A stretch of DNA of 64,000 nt from Spisula solida (lineage: Eukaryota > Mollusca > Bivalvia > Venerida > Mactridae). Shown here in pieces: positions 1 through 64,000 of the stretch. The translations under genes and the position numbers were made by a program. Under the pieces are notes generated by a model, which had not been told where the DNA came from, did not search any database, and worked only from the letters and a program-made list of their open reading frames with translations. The stretch lies in assembly GCA_947247005.1 (NCBI GenBank), contig OX365952.1, forward strand, positions 28,026,222 to 28,090,221. The letters run 5' to 3'. Each line of letters starts with the position of its first letter. The first letter of the stretch is position 1.

Positions 1-482
1 AAAACTAGGTCACAAGGTCAAATCATAGAAAAACCTTGTGAAGTCACTAGAGGTCACAATTTTGGTCTAATCTTTATGAAACTTAGTCACAATGATGATC
101 TCAACAAAATCTAGGTCAAGTTCAATATTGGGTCATCCGGGGTCAAAAACTAGGTCACAGGGTCAAATCTGAGAAAAACCTTGTGCAGTCTCTAGAGGTC
201 TCAATGTTGGCATGGTCTTTATGAAAGTTGGTCACAATGATCATCTAAACAAAATCTAGGTCAAGTTGGATTTTGGGTCATCTAGGGTATAAAACTTGGT
301 CATTAGGTCAAATCATAGACAAAACTTGGCTTAAACTTCAATATGTCATTGGATCTAAATGTGATGTAAATTATGAAGCATAAGATAATATGAAAACCTT
401 GTACATGCAATAGAGGCTACCATTAGGGGTGCATGAACTACTAGGACAGGTGAGCGACCTATGGCCCTTTGGGCCCTCTTGT
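1..482 (+). mobile_element. Family A1 element, 3' part
   Basis: The window opens inside an array of ~145-bp monomers containing the recurring phrase AAAACTAGGTCACAAGGTCA. The array ends in the family right terminus: GACAGGTGAGCGACC, then the hairpin GGCCCTTTGGGCC, then CTTGT. The left end lies outside the window. The architecture fits a non-autonomous Helentron-like element; no coding capacity is seen. Confidence 0.75.
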
Positions 483-994
483 GTAAGAATTATTGCCCCT
501 TTTTGGACTTAGAAAATAAAATGCCTTCGTAAAGTTTTGCGTTTAGGTCCACTTTTCTCCTAAACTATCAGAGTTATTGCTTTGAAACTTTCAACACTTG
601 TTGACCATCAATACCTGACCATGTCAAGCAAGACTCATAACTGATCTGCATTTTGCATGAGTTATTGCCCCTTATTGGACTTAGACAATTCCTTGGTTAT
701 GTTTTGTGTTTAGGTCCACTTTTCTCATACACTTTGTGGGCTATTTCTTTGAAACTTACAACACTTGCTCACCATCAATACCTGACCAGGTCAAGCAAGA
801 CTCATAACTCTGATCTGCATTTTGCATGGGTTATTGCCCCTTGTTGGACTTAGAACATTTCTTGGTTAAGTTTTGTGTTTAGATCCACTTTTCTCTTACA
901 CTATGTGGGCTATTGCTTTGAAACTTTCAATACTTGTTCACAATCAATACCTGACCATGTCAAGCATGACCCATAGCTCTGATCAGCATTTTGC
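483..994 (+). repeat. Family F ~170-bp tandem monomers (left part)
   Basis: Three diverged copies of a ~170-bp unit start near 492, 664 and 833, each with TTATTGCCCCT followed by GGACTTAGA and a GTTTAGGTCCACTTTTCTC segment. The apparent short reading frames here are products of the repeat. The array is interrupted at 995 by a family A1 element and its last piece resumes at 2685. Confidence 0.7.
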
Positions 995-2684
995 AGCTCA
1001 CCTGTCGCAAAGTGACAGAGTGAGCTTTTGTGATCACTCGTCGTCCGTCCGTCAAAAATTGGGTTGTGTCCTCTCTAGAGGTCACAATTTTGGCCTAATC
1101 TTTACGAAACTTGGTCACAATGATCATCTCAACAAAATCTAGGTCAAGTTCAATATTGGGTCATCTGAGGTCAAAAACTAGGTCACTAGGTCAAATTATA
1201 GAAAAACCTTGTGTATAAGTCACTGGAGGTCATAATTTTTTATAAATCTTAAATGATCATGTCAAGAAAATCTAGGTCAAGTTCGATTTTGGGTCATCTG
1301 GGATCAAAAACAAGGTCACAATGTCAATTATAAAAATCACAATGTCAATTGACATTTTCCTGAGGTTCGTGGGTTCAACCCCCACTTGAACCATAATTTT
1401 AAGTGTTAAGGTATTGTTTTGTCTTTATAGCATGTATTTGTACAGTTATATGGAGGAAAATATTTTTTCCAAAATATTTTGTTTAAATTATAGGTCAAAT
1501 CATAGAAAGGTTACAATTTCAACTTAATCTTTATAAAACTTTGTCACAATGATCCTGTTAACAAAATCTAGGCCAAGTTCGATTTTGGGTCATCTGGGGT
1601 CAAAAACAAGGTCACAATGTCAATTGACATTTTCCTGAGGGTCGTTGGTTTAAACCCCACTGGAACCATAATTTTATTGTGTCGCCTGAAAAGGCGACAT
1701 ATAGGTGTTACTTTGGCAGCGGCGGCGGCGGCGGCGTCACAAATTGCTTGTCCGGAGCATAACTTTGTCACCTTAAGTTCAAATTACTCAAGATTTTGTA
1801 TGTATGTTTCTTGCAATAAGCCGAAATGCAGTGCGCAAGAACCATAACTCTGCCTTGCATCGTTTTTTAATTATTTCCCTTAGATTGATTTAATTTGAGC
1901 ATTTCTTGTCCGGAGGATAACTTTGTAACCATGAGGTTGAATGACTTGAAACTTGGTATGCATGTTTCTTACCAAAAGTCCAAGTGCAGTACACAATAAC
2001 CGTAACTATACCTGGTGCCATTTTTCAATTTTTTCCCTTTGATTGATTTTATAAGCATTTTTTGTCCGTGGCATAACTTTGTCACCATAACTATTAATGA
2101 CTCAAAAATAGGAATGCATGTTTCTTTGCTGTGACATGAAGTGCAGTGCGCAAGAATCATAACTCTAGCTTGTGTAGTGTTTGAATGATTCCCTTCAGAT
2201 TGATTTTATCAGGACATTTTTTTGTCCAGAGCATTGCTTTGTCGTTTTTAGTTCAGATGACTAGAGAACTCTTGTGAGTCTGATATGTAGCCCAATACTG
2301 GATAGTTTTCCATGACAAATGTGCATTTCGTCAGGCGACACATCGTCCCTTTGGCGCAACAAGGTTGTATCTCACTATAAGCGGAGCTTTTATTTTTTTA
2401 AGTGTTTAGGTATTGTTCTGTCTTTATAGCATGTATTTGTCACAATTTCGACTTAATCTTTATGAAATTTGGTCCTAATGATCATCTCAACTCAATCTAG
2501 GTTAAGTTTGATATTAATTAAGTCATCTGGGGTCAAAAGCTAGGTCACATGGTCAAATCATACAAAGCTTGCAATAGAGGCTGAATTTCCTTAAATTTTT
2601 TCAGAAAATGTGTAGTGTCACCATAGGGGTGTGCATGCACTAGTCTGACAGGTGAGCGACCTAGGGCCCTTTGGGCCCTCTTGT
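995..2684 (+). mobile_element. Family A1 Helentron-like element carrying a nested family B element
   Basis: The left end is the hairpin CTGTCGCAAAGTGACAG, flanked by AGCTCAC and GAGTGAGC and followed by a CGTCCGTCCGTC stretch. The body has ~145-bp monomers and two copies of a tRNA T-arm-like module (1369-1385, 1644-1660). The right end is GACAGGTGAGCGACC, hairpin AGGGCCCTTTGGGCCCT and CTTGT. A family B element (1679-2393) sits inside. The flanks on both sides are family F repeat, so this element is itself an insertion. Confidence 0.75.
1679..2393 (+). mobile_element. Family B element, 4 monomers, nested
   Basis: It starts GTGTCGCCTGA and folds as GTCGCCT-GAAA-AGGCGAC. A GGC-rich run near 1715-1735 follows, then four ~158-bp monomers marked by TTGTCC(G/A)...CATAACTTTGTCACC. 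TCAGGCGACAC (2331-2341) is an exact inverted copy of the left end. The tail carries CAACAAGGTTG (a small hairpin) and ends near GCGGAGCTTTTA. The longer relative at 11538 has nine monomers and the same flanks. Confidence 0.75.
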
Positions 2685-2793
2685 TTAAGCAAGACTCGTA
2701 ACACTGCCCTACTTTATGCAAGGGTAATGGGCGTTTTTTACAGTGACAATGATCAGATGAGCGTCTGCACCCGCAAGGCGGTGCTCTTGTATT
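2685..2793 (+). repeat. Family F right end
   Basis: Family F sequence resumes (AAGCAAGACTCGTAACACTG) after the inserted A1 element. It ends with GATGAGCG, a hairpin GCACCCGC-AAG-GCGGTGC and TCTTGT. This end has the same layout as the family A right end but a different hairpin sequence. Confidence 0.6.
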
Positions 2794-3010
2794 TAAAATT
2801 CACGTAACACTGTGTTAAAAGCCGAACACGACTATGTTTTGACCTTACTGTGTAGTCAGAGCTATCCTATTTAACAATATTTAAATGCACACACTATAAA
2901 ACTATTGTACCAATAGGTCATATTCTATACAAAATACAGAGGTATATATAAGTGGTACCGATAGGATATATTGTATACAAAATACAGAGGTATACATAAG
3001 TGGTACCAAT

Positions 3011-3161
3011 CAGGGCTCGACACTAACACTGGTCCGCTGGTCCGAGACCAGTGAAAATCCAGAAGGACCAGTGAAAATTCTTGAGGACCAGTAACTGTCC
3101 TATTTACAAATTTGGCGCTTTTGCCCTGTCGGACCAGTGGCCAAAATAGTATCTAGGCCTG
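3011..3161. mobile_element. 151-bp MITE-like insertion with 5-bp target duplication
   Basis: The left end CAGGGCTCGACACTA matches the inverted right end CAGGCCTAGATACTA at about 12 of 15 positions. CCAAT is present on both sides (3006-3010 and 3162-3166), and removing the insert plus one CCAAT restores the 49-bp repeat. The interior repeats GGACCAGTG four times in two orientations. The ends look hAT-like, but hAT usually gives 8-bp duplications, so the superfamily is left open. Confidence 0.65.
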
Positions 3162-3200
3162 CCAATAGGTCAAATTGTATACAAAATACAGAGGTATATA

Positions 3201-3850
3201 CACTCGGCAAAACTTATAAGTACACACTTGTTTATTTGCCCGTAGCTTGGTCAATATGTATTTGATCTTGCTGGAAATTTCAACATACGTAGATTGGATG
3301 TGTGGAATTACAATAAAATCGATGTTTTTAGCATCTGATTAAAATTGTCACGAACAGAATAAACTAATGATGACATCAGCAGAATCTAAAATCACACAAT
3401 AATGCTGTGTGTTCATCGGGCGATTGCCAGGTTGCTAATGCACATATGGCCCCGCTGTGCTGATAAAGTTCTTTTTCAAGTCTATGTTGTTATCACAGAG
3501 ACAGAATAAAGAACACAATGATAAGAACAAAGCACAATTTAGGTTTAGAAATACAGACTTTTTCATAAAATCCAATTTCCGACATGGTTAACTCCCCTTG
3601 ACCATAACCATAAAAAATATTTTTAAAAGTAAAAAACCACCATGTTGTTTAGAAAAATCTACGTGTCAATTTCTCGGCCATTTTACGGTTTTTGATGTTT
3701 CATGGTTCAATGAACCGCTGTATTTAATTTTGTAAAAAAAACTTCATTTATCCAGTCCTGTGATAGGCAATACCATGTACACAAAATTTCATGCAAAAAT
3801 AAAAGTTATAACGGTAAAACCACGTGTGTACTTATAACTTTTGCCAAGTG
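3201..3850. mobile_element. 650-bp MITE with TA target duplication (mariner-like)
   Basis: The left end CACTCGGCAAAACTTATAAG and the right end CTTATAACTTTTGCCAAGTG are imperfect inverted copies. TA flanks both sides (3199-3200, 3851-3852), and excision restores the 49-bp repeat. The interior is AT-rich without coding signal. The TA duplication points to Tc1/mariner-type mobilisation. Confidence 0.75.
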
Positions 3851-3862
3851 TATAAGTGGTAA

Positions 3863-4845
3863 CTTTTCAGTAATGCCCAGTATATGAATCACCATGTTTA
3901 ATAATAATTATTCAATTAAAAATATCAGCTTATATATTTGTGATTATTTTCATAACGTAATCAACTATTGTCATGTGCCAGTATGTTCAAGTTTTATTGA
4001 TTCACAGTTCAAACTATTTGTAAGTTACCTGACTAAATGCTGACTGCATATTAAATACAATATAGTTTATATAAAAGTTTCCAAAAAATGTTTTCTGAAT
4101 ACCATGCAAGTTCAAATCACAAACCAAAAATTAATTGATTTTGACTGCAAAGGGAAGTTACTGCTGTGAGGTGTTCTGTAGTGTCCGGTCTAAGTATGAA
4201 CTTTAAACCCAACTAATTTTGACTGTGTACACAAAATTAGGATGTTTTTGACACCCTATCAGGGCCAATTATCGATTGTTTATTGAAGTGACACCTTCAG
4301 CAGTGTCATAAAGATTTGTTATGCAATAACATGCTCATTAATTGTTAGTTCATAAACAGAAATTTATGAGTGAAGTGTATTATTGGATAAGGGATACGAA
4401 AGCGGGACACAAGTCGGATAAATCAGAAAATCAGATATTTTATTATATTTCTAAAATAAAAAAATAAAAGCAGAGCAACTCCACCTAAAGTGGAGAACTG
4501 TGTATGTGTAATATTATATTTCGCATTTTGGGACCAGCACTAAGTCTTGCTTCAGTTTGACCGATTCCTTGTTATTTACTGCATCAAGAAGTTAAGAAAC
4601 TAGGTCATCAGGCCGAATGAAAAATGCTTAACTTGTAAACATATGCTGCAGTTTCTTAAGATGGGCTAAAATTCCCAATAAATAAATGTTCAAACTTTGT
4701 AATTGTACACAGTATCATGTAAGAAATTGAAAACTAACAAAGCAATCATAGATCACTGAATTTGTTATGAATTTAATGTCTACTCTTGAAACTAAGTATT
4801 TTTATTACTACATACTCTTTGTTATTTATTATTCTGTTCAATAAC
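3863..4845. other. AT-rich intergenic or intronic sequence
   Basis: I see no exon, RNA gene or recognisable repeat family here. It could be intron of the gene whose last exons lie at 6339-7258. Confidence 0.4.
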
Positions 4846-5043
4846 TCAAGAATGCTTTGCCCTAAGATATTAAAACTTTGCAAAGAAGTTGGTCATCTAT
4901 TGAATTTGAGATCAGTAGGTCAAAGGTCAAGGTCACTGTGACCTTTACCATTTCTTACTATTGAGAAGGTTTCCTTTCAATAACTCAAGAACACTTTGCC
5001 CTAGGATCTTCAAACTTTACAGTAGATGACCCCTATTGATTTT
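4846..5043 (+). repeat. Family H monomers with nuclear-receptor-type palindrome (left part)
   Basis: Two copies of a ~138-bp unit carry CAATAACTCAAGAA and CTTTGCCCTA. At 4917-4929 there is a DR1 (AGGTCAAAGGTCA), overlapping TCAAGGTCA, and at 4930-4944 the palindrome AGGTCACTGTGACCT. The array stops at the insertion point of the A1 element and resumes at 6117. Confidence 0.7.
4930..4944. promoter_or_regulatory. Estrogen-response-element-type palindrome
   Basis: AGGTCACTGTGACCT fits the consensus GGTCAnnnTGACC with flanking A/T. It overlaps a DR1 at 4917-4929. A second AGGTCACTGTGACC is at 6139-6152 in the next family H monomer. Binding is not shown. Confidence 0.4.
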
Positions 5044-6116
5044 TAGCTCACCTGTCACAAAGTGACAGAGTGAGCTTTTGTGATCACTCTTTGTCCGTCG
5101 TCCGTCCGTCAACAATTGGCTTGTGTAGACACTAGAGGTCACAATTTTAGCCTAATCTTTATGAAACTTGGTCACAATGATCATCTCAACAAAATCTAGG
5201 TCAAGTTCGATATTGGGTCGTCCGGGGTCAAAAACTAGGTCACAAGGTCAAATCATAGAAAAACCTTGTGTAGTCACTTGAGGTCACAATTTTGACTTAA
5301 TCTTTATGTAACTTGGTCACAATGATCATCTCAACAAAATCTAGGTCAAGTTCGTTATTGGGTCGTCCGGGGTCAAAAACTAGGTCACAAGGTCAAATAA
5401 TAGAAAAACTTTGTGTAGTCACTAGAGGTCACAATTTTGACTTAATCTTTATGTAACTTGGTCACAATGATCATCTCAACAAAATCTAGGTCAAGTTCGA
5501 TATTGGATCATCTGGGGTCAAAAACTAGGTCACAAGGTCAAATCATAGAAAAAACTTGTGTAGTCACTAGAGGTCACAGTTTTGGCCTGATCTTTACGAA
5601 ACTTAGTCACAATGATCATAACAACAAAATCTAGGTCAAGTTCGATATTGGGTCATCCGGGGTCAAAAACTAGGTCACAAGGTCAAATCATAGAAAAACC
5701 TTGCGTAGTCACTAGAGGTCACAATTTTGGCCTAATCTTAATGAAACTCGGTCACAATGATCATTTCAACAGAATCTTGATCAAGTTCGATATGAGTTAA
5801 TCCGGGGTCAAAAACTAGGTCACAAGGTCAAATAATAGAAAAACCTTGTGTAGTCATTATAGGTCACAGTTTTGGTCTGATCTTTACGAAACTTAGTCAC
5901 AATTATCATCTCAACAAAATCTAGGTCAAGTTCGATATTGGTTTATCTGGGGACAAAAACTAGGTTACAAGGTCAAATCATATAAAAACTTTGTGAAGTC
6001 ACTAGAGGTCACAATATTGACCTAATCTGTAAAAAACTTGGTCACGATGATCATCTCAACAAAATCTAGGTCAAGTTCGACAGGTGAGCGACCTAGGGCC
6101 CTTTGGGCCCTCTTGT
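5044..6116 (+). mobile_element. Complete family A1 Helentron-like element
   Basis: This is the cleanest copy. It starts TAGCTCACCTGTCACAAAGT with a perfect CTGTCAC-AAA-GTGACAG hairpin and a GTCCGTCGTCCGTCCGTC stretch. Its monomers are almost exactly 145 bp apart: the GTCACAATGAT-type landmark recurs at 5171, 5316, 5461, 5606, 5751 and 5896. It ends CAGGTGAGCGACC, AGGGCCCTTTGGGCCCT, CTTGT. Host family H sequence reads through when 5044-6116 is removed (GATTTT joined to TAGGTCAG), so insertion was between two Ts without a target duplication. That is typical of Helentrons. No protein is encoded. Confidence 0.8.
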
Positions 6117-6314
6117 TAGGTCAGCAGATAAAAGGTCAAGGTCACTGTGACCATTCCCATTTCTGACTATTCAAATGGTTTCTGATCAATAACTTAAAAC
6201 GCTTTGGCCTAGGATCTCAAACTTTACATGAAGTTTGCTCATCACTGTGATCTTTACCATTTCTGACTATTGGGCTGCCATGGGGACGTACGTGTTTTGC
6301 TAACATCTCTTGTT
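6117..6314 (+). repeat. Family H right part and terminus
   Basis: The ~138-bp monomer resumes with a second AGGTCACTGTGACC (6139-6152). The repeat ends with GGGGACGTACGTG and TCTTGTT (6308-6314), 24 bases before the exon at 6339. Confidence 0.6.
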
Positions 6315-6338
6315 GAAAGTACATTTCTGAAATTTTAG

Positions 6339-6436
6339 TGCCACAAACATTACAGAAGCTGGCTGGAAAAGGCAAGAGACCAAAACAGAGACATGGAAAA
6401 CATCATGGACCATCACCAGGACAGACAAAGTTCAAG
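6339..6436 (+). CDS. Penultimate exon of an unidentified host gene
   Basis: An open frame is bounded by an acceptor (AATTTTAG ending at 6338) and a good donor (TTCAAG then GTATAT at 6437). It encodes about 33 residues of strongly basic sequence with KGKRPKQRHGKHHG in the middle. Only the last two bases of its first codon lie in this exon. It joins in phase 0 to the exon at 7178, and upstream exons are not recognised in the window. Lys/Arg-rich tails like this are common in nucleolar or ribosome-biogenesis proteins, but no family is identified, so function is open. The polypyrimidine tract is weak, and a spurious call is possible. Confidence 0.45.
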
Positions 6437-6607
6437 GTATATAGGAATTATTATACAGTCAGTTGGTTGGTCAGTCAGTTGGTTGGTTCGTGCATATTTG
6501 TCCGCACTATTTCGCTGTAACCAATAGTCAAATTTCAACAAAAATTTTGTATGACTTAGTCTGTACGCAAATTGGTCTGATAAATTTTTAGGGAGTTATA
6601 GCCCTTT

Positions 6608-6853
6608 GTGAATGGGTGAGCTTTTGTGATCATTCATCCTCCTCCCACATTTTGCTTGTGTAGTCACTAGAGGTCCCAATTTTGGCCTTATCTTTATGAA
6701 ACTTGGTCACAATGATCATATTTAGCAAAATTTAGGTCAATTTCAATATAGGGTCATCTGGGGTAAAAACTAGGTCACTAGGTCTAATAGTAGAAAAATC
6801 TTGTGTAGTCATTAGAGATTACAATTCTGGCTTAATCTTTATGAAACTTGTTT
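6608..6853 (+). mobile_element. Truncated family A1 fragment in the intron
   Basis: It begins inside the right arm of the head hairpin (GGTGAGCTTTTGTGATCA) and holds about one and a half 145-bp monomers. It breaks off at GAAACTTGTTTTCC. The right terminus is missing. Confidence 0.65.
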
Positions 6854-7177
6854 TCCTATATATACATGTGTATAGTTAAATCTTTAAAAACCTTCTTTCT
6901 AAAAGTACTTGTTCGATGTCTTTATAAATTTGTACCAATGTTTCTTGGGTGTTCCTTTGCTAAAAGAATTGAAATCTATTAATAACTCTGGTTGCCATGG
7001 CAATCAATTGGAAATAACTTTAAAAAATCAAGCACTGGCCAGATTTCAAAATAAGTGCTCAAGACAAGCTATTGTGATTGCCCTATGTTCAGCATCCTTC
7101 ATCAAAATATTTGACCATGTAATGTTGTACATCCATATGACTTAAACTAACCAACAGTGTGCTTTATATTACCACAG

Positions 7178-7258
7178 AAAAAGAAAGCTGATCCACTGAG
7201 AAGTTTTCAACATGATTCAAAAGTTAGGAAAAAGACGCAGAGAAAAGGAAAAGGCTAA
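7178..7258 (+). CDS. Last exon of the same host gene, Lys-rich C-terminus
   Basis: The acceptor is TTTATATTACCACAG (ending 7177). The exon continues the 6339-6436 frame without a frame change and stops at TAA 7256-7258. It adds about 26 residues starting KKKADPLRSF and ending KTQRKGKG. The intron of 741 bp contains a truncated family A1 fragment. Both exons have the same basic composition, which supports the pairing. Sequence after 7258 would be 3' UTR; I see no clear AATAAA close by. Confidence 0.5.
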   Translation, partial: KKKADPLRSFQHDSKVRKKTQRKGKG

Positions 7259-7768
7259 ACAGAACAGAACATAGAAAACTGGAATTATCCTATTTTGTTG
7301 TTAAATGAAATCAGTGTGCTGTGTGAATACAAGTTAATACCAGTGTTTTACACAATTGAATACAATCTACCAGTAGGTTGCATAATACAAATGTTGACAT
7401 TTTGTTGCCAACTTGCCAACAAAGCTTTGTGTTTCTTTTCTGGATATTTTATCAACTACAACAAAAATGTTGTGAACTTGGCAAATTCCATGGACAGTAA
7501 CATGAGTGTCAACATTTCTTGTGCTGCATAAATTTCCATACTATTAATGTTGATGAAAGTATGAGGGATGTATGATAAAGTTTGTGGACTGTATTTGTGG
7601 TCACTTAAAACAATGTAATGAAGAAATTTAAAAATTACATATGCATGAAGCAATAGCATAAACATACAAAAACAGAAACATAAAACCGCTTGCAAATATG
7701 CATGCACCGGAGCACGACGTTAGATTTCATCAATATTTCATGACGTTTTAACAAGTGTAGACCACTTT
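7259..7768. other. Probable 3' UTR and AT-rich flank
   Basis: The sequence follows the stop codon at 7258. Short frames occur on both strands but overlap each other and show no recognisable protein. Confidence 0.35.
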
Positions 7769-8115
7769 TTAGCTCTCCTGTCACTATGTGAGCTTTTGTG
7801 ATCACTCTTTGTCCGTCCTTTGGCACAGTTATGACCCAATCTTTATGAAACTTAGTTAGAATGTTTCACTCTATGAAATGTAGGTCAAGTTTGAAACTGG
7901 GTCATGTGGGGTCAAAAACTAGGTCACTATGTCAAATCTCAGAAAAAGCTTGTGAACACATTAGAGGACACAAGTATGGCCCAATCTTCATGAAACTTGG
8001 GCAGAATGTATGTCTCTATGAAATCTAGATCAAGTTTGGGATCAAAAACTAGGTCACAAGGTCAAATCATAAAAAGTTTGCAGTGGAGGCTTAATTTTTA
8101 CTGTATCTTATTCAT
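7769..8115 (+). mobile_element. Truncated, diverged family A1 element
   Basis: The head TTTTTAGCTCTCCTGTCAC is followed by a shortened hairpin (ACTATGTGAG) and CTTTGTCCGTCC. Two diverged monomers (AAAAACTAGGTCAC twice) follow. No right terminus is present. Confidence 0.65.
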
Positions 8116-9090
8116 AAAATATACTGTATAGCGGGTATATTTCCTGGGGTCTAATTTTCGCTATATTTTTGGTCAACATAATAGCAAGAAATTTAAAACC
8201 CAGCAAAATATTCACCTCAACATCATACAAATTTTACAAAGGAAGACAATTCATGATTAAAACACTTGAAGGAGCTACAAGAAATAAACCATTGTTGTCC
8301 AAATGACTGTGCGAGAAGTATGTCGGTTAAGCAAAATATGTAACAGTATGACAATAATTACTAGACTACCGTCACAACATATTAAAAATATAATTCGAAA
8401 TTAGATCTTTGTAAAAACATAAATAAACTCTATGCATGTGTATCCATATTGTATGTGCATCATGTTTTCTCAACATTATAAGATGTTAATTATAGGCTGG
8501 TGCATCAAACTTGTTCAATTTAACGATTTTGTTTGCTAAATAGGTATTTGTTTGTGTACATTTTTCTAATGCTAGTCAACTCGACCAGCAAACAAACCGT
8601 TAGAAATAAAATTTGACGCACAACAAGTGATTTATGAATAAAATAATCAAGCTTACGCTGTTATTTGTTGATCCTGTAAATTGTTTATATATCAACACTA
8701 TTTGGAAGGACAGTTCTAAGCGGACGCCCGTAAATGTTGTACCGGTGGCAATGATAAATACACCATGGACAGGGGGTTATAATAGACATATAAAGTAAAA
8801 CATATTGCACTTCTTATTAGACTCTGTATACCAATAATGTTTTCTTGTGCTCCCCAAAAAGATCAAACAATTTAACTCAGACACTGCACGTGTACATGCT
8901 GTGTTGAGAAAATGACGTTATATATTCCTGCATATCGTAAGCTTTCATTTGATTTTTGATAACATAGCGGATCGTTCATTTCTAAATTGTCAGATTTATT
9001 ATGGATTATGATATTAATCTGGGACTTGTGGAATTGTATGTATCTTCACAATTAATCAACACTTGATGAACAATTAAATTTTCATTACGC
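8116..9090. other. AT-rich sequence without recognised features
   Basis: There are no long frames, repeats or RNA genes I can support. Confidence 0.4.
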
Positions 9091-9553
9091 TCGGTGACAG
9101 AGTGAGCTTTTGTGATCACTCTTAGTCATCCAGGGTAAAAAACTAGGTCACAGGGTCAAATCATACAAAAACCTTGCTTAGTCACTAGAGGTCACAATTT
9201 TGACCTAATCTTTATAAAACTCAGTCATAATGATTACATGAACAAAATCTAGGTCAAGTTTGATATTGGGTCTTCCAGGGTCAAAAACCAGGTCACAAAG
9301 TCAAATAATAGAAAACCTTGCATAGTCACTAGAGGTCACAATTTTTACTTAATCTTTATGAAACCTATTCACAATATTCTTTTCAACAAAATCTAGGTCA
9401 AGTTCGATATTGGGTCATCCAGGGTCAAAAACTAGGTCACAAAGGCAAATCATAGGAAAACCTTGTGTAGTCTTTAGAGGTCACAATTTTTACCTCATCT
9501 TTATAAAACACAATCACAATGATCATCTCAACAAAATCTATGTCCTGTTTTAT
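9091..9553 (+). mobile_element. 5'-truncated family A1 element
   Basis: It starts in the right arm of the head hairpin (GGTGACAGAGTGAGC) and contains three monomers. It is cut by the head of the family A2 element at 9554. Confidence 0.65.
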
Positions 9554-11055
9554 TAGCTCACCTGCCACAAAGTGGCAAGGTGAGCTTTTGTGATTGTTTT
9601 TGTCCGTCGTCAATCATCCGTCGTCCGTCTGTTAGACAATTCACCATTAACACTTCATCAAACTTGGTCAGTAGTTGTATCTCAATGAAATCTAGGTCAA
9701 GTTCGAATATGGGTCATGTGGGGTCAAAAACTAGGTCAAGAGGTAACATAATTGCAAAAACTTGTTAACCCTCTGGAGGCCACATTTTTGCAATGATCTT
9801 CATCAAACTTTGTTGGTAGTTGTATCTTAATGAAATCTAGTTCAAGTTTGAAGTTGGGTCATGTGGGGTCAAAAACTAGGTCAAAAGGTCAAATAGGAAA
9901 ACCTTGTTAACATTCTGGAGGTCACATTTTTGCTTTAATCTTCATGAAGTTTAGTCAAAATGTTTATCTTGGTGACCTTAAGGTCAAGTTCGAAGTTGGG
10001 TCATGTTGGGTAAAAAACTAGGTCAAAAGGTCAGATAATAGGAAAACCTTGTTAACACTCTGGAGGTCACATTTTTGCTTTAATCTTCATGAAGTTATGT
10101 GAAAATGTTTATCTTGATAACCTTAAGGTCAAGTTCGAAGTTGCGTCATGTTGGGTCAAAAACTAGGTCAAAAGGTCAAATAATAGGAAAACCTTGTTAA
10201 CACTCTGGAGGTCACATTTTTGCTTTAATCTTCATGAAGTTGTGTGAAAATGTTTATCTTGATGACCTTAAGGTCAAGTTCGAAGTTGGGTCATGTTGGG
10301 TCAAAAACTAGGTCATAAGGTCAAATAATAGGAAAACCTTGTTAACACTCTGGATGTCACATTTTTGCTTTAATCTTAATGAAGTTAAGTCAAAATGTTT
10401 ATCTTGGTGACCTTAAGGTCAATTTCAAAGTTGGGTCATGTGGGGTCAAAAACTAGGTCTAAAGGTCAAATAATAGGAAAACCTTGTTAACATTCTGGCG
10501 GTCACATATTTGCTTTGATCTTCACCAAACTTGGTCAGTAGTTGTATCTTAATGAAATCTAGGCCAAATGCGAAGTTGGGTCATGCGGGGTCAAAAACTA
10601 GGTCAAAAGGTCAAATAATAGCAAAACATTGTTAACACTCTAGAGGTAACATTTTTTGCTTTGATCTTCACCAAACTTGGTCAGTAGTTGTATCTCAATG
10701 AAATCTAGGTCAAGTTAGAAGTTAGGTCATGTGGGGTCAACAAATAGGTCAAAATGTCAAATAATAGAAAAACCTTATTAAAACTCTTGTGGCCATATTT
10801 TTGCTTTAATCTTGATCAACTTTGGTCAAAATGTCTATATTGATGACCATAAGGTCAAGTTTGAAGTTGGGTCATGTGGGTAAAAAACTAGGTCAATATG
10901 TCAAATAATAGCAAAACCTTTTTAACACTCTGGAGGCCTCAGTTTTGCTTTAACCTTCATCAAGTAAAGTCAATATGTTTATCTTGATGACCTTAAGGTC
11001 AAGTTCAAAGGCCATGTTTAGCAGGTGAGCGCCCCAGGATCTATGATACTCTTGT
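9554..11055 (+). mobile_element. Family A2 Helentron-like element, about nine monomers
   Basis: The head hairpin is CTGCCAC-AAA-GTGGCA(A)G, a paired substitution relative to A1 (CTGTCAC/GTGACAG). TTGTCCGTCG and a TCCGTCTGTTAGAC stretch follow. Monomers recur every ~145 bp (AGGTCAAGTTCGAAG near 9981, 10126 and 10271) and differ from A1 by TGGGTCATGTGGGG and CTTGTTAACACTCTGGAGG. The right end is CAGGTGAGCGCCCC, a weak ATC-TAT-GAT hairpin, and CTCTTGT. No proteins are encoded. Confidence 0.75.
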
Positions 11056-13169
11056 TTTATTAATCTTTAAGAAACTTGGTCACAATGATCATGTCAACAA
11101 AATCTAGGTAAAGTTCAATTTTGGGTCATCTGTGACCAAAAACAAGGTCACACTGTCAATTATTAAACTCACAATGTCAATTGACATTTTCCTGAGGGTC
11201 GTGGGTTCAAACCACACTGGGACCATAATTTTATTTTTTTAAAAAAAAAATTTAAGCGTTTAGGTATTGTTTTGTCATTTTAGCATGTATTTGTACAGTT
11301 ATATGGCGGAAAATATTTTGTTTAAATTATAGGTCAAATCATAGAAAAACCTTGTGTAGTCACAAGAGGTTATAATTTCAACTTAATCTTCATGAAACTT
11401 TGTCACGATGATCATGTCAACAAAATCTAGGTCAAGTTCGATTTTGGGTCATCTGGGGTCAAAAACAAGGTCCGATGTCAATTGACATTTTCCTGAGGGT
11501 CGTGGGTTCAAACCTCACTGGAACCATAATTTTTATTGTGTCGCCTGAAAAGGCGACATATAGGTGTTACTTTGGCGGCGGCGGCGTCACAAATTGCTTG
11601 TCCGGAGCATAACTTTGTCACCTTAAGTTCAAATGACTCAAGAATTGGTATGCATGTTTCTTGCAATAAGCCGGAGTGCAGTGCGCAAGAACCATAACTT
11701 TACCTGTCATAGTTTTTGAATTATTTCCCTTTGATTGATTTTATTAGAGCATTTCTTGTCCGCAGCATAACTTTGTCACCTTAAGTTCAAATGACTCAAG
11801 AATTGGTATGCATGTTTCTTGCAATAAGCCGGAGCAGTGCACAAGAACCATAACTCTACCTGTCATAGTTTTTTAATTATTTCCCTTTGATTGATTTTAT
11901 TAGAGCATTTCTTGTCCGGAGCATAACTTTGTCACCTTAAGTTCAAATGACTCTAGATTTGGTATGCATGTTTCTTGCAATAAGCTGAAGTGCAGTGCAC
12001 AAGAACCATAACTCTACCTGTCATAGTTTTTTAATTATTTCCCTTTGATTGATTTTATTAGAGCATTTCTTGTCTGGAGCATAACTTTGTCACCTTAAGT
12101 TCAAATGACTCTAGATTTGGTATGCATGTTTCTTGCAATAAGCCAAAGTGCAGTGCGCAAGAACCATAACTCTACCTGTCATAGTTTTTGAATTATTTCC
12201 CTTTGATTGATTTTATTAGAGCATTTCTTGTCCGGAGCATAACTTTGTCACCTTACGTTCAAATGACTCAAGAATTGATAGGCATGTTTCTTGCAATAAG
12301 CCGGAGTGCAGTGCGTAAGAACCATAACTCTACCTGTCATAGTTTTTGAATTATTTCCCTTTGATTGATTTTATTAGAGCATTTCTTGTCCGGAGCATAA
12401 CTTTGTCACCTTAAGTTCAAATGACTCAAGATTTTGTATGTATGTTTCTTGCAATAAGCCGAAATGCAGTGCGCAAGAACCACAACTCTGCCTTGCATCC
12501 TTTTTTAATTATTTGCCTTAGATTGATTTAATTTGAGCATTTCTTGTCCGGAGGATAACTTTGTCACCATGAGGTTGAATGACTGGAAACTTGGTATGCA
12601 TGTTTCTTACCAAAAGTCCAAGTGCAGTACACAAGAACCGTAACTCTACCTTGTGCCATTTTTCATTTTTTTCCCTTTGATTGATTTTATAAGCATTTCT
12701 TGTCCGTGGCATAACTTTGTCACCATAACTATTGATGACTCAAAAATAGGAATGCATGTTTCTTTGCTGTGACATGAAGTGCATTGCGCAAGAATCATAA
12801 CTCTAGCTTGTGTAGTGTTTGAATGATTCCCTTCAGATTGATTTTATCAGGACATTTTTTTGTCCAGAGCATCGCTTTGTCGTTTTTAGTTCAGATGACT
12901 AGAGAACTCTTGTGAGTCTGATATGTAGCCCAATACTGGATAGTTTTCCATGACAAATGTGCATTTCGTCAGGCGACACATGCGACTCGCGGAGCTTTTA
13001 TTTTTTTAAGTGTTTAGGTATTTTTTTGTCTTTCTAGCATGTATTTGTACATTGATATGGAGGCAAATATTTTTTCCAAAATATTTTGTTTAAATTATAG
13101 GTCAGATCATAGAAAAACCCTGTGTAATCACCAAAGGTCACAATTTCGACTTAATATGGGCCCTCTTGT
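11056..13169 (+). mobile_element. Family A1-type fragment with T-arm modules, host of a family B element
   Basis: A1 monomers carry two copies of TGTCAATTGACA plus a tRNA T-arm-like segment (11201-11217, 11502-11518). The element is interrupted at 11538-13000 by family B. It resumes with TTTTTTTAAGTGTTTAGGTA and ends GGGCCCTCTTGT at 13169. The order of modules copies 1100-2684, including the position of the family B insertion. Confidence 0.65.
11538..13000 (+). mobile_element. Family B element, nine monomers, nested
   Basis: The left end GTGTCGCCTGA forms GTCGCCT-GAAA-AGGCGAC and is followed by GGCGGCGGCGG. The TCC(G/T)G(A/C)GCATAACTTTGTCACC-type landmark recurs at about 11601, 11759, 11915, 12073, 12231, 12389, 12547, 12704 and 12863, a period of ~158. 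TCAGGCGACAC (12969-12979) inverts the left end. The tail GCGACTCGC is a minimal hairpin before GGAGCTTTTA. Family B differs in sequence from family A but copies its layout. Confidence 0.8.
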
Positions 13170-13271
13170 TTACCTATTCTTTATGAAACTTGGTCACAAT
13201 GTTTGTCTCTTTTAAATCTAGGTTATGTTTGCAACTGGGTCATTTTGGGTTAAAAACTAGGTCACATTTTT

Positions 13272-14029
13272 TAGCTCACCTGTCACAAAGTGACATTGGT
13301 GACAGAGTGAGCTTTTGTGATTACTCTTCGTCCGTCCACAATTTGTGTAGACACTGTAGGTCACAGTTTTGGCTTAATCTTTATGAAACTTGGTCACAAT
13401 GATAATGTCAACAAAATCTAGGTCAAGTTTGATATTGGGTCATCTGGGGTAAAACACTAGGTCACAAAGTCAAATCAAAGAAAAACCTTGTGTAGTCACT
13501 AGAGGTCACAATTTTGGCCTAATCTTTATGAAACTTGTCACAATGATCATCTCAACCAAATCTAGGTCAAGTTCGATACTGGGTCATCCAGGGTCAAAAA
13601 CTAGGTCACAAGGTCAAATCATAGAAAAACCTTGTGAAGTCACTAGAGGTCACAATTTTGGTCTAATCTTTATGAAACTTGGTCAAAATGATGATGGTAA
13701 AAAAATCTATTTCAGGTTCAATATTTGTACTGTAGAGGTCACAATTTTGACCTAATCTTGATGAAACTCGGTCACAATGATCATGTCAACAAAGTCTAGA
13801 TTAAGTTCGATATAGGGTCATCTGGGGTCAAAAACTAGGTCACTAAGTCAATTTATAGACAAAACTTGGCTTAAACTTCAATATGCCATTTGGTCTATGT
13901 GATGTGAATTGCAATGTGGCTTTATAAGACAATATGAAAACCTTGTACATGCAATAGAGGCTACCATCAAGGGGTCTGCATGAACTACTAGGACAGGTGA
14001 TCGACCTATGGCCCTTTGGGCCCTCTTGT
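13272..14029 (+). mobile_element. Family A1 element
   Basis: The head TAGCTCACCTGTCACAAAGT carries a small internal duplication (GTGACATTGGTGACAG). Four monomers follow, then a distal segment with CAATATGAAAACCTTGTACA. The right end is GACAGGTGATCGACC, GGCCCTTTGGGCC, CTTGT. The 102 bp before it (13170-13271) is a loose monomer fragment. Confidence 0.7.
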
Positions 14030-14171
14030 TACCTTATCTTTAAAAAACCTGGCCACAAAGTGTGTATTTGTAAAATCTGCATCAAATATTAAGGTCATAT
14101 CATAATACATACTGATTCTGCCTAAACTGCTAGTCACCAGGTGAGCGCTTTAGGGCCAATGGCCCTCTTGT
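14030..14171 (+). mobile_element. Right end of a family A3 element
   Basis: A short tail contains AAATATTAAGGTCATATCAT, CACCAGGTGAGCGC, a hairpin AGGGCC-AAT-GGCCCT and CTTGT. The AAATATTAAGGTCATATCAT segment also occurs near 37400. Confidence 0.6.
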
Positions 14172-14203
14172 TCATTGTCATGTCTTGTTTCGTGCCGCAC
14201 GCC

Positions 14204-14427
14204 GTTCTCTATATTTTCTTAAAGCCATGTTATCTCTCCCAAGACCTTTTTCCGATTATCCAGTTTATAGAGTTAGAATATGTTTCACAATTGACCAATA
14301 ATTGACGACAGAATGTTAAATGTGTATGTCGAAATAGTATGCCAAAACTACAATTTTAATAAAAATGTACCGATGACAAAATACTAATTTTGCAAGAGTT
14401 GCTTCCCTTAGAGTTTAAATTGTTCAT
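14204..14427. repeat. Duplicated unique segment (pair of 23067-23262)
   Basis: About 220 bp with ATTGACCAATAATTGACGAC and TTTTGCAAGAGTTGCTTCCC is repeated at 23067-23262 with few changes and one ~30-bp gap. Both copies lie between a family A1 right end and family A3 sequence, so a larger block was duplicated. Confidence 0.7.
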
Positions 14428-14430
14428 TTT

Positions 14431-14662
14431 TAGCTCACCTGAGCCCAAGTACTTTAGGTGAGCTGTTGTGATCTTCCTATGTCCGGCGTCAACTGTCCGG
14501 CGTCCACCGTCAACAATTGGACTGTTAACACTCTAGAGGTCTCAGTTTTCACTTAATCTTTATGAAACTTGGTCACAATGTTTGCCTCTATAAAATCTAG
14601 GCCAAGTGCGTAACTAGGTCATCTGGGGTCAAAAACTAGGTCACAAGGTCAAATCAAAGACT
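14431..14662 (+). mobile_element. Family A3 head, truncated
   Basis: It starts TAGCTCACCTGAGCCCAAGT with an outer stem CACCT/AGGTGAG, a CCGGCGTC-rich stretch and one monomer. It breaks off near 14662. Confidence 0.65.
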
Positions 14663-14959
14663 TCTGTGATCACGAGTGAAATGAAATTGATCTTACACCA
14701 AAAATCAACAAATTTTCTGTTTATTTTATGCCTCAATTTCTCTTAAAATGTGCCGTAATTGGCTTAATTCGAAAAAAATCACGTCAAAATTGTCACGCCG
14801 TGAGAATTATGACGTCATGATGACACATTTGATTATTATTATAATTACGATGCATTGATAATTAAAGTTCAATTTTAATAATAATTTGAACTAATATTTG
14901 GTCAATTAAAGACTGAAAAATAGTAGGGGACAAGACGGGAGAAAGGGAGAAGAAAGAAA

Positions 14960-15890
14960 GAAAGAGGGCTTGCAGCGAGAGGAGGGAGGAAGCAGCTGTT
15001 ACAGAGAAGGTACCAAGACTGGAGGATTTCGATGATTACTCAGACAATATTGAGTTGGGAGAAGTGGTGGACCCGGTGGTTACGGTAGAGCCAACTCAAC
15101 CTGTGGCACAGGAGATTGTGATTCCTGCAACAATTCCCGAGGAGCCAAGACGGGAGAAGTTACAATAGCAAGCAACGACCCCAGTAGCAGTGGCCCCAGT
15201 AGCAACAGCCCTAGCAGTAACGGCCCCAGAAGTAATGGCCCCCGCAGCAATAGCCCCAGCAGCAAAGAACCCAGCAGCAGCAACCCCATTAGCAACGGCC
15301 CAAGTTATGGTACGGAGAAGAGCTCAAGCGTCTCGAGTTCTTCGTCTTCTTCCAGTAGTTCATCAAGCAGCAGCTCATGCAGAGACCTTGGAGGTAGTTT
15401 TAAGGCCAGGGCCATCAAAGTGCTGAACAGAGGGGCGATGCCGGTGTGCCCTCCCGCCAGAAGGGATTGGAACCATTTGGTGGAGTTTGACGTGTCAAAC
15501 AGCAAACGGGAATTGTGCTGGCCACCAGTCAACTGGAGAAGCTTAACAGCGGACCAACGACTGATGGCCAGGGAATATGCTGCCATTTTCCTAGAGCAGG
15601 CCAAGGTACCAGAATACCCCAGGCTGAGTAGGAAGGCCATTCTGGATAAGTACAACTTTTTAGCGCTGGAAGGTGAGGGTAAGCCAAAGGAGGATGAGGA
15701 GAGCGTAGAACAAGTAGAGACGAAAATTCGTCAGTACAACTTTCTATACATGAAGAGTGTTGCAAAGGGCGAGGTAGAGGAGAGTAGAAGTCGTGTGGTA
15801 TTGTAGAGTATCGAGAAGGCCCCAAGATGGACGGACACGAACAGCTTAATTGAAAAGCTTGATGACGCTGGAGTAAAGATTAAGATTTGA
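14960..15890 (+). pseudogene. Decayed gag-like or unknown retroelement frame
   Basis: An acidic frame upstream (LEDFDDYSDN near 15020) shifts into a Ser/Asn/Pro-rich stretch and a poly-Ser run (about 15160-15380). It then continues as an ordinary globular-looking segment (15420-15806) containing RRDWNHLVEFDVSN and LSRKAILDKYNFLALEG. A TAG at 15804-15806 is followed in the same frame by about 27 more residues (SIEKAPRWTD...) to TGA at 15888-15890, so the TAG looks like a nonsense change. GTG, not ATG, precedes the 15420 segment. The frame is followed by a purine tract and LTR-like sequence, hence the retroelement interpretation. I do not recognise the protein family; a host gene remains possible. 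Confidence 0.4.
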
Positions 15891-16140
15891 AGTGCATGTG
15901 CCATTATATATATATGTTATTCTTGATTGGTTTTTGCCAGGAACTTTGGAAGGAGAAAAGATTGCTGGACATGCTAAATCATAAATTTGATTTCTTTAAC
16001 GTTTATATCATTATATGTATGTATTGATGTTTTTATTATTGGTACAATGCTGTTGTCTGGACGGATTGAAATAATTACAGAATTGTCAAGATATCTCATT
16101 GTTGTCTTAGCTGAAGGTGTATAATCCAGGAGGATTACTT

Positions 16141-16157
16141 AACAAGGGAGGGGAAAG
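16141..16157 (+). other. Polypurine tract
   Basis: AACAAGGGAGGGGAAAG precedes TGTAATGTG. A purine run directly before TGT is the usual plus-strand primer site next to a 3' LTR. Confidence 0.5.
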
Positions 16158-16990
16158 TGTAATGTGAGGTACTCTTACAGTCCAAGTCATCGGGTGTCCA
16201 GGATTTATATAGCTGGGATACAAGTTTATATGCAATAAAGGAAGTTCCCAAGGTCGTAATATGTCGCTAGCGTTTTTAGCAAGGTTGTACGGGAACCTCG
16301 AAGTTACACTTTCTTAGACCAGGTCGCGGAATCATATGACGATTACCGGACGACTACAAAATTAATGCAACGTCAAAACTATTGCAGGCATTTACATCAC
16401 GAGTTGGTACAATTGATGGATTGATTTTTTATAAGCATTCATCACTTACACATTCACAGTTGATAATACTTCCATACTTGGTAAATCCAGAGGAACACAT
16501 TTTACACACACGTTTGCAGTATGCAGAGATTACTTGTTACTATTTATAGAAGTACATGTATGTCACGTCATGGGGATTCCTTGTTGTCACCATCGATACA
16601 GTCGAAGGGTGCGCTGCACGACCAGTACTCTGCATACGTACTTATGGATCACCATAGTCATTATAATACCTTTTTATTAATTGGAAGCTCATATTTTATA
16701 CATATGACGGCGGAATACATTCCACAAATTCAATAGTAGCGGAGCGGACTGTATGTTCGGATCTAATTTCTTGTACGGCGTAAGAACGCATTGTTTGGGG
16801 AATTCCGAAAGCCCTCTGATTGGTGGCAAAGAAGGCGGCTTCAATATGATTGGTTGATACTTCACACGTCACCGCTCTTTTGTTCTTAAGTATCAAAGCG
16901 CGGCAAATATAAAAGAGAGAGCGCGCAGAAGCCGGCAGCTCGCCCATATGGGTTATCCCGGTGGCGAGGGTAAATAAATCCAACAACTAG
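16158..16990 (+). mobile_element. Probable 3' LTR or LTR fragment (end uncertain)
   Basis: It starts TGTAATGTGAGGTACTC after the purine tract. It contains a hairpin CTCGCCC...GGTGGCGAG followed by TAAATAAA (about 16939-16976), a candidate polyadenylation region. The hairpin plus AT tail recurs at 48248-48285. No second LTR was found, so the right border is not defined. Confidence 0.35.
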
Positions 16991-16999
16991 CCGGCAGCT

Positions 17000-19100
17000 T
17001 TTCACTTTCGGATTACGGCCAGACAACATCCAAAAACTTCAACATTAAATAGAATCTTTAAGTCCTCACAATAAAACGTATCATTAAATAGTATTAATAC
17101 ATTATAAACTAAATACATACTAAGAAGACCTACAGTAGATCTTCCTACGGAATACAGGACGACTCTAGATCTACTTAATAAGACGTTTTACAGACTTTGG
17201 TGGATTACTCTGAAGAATGGCGGCCATTATAGATCTTTAGATCCAACGTCAACTTTCGATTATTTTGTAGTAGATATCTTTGTCTAGAATATAATTGTTA
17301 TTTGTTTCAACTAAATTCGTATTGTTGTAATTCTATTGTTTGTGTACATTGATCCACGTCCACCCTCCCCCCGGCCACAAGTCAAGCCCGCACATAAATA
17401 TCGTTGAGACCGCCGTCCTGTGACAATACTATTGCTAAATCGTCGCCTCACTCTTTAAGTGTCCTATCTTCATTTTTGCCAAAAATGAGATAAATACAAT
17501 ATTCGATTAGTCTTCGCATTATCTTTGCCCTTGATGTCATGCATATACGTCATATTAACCGATTTAGCGGGTCGGGTTTTGCTCTATCTCCCAATTTTCA
17601 CCTGCTATTAGCGTGCACTTTGTCGTATATCCACCACATAGGACAGTTTTAGAGTAATAAATGGTATGGACCAATCAATGAGCTTCAATTGCCCACGTGA
17701 CTCCTGAAATATTTTGGAAAATGGCTGAATTATTGTTCACTTCCTGAGAAGAAATTTCTTTGAACCAATGCCAGAATGAGTAAAAGATATAGTGCATTTT
17801 GAACATCTAAGTATTATTTGATGAAATATATAATTGGAATACGTATCATAATACTAGTTCCTCTGTCGGATGAACAATGTTCCTTTAATCAGTTTAAGGT
17901 ACTTAAACATATTTTCGGATAACTATTTTTGGATAGGTTATTAATGTTTGATCTGTAGACTGTACAGATAGACGTTGCTTATTGACACAATGTATGTCAA
18001 TGGACTAGATCAAGTATATATATATATATATATTGACACAGTGTATGTCAATGGACTAGATCAAGTATACGTATATATTTGATCATGTTTTGGTTTTTAA
18101 AATACAGTGTTGTCATACTCTGGAATCATAGCGAATAAGTTGCGATAGATGTTTATTTCTACATTCCTTACCTACTGAAATAATAATGCGTATTATGTCA
18201 TTCATCAGTATTGAATAAATACATCAGCTACAACTTAATAATTTGTATGCTTAATTAACCAGAACTAATTGACCAAAGTTTATCAATTTATAATGTCAGT
18301 CCGTTCACCCACACACATTAATAGTCATCTCTGTTTAGGTTACCATACAATCATACTAGAGAATGTATACAATGTCAAAACCATTTGCAAAATAGCGAGC
18401 CCTTTATACCACCATCATACTATAATTATCATAAAAATAGTATTAGCTTAAATATTAGTTTAACTTGCATTGCTTTACTGTTTTTCAGCTTAAAGTTGCC
18501 TTATATTGCGCTATCTCCATAAACGCACTTTAAGAGTGAAAAAATATCAAAATTTCTGGAAATTTTGCTCTATCTCAAAAATTAATTTTGCTAATTACAC
18601 GAATTTGCCTTTACAAATCATGAAAGTAATACCAAACTAATTATTCATTCGTACATATTGATTATGCTCTAAAATTTGTTTTAACTCGGACGGAACGTTA
18701 AAAAGATATTTGAATGTGAATCTTCAAACCTCATTTTCTCGAAAAAGTGAAATTGGTAGATAGGACACTTATAGACTAAGGCGACGATATGCCAGTACTG
18801 CGCCAGTGCTGTTTTGCAGACTGGGTATAGTTCTTGATCAATCCATACTGAAATACCTAACAAAGTATTTATAAATGATATTTGGATTTAGGTTACGACA
18901 ATGATAACCTTTATCCAACGTTGTACCGATGATAGAATCCCGATGTTTTTACACAATAACGATTCTAACATTGTAACAACGTTGGATACAGCATCGTAGT
19001 CAAAGTATAATAACAATATTGATAACACATCTTTTTATTAAAATATTAAATACTTGTAACAGTATCAATTTATTCATTTATATGTAACATTTGCATTATT
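17000..19100. other. AT-rich sequence with one short tandem duplication
   Basis: No gene is supported. A ~55-bp unit (TTGACACA...TGTATGTCAATGGACTAG) is repeated at about 17978 and 18033, separated and followed by TA-rich runs. Confidence 0.5.
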
Positions 19101-19849
19101 AGTCCCCTACCGGTTTTTGACCGGAGGGGACTATAGGTTTGCCCTCCGTCCGTCAGTCCGTCCGTCCGTCCGTCAAAAAATCTGGATCCTGACATAACTC
19201 AAAAAGTTTCCAAGCTACTTGTGTAGTCACTAGAAGTCACAATTTTGACCTTATCTTTATGAAACTTAGTCACAATGATCATCACAACAATATCTAGGTC
19301 AAGTTCGATATTGGGTCATCCGAGGTCAAAAACTAGGTCACAAGGTCAAAGCATAGAAAACCCTTGTGTAGTCACTACAGGTCACACTTTTAACCTAATC
19401 CTTATGTAACTTAATCAGAATGATCATCTCGACAAAATCTAGGGGTCAAGTGCGATATTGCGTCATATAAGGTCAAAAACTAGGTCACAAGGTCAAATTA
19501 TAGAAAAACCTTTTGTAGTCACTAGAGGTCACAATTTTGACCTAATCTTTATGAAACTGGGTCACATTGCTCATCACAACAAAATCTAAGACAAGTTCGA
19601 TATTGAGTCATCGGTGGTCAAAAACTAGGTCACAAGGTCAAATCATAGAAAAACCTTGTGTAGTCACTACAGGTCACACTTTGGCCTAATCCTTATGAAA
19701 CTTGGTGAGAGTGATCATCTCAACAAAATCCAGGTCAAGTGCGATATTGCGTCATATTGGGCCAAGAACTAGGTCACAATGTCAAATCACAGGTCTTGCA
19801 AGTACTGGTACAACAGGTGAGCAACCTAGGGCCCTTTGGGTTCTCTTGT
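19101..19849 (+). mobile_element. Chimeric element: family D head, family A1 body and tail
   Basis: The left end AGTCCCCTACCGGT folds on ACCGGAGGGGACT, followed by GTCCGTCCGTCCGTC and GATCCTGACATAACTC, all family D. From about 19216 the sequence is family A1 monomers, and the right end is CAGGTGAGCAACC, GGGCCCTTTGGG, CTCTTGT. The true family D right end (AAAACCGGTAGGGGACT) is absent. The left terminus of one family is thus joined to the body and right terminus of another. Confidence 0.7.
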
Positions 19850-20729
19850 AATAAGATGCCAACATATTCATTGTGATCAAGCTATGCCCTGACTATGATT
19901 CATGAATTGCCTTAAGTACCATGCATTAAGTTTGTGTCATTATGCGTAAATAAGTTCGGGTCAATTTTGGCTATAATTTTTGTTGGGCAAAAATAAATGG
20001 CTATTATTTTAAAATGGCCAGTGTGAGCCCTGTCTTCTACTCAAAGTTTGTCCAGAGCTTCATTTTTTTAGCCTTTATTGAGATAATGAGATAAAATTTG
20101 GTAATTCATGTAGTATTTCATAGTTTGATATCATCTTTGATTATTCAATTGTAAGTTATGATGCTAAATTATGTTATTAGCTATTACCCTTGGATTTAAC
20201 ACCGATGGAAAATGAGTGTTTTAGCAAATCTTGAAAAATCGAAATTTTGTGGAAACACATTTGGTTTATACATTCATTGTGGACATCTAATCCAACATTA
20301 ATATCGAGTATGTGTCATGTTTCCTGTTAATGTCTTCATATATCATGCTGCTAATGAACTATTCTAATTGGCACTAACGTCGTTAAACACTTCGTGTTTG
20401 GACTTGTTGGGTTAATTTTGCAAGCTGAACACATTGCAAGGTGCTCATTAGGTATCATGTCATAGTCTGGAGAACGGAAGTGTCAGTCAAGAACTTCATA
20501 ACTTTCCCTTTCCATATACTCCATGATGACACGAGCAGTACAAGGACAGGCGTCATAATTCATTACAATTTAAAACGCTGACAGTGTTGGTGTTTTGGGG
20601 AGATCATGACAGACATTTATTATTGCGAGTATGTCATACTGGCATCAAATTTTGACAGGATGCCATCTGCACATTCAACCATCAAATTGCTATGTGCACC
20701 CTCCTTGCAATTAGTAGTCCAGCAGTTTG

Positions 20730-20911
20730 TCTGTACTCTAACGCTCAGAGTTTTCATCTGATCGTCTTTAAACTTTGTGACAATGCTTATGGGCATACTA
20801 TCTAGGCCTTATTGGGTTATGGGCCTTAATTAACAAAAAATCAGTCACAATGTCAAGTGACATATTCCTGAGGGTCCTGGGTTCTAACCCCACTGCGACC
20901 ATAATCTTTTT
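20730..20911 (+). repeat. T-arm-module repeat flank (left)
   Basis: GTTTTCATCTGATCGTCTT leads to a T-arm-like segment at 20877-20893 and CCATAATC. The matching right flank (TTTTTTTAAGTGTTTAGGTA) is at 21690 onward, and GTTTTCATCCGATCGTCTT occurs again near 21843. The A1 element lies between the two. Confidence 0.55.
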
Positions 20912-21689
20912 TAGCTCACCTGTCACAAAGTGACAGAGTGAGCTTTTGTGATCACTCTTCGTCCGTCGTCCGTCCGTCCACAATTACTTGTGTAGATAAT
21001 AGAGGTCACAGTTTTAGCTTAATCATTATGAAACTTGGTCACAATGATCATCTTAACAAAATCTAGGTCAAGTTCGATATTGGGTCATCCGGGGTCAAAA
21101 ACTAGGTCACAGGGTCAAATCATAGAAAAACCTTGTGTAGTCACTAGAGGTCATAGTTTTGACCTAATCTTTATGAAACTTATTTACAATGATCATATCA
21201 ACAAAATCTAGGTCAAGTTCGATATTAGGTCATCCGGGGTCAAAAACTAGGTCACAAGGTCAAATCATAGAAAAACCTTGTGTAGTCACTAGAGGTTATA
21301 ATTTTGACCTCATCTTTATGAAACTTTGTGACAATGATCATCTCAACAAAATCTAGGTCAAGTTTGATATTGGGTCATCCGGGGTTAAAAACTAGGTCAC
21401 AAGGTCAAATCATAGAAAAACCTTGTGTAGTCACAAGAGGTCACAATTTTGACCTAATCTTTATGAAACTTGGTCACAATGATCATGTCAACAAAATCTA
21501 GGTCAAGTGTGATATTAGGTCATCCGGGTCAAAAAAAGGTCACAAGGTCAAATCACTTCAATATGTCATTGGGTCTAAATGTGATGTAAATTATAAATCA
21601 TAAGACAATATGAAAACCTTGTACATGCAATAGGGGTGCATGAACAACTAGGACAGGTGAGCGACCTATGGCCCTTTGGGCCCTCTTGT
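20912..21689 (+). mobile_element. Complete family A1 element
   Basis: The perfect head hairpin CTGTCAC-AAA-GTGACAG is followed by CGTCCGTCGTCCGTCCGTC, about four 145-bp monomers, GGACAGGTGAGCGACC, GGCCCTTTGGGCC and CTTGT. It sits in the T-run after CCATAATC, where other copies of the host repeat read straight through. That again agrees with insertion at T|T. Confidence 0.75.
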
Positions 21690-21971
21690 TATTTTTTTAA
21701 GTGTTTAGGTAATGTTATGTCTTTAAAGCATGTATTTGTACAGTTTAATATATGGAGAAAAATATTTTTTCCAATAGATTTTGTTTAAATTATAGGTCAA
21801 ATCATAGAAAAACCCAGTTTGTCTGTACTCTAATGCTTAAGAGTTTTCATCCGATCGTCTTCAATGCTTATGGGCATAATAACTAGGCCAAGTTCAATTA
21901 TAGACCAAATCAGTCAAGACCTTCTTTGGTTATGGTCCTTTAATTAAATATTTTTTGGATTGTTTGTTTTT

Positions 21972-22929
21972 TAGCTCACCTGTCACAAAGTGACAGAGTG
22001 AGCTTTTGTAATCACTCTTCGTCCGTCCGTCAACAATTTGCTTGTGTAGACACTAGAGGTCACAATTTTGGCCTAACCTTTTGAAACTTAGTCACAATGA
22101 TCATCTTAACAAAATCTAGGTCAAGTTCAATATTGGGTCAGCTGGGGTAAAAAACTAGGTCACTAGGTCAAATCAAAGAAAAACCTTGTGTAGCAAGTAG
22201 AGGTAATAATTTCGACCTAATCCTTATGAAACTTGGTCACAATGATTATCTCAACAAAATCTAGGTCAAGTTCGATATTGGGTCACCCGGGGTAAAAAAC
22301 TAGCTCACAAGGTCAAATCATAGAAAAACCTTGTGTAGTAACTAGAGGTCACAATTTTGACATAATCTTTATGAAACTTGGTTAAAATAATCATCTCAAC
22401 AAAATCTAGGTCAAGTTCAATATTGGGTCATCTGGGGTCAAAAACTAGGTCACTAGGTCAAATAACAGAAAAACCTTGTGTAGTCAGTAGAGGTCATGAT
22501 TTCGACCTAATCCTTACGAAACTTGGTCAAATTGTTCATCTCAACAAAATCTAGGTCAAGTTCAATATTGGGTCATCCGGGGTCAAAAACTAGGTCACAA
22601 GATCAAATCATAGAAAAACCTTGTGTAGTCACCAGAGGTCACAATTTTGGCCTAATCTTTACGAGACTTGGTCAAAATTATCATCTCAACAAAATCTAGG
22701 TCAAGTTTGATATTGGGTCATCCGGGGTCAAAAACTAGGTCACAAGGTCAAATCATAGTCAAAACTTGAAATAAACTTCAATATGCCATTTGGTGTATGT
22801 GATGTAAATTGCAACGTCGCTTTATAAGACAATATGAAAACCTTGTACATTCAATAGAGGCTACCATCAAGGGGTCTGCATGAACTATTAGGACGGGTGA
22901 GCGACCTATGGTCCTTTGGGCCCTCTTGT
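21972..22929 (+). mobile_element. Complete family A1 element
   Basis: It has the perfect head hairpin, a CGTCCGTCCGTC stretch and about five monomers. The distal segment (AATATGAAAACCTTGTACAT) shared with 13272-14029 and the right terminus ending CCCTCTTGT follow. Confidence 0.75.
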
Positions 22930-23066
22930 TTCATTGACCATGCCCGTGACGGGCGTATTTTGTGACATTTTGGCTCTTGTTACATATTATTAAGCTTTGC
23001 AACAGTCACTAAAAACCTCATGGTCACATAATCTTTACTATGGTTAAAATACATAGTATAGTGTGC

Positions 23067-23262
23067 TTACTATATTTTCTTACAGCCACGTTATCTCGCC
23101 CAAGATAGAGTTAGAATATTTTTCACTATTGACCAATAATTGACGACAGAATGTTTAATGTATATGTCAAAATAGTATGCCAAAACTCCAATTTTAATAG
23201 AATGTACGGATGACAAAATACTAATTTTGCAAGAGTTGCTTCCCTTAGAGTATAAATTGTGC
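23067..23262. repeat. Duplicated unique segment (pair of 14204-14427)
   Basis: See 14204-14427: the same ATTGACCAATAATTGACGAC and TTTTGCAAGAGTTGCTTCCC landmarks appear in the same order. Confidence 0.7.
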
Positions 23263-23519
23263 ATTGTGATCGTCCTATGTCCGTCGTCCACTGTCCGTCG
23301 TCTCAGTTTTCACTTAATCTTTATGAAACTTGGTTACAACTGGGTCATATGGGGTCAAAAACTAGGTCACTATGTCAAATTAAAGAAAACACCTTGTTAA
23401 CACTCTAGAGGTCACATTTGAATCTCTATGAACTCTAGGTCAAGTTCGCAACTGGGTCATCTTGGGTAAAAAACTAGGTCACCAGGTCACATTGAAGAAA
23501 ACCCTTGTTTACACTCTAC
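23263..23519 (+). mobile_element. Family A3 fragment, interrupted by the BEL LTR
   Basis: A CGTCCTATGTCCGTCGTCC stretch is followed by monomer fragments (AAAAACTAGGTCAC). It stops at ACACTCTAC, where the retrotransposon LTR begins. Confidence 0.6.
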
Positions 23520-24190
23520 TGTGCTGCCTCGTTAATGGAACCATGAACAAAAACGAACAGCAAGTAAATACACCCACTTTATTCTTGTATGAATCTACCA
23601 GTGCGTGGTAAAATCTGAAATAAAACAAAGATACACGTAAGTACTATGTCACGATAATGTACTAAATAATTGACACTTCGAACACTTTCACATGAGTGAT
23701 ACAGTATGATCACAATAGCTCACCCTGTCACTTTGTGACAGTTGAGCTAATAAACAAAATACAGTAAGAATACAGCAAAGAAAGATAACTCTCAATAATG
23801 CCAGATCAAATCCAGTAAATGATTGGTAACAATTAACATTGGTGTTTTAACATACATTTCTCAGATTTACTAGAGTACGAAATGTCTGAGTACGAAATCT
23901 CAATTCAACATTCTTGGATGAAATATTCATACATTACAAGCAGAATTACAGTAGGGGATAGAGCTTTTCATAAAATACCTACATCGATGCGACTTGGAAG
24001 GCATCTACGAGTTACAGACTGCTTTTCTACGGAAATTTACTTCAAACGCGTGTTGTGCGCCATACAAAAAATGCAAAAGTCACCGGAAGAGCGTAAAACG
24101 CTAACGACTTCCTAACACCTGACCGAATACGCAGCGTATAAGGTCAAAGTCGGCTATAAGGTAACGCGATACAAATAATAATCCAGCACA
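23520..24190 (-). mobile_element. BEL/Pao 3' LTR (671 bp)
   Basis: On the minus strand the LTR begins TGTGCTGGATTATT next to a purine tract and ends GAGGCAGCACA, giving the inverted pair TGTGCTG/CAGCACA. AATAAAGTGGG (minus strand, near 23580) is a candidate polyadenylation signal. A stand-alone family A1 head hairpin lies inside it at 23718-23757. The 5' LTR is not present in the window, so no target duplication can be checked. Confidence 0.65.
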
Positions 24191-24202
24191 CTCCCCACCT
24201 GC
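24191..24202 (-). other. Polypurine tract of the BEL/Pao element
   Basis: Minus-strand GCAGGTGGGGAG abuts the TGTGCTG start of the LTR, the expected position for the plus-strand primer. Confidence 0.6.
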
Positions 24203-24464
24203 TATTTCCAATAACACAATATAACGTCATAATAACAGAGCATATATTCAGAAAATAATATACAGTAATGCAAACATCATTTTATTTGTATTCTACAGAA
24301 TATTTTTTGTCAAAAATAACTAAAAAGATTCAAGCATATAAATCAAATATCTAATCTAGATCTACAATATTAGACCGAGTCTACAACTATAGTCTAGAAA
24401 TGTCTTTACACCTGAAGTAGATCCATAGCGGCATGTACATACAAAATAATCAGTATGTGCAACA

Positions 24465-25086
24465 TTTATATGAGCCAGTCTCCAGGAAAACCTGCTATTT
24501 TGACAAAACATTTGGTTTTGAGATTTTTTATTATCTAAAAGAGTAATTTTAATGAAGCAAAATGCTAAAGAAATTTTATTAAAACCATGATTTTAAAAGA
24601 AGTTACAGCTGTTTAGTTGAGGCCCTATTAAGACCCTTTTTGCGTGACGTCGTAAGCGTCATTCAAACGTTATTCGACGTCGTTGTAACAAGTACTTTAT
24701 AAATACTGCATTTGATCAATTCTTGACGTAAACTGGTCAAAATGGTATCAAGTTTTAGAATGATGTTTTAAGTTTTAAAATATACATCCAAATTGTAAAT
24801 GTTCACATTTAGAGAAATACTACTACTGTTTTAAACAACTAACTCCTCGTTTTTCCAAATCAGAGTACTGTTCTGAAATTGGTCACCATAGCAACGAAGT
24901 AAATGATTTCAACACTATTCATAAGAAATTTTAAAGCTAATATATAGTAATATATGGATAAATGACTTAAAATTGAATCTATTGATATGTCATTTTTTCT
25001 TACTTGAAAGCTTTTTTAAAATCTTGTTACATGCAGTAATTACATAATGTCAATATAGCAGGTTTTCCTGGAGACTGGCTCATATA
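24465..25086. mobile_element. 622-bp MITE with ~40-bp terminal inverted repeats
   Basis: TTTATATGAGCCAGTCTCC... (24465-24505) is repeated inverted at 25049-25086 with one internal mismatch. The arms include CAGGAAAACCTGCTAT. The interior is AT-rich and non-coding. Because the arm ends TTTATA/TATAAA are themselves part of the match, the target duplication is ambiguous (TA is possible). It lies in the untranslated part of the BEL element between integrase and LTR. Confidence 0.75.
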
Positions 25087-25171
25087 AAATAAACACATTC
25101 ATGAAATCAAGGTTATACAATCAACCTTACAGTTTCACTTTCACAACTGAACGAAGAATACTTCGCTTTTA

Positions 25172-26134
25172 TTAATTTTCAACAAGAAGTACCAAATTCA
25201 CTATATGACGTGTATAAAATGTCTTATTTCCATTTTTCACAATACAAACTTCTACTTTTCTCACACGGTCATCATGACTAGGGAAAGCACGTGTAACACG
25301 TGCTAAAGGCCAACTATTCCTGGGGATTTCTAAATCCTTAACCAGTACAACATCGCCAACTTTCAATGGAGTTTCATTTTGGCTCCACTTTACACGTTTC
25401 TGCAATGTTTGCAGATACTCTTTATACCAACGGGACCAAAATTGATTAGCTAAACACTGTACCCTTTTCCACTGATCTCTATACAAATCTTTTAGTTCAA
25501 TGTCACCAGAGGGAAGCTCTTCATTTTTGAACTTGTGAGTTAACAAACTGGATGGACTCAACATCTGATGAGTATTTGGGTCATATGATATAGGGACTAT
25601 AGGACGGGAGTTAATCATAGCAGACACCTCTGCCTTCAAGGTGGTAAGTACCTCATGAGTCAATGTTTTGACAAGTAACAACATTGCTTCAAGGATCCTA
25701 CGAGCTACCCCTTTCATCCGCTCCCAACTGCCACCCATATGTGAACTATGATGACTATTGAATAACCACATAGAACCTGAACGTTGCAAGTAGTTTTGCA
25801 TGGTAGTGTCTTCAACATTAATAGCTTCAGCTTGAATGTTATGAATGGCCCCTGCAAAGTTTGTTCCACAATCCGATCTAAAGACCTTGACATTACCCCT
25901 AATGGACGTGAACCTGCGAAGTGCATTAATAAATGCTGAGGATGATAGGTCCTCAATGATTTCTATGTGAACGGCCCTAATAGTAAGACAGGTAAATAAC
26001 ACTGCCCATAGTTTGCTTGAAGCCTGACCACCCCTAGTACGTCTAGAGACAATTTGGCAAGGACTAAAGACATCAACGCCAACATAACTAAATGGTGAAG
26101 CTTGCTGAATCCGGTCGAGTGGTAAGTCGGACAT
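25172..26134 (-). pseudogene. BEL/Pao integrase and C-terminal domain
   Basis: The 320-residue open frame is the integrase core of a BEL/Pao retrotransposon. The DDE residues are at about Asp21 (YVGVDVF), Asp88 (FRSDCGTNF) and Glu138 (MGGSWERMKG). A DUF5641-like C-terminal domain follows (VGDVVLVKDLEIPRNSWPLA, about residues 255-320), typical of this clade. The enzyme would insert the DNA copy into the genome. The core looks intact, but it is cut off from RNase H by a frameshift and a short deletion around 26134-26200 that removes the middle of the HHCC zinc finger. The Met start is only the first ATG of the fragment, not a real N-terminus. Confidence 0.85.
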
Positions 26135-26157
26135 TTTCTGAGTAACAAAAGAACCTC

Positions 26158-27225
26158 TTAACCTCCTACATGTAACACAGCTATGAATAACATTAAAGCG
26201 CCCTCTGTAAAATGACGACCTTGATGATATACAGACATATGGTAATGTATAACAAGCAATCTAGCTACTGAATGTTTACCAGGGATAATAATAGGTATTT
26301 TTTCTTTGTCAGGCAATTCACCACGATTAAGCCTTCCACCAACATGCAACAACCCATCAACACCGAATATAGGGTCGAGAGATAAGATACTACTTTTTTT
26401 ACTAAGATTCTTGCCACTTGAAAGATCCTTTATTTCACTAGTGTAAATGTCGCTTTGAACTGTACGCAACACAAATAAACTAGCTTCTTGTAATGAGCCC
26501 AAGTCTTTTGGACAAATATGCCAACCTTTACATGGAAGTCTACTATGAACTGACATAGCAATATGTCTGAGTGTTGAAATCGCTCTCACTAAACTTTGCC
26601 AATTAGAAAACTGCTCGAACCTATCACTCAGTGATATCTTGTGTACTACTGTAGTAGCACAAACAACTACCTCTTTACGGATTTCCGTATCGCTCTGAGG
26701 ATTTACAAGAGGAAAGTACTCTGGTAAAACTACGTCCTGCAACAAGAATAGAGGTCCACTTAACCACAAACTATCTATCAATTGTGCAACACTAGCTCCT
26801 CTACTACCAATATCAGCCGGATTCTTCTCAGAACTAACATATCTCCACTGAGTTGGACTAGACACAGAAACTATTTTCTGAACCCGATTACTGACATATG
26901 TATGAAACCTTCTAGAACGGTTGTTCAAATACCCTAAAACAACCTTGCTGTCGGTGTAAAATCTTACACAAGCTAAGTCTACGTGTAGCTGTTCAGAAAT
27001 GGACATATATAACTCAACCGCAAGTACTGCAGCACGAAGTTCTAACCTAGGGATTGTGTGACCCTTTTCTGGAGCAAGTTTACTTTTTCCTGCAACACAA
27101 TCAACATGTTTATTTCCGTCTTGAGTGAAACCGACTACATACATTACAGCGGAAACCGCCTTCTCAGATGCATCTGAAAAGGTGTGTATTTCAACCTTAA
27201 CCATTTTACTTAAAGACCCAGTCAA
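26158..27225 (-). pseudogene. BEL/Pao RNase H and integrase zinc-finger start
   Basis: This 355-residue frame starts with RNase H. Candidate metal ligands are Asp18 (TFSDAS), Glu62 (PRLELRA), Asp92 (FYTDSK) and Asp138 (NPADIGSRG). A linker follows, then the start of the integrase zinc finger (YHQGRHFTEG near the end). The CVTC half of the zinc finger is still readable in another frame just downstream, so about 15 residues and the frame were lost. The same frame runs upstream to 27283, where a TGA replaces an expected Trp codon. The element would be unable to make its polyprotein. Confidence 0.85.
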
Positions 27226-28334
27226 GTAACATCTTGGAACCTTAAGTTTCTCCAGGTCTTTAAGATTTTCCTGCCAACCGTGTCATTTTTCTCCAATGTT
27301 ATTGGGAACAGGGTCATCCCAATTGAGCTTTAAAGACATTAAGTCTATAAGTATAAATCTACCTTTAAGAACTATGGGAGATACAAAAAGAGTATATTAA
27401 GTCAGACAGGGAAGGCAGCACTCAACCTAACCAGCCGAGCACAGAAAACATTAAAAACACACAAAGCACAATGCCCAACTAAACAAGCGCAGATCCGCCC
27501 AAGTCCAAGCTGTCGAAAAGTATAATAAATTATAACTAGCTGAATGACCCAGTAGAAAAGATACAGCAACTAAAAGGCGGCATGCCTACGCTGAATGACC
27601 TAGTAACAACAGTAAAACTGCTGAACTACATAGTTAAAGCAGCCTTTAGTCTCAAAAGTTAAATAACAGTATTAAAACGTTGAAAGGCCCGTATAGTCGG
27701 ATGACCTACTAACTAGCTGAATGACCCAGTTTCCACAGCGAAAGGACTATATTGCCCCGCTTTAGCTGTAAGAAATCTAAAAACGAAGAAGTGCCCAACA
27801 CACTACCGACCAAGAAAATTAAACGCCCCTAGTCTCATTGTTAAAAAACTGAATAGAAAAGATTCAGCAAACAAAAGGCAGAAAGCCCACGCTGAATGAC
27901 CTAGTAACAACAGTAAAACTGCTGAACTACATAGTTTTAGCAGCCTACAGTCTAAAAGTTAAGTAACAGTATTAAAAACCTAAAGGATCAAATATACTGT
28001 TTATAGTAGACAGAATACCTCTCTTGGTAAAGGGTTGAACCTCACCATTTGGTTTGAACAAGAAATGATCCGCTACAATATCCCAGACAATACCTAAACT
28101 ACGCTGACATGGTAACTTGTCAGAATAAAGATCCAGATCTTTTAAACCATTGGCAAGCTCTTCTACGGGGAAACATTTCATCACTTCTGGGTCATTAGAC
28201 ACAATCTTTTGTAATCGTAACTTACTCTTGCCTAAAACTATTTGAGTCATTTTAAGCAATGATTCCTTAAACACTTGCACACAAAACAAACATATTAATG
28301 TAGTTCTGTTTGTGTATTTCCATCTTGCAATCAA
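27226..28334 (-). pseudogene. BEL/Pao reverse transcriptase C-terminal end, interrupted
   Basis: From 28334 to 27972 the minus strand encodes the connection region after the RT active site: LRLQKI, QRSLGIVWD and IFDPLGF. The frame stops at an insertion (about 27389-27974). It resumes on the far side with VSPIVLKGRF and LNWDDP, then reaches TGA at 27283-27285. The catalytic YVDD region, protease, gag and 5' LTR are absent, so the element is 5' truncated near 28250-28334. The first ~20 residues of the frame show no family match and are probably flank. Confidence 0.75.
27389..27974. mobile_element. ~586-bp insertion in the RT, built from two ~300-bp related units
   Basis: The insertion splits the RT between IFDPLGF and VSPIV. 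It contains two copies, 301 bp apart, of a segment with GCTGAATGACCTAGTAACAA and AAACTGCTGAACTACATAGT. A-rich runs lie at both edges. No splice acceptor AG lies at the expected edge, so it is not a spliceosomal intron. No family is recognised. Confidence 0.55.
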
Positions 28335-28770
28335 TATTGACCAATCAGGATGATGTAGGAACAGGGCAATGTCAATGAAACCAATGTCATTATTAAATTA
28401 AATTAAGTGTGCTCACTTACTATATCAAAAATAAGTTCTTAATAAAAGTCAAAGTTCATCATGGTTTCTATTTTGGAAACTAAACATTTGCTTGTTGTTT
28501 TAGAAGGAAGTGAATTACAGACATCAGTTCATGTATAGATATGTAATGTACGGAGTAATATCTTCCAATGTAGTTGGTTTCTTTCGAGATGTGTCCATTA
28601 AAATCAAGCAGTTTGTCTTCTAAAAAGTGTCATAATTTGTAGACCTATATGTCTTGGCTACTCGTAAAAGTAGCAAGCCTTATCAACCAAGTCACATATC
28701 ACCATAATATCCTGTGCTCACTTGATTCCGTTGTTGATGTTACTAACTATAGAATCAGTCTCAAATAATA
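28335..28770. other. Flank of the BEL remnant without recognised features
   Basis: AT-rich sequence; no LTR partner of 23520-24190 is seen here. Confidence 0.4.
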
Positions 28771-28850
28771 AGGGCCACGCAAAAAACTTTTTTGCGTAGC
28801 CTATAGTAATCACCCTGTCCGTCCGTCCGTCCACATTTTTCATGTTTTTT
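28771..28850 (+). mobile_element. Family G head only
   Basis: GGCCACGCAAAAAAC pairs with TTTTTTGCGTAGCC as a long hairpin, followed by CACCCTGTCCGTCCGTCCGTC. The body is replaced by a family A1 head at 28851. The layout is the same as the other families, with an unrelated stem. Confidence 0.55.
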
Positions 28851-30815
28851 TAGCTCACCTGTCACAAAGTGACAGAGTGAGCTTTTGTGATCACTCGTCG
28901 TCCGTAGTCCGTCCGTCCGTCCGTCAACAATTTGCTTGTGTAGACACTAGAGGTCACAATTTTGACTTAATCTTTATGAAACTTGGTCATAATGATCATC
29001 TCAACAAAATCTAGGTCAAGTTCGATATTGGGTCATCCGGGATCAAAAACTAGGTCACAAGGTCAAATCATAGAAAAACCTTGTGTAGACACTAGAGGTC
29101 ACAATGTTGGCCTAATCTTTATGAAACTTGGTCACAATGATCATCTCAACAAAATCTAGGTCAAGTTCGATATTGGGTCATCCAGCGTAAAAAACTAGGT
29201 CACAAGGTCAAATCATAGAAAAACCTTGTATAGTCACTAGAGGTCACAATTTTAGCCTAATCCTTATGAAACTTAGTCAGAGTGATCATCTCAACAAAAT
29301 CTAGGTCAAGTGCGATATTGCGACATATGGGGCCAAGAACTAGGTCACTAGGTCAAATCACAGGTAATGCATGTACTGCTATAATATGTGAGCGACCTAG
29401 GGCCCTTTGGACCCTTTTGTCTGAATTACTTGCAAACCATTATAGATATCAACTTCAACAGAGTGAGCTTTTGTGATCACTCTTCGTCCGTCGTCCGTCC
29501 ACAATTACTTGTGTAGACACTAGAGGTCACAGTTTTAGCTTAATCATTATGAAACTTGGTCACAATGATTATCTCAACAAAATCTAGGTCAAGTTCGATA
29601 TTGGGTCATCCGTGGTAAAAAACTAGGTCACAAGGTCAAATCATAGAAAAACCTTGTGTAGACACTAGAGGTCACAATGTTGGCCTAATCTTTATGAAAC
29701 TTGGTCACAATGATCATCTCAACAAAATCTAGGTCAAGTTCGATATTGGGTCATCCAGCGTAAAAAACTAGGTCACAAGGTCAAATCATAGAAAAACCTT
29801 GTATAGTCACTAGAGGTCACAATTTTAGCCTAATCCTTATGAAACTTAGTCAGAGTGATCATCTCAACAAAATCTAGGTCAAGTGCGATATTGCGACATA
29901 TGGGGCCAAGAACTAGGTCACTAGGTCAAATCACAGGTAATGCATGTACTGCTATAATATGTGAGCGACCTAGGGCCCTTTGGACCCTTTTGTCTGAATT
30001 ACTTGCAAACCATTATAGATATCAACTTCAACAGAGTGAGCTTTTGTGATCACTCTTCGTCCGTCGTCCGTCCACAATTACTTGTGTAGACACTAGAGGT
30101 CACAGTTTTAGCTTAATCATTATGAAACTTGGTCACAATGATTATCTCAACAAAATCTAGGTCAAGTTCGATATTGGGTCATCCGTGGTAAAAAACTAGG
30201 TCACAAGGTCAAATCATAGAAAAACCTTGTGTAGACACTAGAGGTCACAATGTTGGCCTAATCTTTATGAAACTTGGTCACAATGATCATCTCAACAAAA
30301 TCTAAGTCAAGTTCGATATTGGGTCATCCGAGGTCAAAAACTAGGTCACAAGGTCAAATCATAGAAAAACCTTGTGTAGACACTAGAGGTCACAATGTTG
30401 GCCTAATCTTTATGAAACATGGTCACAATGATCATCACAACAAAATCTAGGTGAAGTTCGATATTGGGTCATCCGAGGTCATAAACTAGGTCACAAGGTC
30501 AAATCAAAGAAAAACCTAGTGTAGTCACAATTTTGACTAAATCTGTATGAAACCTGGTCACAATGATCATGTCAACAAAATCTAGGTCAAGTTTGATTTT
30601 GGGTCATCTGGAGTCAAAAACTAGGTCACAAGGTCAATTCATAGACAAAACTTGGCTTAAACTTCAATTTGCAGTTTGGTCAATGTGATGTAAATTGCAA
30701 CGTCGCTTTAAAAGACAATATGAAAACCTTGTACATGAAATAGAAGCTACCATCAAGGGGTCTGCATTAACTACTAGGACAGGTGAGCGACCTATGGCCC
30801 TTTGGGCCCTCTTGT
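28851..30815 (+). mobile_element. Family A1 element(s) with internal 573-bp duplication
   Basis: A perfect head hairpin and CCGTCCGTCCGTCC are followed by monomers. Internal right-end-like sequence (AGGGCCCTTTGGACCC) is followed by a headless restart (CAGAGTGAGCTTTTGTGATC) at about 29460, and again at about 30033. The final right terminus ends CCCTCTTGT at 30815. Confidence 0.7.
29086..30302 (+). repeat. 573-bp tandem duplication, about 2.1 copies
   Basis: Positions 29086-29729 recur at an offset of exactly 573 with no difference that I see by eye over several hundred bases, up to about 30302. The unit spans a right terminus, a short spacer and a headless restart. It is either a very recent unequal exchange or an assembly duplication. 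Confidence 0.8.
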
Positions 30816-30883
30816 TTATGGACTAGGCTTCTACGGGGGCATAAGCGTTTATTGAACGCAGTCTTGTTTTACTTTTAAATTAT

Positions 30884-32284
30884 TATACCCCTGCAAACAA
30901 AGTTTGAAAGGGGTATACTGGAGTCACCGTGTCTGTCGGGCGGGCGGTCGGTCGGTCTGTCTGTTAGCAAAATCGTGTCCGCTCTGTAACTTTGTCATTT
31001 CTTACTGGATTTTAAAATCTCTTTGTACAAATGTTCGCCACATCAAGACGATGTGTCATGCGGAAGACCCAGGCCCCTACCTCAAAGGTCAAGGTCACAC
31101 TTAGAGGTCAAAGGTTATATAGGCATCCAAGTCGTGTCCACTCTGTAACTTTGTTGTTTTTTTACTGGATTTTAAAATTGTTTTGTAAAAGTGTTCACCA
31201 CATAAAGACGGTGTGTCGTGCGCAAGACCCAGGTCCCTACCTCAAAGGTCAAGGTCATACTTAGAGGTCAAATATTAAAAGGCTCAAATAGGCATGTGAA
31301 TCGTGTCCGCTCTGTAACTATGTCATTTCATATGGGATATTTATATTACTTGGTACAAATGTTAACCACATCAAGACGGTGTTTCATGCGCAAGACCCAG
31401 GCCCCTAGCTCAAAGGTCAAGGTCACACTTGGAGGTCAAAGGTTAAAAGGCACAAAATTGTGTCTGCTCTGTTATGAACTATGTCATTTCTTATTGGATA
31501 TTTATAATACTTGGTACAAATGTTTACCACATATAGAGGGTGTGTCATGCACAAGACCCAGGTCCCTAGCTGAAAGGTCAAGGTCACACTTGGAGGTCAA
31601 AGGTTAAAAGGTACAAAATTGTGTTCGCTCTGTAACTTTGTCATTTCTTATTGGATATTTATAATACTTGGTACAAATGTTCACCACATCAAGAAGGTGT
31701 GTCATGTCCAAGACCCAGGTCCCTAGCTCAAATGCCAAGGTCACACTTGGAGGTCAAAGGTTAAAAGGCACAAATAGGCATGTCATTCGTGTCCACTGTA
31801 ACTTTGCCATTTCTTATTGGATATGTATGATACTTAGTACCACATCAAGACGATATGTCATGTGCAAGGCCCAGGGCGAGGTCAAACTTAGAGGTCAAAG
31901 GTTATATAGTCATGCAAGTCGTGTCCGCTCTGTAACTTTGTCGTTTCTTAGTGGATTTTAAAAGTGCTTGGTACAAATGTTTACCACATCAATAAAGTTT
32001 TTCTAATTTTTTTTCCTATATTTTTTTTTCGAATTTCTTGTTGTTGTTTTTTATATCTAGATCTATTTTTGTTAAATATTTTTTTCAATTTTTTTGTAGG
32101 TTTTTTTTGCGGAAGACCTAGGTCCCTAGCTCAAAGGTCACTTAGAGGTCAAAGGTTATATAGTTATGCATGTCGTGTTTCTTACTAGATTTTAAAAGAT
32201 AAAAGTAACTATAAATTTAAATAATATTCCTGTGTCAAGCAGTGCTGCGGGGGTATGATTCATCACTCCAGTGATAGTTCTAGT
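30884..32284 (+). mobile_element. Family C Helentron-like element, about eight monomers
   Basis: The left end TATACCCCTGCAAAC folds on GTTTGAAAGGGGTATA and is followed by GGGCGGGCGGTCGGTCGGTC. Monomers of ~160 bp carry GTGTCCGCTCTGTAACTTTG, ACCACATCAAGACG and AGACCCAGG. The right end is TGCGGGGGTATGA (inverted left arm), a hairpin ATCACT-CC-AGTGAT, then TTCTAGT. The 3' hairpin plus CTAGT is a classic Helitron-type terminus. The overlapping open frames are a product of the repeat. Confidence 0.8.
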
Positions 32285-35200
32285 TATATTTGCTTATACA
32301 ATTATATTGTAATAGATCTATATCCACTGCCAAATTTTATTTAAAATACTATTTTTATGACATTTCTCTCAGTGTGTTACGGTAGAATCAACTAAAAAGG
32401 TAGTCTACAATCCTGTTATGGTATTCTGTTACAGGACTGGTGTTTCATAGATGCGGGTTTCACAACCATCAAATCATTTTATCAAAAGACAGATTGTGAC
32501 AACGCTAAACATGGCTGATGTGATTTAGCAACGTTGTATTCATGAAAGAATAAACAGATGCAATAGATGAAGTTAGATTTGTCATCTGTAGTAAGCCTTA
32601 ATGTTCAAGATTTTACTACTGTCAACTTGTGAAAGCGAGGATAGTATCTATCTACGGCATTTTAGGCCGTTTGTGCAGCAACCATATACCAAGAGATATA
32701 TATATATATATACCAAGACCTCATTAGAATGAACAGTTATTGAACAATTTAGTGGTTAATGTTTGATTCGATTGTGTTTTGTGTACTGGTATATTAAAGT
32801 ATAAAATTTATGTACTTATTATAGGTATAGGATAGAACATGAGTAGGTGTTGTATATGGGATTTATAACTCCGATTGAAACGAGGATTATAATCCCATAT
32901 CAACACCTACGAGCCGTTCTATCTGACTTAGACTATAGATAAATAATATTTGTTTATCAGGTACTCTTTGCCTATAAATCGACCAGTACCGGGTACATAG
33001 GGTATGATAAACCATTTAAGTGTTAAGTGTTGCATGATGCATATATAGATCAAAATTAAGCTATTTACAGTAAAACCTCAATAATGAAATTCCTTCTTGG
33101 GACTGTAAAAAACTTATCTCAATAATGTTGAGTGATTGCATCATTCTATCAAAGAGCAAACAGATGAAAACGGAACGAAAAATGGTTAATTCTGAGCCAA
33201 TCTTGTTAAAGAGGTGGTCTTCATATAGGTGCAATTTCACTGTGAATTTGAGGTTGAATGATGTGCAAGTCAGTGGACAGAAAGTAGTCGTCTTTATTTT
33301 GAGGTGGTCTTGGAGGTGAGGTCTTAATTTGTAAATTATGGGTTGTGATAGTATGAAAGTCATTTACTTCAATCACCTGCAGACACCATTTGAACCCCTA
33401 AAATTTGTTTTAATCGTTTAGTTGGTTTTAAGTTCTACTCTGTGAAAATGATGTGTTAGAAGAGGGGGGTAATGTGCACGTAATTATTGAAGACACAATA
33501 GTACAGAACAACCTCTATAGAGTGAGACCCTTTGTGGGCTGCAAATATTGGTCATTGTTTAGAAGTTGTTGCCCTACAGAATTTACAAAATTATAAACAT
33601 GTAATAACTTCAAGTAACTTTGAAGGTTGTGTTATACAGAGGTTATACATATGTCCCCTAGAGAGGTCGTACTGTAGTCATAGAAGCTACCACGCCATCC
33701 AACCTCTACTGATAATGTTGTCAGCACTCAGCATAGATGTTGGCAATACCTTAATTGGTTAATTATCTATCAAAATTGTTGTCTCAGATTATGACAGTAA
33801 TTATGAACAAATGTAGAAAGGTTTGAAATACATGTACATGTATTCTAATAAGTCCAATTAATTACTTGTTTAATTAAAATATAGTATTGTTATAATATAG
33901 ACTAAACTAAGCTTGGTATCAAAAATGTTTGGCATTCACATTTTCTGTGCTAAATGCATGTATACATTATTATAGCTATGATCAATTATTTTGCTTGGTC
34001 TACTATTGTATATAGCAATCTATTGTTATATATACCACAGCAAAGTGTTGTATACGGGATTTATTCTACACTTTTTCTCCATGCTGATTGGCTAGCTACT
34101 GAGATATATAGTCTAAGAAATGTTTTATCACACATTACTGTACGTCACTGTGTCAAGTGTTAACTACTTCTTCTTCATAAGTGTAGTATTGCTTTGTCTG
34201 GCCAATCCTAAGTGAACTCATGAATCTCTGTCATGAGAATTATAAGAACCACAAGTGTCCAGTAATGACACTTTAAAAATGAAATGACATAGTGCTTATT
34301 CAATATTCAGTATACATGCACGATTGGTGGTGAAAAATAGCGAGTAATGGTTATTATACAATCTTTTCGAGATATATTATAGACAATCATACAAACAGTG
34401 TGCAAATATGTTGAAAAATGAATTGTTTAGATCTATGAAACGCGTCGGCGGGGCAACGTTATAAAATATCAACCATCTTACTGGATCTGAGTTGTAAACG
34501 CTTATCAATTTTGATCATTCTCATCATTGTTAATGTGTCATTGATCTACAGTAAATTTATTTCAAAACTATTCATAAATTTCTCCTTAAACATTAACTAA
34601 ACATTTTTGCCTACAAGATAAACAGTGACTCATTTATGTCATCCTTAGGAATTGCATCCAGGACATTCAACATGTTTGTAGGCCTACGGAGATCCGACGT
34701 CGACGTGACTTACTAGCAAGCTGTAATCGGCTATCCTTCCGCATAACATCGGAGTCTAGTGGAAGGCAGGTCTTACGTCCACTTAACAGTAGATCACTGA
34801 TAATCACTAGCTAGATGTTTGAATCTACTGTTGAATCTATCATATACCATATAGCTAGCTTTTTGCATGAAATGATCACCAAATGTTCACCGAATCTCGT
34901 GCAAAACTTATTTCTTCGTCAAAACTATTTTATAACTAGCAGTCTGTCGTTTTTACAAGCGAAGAATGGAAGCACGTGCGTGACGTAAAATATGACAATA
35001 TAACCCCTGGATTACAACATTGTTGGGACGGCGAATGTAGGTGACCATGATTACCAATTTTAATTAAGTTGCAATTTCTAACATGAAAACTGTAAGGGCC
35101 ATAACTTGCGTGAAAATGATTTAAAAACACCAATTGTCCCGCGTAGGTATATATTAAGCGTTACCTTAGCAACCACAGATTTAAGCATTTCGTTACTATA

Positions 35201-35700
35201 ATAATCATTAATAACCAATACAATACTGCTATATAGAACTACTTTTTGCTGAAGTATTAGTAAGATCGAAATTGTCATAATTGACATGTTCTCGCTATTT
35301 ACTGAATAACCCTGATGTGTAAGTTCTTATGATAAAATTTCATGTTTTGCCCAAGTTTATGCTATAGCAACAGAGGGTACCTGTGACTTACTTGCTGATG
35401 TCTTGTTATGTTTTCACCATACACACGCATATAAATATGATTTTATATAAAGGCTGTGGTGGGAATACCATAAGAAATAAGAAATTGCAGAACAAAAATT
35501 GATTCCATTCTTCTGAAATCATGCCATTTGTACGACCAATTTGTTCAATGCTTTATCAGATTAAGGATTCATACTTTTAGTCCTAGTTGTATTCTTGAAA
35601 CTATTCAAAGTATTTAGGGGGTGGAAAACAGCAACATGGTCTTTAAGGGACTGTCCTTTGCTGTACACTATGTGAAAAAATATCAGCAGCTAGAGATGCT
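32285..35700. other. Non-coding interval with small repeats
   Basis: No exon is supported. It contains a TA run (32695-32712), a long hairpin (32843-32910), and TACAGTA..ACCTC-type ends near 33066 and 33676 that may mark a decayed inverted-repeat element. Several frames of 60-100 codons overlap on opposite strands without recognisable proteins. Confidence 0.4.
32843..32910. repeat. Long imperfect hairpin
   Basis: GTAGGTGTTGTATATGGGAT pairs with ATCCCATATCAACACCTAC around a short centre. A similar single arm (GTGTTGTATACGGGATTTAT) occurs near 34045, so this is probably a pair of MITE ends or a palindromic MITE remnant. Confidence 0.6.
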
Positions 35701-35726
35701 TCTTATTCTTACAATAAGCATGTTGT

Positions 35727-36634
35727 ATACACTCAACCAAATTCCTAACCGGTCACTTTTCAAACTGATAGATTTTTGTACACAACAATAGAGAAATATT
35801 GATAATGTACTTAACTCAATTGTCTTTATGCTTCTTATCAAATTTAATTCTTGTTTTACACAGTGTCGACAACAATGCCGAGTTATCGCCCATTGTTCAC
35901 AAAAAGGTTTTTGATGCGTAATGCAACGTTTGTCATTGGAAATGTAACAAAATATACACAATGCCACTTAATGACGATTGCCGAAACAGTTAACGTTTCT
36001 AAAACAATTACACGTTATGTAAAACTAGCTTTTAAGTTCAGGAAATTAGAACTTGAAATTACCTCCCTTTTAATTGAAAATAGAACAAAATAAAAGTCTC
36101 AATTCAATGGCACCACGGGGTGATAGCTAAGTCAAATTCCATGCACTGTTTCTTTTTTCAATTGTCTTCTCTGTGCTTCAATTAGAGCAACCTATCAATG
36201 CATTTGAACTTTTCAGGCGATACTGAATACCTATGGTGAATTACATTGTAACTATCAAAAATCAAGATAAATATCACAAGTCGATGATTTTAAAGTTGGT
36301 ATATCTCGTCAACTAAACGACCTTTCACAGTGAAACTTTGCAACTGGCAAATTGTTGTCTTATTGTCAATATAAATATATTATGTATTGTATTTAATTAA
36401 AAATAAAGGGGTTACTGATAATGCATTTAATGCTATTAATATGTGATTTCTAGTTTTGGGGGTTGTTGTTTATAAGAGTCAACAATTATGTTAATTAATA
36501 ATAGACTCATCATTATTTTTTATTTTTATGTTGTATAGCTTATACATTTAAAACTGATAAAACACTTAAAATAATTTAGTGAAAGAAATTTTGGTACTAT
36601 GTTAAGTGACCGGTTAGGAATTTGGTTGAGTGTA
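35727..36634. mobile_element. 908-bp element with 31-bp perfect inverted repeats
   Basis: TACACTCAACCAAATTCCTA... (35727-35757) recurs as an exact reverse complement at 36604-36634. The arms contain AACCGGTCACTT. The interior holds an 80-codon frame (35851-36093) with no recognisable domain. Perfect arms in otherwise diverged surroundings suggest recent activity. Confidence 0.7.
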
Positions 36635-37400
36635 TTGTTAGAAATCATTGGTTGCCATGGAAACATACTTTTTATTGAGTCGCATCTGTATTGGAGTCTT
36701 TTGAAATTCAAATATATTCATGTATATATGGTAAAGCTAGGTAAAATAACTTAATTAGTTCTGTATCTTTAAATGATTTTTCGATATGAGTGTTTTAATG
36801 CACATTTAGACTGCTTAACCAGTTGCTAATTGACTTAATAAACCCCAGATGTCTGCATTACCAACAACTGTTATATAATAGCAAACACGCTCAATATTAA
36901 GCAATGGATAGTATACCAAGCTGTAGAGCACATATTCATCATTCTGGGCAGTTCAATTGAGTTTATTCCATTTATGTATTCACTATTTTGTCGACAGAAC
37001 CATGAATTAATCATTTTCATCTTTTTTTACCATGGAGTCCAAAATATGATTATGTAACTTTTTGTAAAATATAAATATTGAAAGTATTACCAGAATCATT
37101 TTCAAATATTACATATACAATTCATTCATATTGTTTATTTTGATAACACTGTGACAATTCATATATTGAGTAAAAAACAATTCTGAAATATCGATGGATG
37201 TTGTTGTTTTTGCTGAATTTAGTCGTGTTACAAAATTGCTCTTAATTCCACAAATACTGAAGATAAAAACAGCTGAAATTTCTGTTATTTGTACAAAATG
37301 GAATACTGTTCCAAGGAATAAAAAAAATAAAAATGACCAACAATTACTATAAGGACCTTTTATGCTTGACGCGGCTCAAGAGTGTATTCGAAAATCTACA
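36635..37400. other. AT-rich sequence without recognised features
   Basis: Only an RFX-like GTTGCCATGGAAAC at 36651-36664 stands out. Confidence 0.4.
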
Positions 37401-37638
37401 TCAAATATTAAGGTCATATCATAACAAATACTGATTCTGCCTTAACTGCTTGTGTATTTAACATACATCTAGGAGTTTTAAAAAATTGAAAACAAGTGCG
37501 AAAGTCACATTGTTCATGTAGCATCATTCGTAGGTCAGTACGCTCAATCCACCTGATTCCGCTCAAAATTATTATAAATGTCAATATACAATGGTCGTTC
37601 TCGGCAATATTGTCCGCATAGAACCATTCTACTGTTTT

Positions 37639-38184
37639 TAGCTCACCTGCCACAAAGTGGCAAGGTGAGCTTTTGTGATTGTTTTTTGTCCGTCGTCCGT
37701 TGTCCGTCGTCCGTCCGTCTGTTAGACAATTCACCGTTAACACTCTAGCACTTTCAATCTTCACCAAACTTGGTCAGTAGTTGTATCTCAATGAAATCTA
37801 TGTCAAGTTCGAAGTTGGGTCATTTGGGGTCAAAAACTTGGTCAAAAGGTCAAATAATAGCAAAACCTTGTTAACACTCTGGATGTCACATTCTTGCTTT
37901 GATCTTCACCAAACTTGGTCAGTAGTTGTATCTCAATGAAATCTAGGTCAAGTTTGAAGTTGGGTCATGTCAGGTCAAAAACTAGGTCAAAAGATCAAAT
38001 AATAGAATAACCTTGTTAACACTCTGGTGGCCACATTTTTGCTTTAATCTTCATGAAGTTTGGTCAAAATTTTTATCTTGGTGACCTTAAGGTCAAGTTT
38101 GAAGTTGGGTCATGTGGGGTCAAAAACTAGGTCAAATGGTTAAATAATAGGAAAACCTTGTTAACACTCTGGCGGCCACATTTT
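37639..38184 (+). mobile_element. Family A2 element, right end missing
   Basis: The head CTGCCAC-AAA-GTGGCA(A)G is followed by a repeated CCGTCGTCCG stretch and about three 145-bp monomers. It is cut by another A2 head at 38185. Confidence 0.7.
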
Positions 38185-38290
38185 TAGCTCACCTTGTGAC
38201 TTTTGTGATTGTTTTTTGTCCGTCGTCCGTTGTCCGTCGTCCGTCCGTCTGTTAGACAATTCACCGTTAACGCTCTAGCACTATTGCTAC
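38185..38290 (+). mobile_element. Family A2 head fragment
   Basis: TAGCTCACCTTGTGACTTTT lacks the hairpin loop. A CCGTCGTCCGTCCGTCTGTT stretch runs directly into coding-like sequence at about 38292. Confidence 0.6.
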
Positions 38291-38291
38291 A

Positions 38292-38640
38292 TGTTTCCAA
38301 ATTGCAGTGGAAGAGCTTTGTGTTGCTGTTGGGACTGGAAAACCCTTACGTTGTATTGCTGCTCACACAATTGCAACTCGCTCCGGCATAGACAAAGCAA
38401 AAGCATTACCAGTCTTTCACACCTTTACATGATATGACCAAACTTCATCATTTCCTGGTAGAGGACAGAAAAGTGCATGGTACACTTGGAGTTCATATAA
38501 TGAATTGACAGCTGCTTCCAATACTTTCGCTCTGTGCCCTGATAAGACAACAGTTTATTCACAGCTTCCAGTACTTGGAGTGTTACACTGTTTCCTCTAC
38601 GACATGACCAGTACAGTTTCTAAAGTGGATGATGCTAAAA
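38292..38640 (+). pseudogene. Coding fragment between two repeat heads
   Basis: One frame is open for about 115 codons except for a TGA at 38430-38432. It reads FQIAVEELCVAVG, then LPVFHTFT-stop-YDQTSSFPGR, WYTWSSYNELT and LGVLHCFLYDMTST. The middle resembles an uncharacterised, multi-copy invertebrate protein family with a HxFTGCD-like motif; the stop falls at the Gly position of that motif. This resemblance is from memory and is not verified. There is no start codon or other domain. It sits directly between a family A2 head and a family E head, as a captured or trapped fragment would. Confidence 0.5.
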
Positions 38641-38649
38641 ATACATTTT

Positions 38650-39520
38650 TAGCTCCACTATTCGTAGAATAAGGGGAGCTTTTGCAGTCACCCGAGCGTC
38701 GGCGGCGGCGTAACACTTTTGTTAAAGTTTAGGTACAGGTTTTTTAACCTCTTATATTCTCTAAGTCCTTTGAGATGTTGCTTTCATACTTTGCATACAT
38801 GTTTGCCATCATGACCCCAACCCATATGCAGGAGTAGGTAACTCGACCAGGCATTTTGTTGAAATTATGCCCCCTTTTTCTACTGAGTGCAAATGTTAAA
38901 GTTTAGGTACGGATTTTTTAACCTCTAATATCTTCATCGTGCATTGACATATTGCTTTGATACTTTGTATACTTGTTCACCATCATGACCCTAACCCATA
39001 CACAGGGGTAGGTAACTCTATTAAGCATTTTGGTGAAAGTATGCCCCCTTTTTTCAACTTAGTGCAAATGTTAAAGTTTAGGTACAGGTTTTTTCACCTC
39101 TAATATTTTCAAAGTGCATTCACATTTTGCTTTGCATACTTATTCTCCATCATAACCCCAACCTCTACACAGGGGTGGGTAAATTATGTCCCCTTTTGGA
39201 CTTGGAAATGCAAATGTTAAAGTTTAGGTACAGGTTTTTTAACCTCTAATATCTTCAAAGTACATTGACATATTGCTTTGATACTTTGCTTACTTGTTCA
39301 CCATCATGACCCAACCCATACACAGGGGTAGGTAACTCTATTAGGCATTTTGGTGAAATTATGCCCCCGTTTTCAACTTAGTGCAAATGTTAAAGTTTAA
39401 GTACATGTGAGGTTTGGTGACCTCGAATATTTTCAAAGTGCATTCACATATTGCTATGCATACTTGTTCTCCATCATGATCCCAACCCCTACACGGGGGT
39501 AGGTAACTCTATCAAGTTTT
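38650..39520 (+). mobile_element. Family E element, left part
   Basis: The head TAGCTCCACTATTC folds on GAATAAGGGGAGCT and is followed by CGTCGGCGGCGGCG. Monomers of ~174 bp carry AAAGTTTAGGTACAGGTTTT, CATCATGACCCCAACCC and TTATGCCCCCTTTT. The array is interrupted by a family A3 element and resumes at about 41350. Confidence 0.7.
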
Positions 39521-41350
39521 TAGCTCACCTGAGCACGAAGCTATTGTGATCGCCCTATGTCCGTCGTTCGCCGTGCGTCGTCAACAATTGGACTGTTAAC
39601 ACTCTAGAGGTCACAGTTTTTACCTAATCTATATGAAACTTGGTCACAATGTGTGGCGTTATTTAATCTAGGTCAAGTTAACATCTGGGTCATCTGGGGT
39701 CAAAAACTAGATCACAATGTCACATTGAAGAAAAACCTTGTTAATACTCTAGAGGTCACATTTTACCTACTTTACATGAAACTTGGTCACAATGTTCGTC
39801 TCTATTAAATCTAGGCCAAGTATGAAACTGGGTTATCTGGGGTCAAAAAGTAGGTCACCAGGTCACATCAAAGAAAAACCATATTAACCCTCTAGAAATC
39901 ACATTTTTTATGTAATCTTAATGAAACTTGGTCACAATGTGTGTCTCCATTAAATCTAGGTCAAGCTCACAACTGGGTAATCTGGGGTCAAAAACTAGGT
40001 CACTAGGTCACATTGAAGAAAAACCTTGTTTACGCTCTAGAGGTAATATTTTTGACATAATCTAAATAAAACTTATTCACAATGTGTGTCTCTATCAAAT
40101 CTAGGTCAAGTTTACAACTGGATCATCAGGGGTCAAAAACTAGGTCACCAGGTCACATTGAAGAAAAACCTTGTTAACGCTCTAGAGGTCACATTTTACC
40201 TAATCTATATGAAACTTGGTCACAATATGTGTCTTTATTTAATCTAGGTCAAGTGTACATCTGGGTCATCTGGGGTCAAAAACTAGGTCACCAGGTCACA
40301 TTGAGGAAAAACCTTGTTAATGCTCTAGATGTCACATTTTTACCTAATCTATATGAAACTTGGTCTCAATGTGTGTCTCTATCAAATCTAGGTCAAGTTT
40401 ACAACTGGATCATCTGGGGTCAAAAACTAGGTCACCAGGTCACTTTGAAGAAAAACCTTGTTAACGCTCTAGAGGTCACATTTTTACCTAATCTATATGA
40501 AACTTGGTCACAATATGTGTCTATATTTAATCTAGGTCAAGTGTACATCTGGGGTCAAAAACTAGGTCACCAGGTCACATTGAGGAAAAACCTTGTTAAT
40601 GCTTCTGTTTGCGAACAGAGTTTCTGTTCGGTATTTAGCTATACCCATGCTCTAGATGTCACATTTTTACCTAATCTATATGAAACTTGGTCTCAATGTT
40701 TGTCTCTATGAAATCTGGGTCAAGTCACCAGGTCACATCAAAGAAAAACCTTATTAACACTCTAGGGGTGACATTTTTATGTAATCTTAATGAAACTTAG
40801 TCACAATGTGTGGCTCTCTTAAATCTAGGTCAAACTCACTACTGGGTAATATGGGGTCAAAAACTAGGTCACCAGGTCACATTGAAGAAAAACATTGTTA
40901 ACGCTGTAGAGGTCACATTTTTTATGTAATCTTAATAATACTTGGTCACAATGTTTGCCTCTTTGAAATGTAGGTCAAGTCTGAAACTGTGTTATCTGGG
41001 GTCAAAAAGTAGGTCACCAGGTCACATCAAAGAAAAACCTTATTGACACTCTAGAGGTCACATTAAAGGTGAACTTTTGTGATCAACATATGTGCACCGT
41101 CAACTGTCCGCCATCAACAATCTGACTGTTAACACTCCAGAGGGTTGCATTTAAGCTTGATGAAACTAAGTCACAATGTTTGTTCCTACAAAATCAATGT
41201 CAAGTTCGCAACTGGGTCATTTGGGGTCACATCAAAGAAACTCTTTGTTAACACTCGTAGAGGTCACATTATTAATGAACACTTTGTTTTGGCTATTACT
41301 GCCATAATTGCAACAAACTCAGGTGATCGCTAAAGGGCCAATGACCCCTA
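39521..41350 (+). mobile_element. Family A3 element nested in family E
   Basis: The head TAGCTCACCTGAGCACGAAG is followed by a CCGTCGTTCGCCGTGCGTC stretch. About eleven ~145-bp monomers carry CACCAGGTCAC and ACACTCTAGAGGTCAC. The right end CAGGTGATCGC, AGGGCCAATGACCC has lost the usual CTTGT. A frame of 160 codons (40229-40711) is repeat-derived, as its protein is three copies of the same phrase. Confidence 0.7.
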
Positions 41351-42005
41351 TGCCCCCTGTTGGACTTGGAAATGCAAAATATAAAGTTTAGGTACAGGTT
41401 TTTTAACCCCTTATATCTTCAAAGTGCATTGACATATTGCTTTGATACTTGTTCACCATCATGACCCCAACCCATAAACAGGGGTAGGTCAAGCATTTGG
41501 TGAAATTTTGCCCCCTTTTTCAACTTAGTGCAAATGTTGAAGTTTAGGTACAGGTTTTTTCAAGTGCATTCACATAATGCTATGCATACTTGTTCTTCAT
41601 CATGACCCCAACCCCTACACAGGGATGGGTAGCATTTTGTTGAAATTATGCCCCCTTTTGGACTTGGAAATGCAAACGTTAAAGTTTAGGTACAGGTTTT
41701 TTAACCCCTTATATCTTCAACGTGAATTGCTATATTGCTTTGATACTTTGCATACTTGTTCACCATCATGACCCCAACCCCTACACAGGAGAAGATAACT
41801 ATTTAGCATTTCGTTGAAATTATGCCCCCTTTTGGACTAAGAAATGCTTATTTGTTTACCTTCATGACCAAGAGGACCTAAACATGAGTAGGTAACGGTC
41901 CTGCATAATTTGTCCAAATTATCCCCCTTTTTCGACTTAGAAGCCCCAACCTCTACACAGCAGAGGGCAATGCTGCTGTTATGAAGCATTATGTTTTGAA
42001 TCTTG
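41351..42005 (+). mobile_element. Family E element, right part
   Basis: Monomers resume (TATGCCCCCTGTTGGACTTG). The end is not clear; CAGCA...TGCTG followed about 30 bases later by TCTTGTT near 42001 is a candidate terminus. Confidence 0.55.
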
Positions 42006-43779
42006 TTAGAACACGCTTAAATTATTGCATATCTAGCAGGACATATTTAGTGGTAAGCATTATCCCAATTACCAGAAATACCAAGTCCGTTGTAGTCGGG
42101 GTGTTAAAAAGGTTCAACAGATAAATGGGAACCATATTCGACTGCTTTACCTCAAGCTTCAGAGTCCTCTGCAGAGCCTCTAAAATGTGGATTGTTTGTT
42201 ACTTTCCCTAATGGTTGTATACATGTATGAGGTGCAGACAAGAGGGTATATTTACAGTATAAACAATAACAATTTTACAGTTATTTTTTCATAATTGAAC
42301 CATTGAAAACCGGGCTTAGTGACAAAATTATGATAATATAGCGTAAAGATAAATTAGGCAAACTACAAGAAACTAATTTTAAATAAGTCCACGCATTAAA
42401 ACTGCCACAAAGGATCAATATCGCTATCGTACATGTTCTATTTCTGTCTTATTCATTTTAAATAATTTCCACAAATAGTAGATAAGTATGTTGATCAACT
42501 TAGTGATATTTTACACAGTGCAAATTTGCATTCATTAGTTAATATGATTGTGGTTTTCAAATCTTGGCAATAACTATTGCAATAGTATCGCAATAGTTTC
42601 CAGCAATACAATAGTTTCGCAATTGTACTTTCAGCAATAGCAATAGAATTGCAATAGTCACAAATGGACTCAATAGTCACCCCTATTCATGCATAGGTTA
42701 TAGATCATAAAAGGTGTAAAGAAAACTCATTCCGGTCAGAGAGGGGCATATTTTTATTGTCACCGAACCACATATTATGCAATTTGGAACAAAGGTTAAT
42801 TACGAATTTTAGGGTGGATAGATTTTGTCTTGATTCTGATGTCATGAATTTATAGAATGCGAAAGTAAGCTTACGCTAACGAACACCGACTGTCATTTTA
42901 AGGATGAGTCGGCAGAAAGAAATAACTTACCCAAATTAAGGATTTAAAGATATTCATATCTTTAAACAATATGTTGTATTTTAAGTTATCTATGGCTGAA
43001 AAAGACGGGTACTGATATAATTGGACCATAACTATGAATGTGTAAGTACATGTTACGGATTTCGACGCGCATGACGTAACGTAAACGTCAGGCGTAAACG
43101 GGGAGTAGGGTAGGTATAAAGGCCGACTGTGTAACAATAACGGCAGAAAATTACAGGAACAACGTCTACAAACATCAAAAGGATTGAACAAAGACATGTC
43201 TTATTTATAATGTAACTAAATAACTCGAAAAGTAAAGACAAGTCTGAATAGACAAAACACGTAATTTAGAAATAACACGTACATGTATATATGGGGTAAC
43301 AAAAAGCATTTATTTTCAAAACAAAAACTCTTACAGTCTCATAATATGGATGATTATTTGTTCTTAGATAAGGTGAAACATTATTTTGTTCTTTTAATAC
43401 AAGTTTGAAAGAAACAAAACGATACAGCGACTGGATAATAAAGGGAGTATTTCGAACTTTACCCGGTCACGACGTCGTTTACTTCATCTTTGAAACAAGA
43501 TCAACAAATTGATTCATGGCGTCAGAAAAGATATTGACAGTCACATCAGCGAAAATATTACCCATAATGCATAATGATGTACTAGGAGACTGGATGCAAA
43601 CTTTGGCCAAACTCTATTCATTTGTTTTGTGTACAAAAGTATTTTTAAAAACACTTTCTGTGTGTGATTATGCAGAGGAAATTTTAGTAAACTAAATGAG
43701 ATTTTTCAATTGATCGTTTAAAAAAATAGCAATTTTATATAAATATTTTTATTCTTTGAAGACATTATATTAATTAGGC
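42006..43779. other. Non-coding interval
   Basis: No gene is supported. It holds a cluster of GCAATAG-type words at 42566-42660. Confidence 0.4.
42566..42660 (+). repeat. Short degenerate GCAATAG repeat
   Basis: GCAATA(G/A) or close variants occur about eight times in 95 bp, partly as TTGCAATAGT. It is a simple degenerate tandem repeat. Confidence 0.55.
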
Positions 43780-44330
43780 CATGATGTATTTCCTTGATAT
43801 TATTTTCGAATGTTACTGTATAAAGGACCACACATTACAAAATGTAATTCAGATTCAACTTGATTAAGTGGACACATTTTACAGATACGATTTTCTCTTG
43901 GTATATTGTTTGCTCTACCCGTTTCTATATTAAGGGAATGTGAAGAAAGTCTAATAGATGTCATATGTTTACGTAAATTATCATTATCAATTAATCAAAT
44001 GTAATCCGAACACTCAAAAACGTTCTTAATTTTTTGAAATATTCTAATCTTGGCATATCGTGTACAGTTGATTGCCACTCCTGAATAAATTGGTCACGAA
44101 GTCATATTTTAAGAGAAGAGAGATAATTCATATTTAAGTCAAAGTTTTCGAAAATATTTGTACATCCTAATTCATCAAAGGTTATTTTCATTTTATATGC
44201 CCAACAGTATTATTTGTTTGCCGTTGTTCATCAAATACCTGTCTAATAAAAGATTCATTATCTGACATAATTTTTTACCAGAATTTAAGTGACCTCTCTA
44301 TAGCTAAAACTAATAACACAGCGTACAAAC
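43780..44330 (-). pseudogene. LINE (non-LTR retrotransposon) C-terminal fragment
   Basis: The minus strand reads, across several stops and frame changes, AIERSLKFW, WAYKMKITFDELGC, FIQEWQSTVHD and LRKHM. It then reads an arginine-rich segment ending NIPRENRICKMCPLN and SELHFVMCGPLY. This order is typical of the tail of LINE ORF2 proteins in invertebrates: a helical region after the reverse transcriptase, then a CxxC...H...C zinc-binding motif. RT and endonuclease domains are absent, consistent with 5' truncation. There are at least three in-frame stops, so it is inactive. Confidence 0.65.
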
Positions 44331-45480
44331 GACTGTGCCTAATCTAGGATGTTGTGATTTGATTTAAATACCTGGAGTAAAAAAACACAACAAAGTTGGT
44401 TGAATAATGTAAAATACTAAGCTTATATACAAAAACATAATGACAAGTTGTACATATTTATTATTACGATTAACTTTCCTAGCGTTCACATACACTTTAT
44501 TGCCAAATGTTTGCCCATATTATCTAAAATCAATGCACATCGTTTGACTTTTGTGAGAAAAATATACACCAACTACTTTTACACATCTTTTACATCGTGA
44601 TCAGTCACGTTTCAGTTTAACAATTGTACATATTTATAACAGATATAACATTAGTATATAATTTGCGTGTTTTCAAATATTTTCAAACTGTGTTTTTACT
44701 GAGATAGAGGCCAAAAGTGATACAGCTATGTAGTCTCATTACTGTATGTTTACTGATAATTTTGAAAAATGATTTGTATGTTTATTGTGATAGAGATGTA
44801 TGTTTATTGTGATTGAAATGCAGTGATTTGCGTTGTTTTTTAGGACTCTTCAGTGTAGTTCAGTAAATTATTTGGTCAAATAATACCTAAATATTGTACC
44901 TAATCATTTTCAAAACGAAATTAACATTTATGTATCGAGTGTGAAACCGTAAACAACACACCCAAGATGACTTTTTATTGAGCCGTGTTATGAAATAACC
45001 TAGAGGTGCCAATTATCCATATCTATAAGGTCGTAACTACAAAAAGCCATTCTGAGAAAACAGGAAACACTGTCTGAAAACTAATCTTTGCTGAAGGAAA
45101 AACAAGTATTTTTAACTTCGGTCTGGTCAACATGACCAGTACCAAGTTTCACAAAATAGGTTCATAAGTTGCGCCAAGTGGTGCAGATTTTGAATGAGCA
45201 AGGGTCGTTATTGTTGTAAGCCAGCGACATTTACTTCTCTATTAACATTTATTAAATTAATCTTTTACACTGAGAATGTCATCTGATGGCATTGACCAGT
45301 ATCGGTTTTGTGTGTAATGTATATGGTATTCCATAACATCTGCCCCTATTACAACCGGATGAACATTGATTCAACAGGGTGGCTTTATTATTAGTTCTTT
45401 ACTTTGTAAATACTTGTTTCGTTTCTGTTTTAGCGCATAATCTAATACCCAATATCAGTGTTGTTTTCATTGTATAAGCT
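44331..45480. other. AT-rich sequence without recognised features
   Basis: I see no genes or repeat families here. Confidence 0.4.
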
Positions 45481-45494
45481 GTTGCCATGGCAAC
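45481..45494. promoter_or_regulatory. Perfect RFX X-box-type palindrome
   Basis: GTTGCCATGGCAAC is a perfect 14-bp palindrome matching the RFX X-box consensus. No gene start is visible nearby, so function is uncertain. Confidence 0.3.
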
Positions 45495-46408
45495 GTGCAA
45501 AAAAAGTATTTAGTTTACATGTGTTATGCGATTAATTATTGAATGGTCTAAATCCTATCATTTTAAATAACTTTTTTATTTTACTTAATGCGTTTTAACT
45601 GTGTTTAAAAGTGTTTCAAGTATCATTTCAATAAGCTAACGAAAAAATGGAAAACTCTACTGTAATTAAATAAACGTTTTACGTGTTGTTTGTAATATTT
45701 TTCAAAATTGCACTGTTATTTGTGTCTTCAAGATGTAAAAACAATATAATTGTATCATTTAAACACATACGAGTAATAAATGTCTTTAAAAAAGGTAATT
45801 TTTACAGAAAATATTTAATTTGATGTTTCCGTGGCAACAAATTCTGTTTCATTTATAATGTTTTTAAAAAAATAATGGTATGTTATACTTCAGTATATTG
45901 CGTTTGCAACGGTGTTTTTAGTCCGTCCGTCAACAATTGGCTTGTGTACTCACTATAGGTCACAATTTAGGCATAATCTTTATGAAACTTGGTCACAATG
46001 AACATCTCAACAAAATCTAGGCCAAGTTCGATATTGGGTCATCTGAGGTAAAATACTAGGTAACTAGATCAAATCATAGAAGAACCTTGTGCTGTCAGTA
46101 GATGTCATAATTTTGACCTAATCTTTATGAAACTTGGTCACAATGATCATGTCTACAAAATCTAGGTTAAGTTCGATTTTGTGTCATCTTGGGTTAAAAA
46201 ACAAAATCACAATGTCAATTGACATATTCCTGAGGGTCATGGGTTCAAACCCCACTGGGAGCATAATCTTTTTTAAAGTGTTTTGTCTTTAAAGCATGTA
46301 TTTGTACAGTTATATGGAGGAAAATATTATTATTTCCAAAATATTTTGTTTAAATTATAGGTCAAATCATAGAAAACCTTGTGTAGTCACCAAAGATCAT
46401 AATTTCGA

Positions 46409-46759
46409 CCGGTTGGGACTATAGGTTTGCTCTCCGTCCGTCCGTCCGTTAGTCCGTCCGTCCGTCCGTCCGTCCGTCCGTCCGTCGGTCGGTCGGTCGG
46501 TCGGTCGGTCGGTCGGTCGGTCGGTCGGTCGGTCAGTCAGTCAGTCTGTCCGTCAAATATTTGAATCCTGACATAACTCAACTAGTTTCCAAGCTAGCTT
46601 TGAAATTTGGCATGTGGATAGGGGGCAATAAGGGATTATGCACGTCTAAATAATTTTTTATTCTGACATGAATTGTGGTTGCTATGGCAACAGAAACATT
46701 GAAAATGGCTTAAAACCGGTAGGGGACTTCTGTATTGCTCACAATTCTTAGTGACTTGT
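46409..46759 (+). mobile_element. Family D element, left end damaged
   Basis: CCGGTTGGGACTATAGG is followed by a long tetranucleotide run, GAATCCTGACATAACTCAAC and GAAATTTGGCATGTGGATA. The right end is AAAACCGGTAGGGGACT, a TCAC/GTGA hairpin and CTTGT. It keeps the true family D right end that the 19101 chimera lacks. Confidence 0.65.
46433..46556 (+). repeat. Compound tetranucleotide microsatellite
   Basis: A (TCCG)n run changes to (TCGG)n, then (TCAG)n, in one uninterrupted register, and finishes TCTGTCCGTC. It is an expansion of the CCGTC stretch that follows repeat heads in this window. Confidence 0.85.
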
Positions 46760-47022
46760 TTCTTTTCTTTTTAAGTGTACTTAATCTTTATGAAACTTGG
46801 TCCTAAGGATTATGTCAACACACTATATGTTCAGTTTGATGTTAATTAAGTCATCTTGTGTCAAAAACTAGGTCACGTGGTCTAATAATAAAACACTTGC
46901 AATAGAGGCTGAATTTCATTAAATCTTATTCAGAAAATGTAAATTATTACCTAGGTCACCATATGGATGTGCATGGACTACTACGACAGGTGAGTAGCCT
47001 AGGGCCCTTTGGGCCCTCTTGT

Positions 47023-47330
47023 ATTATGGGCCACCCAGTGTCAAAAACTATATCACTTAGGTCAAGTCTTGGGGAAATGCCTTTTGTGTGCTATAGAGGT
47101 TGTATTTTTTACTGGATCTTCATGCAAGTTGATCAGAGTGTTTGTGTTAATGTAATCTAGGTCAACATTGGCTATGTAAATAACGAGGTCACTGATTTTA
47201 TGAACGTCCAATAAAGGCTGTATTTTCTTGAATCGGAGTCAGAAATTGTAAATGATTACTTGGGTCATCATAGGGGTTTACATGTATTACTACGACAGAT
47301 GGGGAACCTTAGGGCCGTCTGTTACATGCT
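47023..47330 (+). repeat. Old family A-like remnant
   Basis: GTCAAAAACTATATCACTTA, TAATCTAGGTCAAC and a decayed end (ACGACAGATGGGGAACC, TTAGGGCC) resemble family A but are much diverged. Confidence 0.45.
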
Positions 47331-47805
47331 TCTACAGCACAACCTCCATGCCTCTAACTACCTTTGGACCGGGGAAATAGTTCGAGCCATCTACCTGTTC
47401 GAGGCATCTATGGTATTTAAGAATATGCATGGGTTTAAGTTCGAACTGATGTCGGTACGTGTACACGTACAAATCGTACGTATATTGCATAATTAATGTG
47501 TATAACTAATTTAGGTGTATCATATTTCTGTAATATTGTTCATAACAATAATGAAACAAAATATATAGTTCGACAAAATTGACATGAAATCTGATTTATC
47601 CCCGCATGTGTTAGGTTTCTTGTTAAATAGCATGTCTATATACGAGTATAAAGCAGGGAGCCACGAACTATCCTCATGCCCAATGTCAAGTTTCACTATA
47701 AATAAATAAATGGACATGTAACAGATTCTTTTGACGTGATTACTTGATTACGATTTATTGTGGTTTCTGAAGTTTATTAACGAAAAATAAATAAGCTACA
47801 ATTTA

Positions 47806-48117
47806 TGCACCTATCAATGTTTTCCCCCAGGGGGGGGGGGGGGGGGCGGCGGGCTTACCCAGGGGAATTTGACATTTTTACTTTTTCAAAGTCTAAATTC
47901 CCACCCTAGAGCAAGGGCATTTTGTTAAAATTCCCTCACTGGGAGATGCTTTACATACCTCCTGGGGTCAAAATTTCGGCCAAAGTCAAAATTTCCCGGG
48001 ACTCGGCACCATTCTGTCTGTCAAATTCCCACCTATCGGGAACAGCCTTCTGTCAAAAGTCCCGTGTATGCCCGACGCCCCCCCCCCCCCCCCTTGGGGA
48101 AAACATTGATAGGTGCA
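47806..48117. mobile_element. 312-bp MITE with poly-G/poly-C inverted ends and TTA duplication
   Basis: TGCACCTATCAATGTTTTCC and a G run at the left are inverted at the right as a C run followed by GGAAAACATTGATAGGTGCA-type sequence with one base difference in the C/G tract. TTA flanks both sides (47803-47805, 48118-48120). A TTA duplication suggests PIF/Harbinger-type mobilisation. The interior repeats AAATTCCC and TCAAAATTTC phrases. Confidence 0.8.
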
Positions 48118-48247
48118 TTACTGGAGGGCCTTCATTAACTATTTAATGGATGTATGAGTGTTTAAAAACCCGATGCTTTGGAACTGGAGCATCTTCTGTA
48201 TCATGCACTATCCCCCAAACACTAAAGTGACTTACCTCTTCTGGGGG

Positions 48248-48285
48248 CCTCGCCCATATGGATTATCCGGTGGCGAGGATAAATA
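48248..48285 (+). repeat. Hairpin plus AT tail shared with 16939-16976
   Basis: CCTCGCC...GGCGAGG with CCATATGG inside is followed by ATAAATAAA. The match to the LTR-like region at 16.9 kb suggests a dispersed retroelement end. Confidence 0.5.
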
Positions 48286-48808
48286 AAAGCAAATAAACAA
48301 ATAAAAACCCGTTACAATGCAGTCGAACACAAACAATTGTTTGGTACAGTAATTATCGCAACTTGTCGCTGACTACTCGCGGTCGAACAATGGATTTCAA
48401 CAGTCAGTGAAAGGTGCGAAAGCTTGTATTGTTCGATTCATCTACGTGTAATTCATAGCAAGGTACCGTCCCACCAGTTCGAGTGTTCGACCTAGATATT
48501 GTTCGAGTCATCTACTGTTTTACCATATGAATAAAGAAGGGATTTTGCCGGGACCGAAGAACCAGTGCGAGGCATCTAGGGTGTTCGAGGCAAGTACTGT
48601 TCGAGGCATCGAAGTTCTACTGTATTTACATGTTTGGATTTCATGTAAGGTAAGGTGTAACAACTTACATATTATTTTTGGACCTTGAATCTTATACATG
48701 ATTATGACATTAATTATCAATACCGTATAATAACGACATTAATACATAAACTGGAGGCAAGATTATGGATCTAATGACGGTAGCTGCCTTACACTATCAT
48801 TCATAAAT

Positions 48809-48910
48809 AGAGTTGTGCGGTCGAGGTTTGAATTTGAAAATGAACTGTGAAGTTTGAGTAAATGTAAGAGGGATTTTCTCAACATATTAACGAAATGAAC
48901 AGTATTGTAA
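48809..48910 (+). repeat. Left arm of the 8.9-kb inverted repeat
   Basis: It starts AGAGTTGTGCGGTCGAGG. The first ~55 bases are nearly identical to the right arm; the next ~50 are diverged. Confidence 0.65.
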
Positions 48911-48920
48911 AGTAGTACCC

Positions 48921-50639
48921 AACCGTAACTATTTATTTTATCAGTAACTACATTGTACAGTAAAGCTTACAGTATAGTAGTACCCGTGTATCCCATTCAG
49001 AAAGGAGTTGCCCTCAATGCTCTGAATTACAGAAACAATCACCATTATTCGCTATGTAAGTGAAACGATTAAATATTCGAATGAATTATCTCGAAAATTA
49101 TACAGTCTCCAATTTTCATCAGTTTACAGAGGACATCAAACCACGACGCATAAAGCGCACGGGTTTCTCGGGTATAGTCAACTTGCTCTCTGAACTATAG
49201 AAAACGCTTGAGTGGCCTGCCTTTTGATATAACCACGGGTGTATATATTGTCTACTATAGCGATTATGAATATACTCATGCGCAGATGCACCCTTGTTAC
49301 CCTGATAAAACAACATGATTGGATAATCGCAACATGATTGAAAAATGGCCGACATGAAAAATGTGGTAAGTGCATTGTTTTTGCAATATTTTCCATATAA
49401 ACTATCCAGATTGTTTATTTCAATATTACATAATCAACATATGAAGAAAAATGTACTATTTTTACTAAACAATTTGCATATAGGTAATATTTTTCACTAT
49501 GTAAAGCCTAAAAGAATGTGTGGATTTTGCATTTGAGAATGAGTTTTGTACTTAAAAACGTTGTAAAACTTATTTATTGGACTCTATGTAATGAATATCA
49601 TTTGGGAAGTATCGGCAGTTGTATAAACTCTGATTTGGACGTTTCAATTTTTTAAAATCTTAGATAAATTAACGCTCACCAACAATAATTCAAACATGTA
49701 TAGTATTTTTTGGATACTGACCGACGTGATTGTTAAATTTATTAGGTTACTGGCCAACATGATTGTGGATAAAAACCAACATTACCAATTGAAATCTTGC
49801 CAATGGGATTCTCAAGGTACAAATAATTGTACATTAAAGAAGTGTGCTCATGAATTGTGGTAGCAGGTTTATGAGCATACCCGATGTAAGGCATTTCACA
49901 CCCAGTCTATAGCACATGCTTTTAGGACATTTAATAATCAAAGCACTAAGAGTGCTGATGGGAGGCGATCTGGTTGCTGCTACTAAAGCTTAAACGACTT
50001 TACACGTTTAATGTTCGTTTTCTTACTGCCGATCTTGTCTTGAATGTCAAAATAGGCATATGTGACTATATAGGCAAAAAGGGGCATATTGATGTATATG
50101 TCATACGTGTATTGAATGCGTATATCAAAAGTGGCTTTAAAATAATACTACGCGCCTATTTATCAGATTCTACAGTACCGTCTTGTACTCACTTCAATCA
50201 CAGCGTGAGACATCTCAAGAAAGCGGCTAGTATAGCCACACCATATGATTGCATAACATAACGATATACGATTCATTGATAAAACCATCACGTGACCCTG
50301 GTCTGAAGTTTCTAAAAATAGCTATACGGCTGGGACATTTGATGAACACGTCATTTTCATATAACGAAACAAGTTCGATATCTCCCCGGCTGAGTGATTA
50401 TCTGTAAAAATATCGATTCAACGAACAGTTTCACAATAATTGTTGATCGTAGAATAAACAATTGTTGCTGATTGAATTAAATAAGTTTAAAAATTTGAAG
50501 AAACATATGTTGCAGTATTGGGAATGTTGACAGTTTCTGGAACTACTTGAATGCGGATTCACATAGCAGCCTAAAGGCGGTCCAGGTTGCATTAAGAAAT
50601 GGGCAATGGTAGTATAGAGAGGCTTACGCCTACCAAAAA
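48921..50639. other. Interior of the inverted-repeat structure, no recognised gene
   Basis: Two short plus-strand frames, 49345-49536 and 49974-50261 (the latter 95 codons), show no recognisable motif. They are not called as genes. Confidence 0.35.
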
Positions 50640-51659
50640 TGGGTACAAATGTTCACCACATCAAGACGATGTGTCTTGCACAAAACCCAGGTCCCTAGCT
50701 TAAAGGTCAATGTCACACTTAGAGGTCAAAGGTTAAAAGGCTCAAATAGGCATGTGATTCGTGTCCGCTCTGTAATTTTGTCATCTCCTATTGTATATTT
50801 ATAATATTGGGTACAAATGTTCACCCCATCAAGGTGATGTGCCATGTACAAGACCCAGGTCCCTAACTTAAAGGGCAAGGTCACACGTAGAGATCAAAAG
50901 TTAAAATTCTCAAATAGGCATGTGATTCATGTCCGCTCTGTTACTATGTCATTTCTTATTGGATATTTATAACACCTGGTACAAATGTTCACCACATTGA
51001 GACGGCGCGTTATGCGCAAGACCTAGGTCCCTTGCTCAAAGGTAAAGGTCACACTTAGAGATCGAAGGTAAAAAGGCTCAAATAGGCATGTGATTCATGT
51101 CAGCTCTGTAACTATGTCATTTCTTATTTTATATTAATATTACTTGCCACAAATGTTCACATCATCAAAACGAGGTATCATGCGCAAGACCCAGGTCCCT
51201 AACTCAAAGGTCACACTTAGAGATCAAAAGTTAAATTCTCAAATAGGCATGTGATTCATGTCAGATCTGTAACTATGTCATTTCTTATTTTATATTTATA
51301 TTACTTGCCACAAATGTTCACATCATCAAGATGAGGTGACATGCGCAAAACCCAGGTTCCTAACGCAAAGGTCAAGGTCATACTTAGAGATTAAAAGTTA
51401 AAAGGCACAGGTATACGCTTCTGGTCTGCTTTGTTTTTTTGTTATTGCGTTCTTGTTTTAAAATTACTTGGTTACATTCGCATTTTCACCCTATCTCAAA
51501 TGTAAAGGTCATACAGACCCAGCTCTTGTCTGCTGTTCAATGTCACATTTAAGCAATTACAAACTTGTTTCAAGTTATTCCATTTGCATAGCTTTATACT
51601 TAGGTGTCTGATGACAGCTTTTAGCGGGGGCATCCGTGTCCTGTGGACATATTTCTAGT
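50640..51659 (+). mobile_element. Family C element without its head
   Basis: About six ~160-bp monomers (GTGTCCGCTCTGTAA, AGACCCAGGTCCCTA) end in GCGGGGGCATCC, hairpin TGTCC-TGT-GGACA and TTTCTAGT. The right end has the same layout as 30884-32284 but a different 3' hairpin sequence. Confidence 0.7.
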
Positions 51660-51825
51660 TAAATACTTGTTTCTGCTATATGTTGGTAAAATTCATAATA
51701 AGTCAAGACAGGTAAATTTAACACATGTATCTAAATATGCAAAATTCACCGGGAATAGGAACAGTGAATTATGGGGACCAGGCTAAACGCTGTGAGCATG
51801 TCTTGAATGGTGCCAAATTGCATTT

Positions 51826-52215
51826 CTAATTTAAAAAAGGGGACATAATTTCAACATATATTTGATAGAGTTGCCTATTCATGTGGAGGTCATGGCGTCA
51901 TGATGGTGATACAGTATGCAAAGTATCAAAGATACATGTCTTAGAGGTTAAAATTGTGTACATAAACTGTAAACTTTTGTACTTCTAAGTACATTAGTCC
52001 AAATGGGGCATAACATTCAACAACATGCTTGATAGAGTGCAGATGTTGTGGTCAAGACGGTTGACAAGTATGCAAAGTATCACAGCAATATGAACATGCA
52101 CTTAGATATTATAGGTTAATACCTTGAACGTAAACTTACAAATTTGCGAAAAGTTGAAAAAGGGACATATTTTCCGATAAATACTTCATAGTTATCTACT
52201 CCTACGTACGTGTTG
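51826..52215 (-). mobile_element. Old family E fragment, reverse orientation
   Basis: Read on the minus strand, it repeats family E phrases: TTGATACTTTGCATAC, CATCATGACGCCATGACC, TTATGTCCCCTTTTT. It holds about two diverged monomers without head or tail. Confidence 0.55.
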
Positions 52216-52594
52216 GGGTCATCCCATTATTCTTCCACTAGTGAAGCTACATATTAAATTCGCACTGCAGTGCATCAATGAAAATTCAATGTTGGTCAGT
52301 ATCCACTTTAAAAGATAAATCTTTATCCTCAATCTTGTTGGTTTTTATCCATTTTTCACACATGGGTTACTTTAAATAGTTATCACGTAGAAACGGCAAA
52401 TGTAAATAACTTACTCTAAAGTAAGTCTGATAGTGAAATGAATGAGCTGTATAAACAAAAGATCTTAACCCAAAATAAACAACAATATATATGTTTTATA
52501 GACTGTCAAATAAATCCAACACAGATTTTTCTGACTTTTTAACGTATTGTGTATCACGTATTGTGTATAAAATATATCCTGTTTCATACATGTT

Positions 52595-52721
52595 CACGTG
52601 ATACGTGTAGTAACACATGTGCACGTGATAGCTAATACGTGTCCATGTGGTAATTACACGTGCGCACGTGGACAATAAAATGTTTCCTGTGTTCCCTCTA
52701 TGACTGTGGGGAACCCACGTG
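52595..52721. promoter_or_regulatory. Cluster of five CACGTG E-boxes
   Basis: CACGTG occurs at 52595, 52622, 52657, 52665 and 52716. Five canonical bHLH sites in 127 bp, two only 2 bp apart, is far above chance. No adjacent coding start is recognised. Confidence 0.4.
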
Positions 52722-52877
52722 ACCAGATGCTAATGTTCGGAGCCAATTTTGTAAACAAACCGCCTCGATTCAGGTAACATTTTTGCTTGTAACTTTCTTA
52801 ATAATTGATCGATCTGGATGAAATATAGACGAGCGCCGTCTCCTTTCAAAAGCAAATCATCGACGCTCTTATCTGGG

Positions 52878-53180
52878 TGACAATATTGTGTACGTTTTGT
52901 TGCAATATGCTATGCTACGGTTCGGAGCAATTCACTAAAACATGTCCTTAACAAATTACAGCTTTATTAAAAGTTACAATTTAATAGCGATAATGTGGGT
53001 CGCAAAATTTAAGATCGACAAGCAAAATATTTCTGATAAATATGAGCAACAGACAAAATGAGACAACATAAACAAAAATGCTACAGTTCGGAGCTGAAAT
53101 GAAAATGCTACAGCCCGTAGCTTTTTTCAGAAAATGCTACGGTTCGGAGCTATTTTCAGAAAATGCTACGGCTCAGAGCT
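52878..53180 (+). repeat. Left arm of ~300-bp inverted repeat
   Basis: It contains GTGACAATATTGTGTAC, TTCACTAAAACATGTCC and four iterations of ATGCTACGGTTCGGAGC-type words. It is inverted at 56325-56635. Confidence 0.75.
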
Positions 53181-53499
53181 AAGACTATGTGCTATATATA
53201 TGACTTTTTGAATATCAACACTATTAAGATCATCGACCAAGTATGAACATTCAATTTTTTAACAGTTTCACAAAAATAATAACACACAAATGTCGATGCT
53301 GGACACCCCTTATAAACTGTATTCGTGTAGGCATCTTCCGCACCATTTTGTCATGTGGTGACAAATTTAGAGGCACAAAAACATCGCGAGTTTGAACTAT
53401 ACTCAGTTCATCTAGAAACGCAACTTTTTTATCCTCGATATTTTTTTCTTTTATTGTAAATGCCGTTTTCCAGAGGCGTCTAATCATTTGTAAAGTTGT

Positions 53500-53590
53500 T
53501 ATAGTGCGCCTAGGATAAGGAAAGGTGATGAAATGTGGTACACTAATTGTGCAACAGTTGACCAAACCGATTTATATTTGTAAATATCAC
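53500..53590. mobile_element. ~91-bp inverted-repeat element
   Basis: TATAGTGCGCCTAGGATAA at the left is inverted at the right (TTATCCTGGGCGCACTATA) with one mismatch, around ~53 bp. The arms are too short to assign to a family. Confidence 0.55.
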
Positions 53591-53706
53591 ATTATCCTGG
53601 GCGCACTATAATGGAAAGAAAATCACAACAGACGAGTCACGTGTTTCGGAATAAAAATGCCATGATTGTCCAAACATGTGCATATTCACACCTTTGGGAC
53701 GCTTGT

Positions 53707-54345
53707 TCAAAGAAGCACGGTGACCTATCTTTTTTTCTTAATATTCTAATAGAGTACACTTTCATTAACATCATTTGGAAAAAATTCTTGGACCAGATTT
53801 TTTATTGGCCTCTAGAGTACTATTTTGCGTCATTTTCATGCCGTTTTCTTTGAAAAGGGAGACACTTCTGGTTAAATAGCACAAAAAGAAATACGATGAC
53901 CTATGTTTTTTTCTTAATATTCTGATGGATTACACTTTCATCAACATCATTTGCAAAAATAAAAAAAATTCTTGGACCAGATTTTGTTTAATTAGTCAAT
54001 AAAGTATCTTTTTTTTAATTTTCGAGCTTTAATTTTGGGCACATTTTGAAAATTCATTTGTTGTCAAAAATGTGTGAATGTTATTAAAGATTCAAAATGT
54101 GCATAGTTATATTTAAGTAGTATGTATGTTTTTGTACATCTGAACTAAAAAATATCTAATGAAAAAATAAAAAATATTTGAAAATTCATGATTTTTGTCA
54201 TTTTTATAGAAAAGTGATGTTGCAAAATCTTATTTTCTGAGAAAACGAGTTCGGTGACCCCTGTTTTGCTTTACCTTCTTGTTTTCAAAATAAAATTCCC
54301 CATACAATAAAGTGAGTTAAAAATCTTGGAAGAAAAAACTATAGA
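53707..54345 (+). repeat. Diverged direct repeats
   Basis: A ~100-bp unit (GGTGACCTAT, TTTTTCTTAATATTCT, ACACTTTCAT, ATTCTTGGACCAGATTTT) occurs at 53715 and 53890, with a weaker third copy near 54250. No coding signal is seen. Confidence 0.55.
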
Positions 54346-54820
54346 CAATGTTCTGAATTGTCATGGTTTGGCAACGTTGCGTCTTGAGTCACGCTACTAG
54401 CACACTGACACCTTTCGCAACCGTCCCTGTTCAGGTCACCCACATTTAAAAACTGCCCGACAGTAACCCCGCGTGAACATCCTCCGAAACAGGTTAACAA
54501 CTGCTTCAGACATTGCGAGACAACATGTTGGTCGTCATGGGAAAGTAATCAATTCATCATTAATCGATATTTTGCATATTCACTTAGAACGACCATTCTA
54601 AAAAATGAGGATTTTTTTTGCTTGAAGTTAAAGTTGTTTGTAGACTCAGTGTTGCGTTTCTAGATGCACTCAGTCTATTTTTGGTGGAGCATACATGTAT
54701 GTAACATGATTCACAAACTTTAACGTGTGAAACTATTGGTCACACACAACATGTTTAAAACGAACAGTGCTAGTTGTCTTGGTAAAATATTTATTAAATA
54801 TAATTATAATCAATTCAATA

Positions 54821-55842
54821 TACAGGGTGTCCCCAAAAAACGGGGACCTGCCTAAAACCCTTATAACTTAATTAATTTATAATGAATTTGACTTACTTTT
54901 TGTGAGAGTGTGTAAAAGTGATCTCTACTTCTAAAATTGGTACTTATTAATATGTTGTGTTTTAAAACAGGGTGTGACGTCATCATTTTACCTATGGTAT
55001 TATTTCCTTTTTTTCTGACTTACTTGGAAAATTTCATCATTTGATAAGACATTGTTGTCTGAACATTCATTTTGAGAAAAACAAGGTTTTAAAGTCACCG
55101 AGATGATGAAAATTGTGTGAAAATCTAAGAACTTTGCAATGCTATAATGAAAGGGGGAGAAAATAGTGAGTTTATTCAAAATAGGAAAGCAGACAACCTT
55201 CAAAATATTCATTAACATTCACCAAAGAAGCAAAATATCAATATTAAGTTATTATCATCGAGAACACTAAACAAGAGAGCTAAGATAGAAGCAAAAGCCA
55301 ATAAGATGAACTTTTATCCAAATAAACAGTTCATAGATATATATCAGAGTCATTTACTGTGTCAGCATTTATAAGAAAGCAGAAACCACTTATTACAACA
55401 AATCAGCAGCAAAAACATGATACTTCACAAAAAGTACTGACATTTGAACTCAAACCTAAGGGCACGTGGCCTAGATATAGCTCGGACATGAGCCTTATAG
55501 TTAATCTGTTTCCTATACATGATGAATATTAGTGCATGCATATCCATTATCCTTGAATATTGGTCACATGAGATGTCATTTGTGGTCGGCATGTAAATAT
55601 ATACAACAGTGTCTTGTCAAATGATGAAATTTTCTACGTAAGTCCGCAAAAAACAGGAAATAACAACATATGTAAAATTATGACGTCACTTCCTGTTTTA
55701 AAGCAAAACATATTTATAAGTACCTATTGTAGAAGTATAGATCACTTTTACACACTCTCACAAACAATTAGTCAAATGCATTAAACATTAAATAAGTTAT
55801 AAGCGTTTTAGGCAGGTCCCCGTTTTTTTGGGACACCCTGTA
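54821..55842. mobile_element. ~1.0-kb Tc1/mariner-like MITE with long inverted repeats
   Basis: TACAGGGTGTCCCCAAAAAA at the left and its inverse (TTTTTTGGGACACCCTGTA) at the right bound the element. The arms stay alignable for ~230 bp (GGCAGGTCCCCG, TGTGAGAGTGTGTAAAAG). TA occurs at both ends. CAGGGTGTCCC is a common start for Tc1/mariner elements. No transposase is encoded inside. Confidence 0.75.
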
Positions 55843-56324
55843 CATGTAATGTTTCTGAAAATATTTATAACCTTTACATCATGGTGTATATACATATTTG
55901 ACCCCTCTGTGCTGGCACTGGGCACTTTTGCGCAAAACGATGGTTTAACAGTCGACTCTGAATCAGAGATGTTAGAAAAGTTTTGTCCGAATCATAGTTT
56001 TTTGCTTACAGCTGTATTGATCACGAGTTGACGCAGGGTTTTGTTGTTCTATTAATTTTGTTTCATTGGCTGACACAAGTTCAAACTAAGATTGAATGTA
56101 GGCCGTGCTACTTTCTCGGATGAATATTGGGTCGTGTTTACGAAGCTTGGAGATGTGTCGTGTGTACATGGTTCTGTTAAAATGTGTTCGGCTTTCATGT
56201 TATATTCCTTCTCATTCATTCCCAAACCTTGATATAACAGCATATTATACTCTATATAGCATGTGACACTTGTCAGACTGCATAGAGCCCTGCTTCTTTT
56301 CCTACATATGGTATACTTTGAAAC

Positions 56325-56635
56325 TTGTTCCGAACCGTAGCATTTTCTGAAAATAGCTCCGGACTGTAGCATTTTCATTTCAGCTCCGAACTGTAGCATT
56401 TTTGTTTATGTCGTCTCATTTTGTCTGTTGCTCATATTTATCAGAAATATTTTGCTTGTCGGTCTTAAATTTAGCGACCCACATTATCGCTATTAAATTG
56501 TAACTTTTAATGAAGCTGTAATTTATTAAGGACATGTTTTAGTGAATTGCTCCGAACCGTAGCATAGCATATTGCGGTCTACGAAATGCGCCGTTGCCCA
56601 AATAACAAAAAGTACACAATATTGTCACTTGTTCT
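56325..56635 (-). repeat. Right arm of ~300-bp inverted repeat
   Basis: This is the reverse complement of 52878-53180 with scattered changes and one fewer GCTACGG-type iteration. The pair bounds about 3.76 kb. Confidence 0.75.
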
Positions 56636-56689
56636 GTAGGAATGTATTCTAGGAAAAATATTGGTTATTGTAAAACATCACAGTCCGAC

Positions 56690-56984
56690 CACAATTACTT
56701 TTCACATGAGAAGTCAATAGTGACGTTGTCAAGCGGACACGCAGGTGACGTTAACGGATATAAACGTCATGTCGTACAGAGGTCACACGCGGCGCATCTG
56801 AGCGAGACATATCTGATAAGCTCCTAGTGACATTTACGCGTTGAAATAATCTGGCGATAGTGGATGTTGAAGCAAAAAAACGTCCAACGACGTCAATTTG
56901 CGAAATTCCACTCTCCAGCATTCCAAAAACCCATGCTCGATTTTCCCTTTTAGTCGTGACATTTAAATTGCTTTCATTTTCCAA
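56690..56984 (-). pseudogene. Tc1-like transposase, N-terminal fragment
   Basis: On the minus strand, about 77 residues contain VFGMLESGISQIDVVGRFF, STIARLFQRVN and SDMSRSDAPRVTS, ending VYIR. This is the paired helix-turn-helix DNA-binding region of Tc1/Tc3-type transposases. After a TAA, the same frame continues RHLRVRLTTS, which matches the next stretch of the family, so the stop is a mutation. The catalytic DDE domain is absent. It lies just outside the 56325-56635 inverted arm. Confidence 0.65.
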
Positions 56985-57639
56985 ATTTCATTGTGAATTT
57001 CACCATATGAATTAACTTCAGCATGTAACTGCACTTTGTCGACTGGAAATACCTCCTGGTAAAGGAGCACGAGGCGCATGTGCGAATCATGCGTCGTACC
57101 ATACCTGGGCACATCGGGACCAGATCGGGATTTTCTCTTCGCTTCGGTTGGCGCGTTGTTAGCTTGATCGATGATGTGTCGATAATCACGGGAATATTTT
57201 GGAAAATAAAAAAGCTAATTACTTTTTTCAATGTAGCGTTTTTTCTTGATGTCAGTATATTTAAAATGACGATGTGAGATTTAATTTACAAGACGTGATT
57301 TAAAGTTCAAAATCTCATCGCAAGTTTAACGTGACACTGCGTTATTTTTTACATACATGCAGTTATGTTTAGATTCGTGTTTTCACGCCGTTTCTCAGCA
57401 TTTTGTAAGTTATATACGGCGGCAGATTCATCTGAGCTGTTTTGTTGTACTTTATCCCAGCCAGTACTGACTTACCCTTCCAGAAGGAACCGGCAACTTC
57501 TACTCATGTGGCGGACAGGACAATTGTTCAATATTCATGAAAGGGTATGCATATGGCCAACCGCGACCGAGACACATGTGTAAAACTTTTACATATTTTC
57601 AATAAAAAGATGAAATACATTGTTACGGATATTAACTGC

Positions 57640-57740
57640 CTTACAGTAATGTTCTTTTGGTTTTATGTTGAGAAAACCCCTCTTAATTGACTCAAACTTC
57701 ACAGTTCATTTTCAAATTCAAACCTCGACCGCACAACTCT
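57640..57740 (-). repeat. Right arm of the 8.9-kb inverted repeat
   Basis: CTCAAACTTCACAGTTCATT through CCTCGACCGCACAACTCT is the reverse complement of the left arm. Confidence 0.65.
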
Positions 57741-58410
57741 ATAATAAGAGCTATAATACTATAACTGGTCTTGTGACAACGGGATAAACTTAAAACAGTA
57801 TACATGTACAAGCATACAGAGAAATAAAACATGTTGCTGTAATTATTAATGATTATTGTCTTGTTCTATATTGTAATGCTTGATTCCAGTACATTTGTCT
57901 CAGAAATTGCGCTTGATCTTTGTGCATTCAGTTTGTATGAGAATTTGAAACGCACCAAATTGATCATGTTACACAATTCTAAATAAACATGTCTACAACA
58001 TCAGCCTCATGTTTTTATCTGATGACAATTACGGTGTTACATAACTTTAAATGTATGGGCAACCATTTTTCTCTAGTTGTTAATATGGTCTGCGATGACA
58101 AGGATTGGTGCTTAATATTATCTCTGTTGTAACAATTTCAACATTGAGGATCGGCATGGCTTATAAAACATACTTAATTGTTTGTATTGTGATTTATGGA
58201 TATTTGAGAATTAATGGTTTTTAGAAATACTTGAAATAATATTCTTAGAAACAAAAAGATAACGGAAACATGGAAAGAGAATGCGTCCTTGAATTGTTTT
58301 CACACTGTTTACGATGGTGAAGGAATCGCAGGGATATCTACATTGTATATCATAATAATTAGCAAGGACACTTTCGAAAATAGAGCAACATAAATAATAG
58401 AAGAATGTTA
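57741..58410. other. AT-rich sequence without recognised features
   Basis: I see no genes or repeats between the inverted-repeat arm and the minisatellite. Confidence 0.4.
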
Positions 58411-60570
58411 ACTGGTAGTTGACTACAATATGGAACTATAGATTGATATGTATAGTACTTACTGGTAGTTGACTACAATATGGAACTTTAGATTGGTATG
58501 TATAGTAGTTGCAGGTAGTTGACTGCAATATGGAACTATGGATTGATATGTATAGAACTTGCTGGTAGTTGACTGCAATATGGAACTATAGATTGATATG
58601 TATAGTACTTACTGGTAGTTGACTGCAATATTGAACTATAGATTGATACGTATAGTACTTACTGGTAGTTGACTACAATATGGAACTATGGATTGATATG
58701 TATAGTACTTGCTGGTAGTTGACTGCAATATGGAACTATGGATTGATACGTATAGTACTTGCTGGTAGTTGACTACAATATGGAACTATAGATTGATACG
58801 TATAGTGCTTGATGGTAGTTGACTGCAATATGGAACTATAGATTGATACGTATAGTACTTGATGGTAGTTGACTGCAATATGGAACTATAGATTGATACG
58901 TATAGTACTTGATGGTAGTTGACTGCAATATGGAACTATGGATTGATACGTATAGTACTTGCTGGTAGTTGACTACAATATGGAACTATAGATTGATACG
59001 TATAGTACTTACTGGTAGTTGACTACAATATGGAACTATGGATTGATATGTATAGAACTTGCTGGTTGTTGACTGCATTATGGAACTGTGTATTGATACG
59101 TATAGTACTTGCTGGTAAATGACTGCAACATGGAACTATGGATTGATACGTATAGAACTTGCTGGTTGTTGACTGCATTATGGAACTGTGTATTGATACG
59201 TATAGTACTTGCTGGTAAATGACTGCAATATGGAACTATGGATTGATACGTATAGTACTTGATGGTAGTTGACTGCAATATGGAACTATGGATGGATATG
59301 TATAGAACTTGCTGGTTGTTGACTGCATTATGGAACTGTGTATTGATACGTATAGTACTTGCTGGTAAATGACTGCAATATGGAACTATGGATTGATACG
59401 TATAGTACTTGATGGTAGTTGACTGTAATATGTATAGTACTTGCTGGTAGTTGACCACAATATGTAACTATGGATTGATATGTATAGTACTTGCTGGTAG
59501 TTGACTACAATATGGAACTATGGATTGATACGTATAGTACTTGCTGGTAGTTGACTACAATGTGGAACTATAGATTGATATGTATAGTACTTGATGGTAG
59601 TTGTCTGCAATATGGAACTATAGATTGATATGTATAGTACTTGCTGGTAGTTGAGTGCAATATGGAACTATGGATTGATATGTATAGTACTTGCTGTTAG
59701 TTGTCTGCAATATGGAACTATATATTGATACGTATAGTACTTGCTGGTAGTTGACTGCAATATGGAACTATGGATTGATACGTATAGTACTTGCTGGTAG
59801 TTGACTACAATATGGAACTATAGATTGATACGTATAGTACTTGCTGGTAGTTGACTACAATATGGAACTATAGATTGATATGTATAGTACTTGCTGGTAG
59901 TTGACTACAATATGGAACTATGGATTGATATGTATAGTACTTGCTGGTAGTTGACTACAATATGGAACTATGGATTGATATGTATAGTACATGTACTTGC
60001 TGGTAGTTGACTGTAATATGTATAGTACTTACTTGTAGTTGACTACAATATGGAACTATGGATGGATATGTATAGTATTTGCTGTTAGTTGTCTGCAATA
60101 TGGAACTGTAGATTGATATGTATAGTACTTGCTGGTAGTTGAGTGCAATATGGAACTATGGATTGATATGTATAGTGCTTGCTGTTGGTTGTCTGCAATA
60201 CGGAACTATGGATTGATATGTATAGTACTTGCTGTTAGTTGTCTGCATTATGGAACTATAGATTGATATGTATAGTACTTGCTGGTAGTTGAGTGCAATA
60301 TGGAACTATGGATTGATATGTATAGTACTTGCTGTTAGTTGTCTGCAATATGGAACTATATATTGATACGTATAGTACTTGCTGGTAGTTGAGTACAATA
60401 TGGAACTATGGATTGATACGTATAGTACTTGCTGGTAGTTGACTACAATATTAAACTATGGATGGATATGTATAGTACTTGCTGGTAGTTGACTGCAATA
60501 TTAAACTATGGATTGATATGTATAGAACTTGCGGGTAGTTGACTGCAATATTGAACTATGGATTGATATG
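58411..60570 (+). repeat. 50-bp minisatellite, about 43 units
   Basis: The unit reads roughly GGTAGTTGACTGCAATATGG + AACTATGGATTGATATG + TATAGTACTTGCT, with a period of exactly 50 over most of the array. Variant units (TTGTTGACTGCATT, AAATGACTGCAA, TTAGTTGTCTGCAA) recur in fixed order, indicating higher-order units of 100-150 bp. Two units near 59430 and 60015 carry an internal deletion. The minus-strand frame across 59078-59458 is a product of the repeat. Confidence 0.95.
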
Positions 60571-61269
60571 TATTGTCACTTGGGTCACAAATAAAAAAAA
60601 ATCGTTGATATCTTTAAATCTTAATACATTTCTAGAACCATCAAGATTTCCGCGATATTTCGTGAAAAAATCAATAAAATTTAATTACCGGAATGTTGTT
60701 TCTGTTGTCTTTTCAAAGGACTAGTAATAGACACTGCGACTTTTTCGAATAACTGTCAATTAAAACTTCCTTTCGGGAAATATTCTTATTCCACATCTAT
60801 CATACCGTAAATATTGTAAATTCCTTCGATAAAAACATGATTTGCTGTACTTGATTGCCATTTTTAACAAAATAAGAGCATTTCAAAGTCGCGAAAATAA
60901 GTGTCAAAATTAGTCAAAAAAGAATGCTACTTTTCAATGAAAATTTTCGATTAGTTTAATTGACTGGAATTTGACATATCATACAGGTATGTAAGCCATT
61001 GACCATCAACATTGATTTTTTTGGGGAAGAATTTGCGATCAAAGTACAATTGATATGAAGTTATCGGTGCGTGAAACAACAAGCATCATTTGGTATAAAT
61101 TAGAGTGATCTCCCTTGTTTTGACCGTCTTACTCGTAGACAACAAATAATTTCATTTCTATTTAAAGTTCTAATGGAAGTATAAGGGTCCAGTTATCGTA
61201 TCTTATATTGCAGTTTAAAGAATACTGACATATACTTTTCTAAACAACTACTACAAAGATGACACAAAT
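60571..61269. other. AT-rich sequence without recognised features
   Basis: No support for genes. It could be the first intron of the minus-strand candidate gene. Confidence 0.35.
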
Positions 61270-61311
61270 TTAGCTTAAAATTAACATAAGGCCAGTGTAC
61301 TCGAGCATACC

Positions 61312-61461
61312 CTCTTCTAAGTTCAATAAATTACTTAATTGTTGACGAAAGGCTATTAGTCTAGCATCTAGAGTTTTTAGTGTGAAAAAAAGGTCCAGAG
61401 CGTTTCTCAGTTTATTCGTGTAGAGGGATGCTTGAAGTTTAATTTTAGCGAGGGTGGACAT
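61312..61461 (-). CDS. Candidate first coding exon of an unidentified gene
   Basis: The ATG at 61461-61459 has purine A at -2 and follows a CpG-containing stretch with CGCCATCATGG upstream, similar to YY1-type start-site motifs. It opens MSTLAKIKLQASLYTNKLRN, then LDLFFTLKTLDARLIAFRQQ and LSNLLNLEE. The composition is regular, leucine-rich and amphipathic, as in a helical protein. A GTATGC after AAGAGG (about 61311) is a plausible donor; the frame otherwise ends at TAA 61270. A partial copy of the same region 760 bp upstream retains the protein-level similarity. Family unknown. Confidence 0.4.
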
Positions 61462-61469
61462 CTGAGATC

Positions 61470-61680
61470 CTGTAGGTTACCATGGAAACCATGATGGCGT
61501 CAAAATTTCCCGCCAATTGTTTAGTACACACTCCGTCTTAATCTAACCTTTCTAACTAGTATGTACAAACACATATCAATTTTATAATGTGTAATATTTA
61601 AAGTACCGGTATAGAGCTCAGAAATGATATGATAGTCAAGGTCATTTAATGTCAAGGTCAAGGTCATTTAGAGGTCAAAA
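61470..61680 (-). promoter_or_regulatory. Candidate promoter of the minus-strand gene
   Basis: Going upstream from the ATG there are GTTTCCATGGTAACC (RFX-like palindrome, about 61473-61487), CGCCATCATGG, and 175-215 bp away a cluster of AAGGTCA sites (61635-61675). No TATA box is evident. The interpretation rests on motif position only. Confidence 0.35.
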
Positions 61681-62164
61681 TACCTAAAAATGGGTAAAAA
61701 ATGTGTTTATACCCCAAATAGTTATCATTCATATGCGCAATTTTGTCCATATACTTCATTAATTTATTTCAACATTGCCTATTATCAGTTGCACTCACAA
61801 TAAAATTTATTTCGTGTTGACATGGCGAATAATAATGAAATAAGGGGGGATTTCGTAACCCCACCCCAATTGAAATTGTCCATATATTTTGATTATCATG
61901 ACAAAACTGTATGCATTGCATTTGCTTCACCAAGTGTAAAAGTGCAAAATGTGCATACATACTACTGTATGTGCAACCTTATTACACAATGATACCTGGC
62001 TCAGCATTCGAATTGATATGTTGACCAATGTTACGAAGGTGAAGGTCATTACAAGGTGAAAGTTCAAGACAATTGTTCCAGTCACATTTTTATGTTGTTA
62101 AAATTGCAATAGCTTTGGTTTCTTTTGCTTCAGCGAGGAGTATTTCCTCAAATCATGTGGTTTT

Positions 62165-62262
62165 TTTGTTTATTTATGTAGGCAGGTACTTAAAGTTTAA
62201 TGCTAGAGAGGGTGGATAGCTGAAATAAAGTCAGTTACCATGGAAACCAAGATGGCGGCCAA
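62165..62262 (-). pseudogene. Decayed duplicate of the candidate first exon and its upstream region
   Basis: The minus strand carries CCGCCATCTTGGTTTCCATGG, then a frame reading LSTLSSIKL-stop-VPAYINK. It aligns with MSTLAKIKLQASLYTNK of the 61461 exon. The ATG has become CTA and a TAA has appeared, so it cannot be used. Similarity ends after about 17 codons. Confidence 0.5.
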
Positions 62263-63692
62263 TATAACAGCTCATAATCAGTCCAAATTTCATAGTCCTG
62301 GCCGAAAACCCTCAAAATTGTTCTTACCTTTCATTGTTTTTTCTTTAATAATTTCAGTAAACTAGACTGTTGCAATGGAATTTCTGATGGGTGACATTTT
62401 GTCACCATTGAGAATTTTAAGAAAATTGGGGTAAAACGTTCCAAAATATAAACGAAACTGCGAATTTCTGGAATCGGTGAACTGTAATGTCGTTTTCCAT
62501 CATAATTCGTAATAAATCACACTAAAATGTAATTATTAAGTTTCAGTTGAAGACTGTAAATTTTTAGTGTTGTGTATTTATGCAAAAGGGGTTATTTTGG
62601 GGTTAAAACATTAAAAACTGCATCTAAAAGTGCGAATTTTCGGAAAAAGTAGTTTAATTTGATAAATAATCACTGTGATAGTTTCATAGTGACTTGCGAT
62701 TAAGATATCAAACATCCTTAGCTAGGCTATAGTAAAAAAATGTGATATGTTCGGGGTATCTGTTATTTTAGGATAAAACATTCAAAATTGAAATAAAAGG
62801 TTAGCTTTTTTGTGAATCGATCTACTACACTCTCATAAATAATTTTACTTGGTAGTAAATCACTGTAAGACTAAAATATTGCCATATCATCAGTAGTTAA
62901 AGTTATCCTTTATCTAATACCATGCTTTGAGCTAAATACGATATATTGGGGGTCAACATCACTAAATATATGATAAGTGTGGCGTTTTGAATATATATAT
63001 AAAGCCATTCCGGTCTTATATTTTGATCATATCGCTGGCTTAGAATTAGGAGGTCGACCTTATAAGAATCATGCATATTTGAAATCTGCATCTCAATGCG
63101 CTTCTTATGAGCCTATTTTCACGAAAAGTTCAAAAAGCTTGTTTTTCCAAAAGTAAAGAGTAATTTTCAGACAGTTTTGTCATGCTTTCTCAGAATATTG
63201 ATTTTGTACATACGACCATCTTATTATAAGCCAGCGATATAAAGTACCTATTAGAACCAATTACAGGCATCACATATGTGGCCTATGAGTAATTGGGATT
63301 CCATGTGATTCAGAAGCTAGTGGAACTAGAGATGGCAAGGAGTACTAAAATCGGTACTCGGTTACTCGGTCATTCTTCCGATCGACTACCCGGGTACTCG
63401 GAACACTATAAATATGCATGCTATTTGGGACACAGAAATGTTGTACTGCAAATGTACGTGTTCAACCCCTGAGAACAAACTTGCTAGGCCCTGTATGGTA
63501 CGAACACTACCAATGAGACCAACCATTCAATGCCCTATGAGTACATACCTTTCACTGCCAGACACAGCAATTTCGACACCGATTGTGGTACCTAAAATTG
63601 TCTTTCCTATTCCTGGCTTTATATAATACCTAGCAATGCATAACACAGTCATTCCATGCGCTATAGATACTATGTACTGCTTAGAACAGTCA
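62263..63692. other. AT-rich sequence without recognised genes
   Basis: A short stretch with TACTCGG repeated (63353-63402) follows TAGAGATGGCAAGGAG and may be a MITE end. Nothing else is supported. Confidence 0.35.
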
Positions 63693-63880
63693 TACCTCGA
63701 TGGTCTAGTGGTTGAGCGGCCGCTTCGAGTGCGGAGTGAACCTGGTTCGATCTACCAGACCGGGTCATACCAAAAACGAATCAAAATGCAACTAGTAAGC
63801 CCCTTACTAGTTTCTCTCTCATACCCTTGGAGTGACGGAAACACCAAGTATTTGGCCCTGAGTGAGATTAAATATGATTA
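63693..63880 (+). mobile_element. tRNA-derived SINE
   Basis: The head has a polymerase III A box (TGGTCTAGTGGTTGAG) and B box (GGTTCGATCTACC) at tRNA spacing. GACCGGGTCATACCAAAAAC follows, a junction that I recall from molluscan SINEs. The cloverleaf stems are incomplete, so it is not a functional tRNA gene. The tail after about 63780 is not assigned, and the end near ATTATTAAG is approximate. Confidence 0.65.
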
Positions 63881-64000
63881 TTAAGAATTTGCTTCAAAAT
63901 CGAACTAATAAACTATTCCCTGAACCTCATTGGCCACCTGACACTTTCTGGCACATTATGCATTTTTCGCTACATATTTATATTGCTCGATCAAGCCTAT

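Follow-up and report, generated by a model that had tools for sequence, protein, structure and literature searches.

Several repeat families in a bivalve-like genome as probable HINEs, non-autonomous Helentrons

The interval 1-52215 of the window, i.e. of the whole 64,000-nucleotide stretch of DNA analysed here, raises the question of whether its repeat families, bounded by different hairpins, are mobile elements of one kind. The first-pass annotation had ascribed to seven or more families one modular plan, conserved while bodies and hairpins differ, and had proposed a single Helentron-type machinery acting on all of them. Our analysis suggests that they are very probably HINEs, the non-autonomous form of Helentrons, represented by several families in this bivalve-like genome. 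The HINE plan is already published for oyster (Cg_HINE; available excerpts of PMC7492417), and the families described here extend this known kind. We retain the labels A-F and add four 3'-end types, I, J, K and L; no counterpart of the earlier family G was identified in the window. The interval also contains much other DNA, e.g. pieces of a BEL/Pao retrotransposon at approximately 25.2-28.4 kb.

The modular plan and its carriers

The full plan is seen in family A, which reads from 5' to 3' as a T-run, a hairpin, a GTCC-type microsatellite, ~145-bp monomers, a 3' hairpin and CTCTTGT, with the left arm of the 5' hairpin recurring inverted near the 3' end. There are 12 recognisable A 5' ends on the + strand, where all elements given below lie, and 15 A-like 3' ends are listed, including a duplicate (29958) and two degraded ones (41318 and 47294). 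The type element, an A1 copy at 5045..6116 inserted in J, comprises a hairpin (5045-5076), a microsatellite (~5093-5110), ~145-bp monomers (5120-6080), the inverted arm GACAGGTGAGC, a hairpin AGGGCCC-TTT-GGGCCCT and the end CTCTTGT. Further A1 elements are found at 995..2684, which sits in K and carries a tRNA-3'-half-like repeat and B inside; at 13273..14029, in an A3-type body with a clean target site and two extra T; at 20913..21689, in a tRNA-like flanking repeat (H); at 21973..22929; and at 28852..30815, where the element is followed by two copies without the left hairpin arm, with the same short spacer between. The A2 element at 9555..11055 (arm CTGC/GCAG) is hosted by an A1 body and has a weak 3' hairpin, and in the stretch 37640..38320 an A2 5' module and an array are accompanied by another A2 5' module, at 38186, whose hairpin is deleted. 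The A3 element at 39522..41350 (arm CTGAG/CTCAG) lies in E, its hairpin partly deleted and its terminal CTCTTGT lost. An A3 5' module with a partial single monomer occupies 14432..14670, and its paralogue near 23262 has lost both T-run and hairpin.

The inverted arms are perfect in all 8 tested 5'/3' pairs of A (11 bp in four, 10 bp in one, 9 bp in two and 7 bp in one), one of which, 28852/30778, spans a composite stretch. The 5' arm mostly lies 1 nt from the boundary and the 3' arm ~37 bp from the 3' end, and the arms change together across the three A subfamilies. Scanned blindly for the exact plan in full, with 10-bp perfect arms, a 5' hairpin, a 3' hairpin and CT[TA]GT required, the window returned five hits on the + strand (four of them A, one chance-like) and two on the - strand, both inside A bodies, against a mean of 0.33 and a maximum of 3 in 120 shuffled strands. 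By this generic scan only A stands out above the shuffles, and it is for A only that a chance origin of the whole plan is ruled out.

Families B and C carry most parts of the plan. In B, copy 1 (1679..2396) consists of the hairpin GTGTCGCCTGA, a GGC-rich stretch, ~158-bp monomers and the inverted arm, and copy 2 is at 11538..12993; their arms match at 11/11 bp in both copies, and the 3' end of each is uncertain. Since the two copies share a flanking repeat, we count them as one insertion that was later duplicated. CT(T/A)GT, part of the plan ascribed to the families, is not confirmed at the end of B, which reads GGAGCTTTTATT, and B is without the shared 3' terminus. The one C copy (30884..32284) is composed of the hairpin TATACCCCTGC, a GTCGGTCGG microsatellite, ~161-bp monomers, GCGGGGGTAT, a 3' hairpin TCACT-CC-AGTGA and the end TTCTAGT; its inverted arms are perfect over 7 bp, or match at 9/10 with one mismatch by eye. 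A C-like array without a 5' module, Cb (50640..51659), ends in the hairpin TGTCC-TGT-GGACA and TTCTAGT.

For the remaining families the plan is incomplete. D is represented by two half copies, a chimera at 19101..19849 with the D 5' hairpin and microsatellite joined to an A body and A 3' end, and a copy at 46410..46759 that has no left hairpin arm and carries its own 3' arm and the end GACTTGT; the D arms match at 16/16 bp, although the two arms belong to separate copies at a distance of 27 kb. Only one end is seen of each of E, F, I, J, K and L, and the 5' ends of E and F do not confirm the complete plan. E (38651..39520) has a T-run, the hairpin AGCTCC..GGAGCT, a GGC-rich stretch and ~174-bp monomers; E-like monomers resume past the A3 insertion to ~41990, and E shows no clear 3' end. 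F (28771..28832), a 5' hairpin GGCCACGCAAAAAA/TTTTTTGCGTAGCC with a GTCC microsatellite, is broken by A at 28852. K (483..2790) has ~169-bp monomers at 483-994, is interrupted by A1, and ends at 2751-2790 in CAGATGAGCG, the hairpin GCACC..GGTGC and CTCTTGT. J (6117..6313) continues the repeat of 4840-5044 and ends in CTCTTGT after a weak hairpin. The 3' end of I (22937..22980) is the palindromic arm GCCCGTGACGGGC followed by CTCTTGT, and that of L (30828..30867) is CTACGGGGGCAT, the hairpin GCGTT..AACGC and GTCTTGT.

Of the 18 listed 5' ends, 14 rank in the top 1% of window 36-mers by stability; the exceptions are 7771, 38186, 39522 and E. At the 3' side, hairpins are strong in A1, A3, K, I and Cb, moderate in C and L, and weak in A2, J and D, with 4 bp or none by eye in B. 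As many as 16-20% of window 24-mers fold as well as the weak hairpins of J, of A2 at 11055 and of D.

Shared sequence in monomers and termini

Comparison of the monomers of seven families reveals similarity on the same strand in 8 of 21 pairs and on the opposite strand in none, so that the proposed difference of all bodies does not hold; D has a body of its own, unrelated to those of the other families, and the sole direct similarity of A is to C. A box test on single monomers gave a weak result (A 0.003, K 0.04, B 0.06, E 0.08, D 0.23, C 0.50); consensus monomers were used when it was repeated. An automatic motif search beat 60 shuffles, with phases of E, K and D that differ from the hand alignment.

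The 3' terminus is shared as well. CTCTTGT occurs 19 times on the + strand and 5 times on the - strand (5.7 expected), and 15 of the 19 are at recognisable 3' ends, those of I, J and K among them. Since this heptamer is common to families with different hairpins, the families have sequence in common and not the plan alone, and the statement that the plan rather than the sequence is conserved was wrong as worded. For the proposed single machinery, the heptamer and the one D-5'/A-3' chimera are indirect support. The shared terminus may also help to recognise an autonomous partner.

Families A, B, C, E, J and K have monomers that are, in part or whole, diverged relatives, and for this reason we read most families as probably one old lineage, the ends of which would have diverged faster than the internal core. 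It is possible, though we lean against it, that unrelated elements, still HINEs, each captured one widespread satellite family. Bodies that are similar while most hairpins are not would fit such captures, and the available text of PMC7492417 argues for independent acquisition in the group 3 elements of oyster; however, the similar bodies here always run the same way with respect to the ends, and the 3' heptamer is also common to families. Related monomers can occur, in a single orientation, in families whose ends differ.

Target sites, element class and strand

A T-run of at least 5 precedes 10 of the 12 A 5' ends and also E, against a background of 0.5%, while B, C and D are preceded by only 1-2 T and F by none; T follows 14 of the 19 listed 3' ends. 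Comparison with empty sites at the two clean nested insertions (A at 5045 and at 13273) gives only 1-2 extra T and no target duplication beyond these. The sites of A at 20913, B and A2 at 9555 are ambiguous, and that of A at 995 is rearranged. TTTTATT flanks B, and likewise A2 at 9555, on either side, hence a target duplication is possible at these two.

These flanks, together with the inverted arms, would suit cut-and-paste MITEs with internal satellite repeats, mobilised by a DDE transposase with duplication of the target, and according to the available portion of PMC7492417 bivalve pearl elements were first classed as MITEs. We nevertheless consider this quite unlikely, as the inverted repeats are not outermost: in A the 3' arm lies ~37 bp inside the 3' end, with the 3' hairpin and CTCTTGT outside it, and the two clean sites have only the extra T. 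Canonical Helitrons (5' TC, 3' CTRR, insertion between A and T) are very improbable. In C and Cb a hairpin does precede a terminal CTAG with T next to it, but 5' TC is absent at the A, B, C, D, E and F boundaries, the last letters of A, I, J and K are CTTGT (A reading T-run, AGCTC...CTCTTGT), the targets are T-runs, and the excerpts of PMC4067079 assign inverted subterminal arms to Helentrons/HINEs. The HINE reading, as the first-pass annotation had proposed, accounts best for the inverted subterminal arms, for the complement to them that the 5' module carries, the GTCC-type microsatellite and the central tandem repeats, and is matched further, within the same excerpts (PMC4067079/PMC7492417), by the 3' palindrome, T-run targets and two clean sites without target duplication.

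For such HINEs, the Rep/helicase/endonuclease would be supplied by an autonomous Helentron, presumed to reside elsewhere in the genome. It may nick next to the T-run at the 5' end, with the subterminal arm and hairpin being recognised by the Helentron machinery; one strand would then be displaced up to a stop at the 3' hairpin and the terminal CTCTTGT (or TTCTAGT), and be joined into another T-run without target duplication. Both the rolling-circle mechanism and a single shared Rep are our inference. The window itself has only 3 ORFs of at least 150 aa, two of them retrotransposon, and 20 scanned of its 27 ORFs of at least 90 aa contain no transposase or Rep/helicase domain by Pfam, Pao peptidase and DUF5641 being the only families above the curated cut-off. 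Rfam (gathering threshold) and ARAGORN (bacterial code) detected nothing. The 23-base A 5' pattern had 0 matches in viral contigs, the A 5' module had no match in phages and plasmids, and an A-family string together with 'bivalve' had none in open-licence papers. The 19-letter A 3' pattern gave 6 matches in genome contigs, all in records titled bacteria, which we take as chance.

Nearly all copies are co-oriented, with 22 microsatellite clusters of 5' modules on the + strand and 0 on the - strand. T-run content is a misfit as the cause for A, in which the listed elements have 22 T-runs and 85 A-runs on the + strand (runs of at least 5); by the same measure T-runs outnumber A-runs in B (16:2), C (9:0), E (11:0) and K (2:0), so that T-run content retains a small probability as the cause of the bias. 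By analogy with the bacterial IS200/IS605 family, the co-orientation could reflect single-strand insertion into the lagging-strand template at replication forks, which we regard as unlikely; if true, element orientation would map fork direction along a bivalve chromosome. The co-orientation also offers a cheap genome-wide test of strand choice by these elements.

Comparison with known systems

The HINE descriptions available in excerpt include a pair of inverted subterminal arms of ~11-15 bp, one near the 5' end and the other ~38-60 bp from the 3' end. Here, inverted subterminal arms are displayed by A, B and C and, between copies, by D, T-rich (TT) insertion is seen above all in A and E, and the scanned ORFs give no transposase coding capacity.

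The HINE/DINE-1 elements (Thomas et al. 2014, PMC4067079), as far as the excerpts describe them, resemble ours in the subTIRs, the inverted repeat beside the 5' subTIR, the 3' palindrome, T-rich insertion sites, a variable number of T at the ends and, at the two clean sites, the lack of target modification, and their palindromic subTIR may be compared with type I. Several of those families have been linked to autonomous Helentrons, and the available part of the oyster study (PMC7492417) could not relate its elements to any.

Monomers of ~160-170 bp in mobile elements are likewise known from bivalve pearl elements and the BIV160/Cg170 satellites (Satovic et al. 2016, PMC5139131, in excerpt), where two motifs are conserved across divergent members. 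With the primer site published for BIV160, B reaches a score of 20 and A and E each reach 18, the 99% null limit being 18; this is a lead rather than a match.

The closest description is that of Cg_HINE from Crassostrea gigas (Vojvoda Zeljko et al. 2020, PMC7492417, available portion), another genome with which A-L are compared by description only. Both have 11-12 bp subterminal arms with a complement in the left module, a GTCY/GTCC/GTCK microsatellite, central repeats mostly of 140-180 bp, a right arm followed by a palindrome, TT/T-rich sites, and repeats and flanks in the same orientation; the lack of target duplication in Cg_HINE has its counterpart at the two clean sites here. Cg_HINE group 3 monomers are called unrelated, whereas here similar monomers are found in several families that differ in their ends; and Cg_HINE elements occur in both orientations, whereas nearly all of ours are on one strand of 64 kb. 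The HINE plan of oyster is extended to what looks like another bivalve genome.

Relatedness of the bodies

Tandem arrays with periods of ~145, 158, 161, 169 and 174 bp recur in the window, and the first-pass annotation held that the bodies built of such monomers differ from family to family. For several families this does not stand. We compared the consensus monomers of subfamily A1, of families B, C, D and E, and of J and K, two families recognised by their 3' ends, against a null of 1500 non-element 160-mers of the window. Same-strand similarity at P ≤ 0.015 was found in 8 of the 21 pairs (A-C 0.002, B-C 0.0013, B-E 0.006, B-K 0.006, C-E 0.015, C-K 0.005, C-J 0.005 and E-K 0.0007), and no opposite-strand pair among the 21 fell below P 0.09 with the same null. 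With a shuffle null for A, B, C, E and K, seven of ten same-strand pairs reached P 0.007 or less, and none was below P 0.05 on the opposite strand. A is directly similar to C only, as is J, and the D body is unrelated to all others.

In a held-out test, a 24-bp box, hand-aligned after the pairwise similarities were already known, was selected by all six families, five of them at P ≤ 0.011 and D at 0.23; K gave P = 0.02 with E and K merged as one family. When single monomers were used, only A and K were under 0.05. An automatic motif search scored 149.3, against 60 shuffles (mean 125.8, s.d. 3.3, maximum 135.5) and against 128.5 with half of the families reversed, and placed E, K and D in phases other than those of the hand alignment. 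We conclude from these similarities that several bodies are diverged relatives in the same orientation.

Ends of the elements and the shared plan

Twelve 5' ends of family A can be recognised on the + strand. The hairpin is intact in nine, among them 13273 with a short internal duplication, and partly lost at 7771, 38186 and 39522; extra copies start inside or after it at 6616, 9102, 29463 (duplicate 30036), 41069, 45922 and ~23262. In all eight 5'/3' pairs tested, an inverted copy of the left arm, with 7-11 bp matching perfectly, lies ahead of the 3' hairpin. The letters of the arm change with the subfamily (CTGTC/GACAG, CTGC/GCAG, CTGAG/CTCAG) and the match is kept in all three, which fits selection on symmetry. 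The arm letters deviate in an A3-like 3' end at 14171, whose own 5' end was not seen.

The complete plan in exact form (10-bp perfect arms, 5' hairpin, 3' hairpin and CT[TA]GT), searched for blindly, gave five matches on the + strand (four of them A) and two on the - strand, both within A bodies. Since 120 shuffled strands gave a mean of 0.33 (maximum 3), A is above chance by this test. Support for the other families comes from their own ends. Of the 18 listed 5' ends, 14 rank in the top 1% of the window's 36-mers for stability. A T-run of at least five precedes E and 10 of the 12 A 5' ends (background 0.5%), the T count before B, C, D and F is 0-2, and T comes next after 14 of 19 listed 3' ends.

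Inverted arms match over 11/11 bp in both copies of B, which have the same flanking repeat around them and were scored as a single insertion. C is a single copy; D has an arm match of 16/16, but across two half copies; E and F were seen as 5' ends only, and the annotated family G was not identified in the window. Further + strand 3' ends are those of I (to 22980), J (to 6313) and K (to 2790), all ending in CTCTTGT, L (to 30867), ending in GTCTTGT, and the C-like Cb (to 51659), which has a hairpin unlike that of C and shares its TTCTAGT. I, J, L and Cb were spotted partly via the CTTGT/CTAGT string, their independent support being mainly the preceding letters. D ends in GACTTGT, and B lacks a terminal heptamer of the CTCTTGT/TTCTAGT kind. 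In a symmetrical count of the window, CTCTTGT occurs 19 times on + and 5 on - (5.7 expected). Recognisable 3' ends account for 15 of the 19: A-type ends contribute 12, counting the remnant at 13169, and I, J and K a single one apiece. Of the remaining four, two are in B, one is in an A2 body and one in a C-like body.

At 19101-19849, a D 5' module is followed by the body and 3' end of an A element. If this stretch moved as a unit, one machinery serves both D and A ends; a deletion that followed insertion would leave an identical structure.

5' hairpins are often absent (14385-14500 versus 23210-23310; also 6616, 9102, 29463, 41069 and 46410). Paralogous flanks show that the T-run and whole hairpin are gone at 23262, and other copies begin within the right hairpin arm. 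This looks like palindrome-mediated deletion. The tandem units of 28852-30815 are nearly identical (28872-29933 versus 29458-30506, 95.5%), and one short spacer sequence, placed behind the 3' end, is found twice between units; they might stem from unequal exchange or from a concatemer made by rolling-circle replication.

Other contents of the window

BEL/Pao retrotransposon pieces (- strand, 25172-28400) are the sole convincing traces of coding sequence, with the Pao peptidase family and DUF5641 over the cut-off and an integrase core under it. For one of the pieces, the named relatives among the best 120 of 497 listed include Mytilus californianus (50% identity over 91%), Ruditapes philippinarum (55% over 72%, 61% over 57%), Mya and oysters, but also fish and frogs. 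The window looks like bivalve DNA.

AGGTCA, a nuclear-receptor half-site, has 287 occurrences on + against 23 on -, where 19.9 would be expected for each strand of the window; they lie mainly within A bodies (e.g. 5237, 10020, 22157, 29052, 40142); if used, such arrays would spread receptor sites. AGGTCANNAGGTCA has 43 copies on + and none on -, with 0 expected in the window. A tRNA-3'-half-like sequence with CCA (GTGGGTTCAAACCCCACTGGAACCATAA) sits in A-type bodies at 1369, 1644, 11201, 11502 and 46239 (five copies; 0 in 100 shuffles), and A and B are inserted into it. A 50-bp minisatellite of ~44 copies with strong GC skew fills 58412-60582. Four inverted-stretch pairs found by reading (~52900-53190 and 56325-56580; 54821-55841; 35733-36635; 47815-48120) resemble other transposons' ends, two of them mutually nested.

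Insertion, orientation and class

Target sites were read by joining the flanks of insertions in repeats and comparing them with uninterrupted paralogues. For A 13273-14029, the joined flanks read AGGTCACA-TTTTTTT-ACCT and the empty site AGGTCACA-TTTTT-ACCT, i.e. two extra T; A 5045-6116 has one extra T. Sites of A 20913 and B in their shared flanking repeat are ambiguous, as the repeat's T-runs vary in length, and that of A 995 in K is rearranged. Nesting is common: B within A1 within K, A3 within E, and A1 within F and within J.

A symmetrical microsatellite scan gave 23 clusters on + (~18 separate after the duplicates 1721/11574, 29486/30059, 37688/38218 and 14481/23279) and three on -, none of the latter a recognisable element end. 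All + clusters except 5362, within an A body, are at 5' modules, several truncated (22/23). What could be seen of the families on the - strand was limited to an A hairpin remnant (23735) and, at ~52.2 kb, a degraded stretch resembling E. Local duplication, nesting within co-oriented hosts and fork-directed insertion are three candidate origins of this co-orientation; the last would be by analogy with IS200/IS605, for which it is reviewed in PMC5371812.

The families fit the definition of HINE, the non-autonomous Helentron, in the features testable here. For B and for A2 at 9555, which have TTTTATT on either side, a target duplication is possible. The kind is already known and the members are new, with the related bodies, common 3' terminus and orientation as the points of interest. 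The two clean A sites (13273, 5045) agree with HINE insertion as reported in PMC4067079, with a variable number of T and the target unmodified. In PMC7492417, oyster HINEs include one related group, the monomers of other groups being termed unrelated, and the oyster elements lie in both orientations genome-wide, whereas those of the window are nearly all on the + strand.
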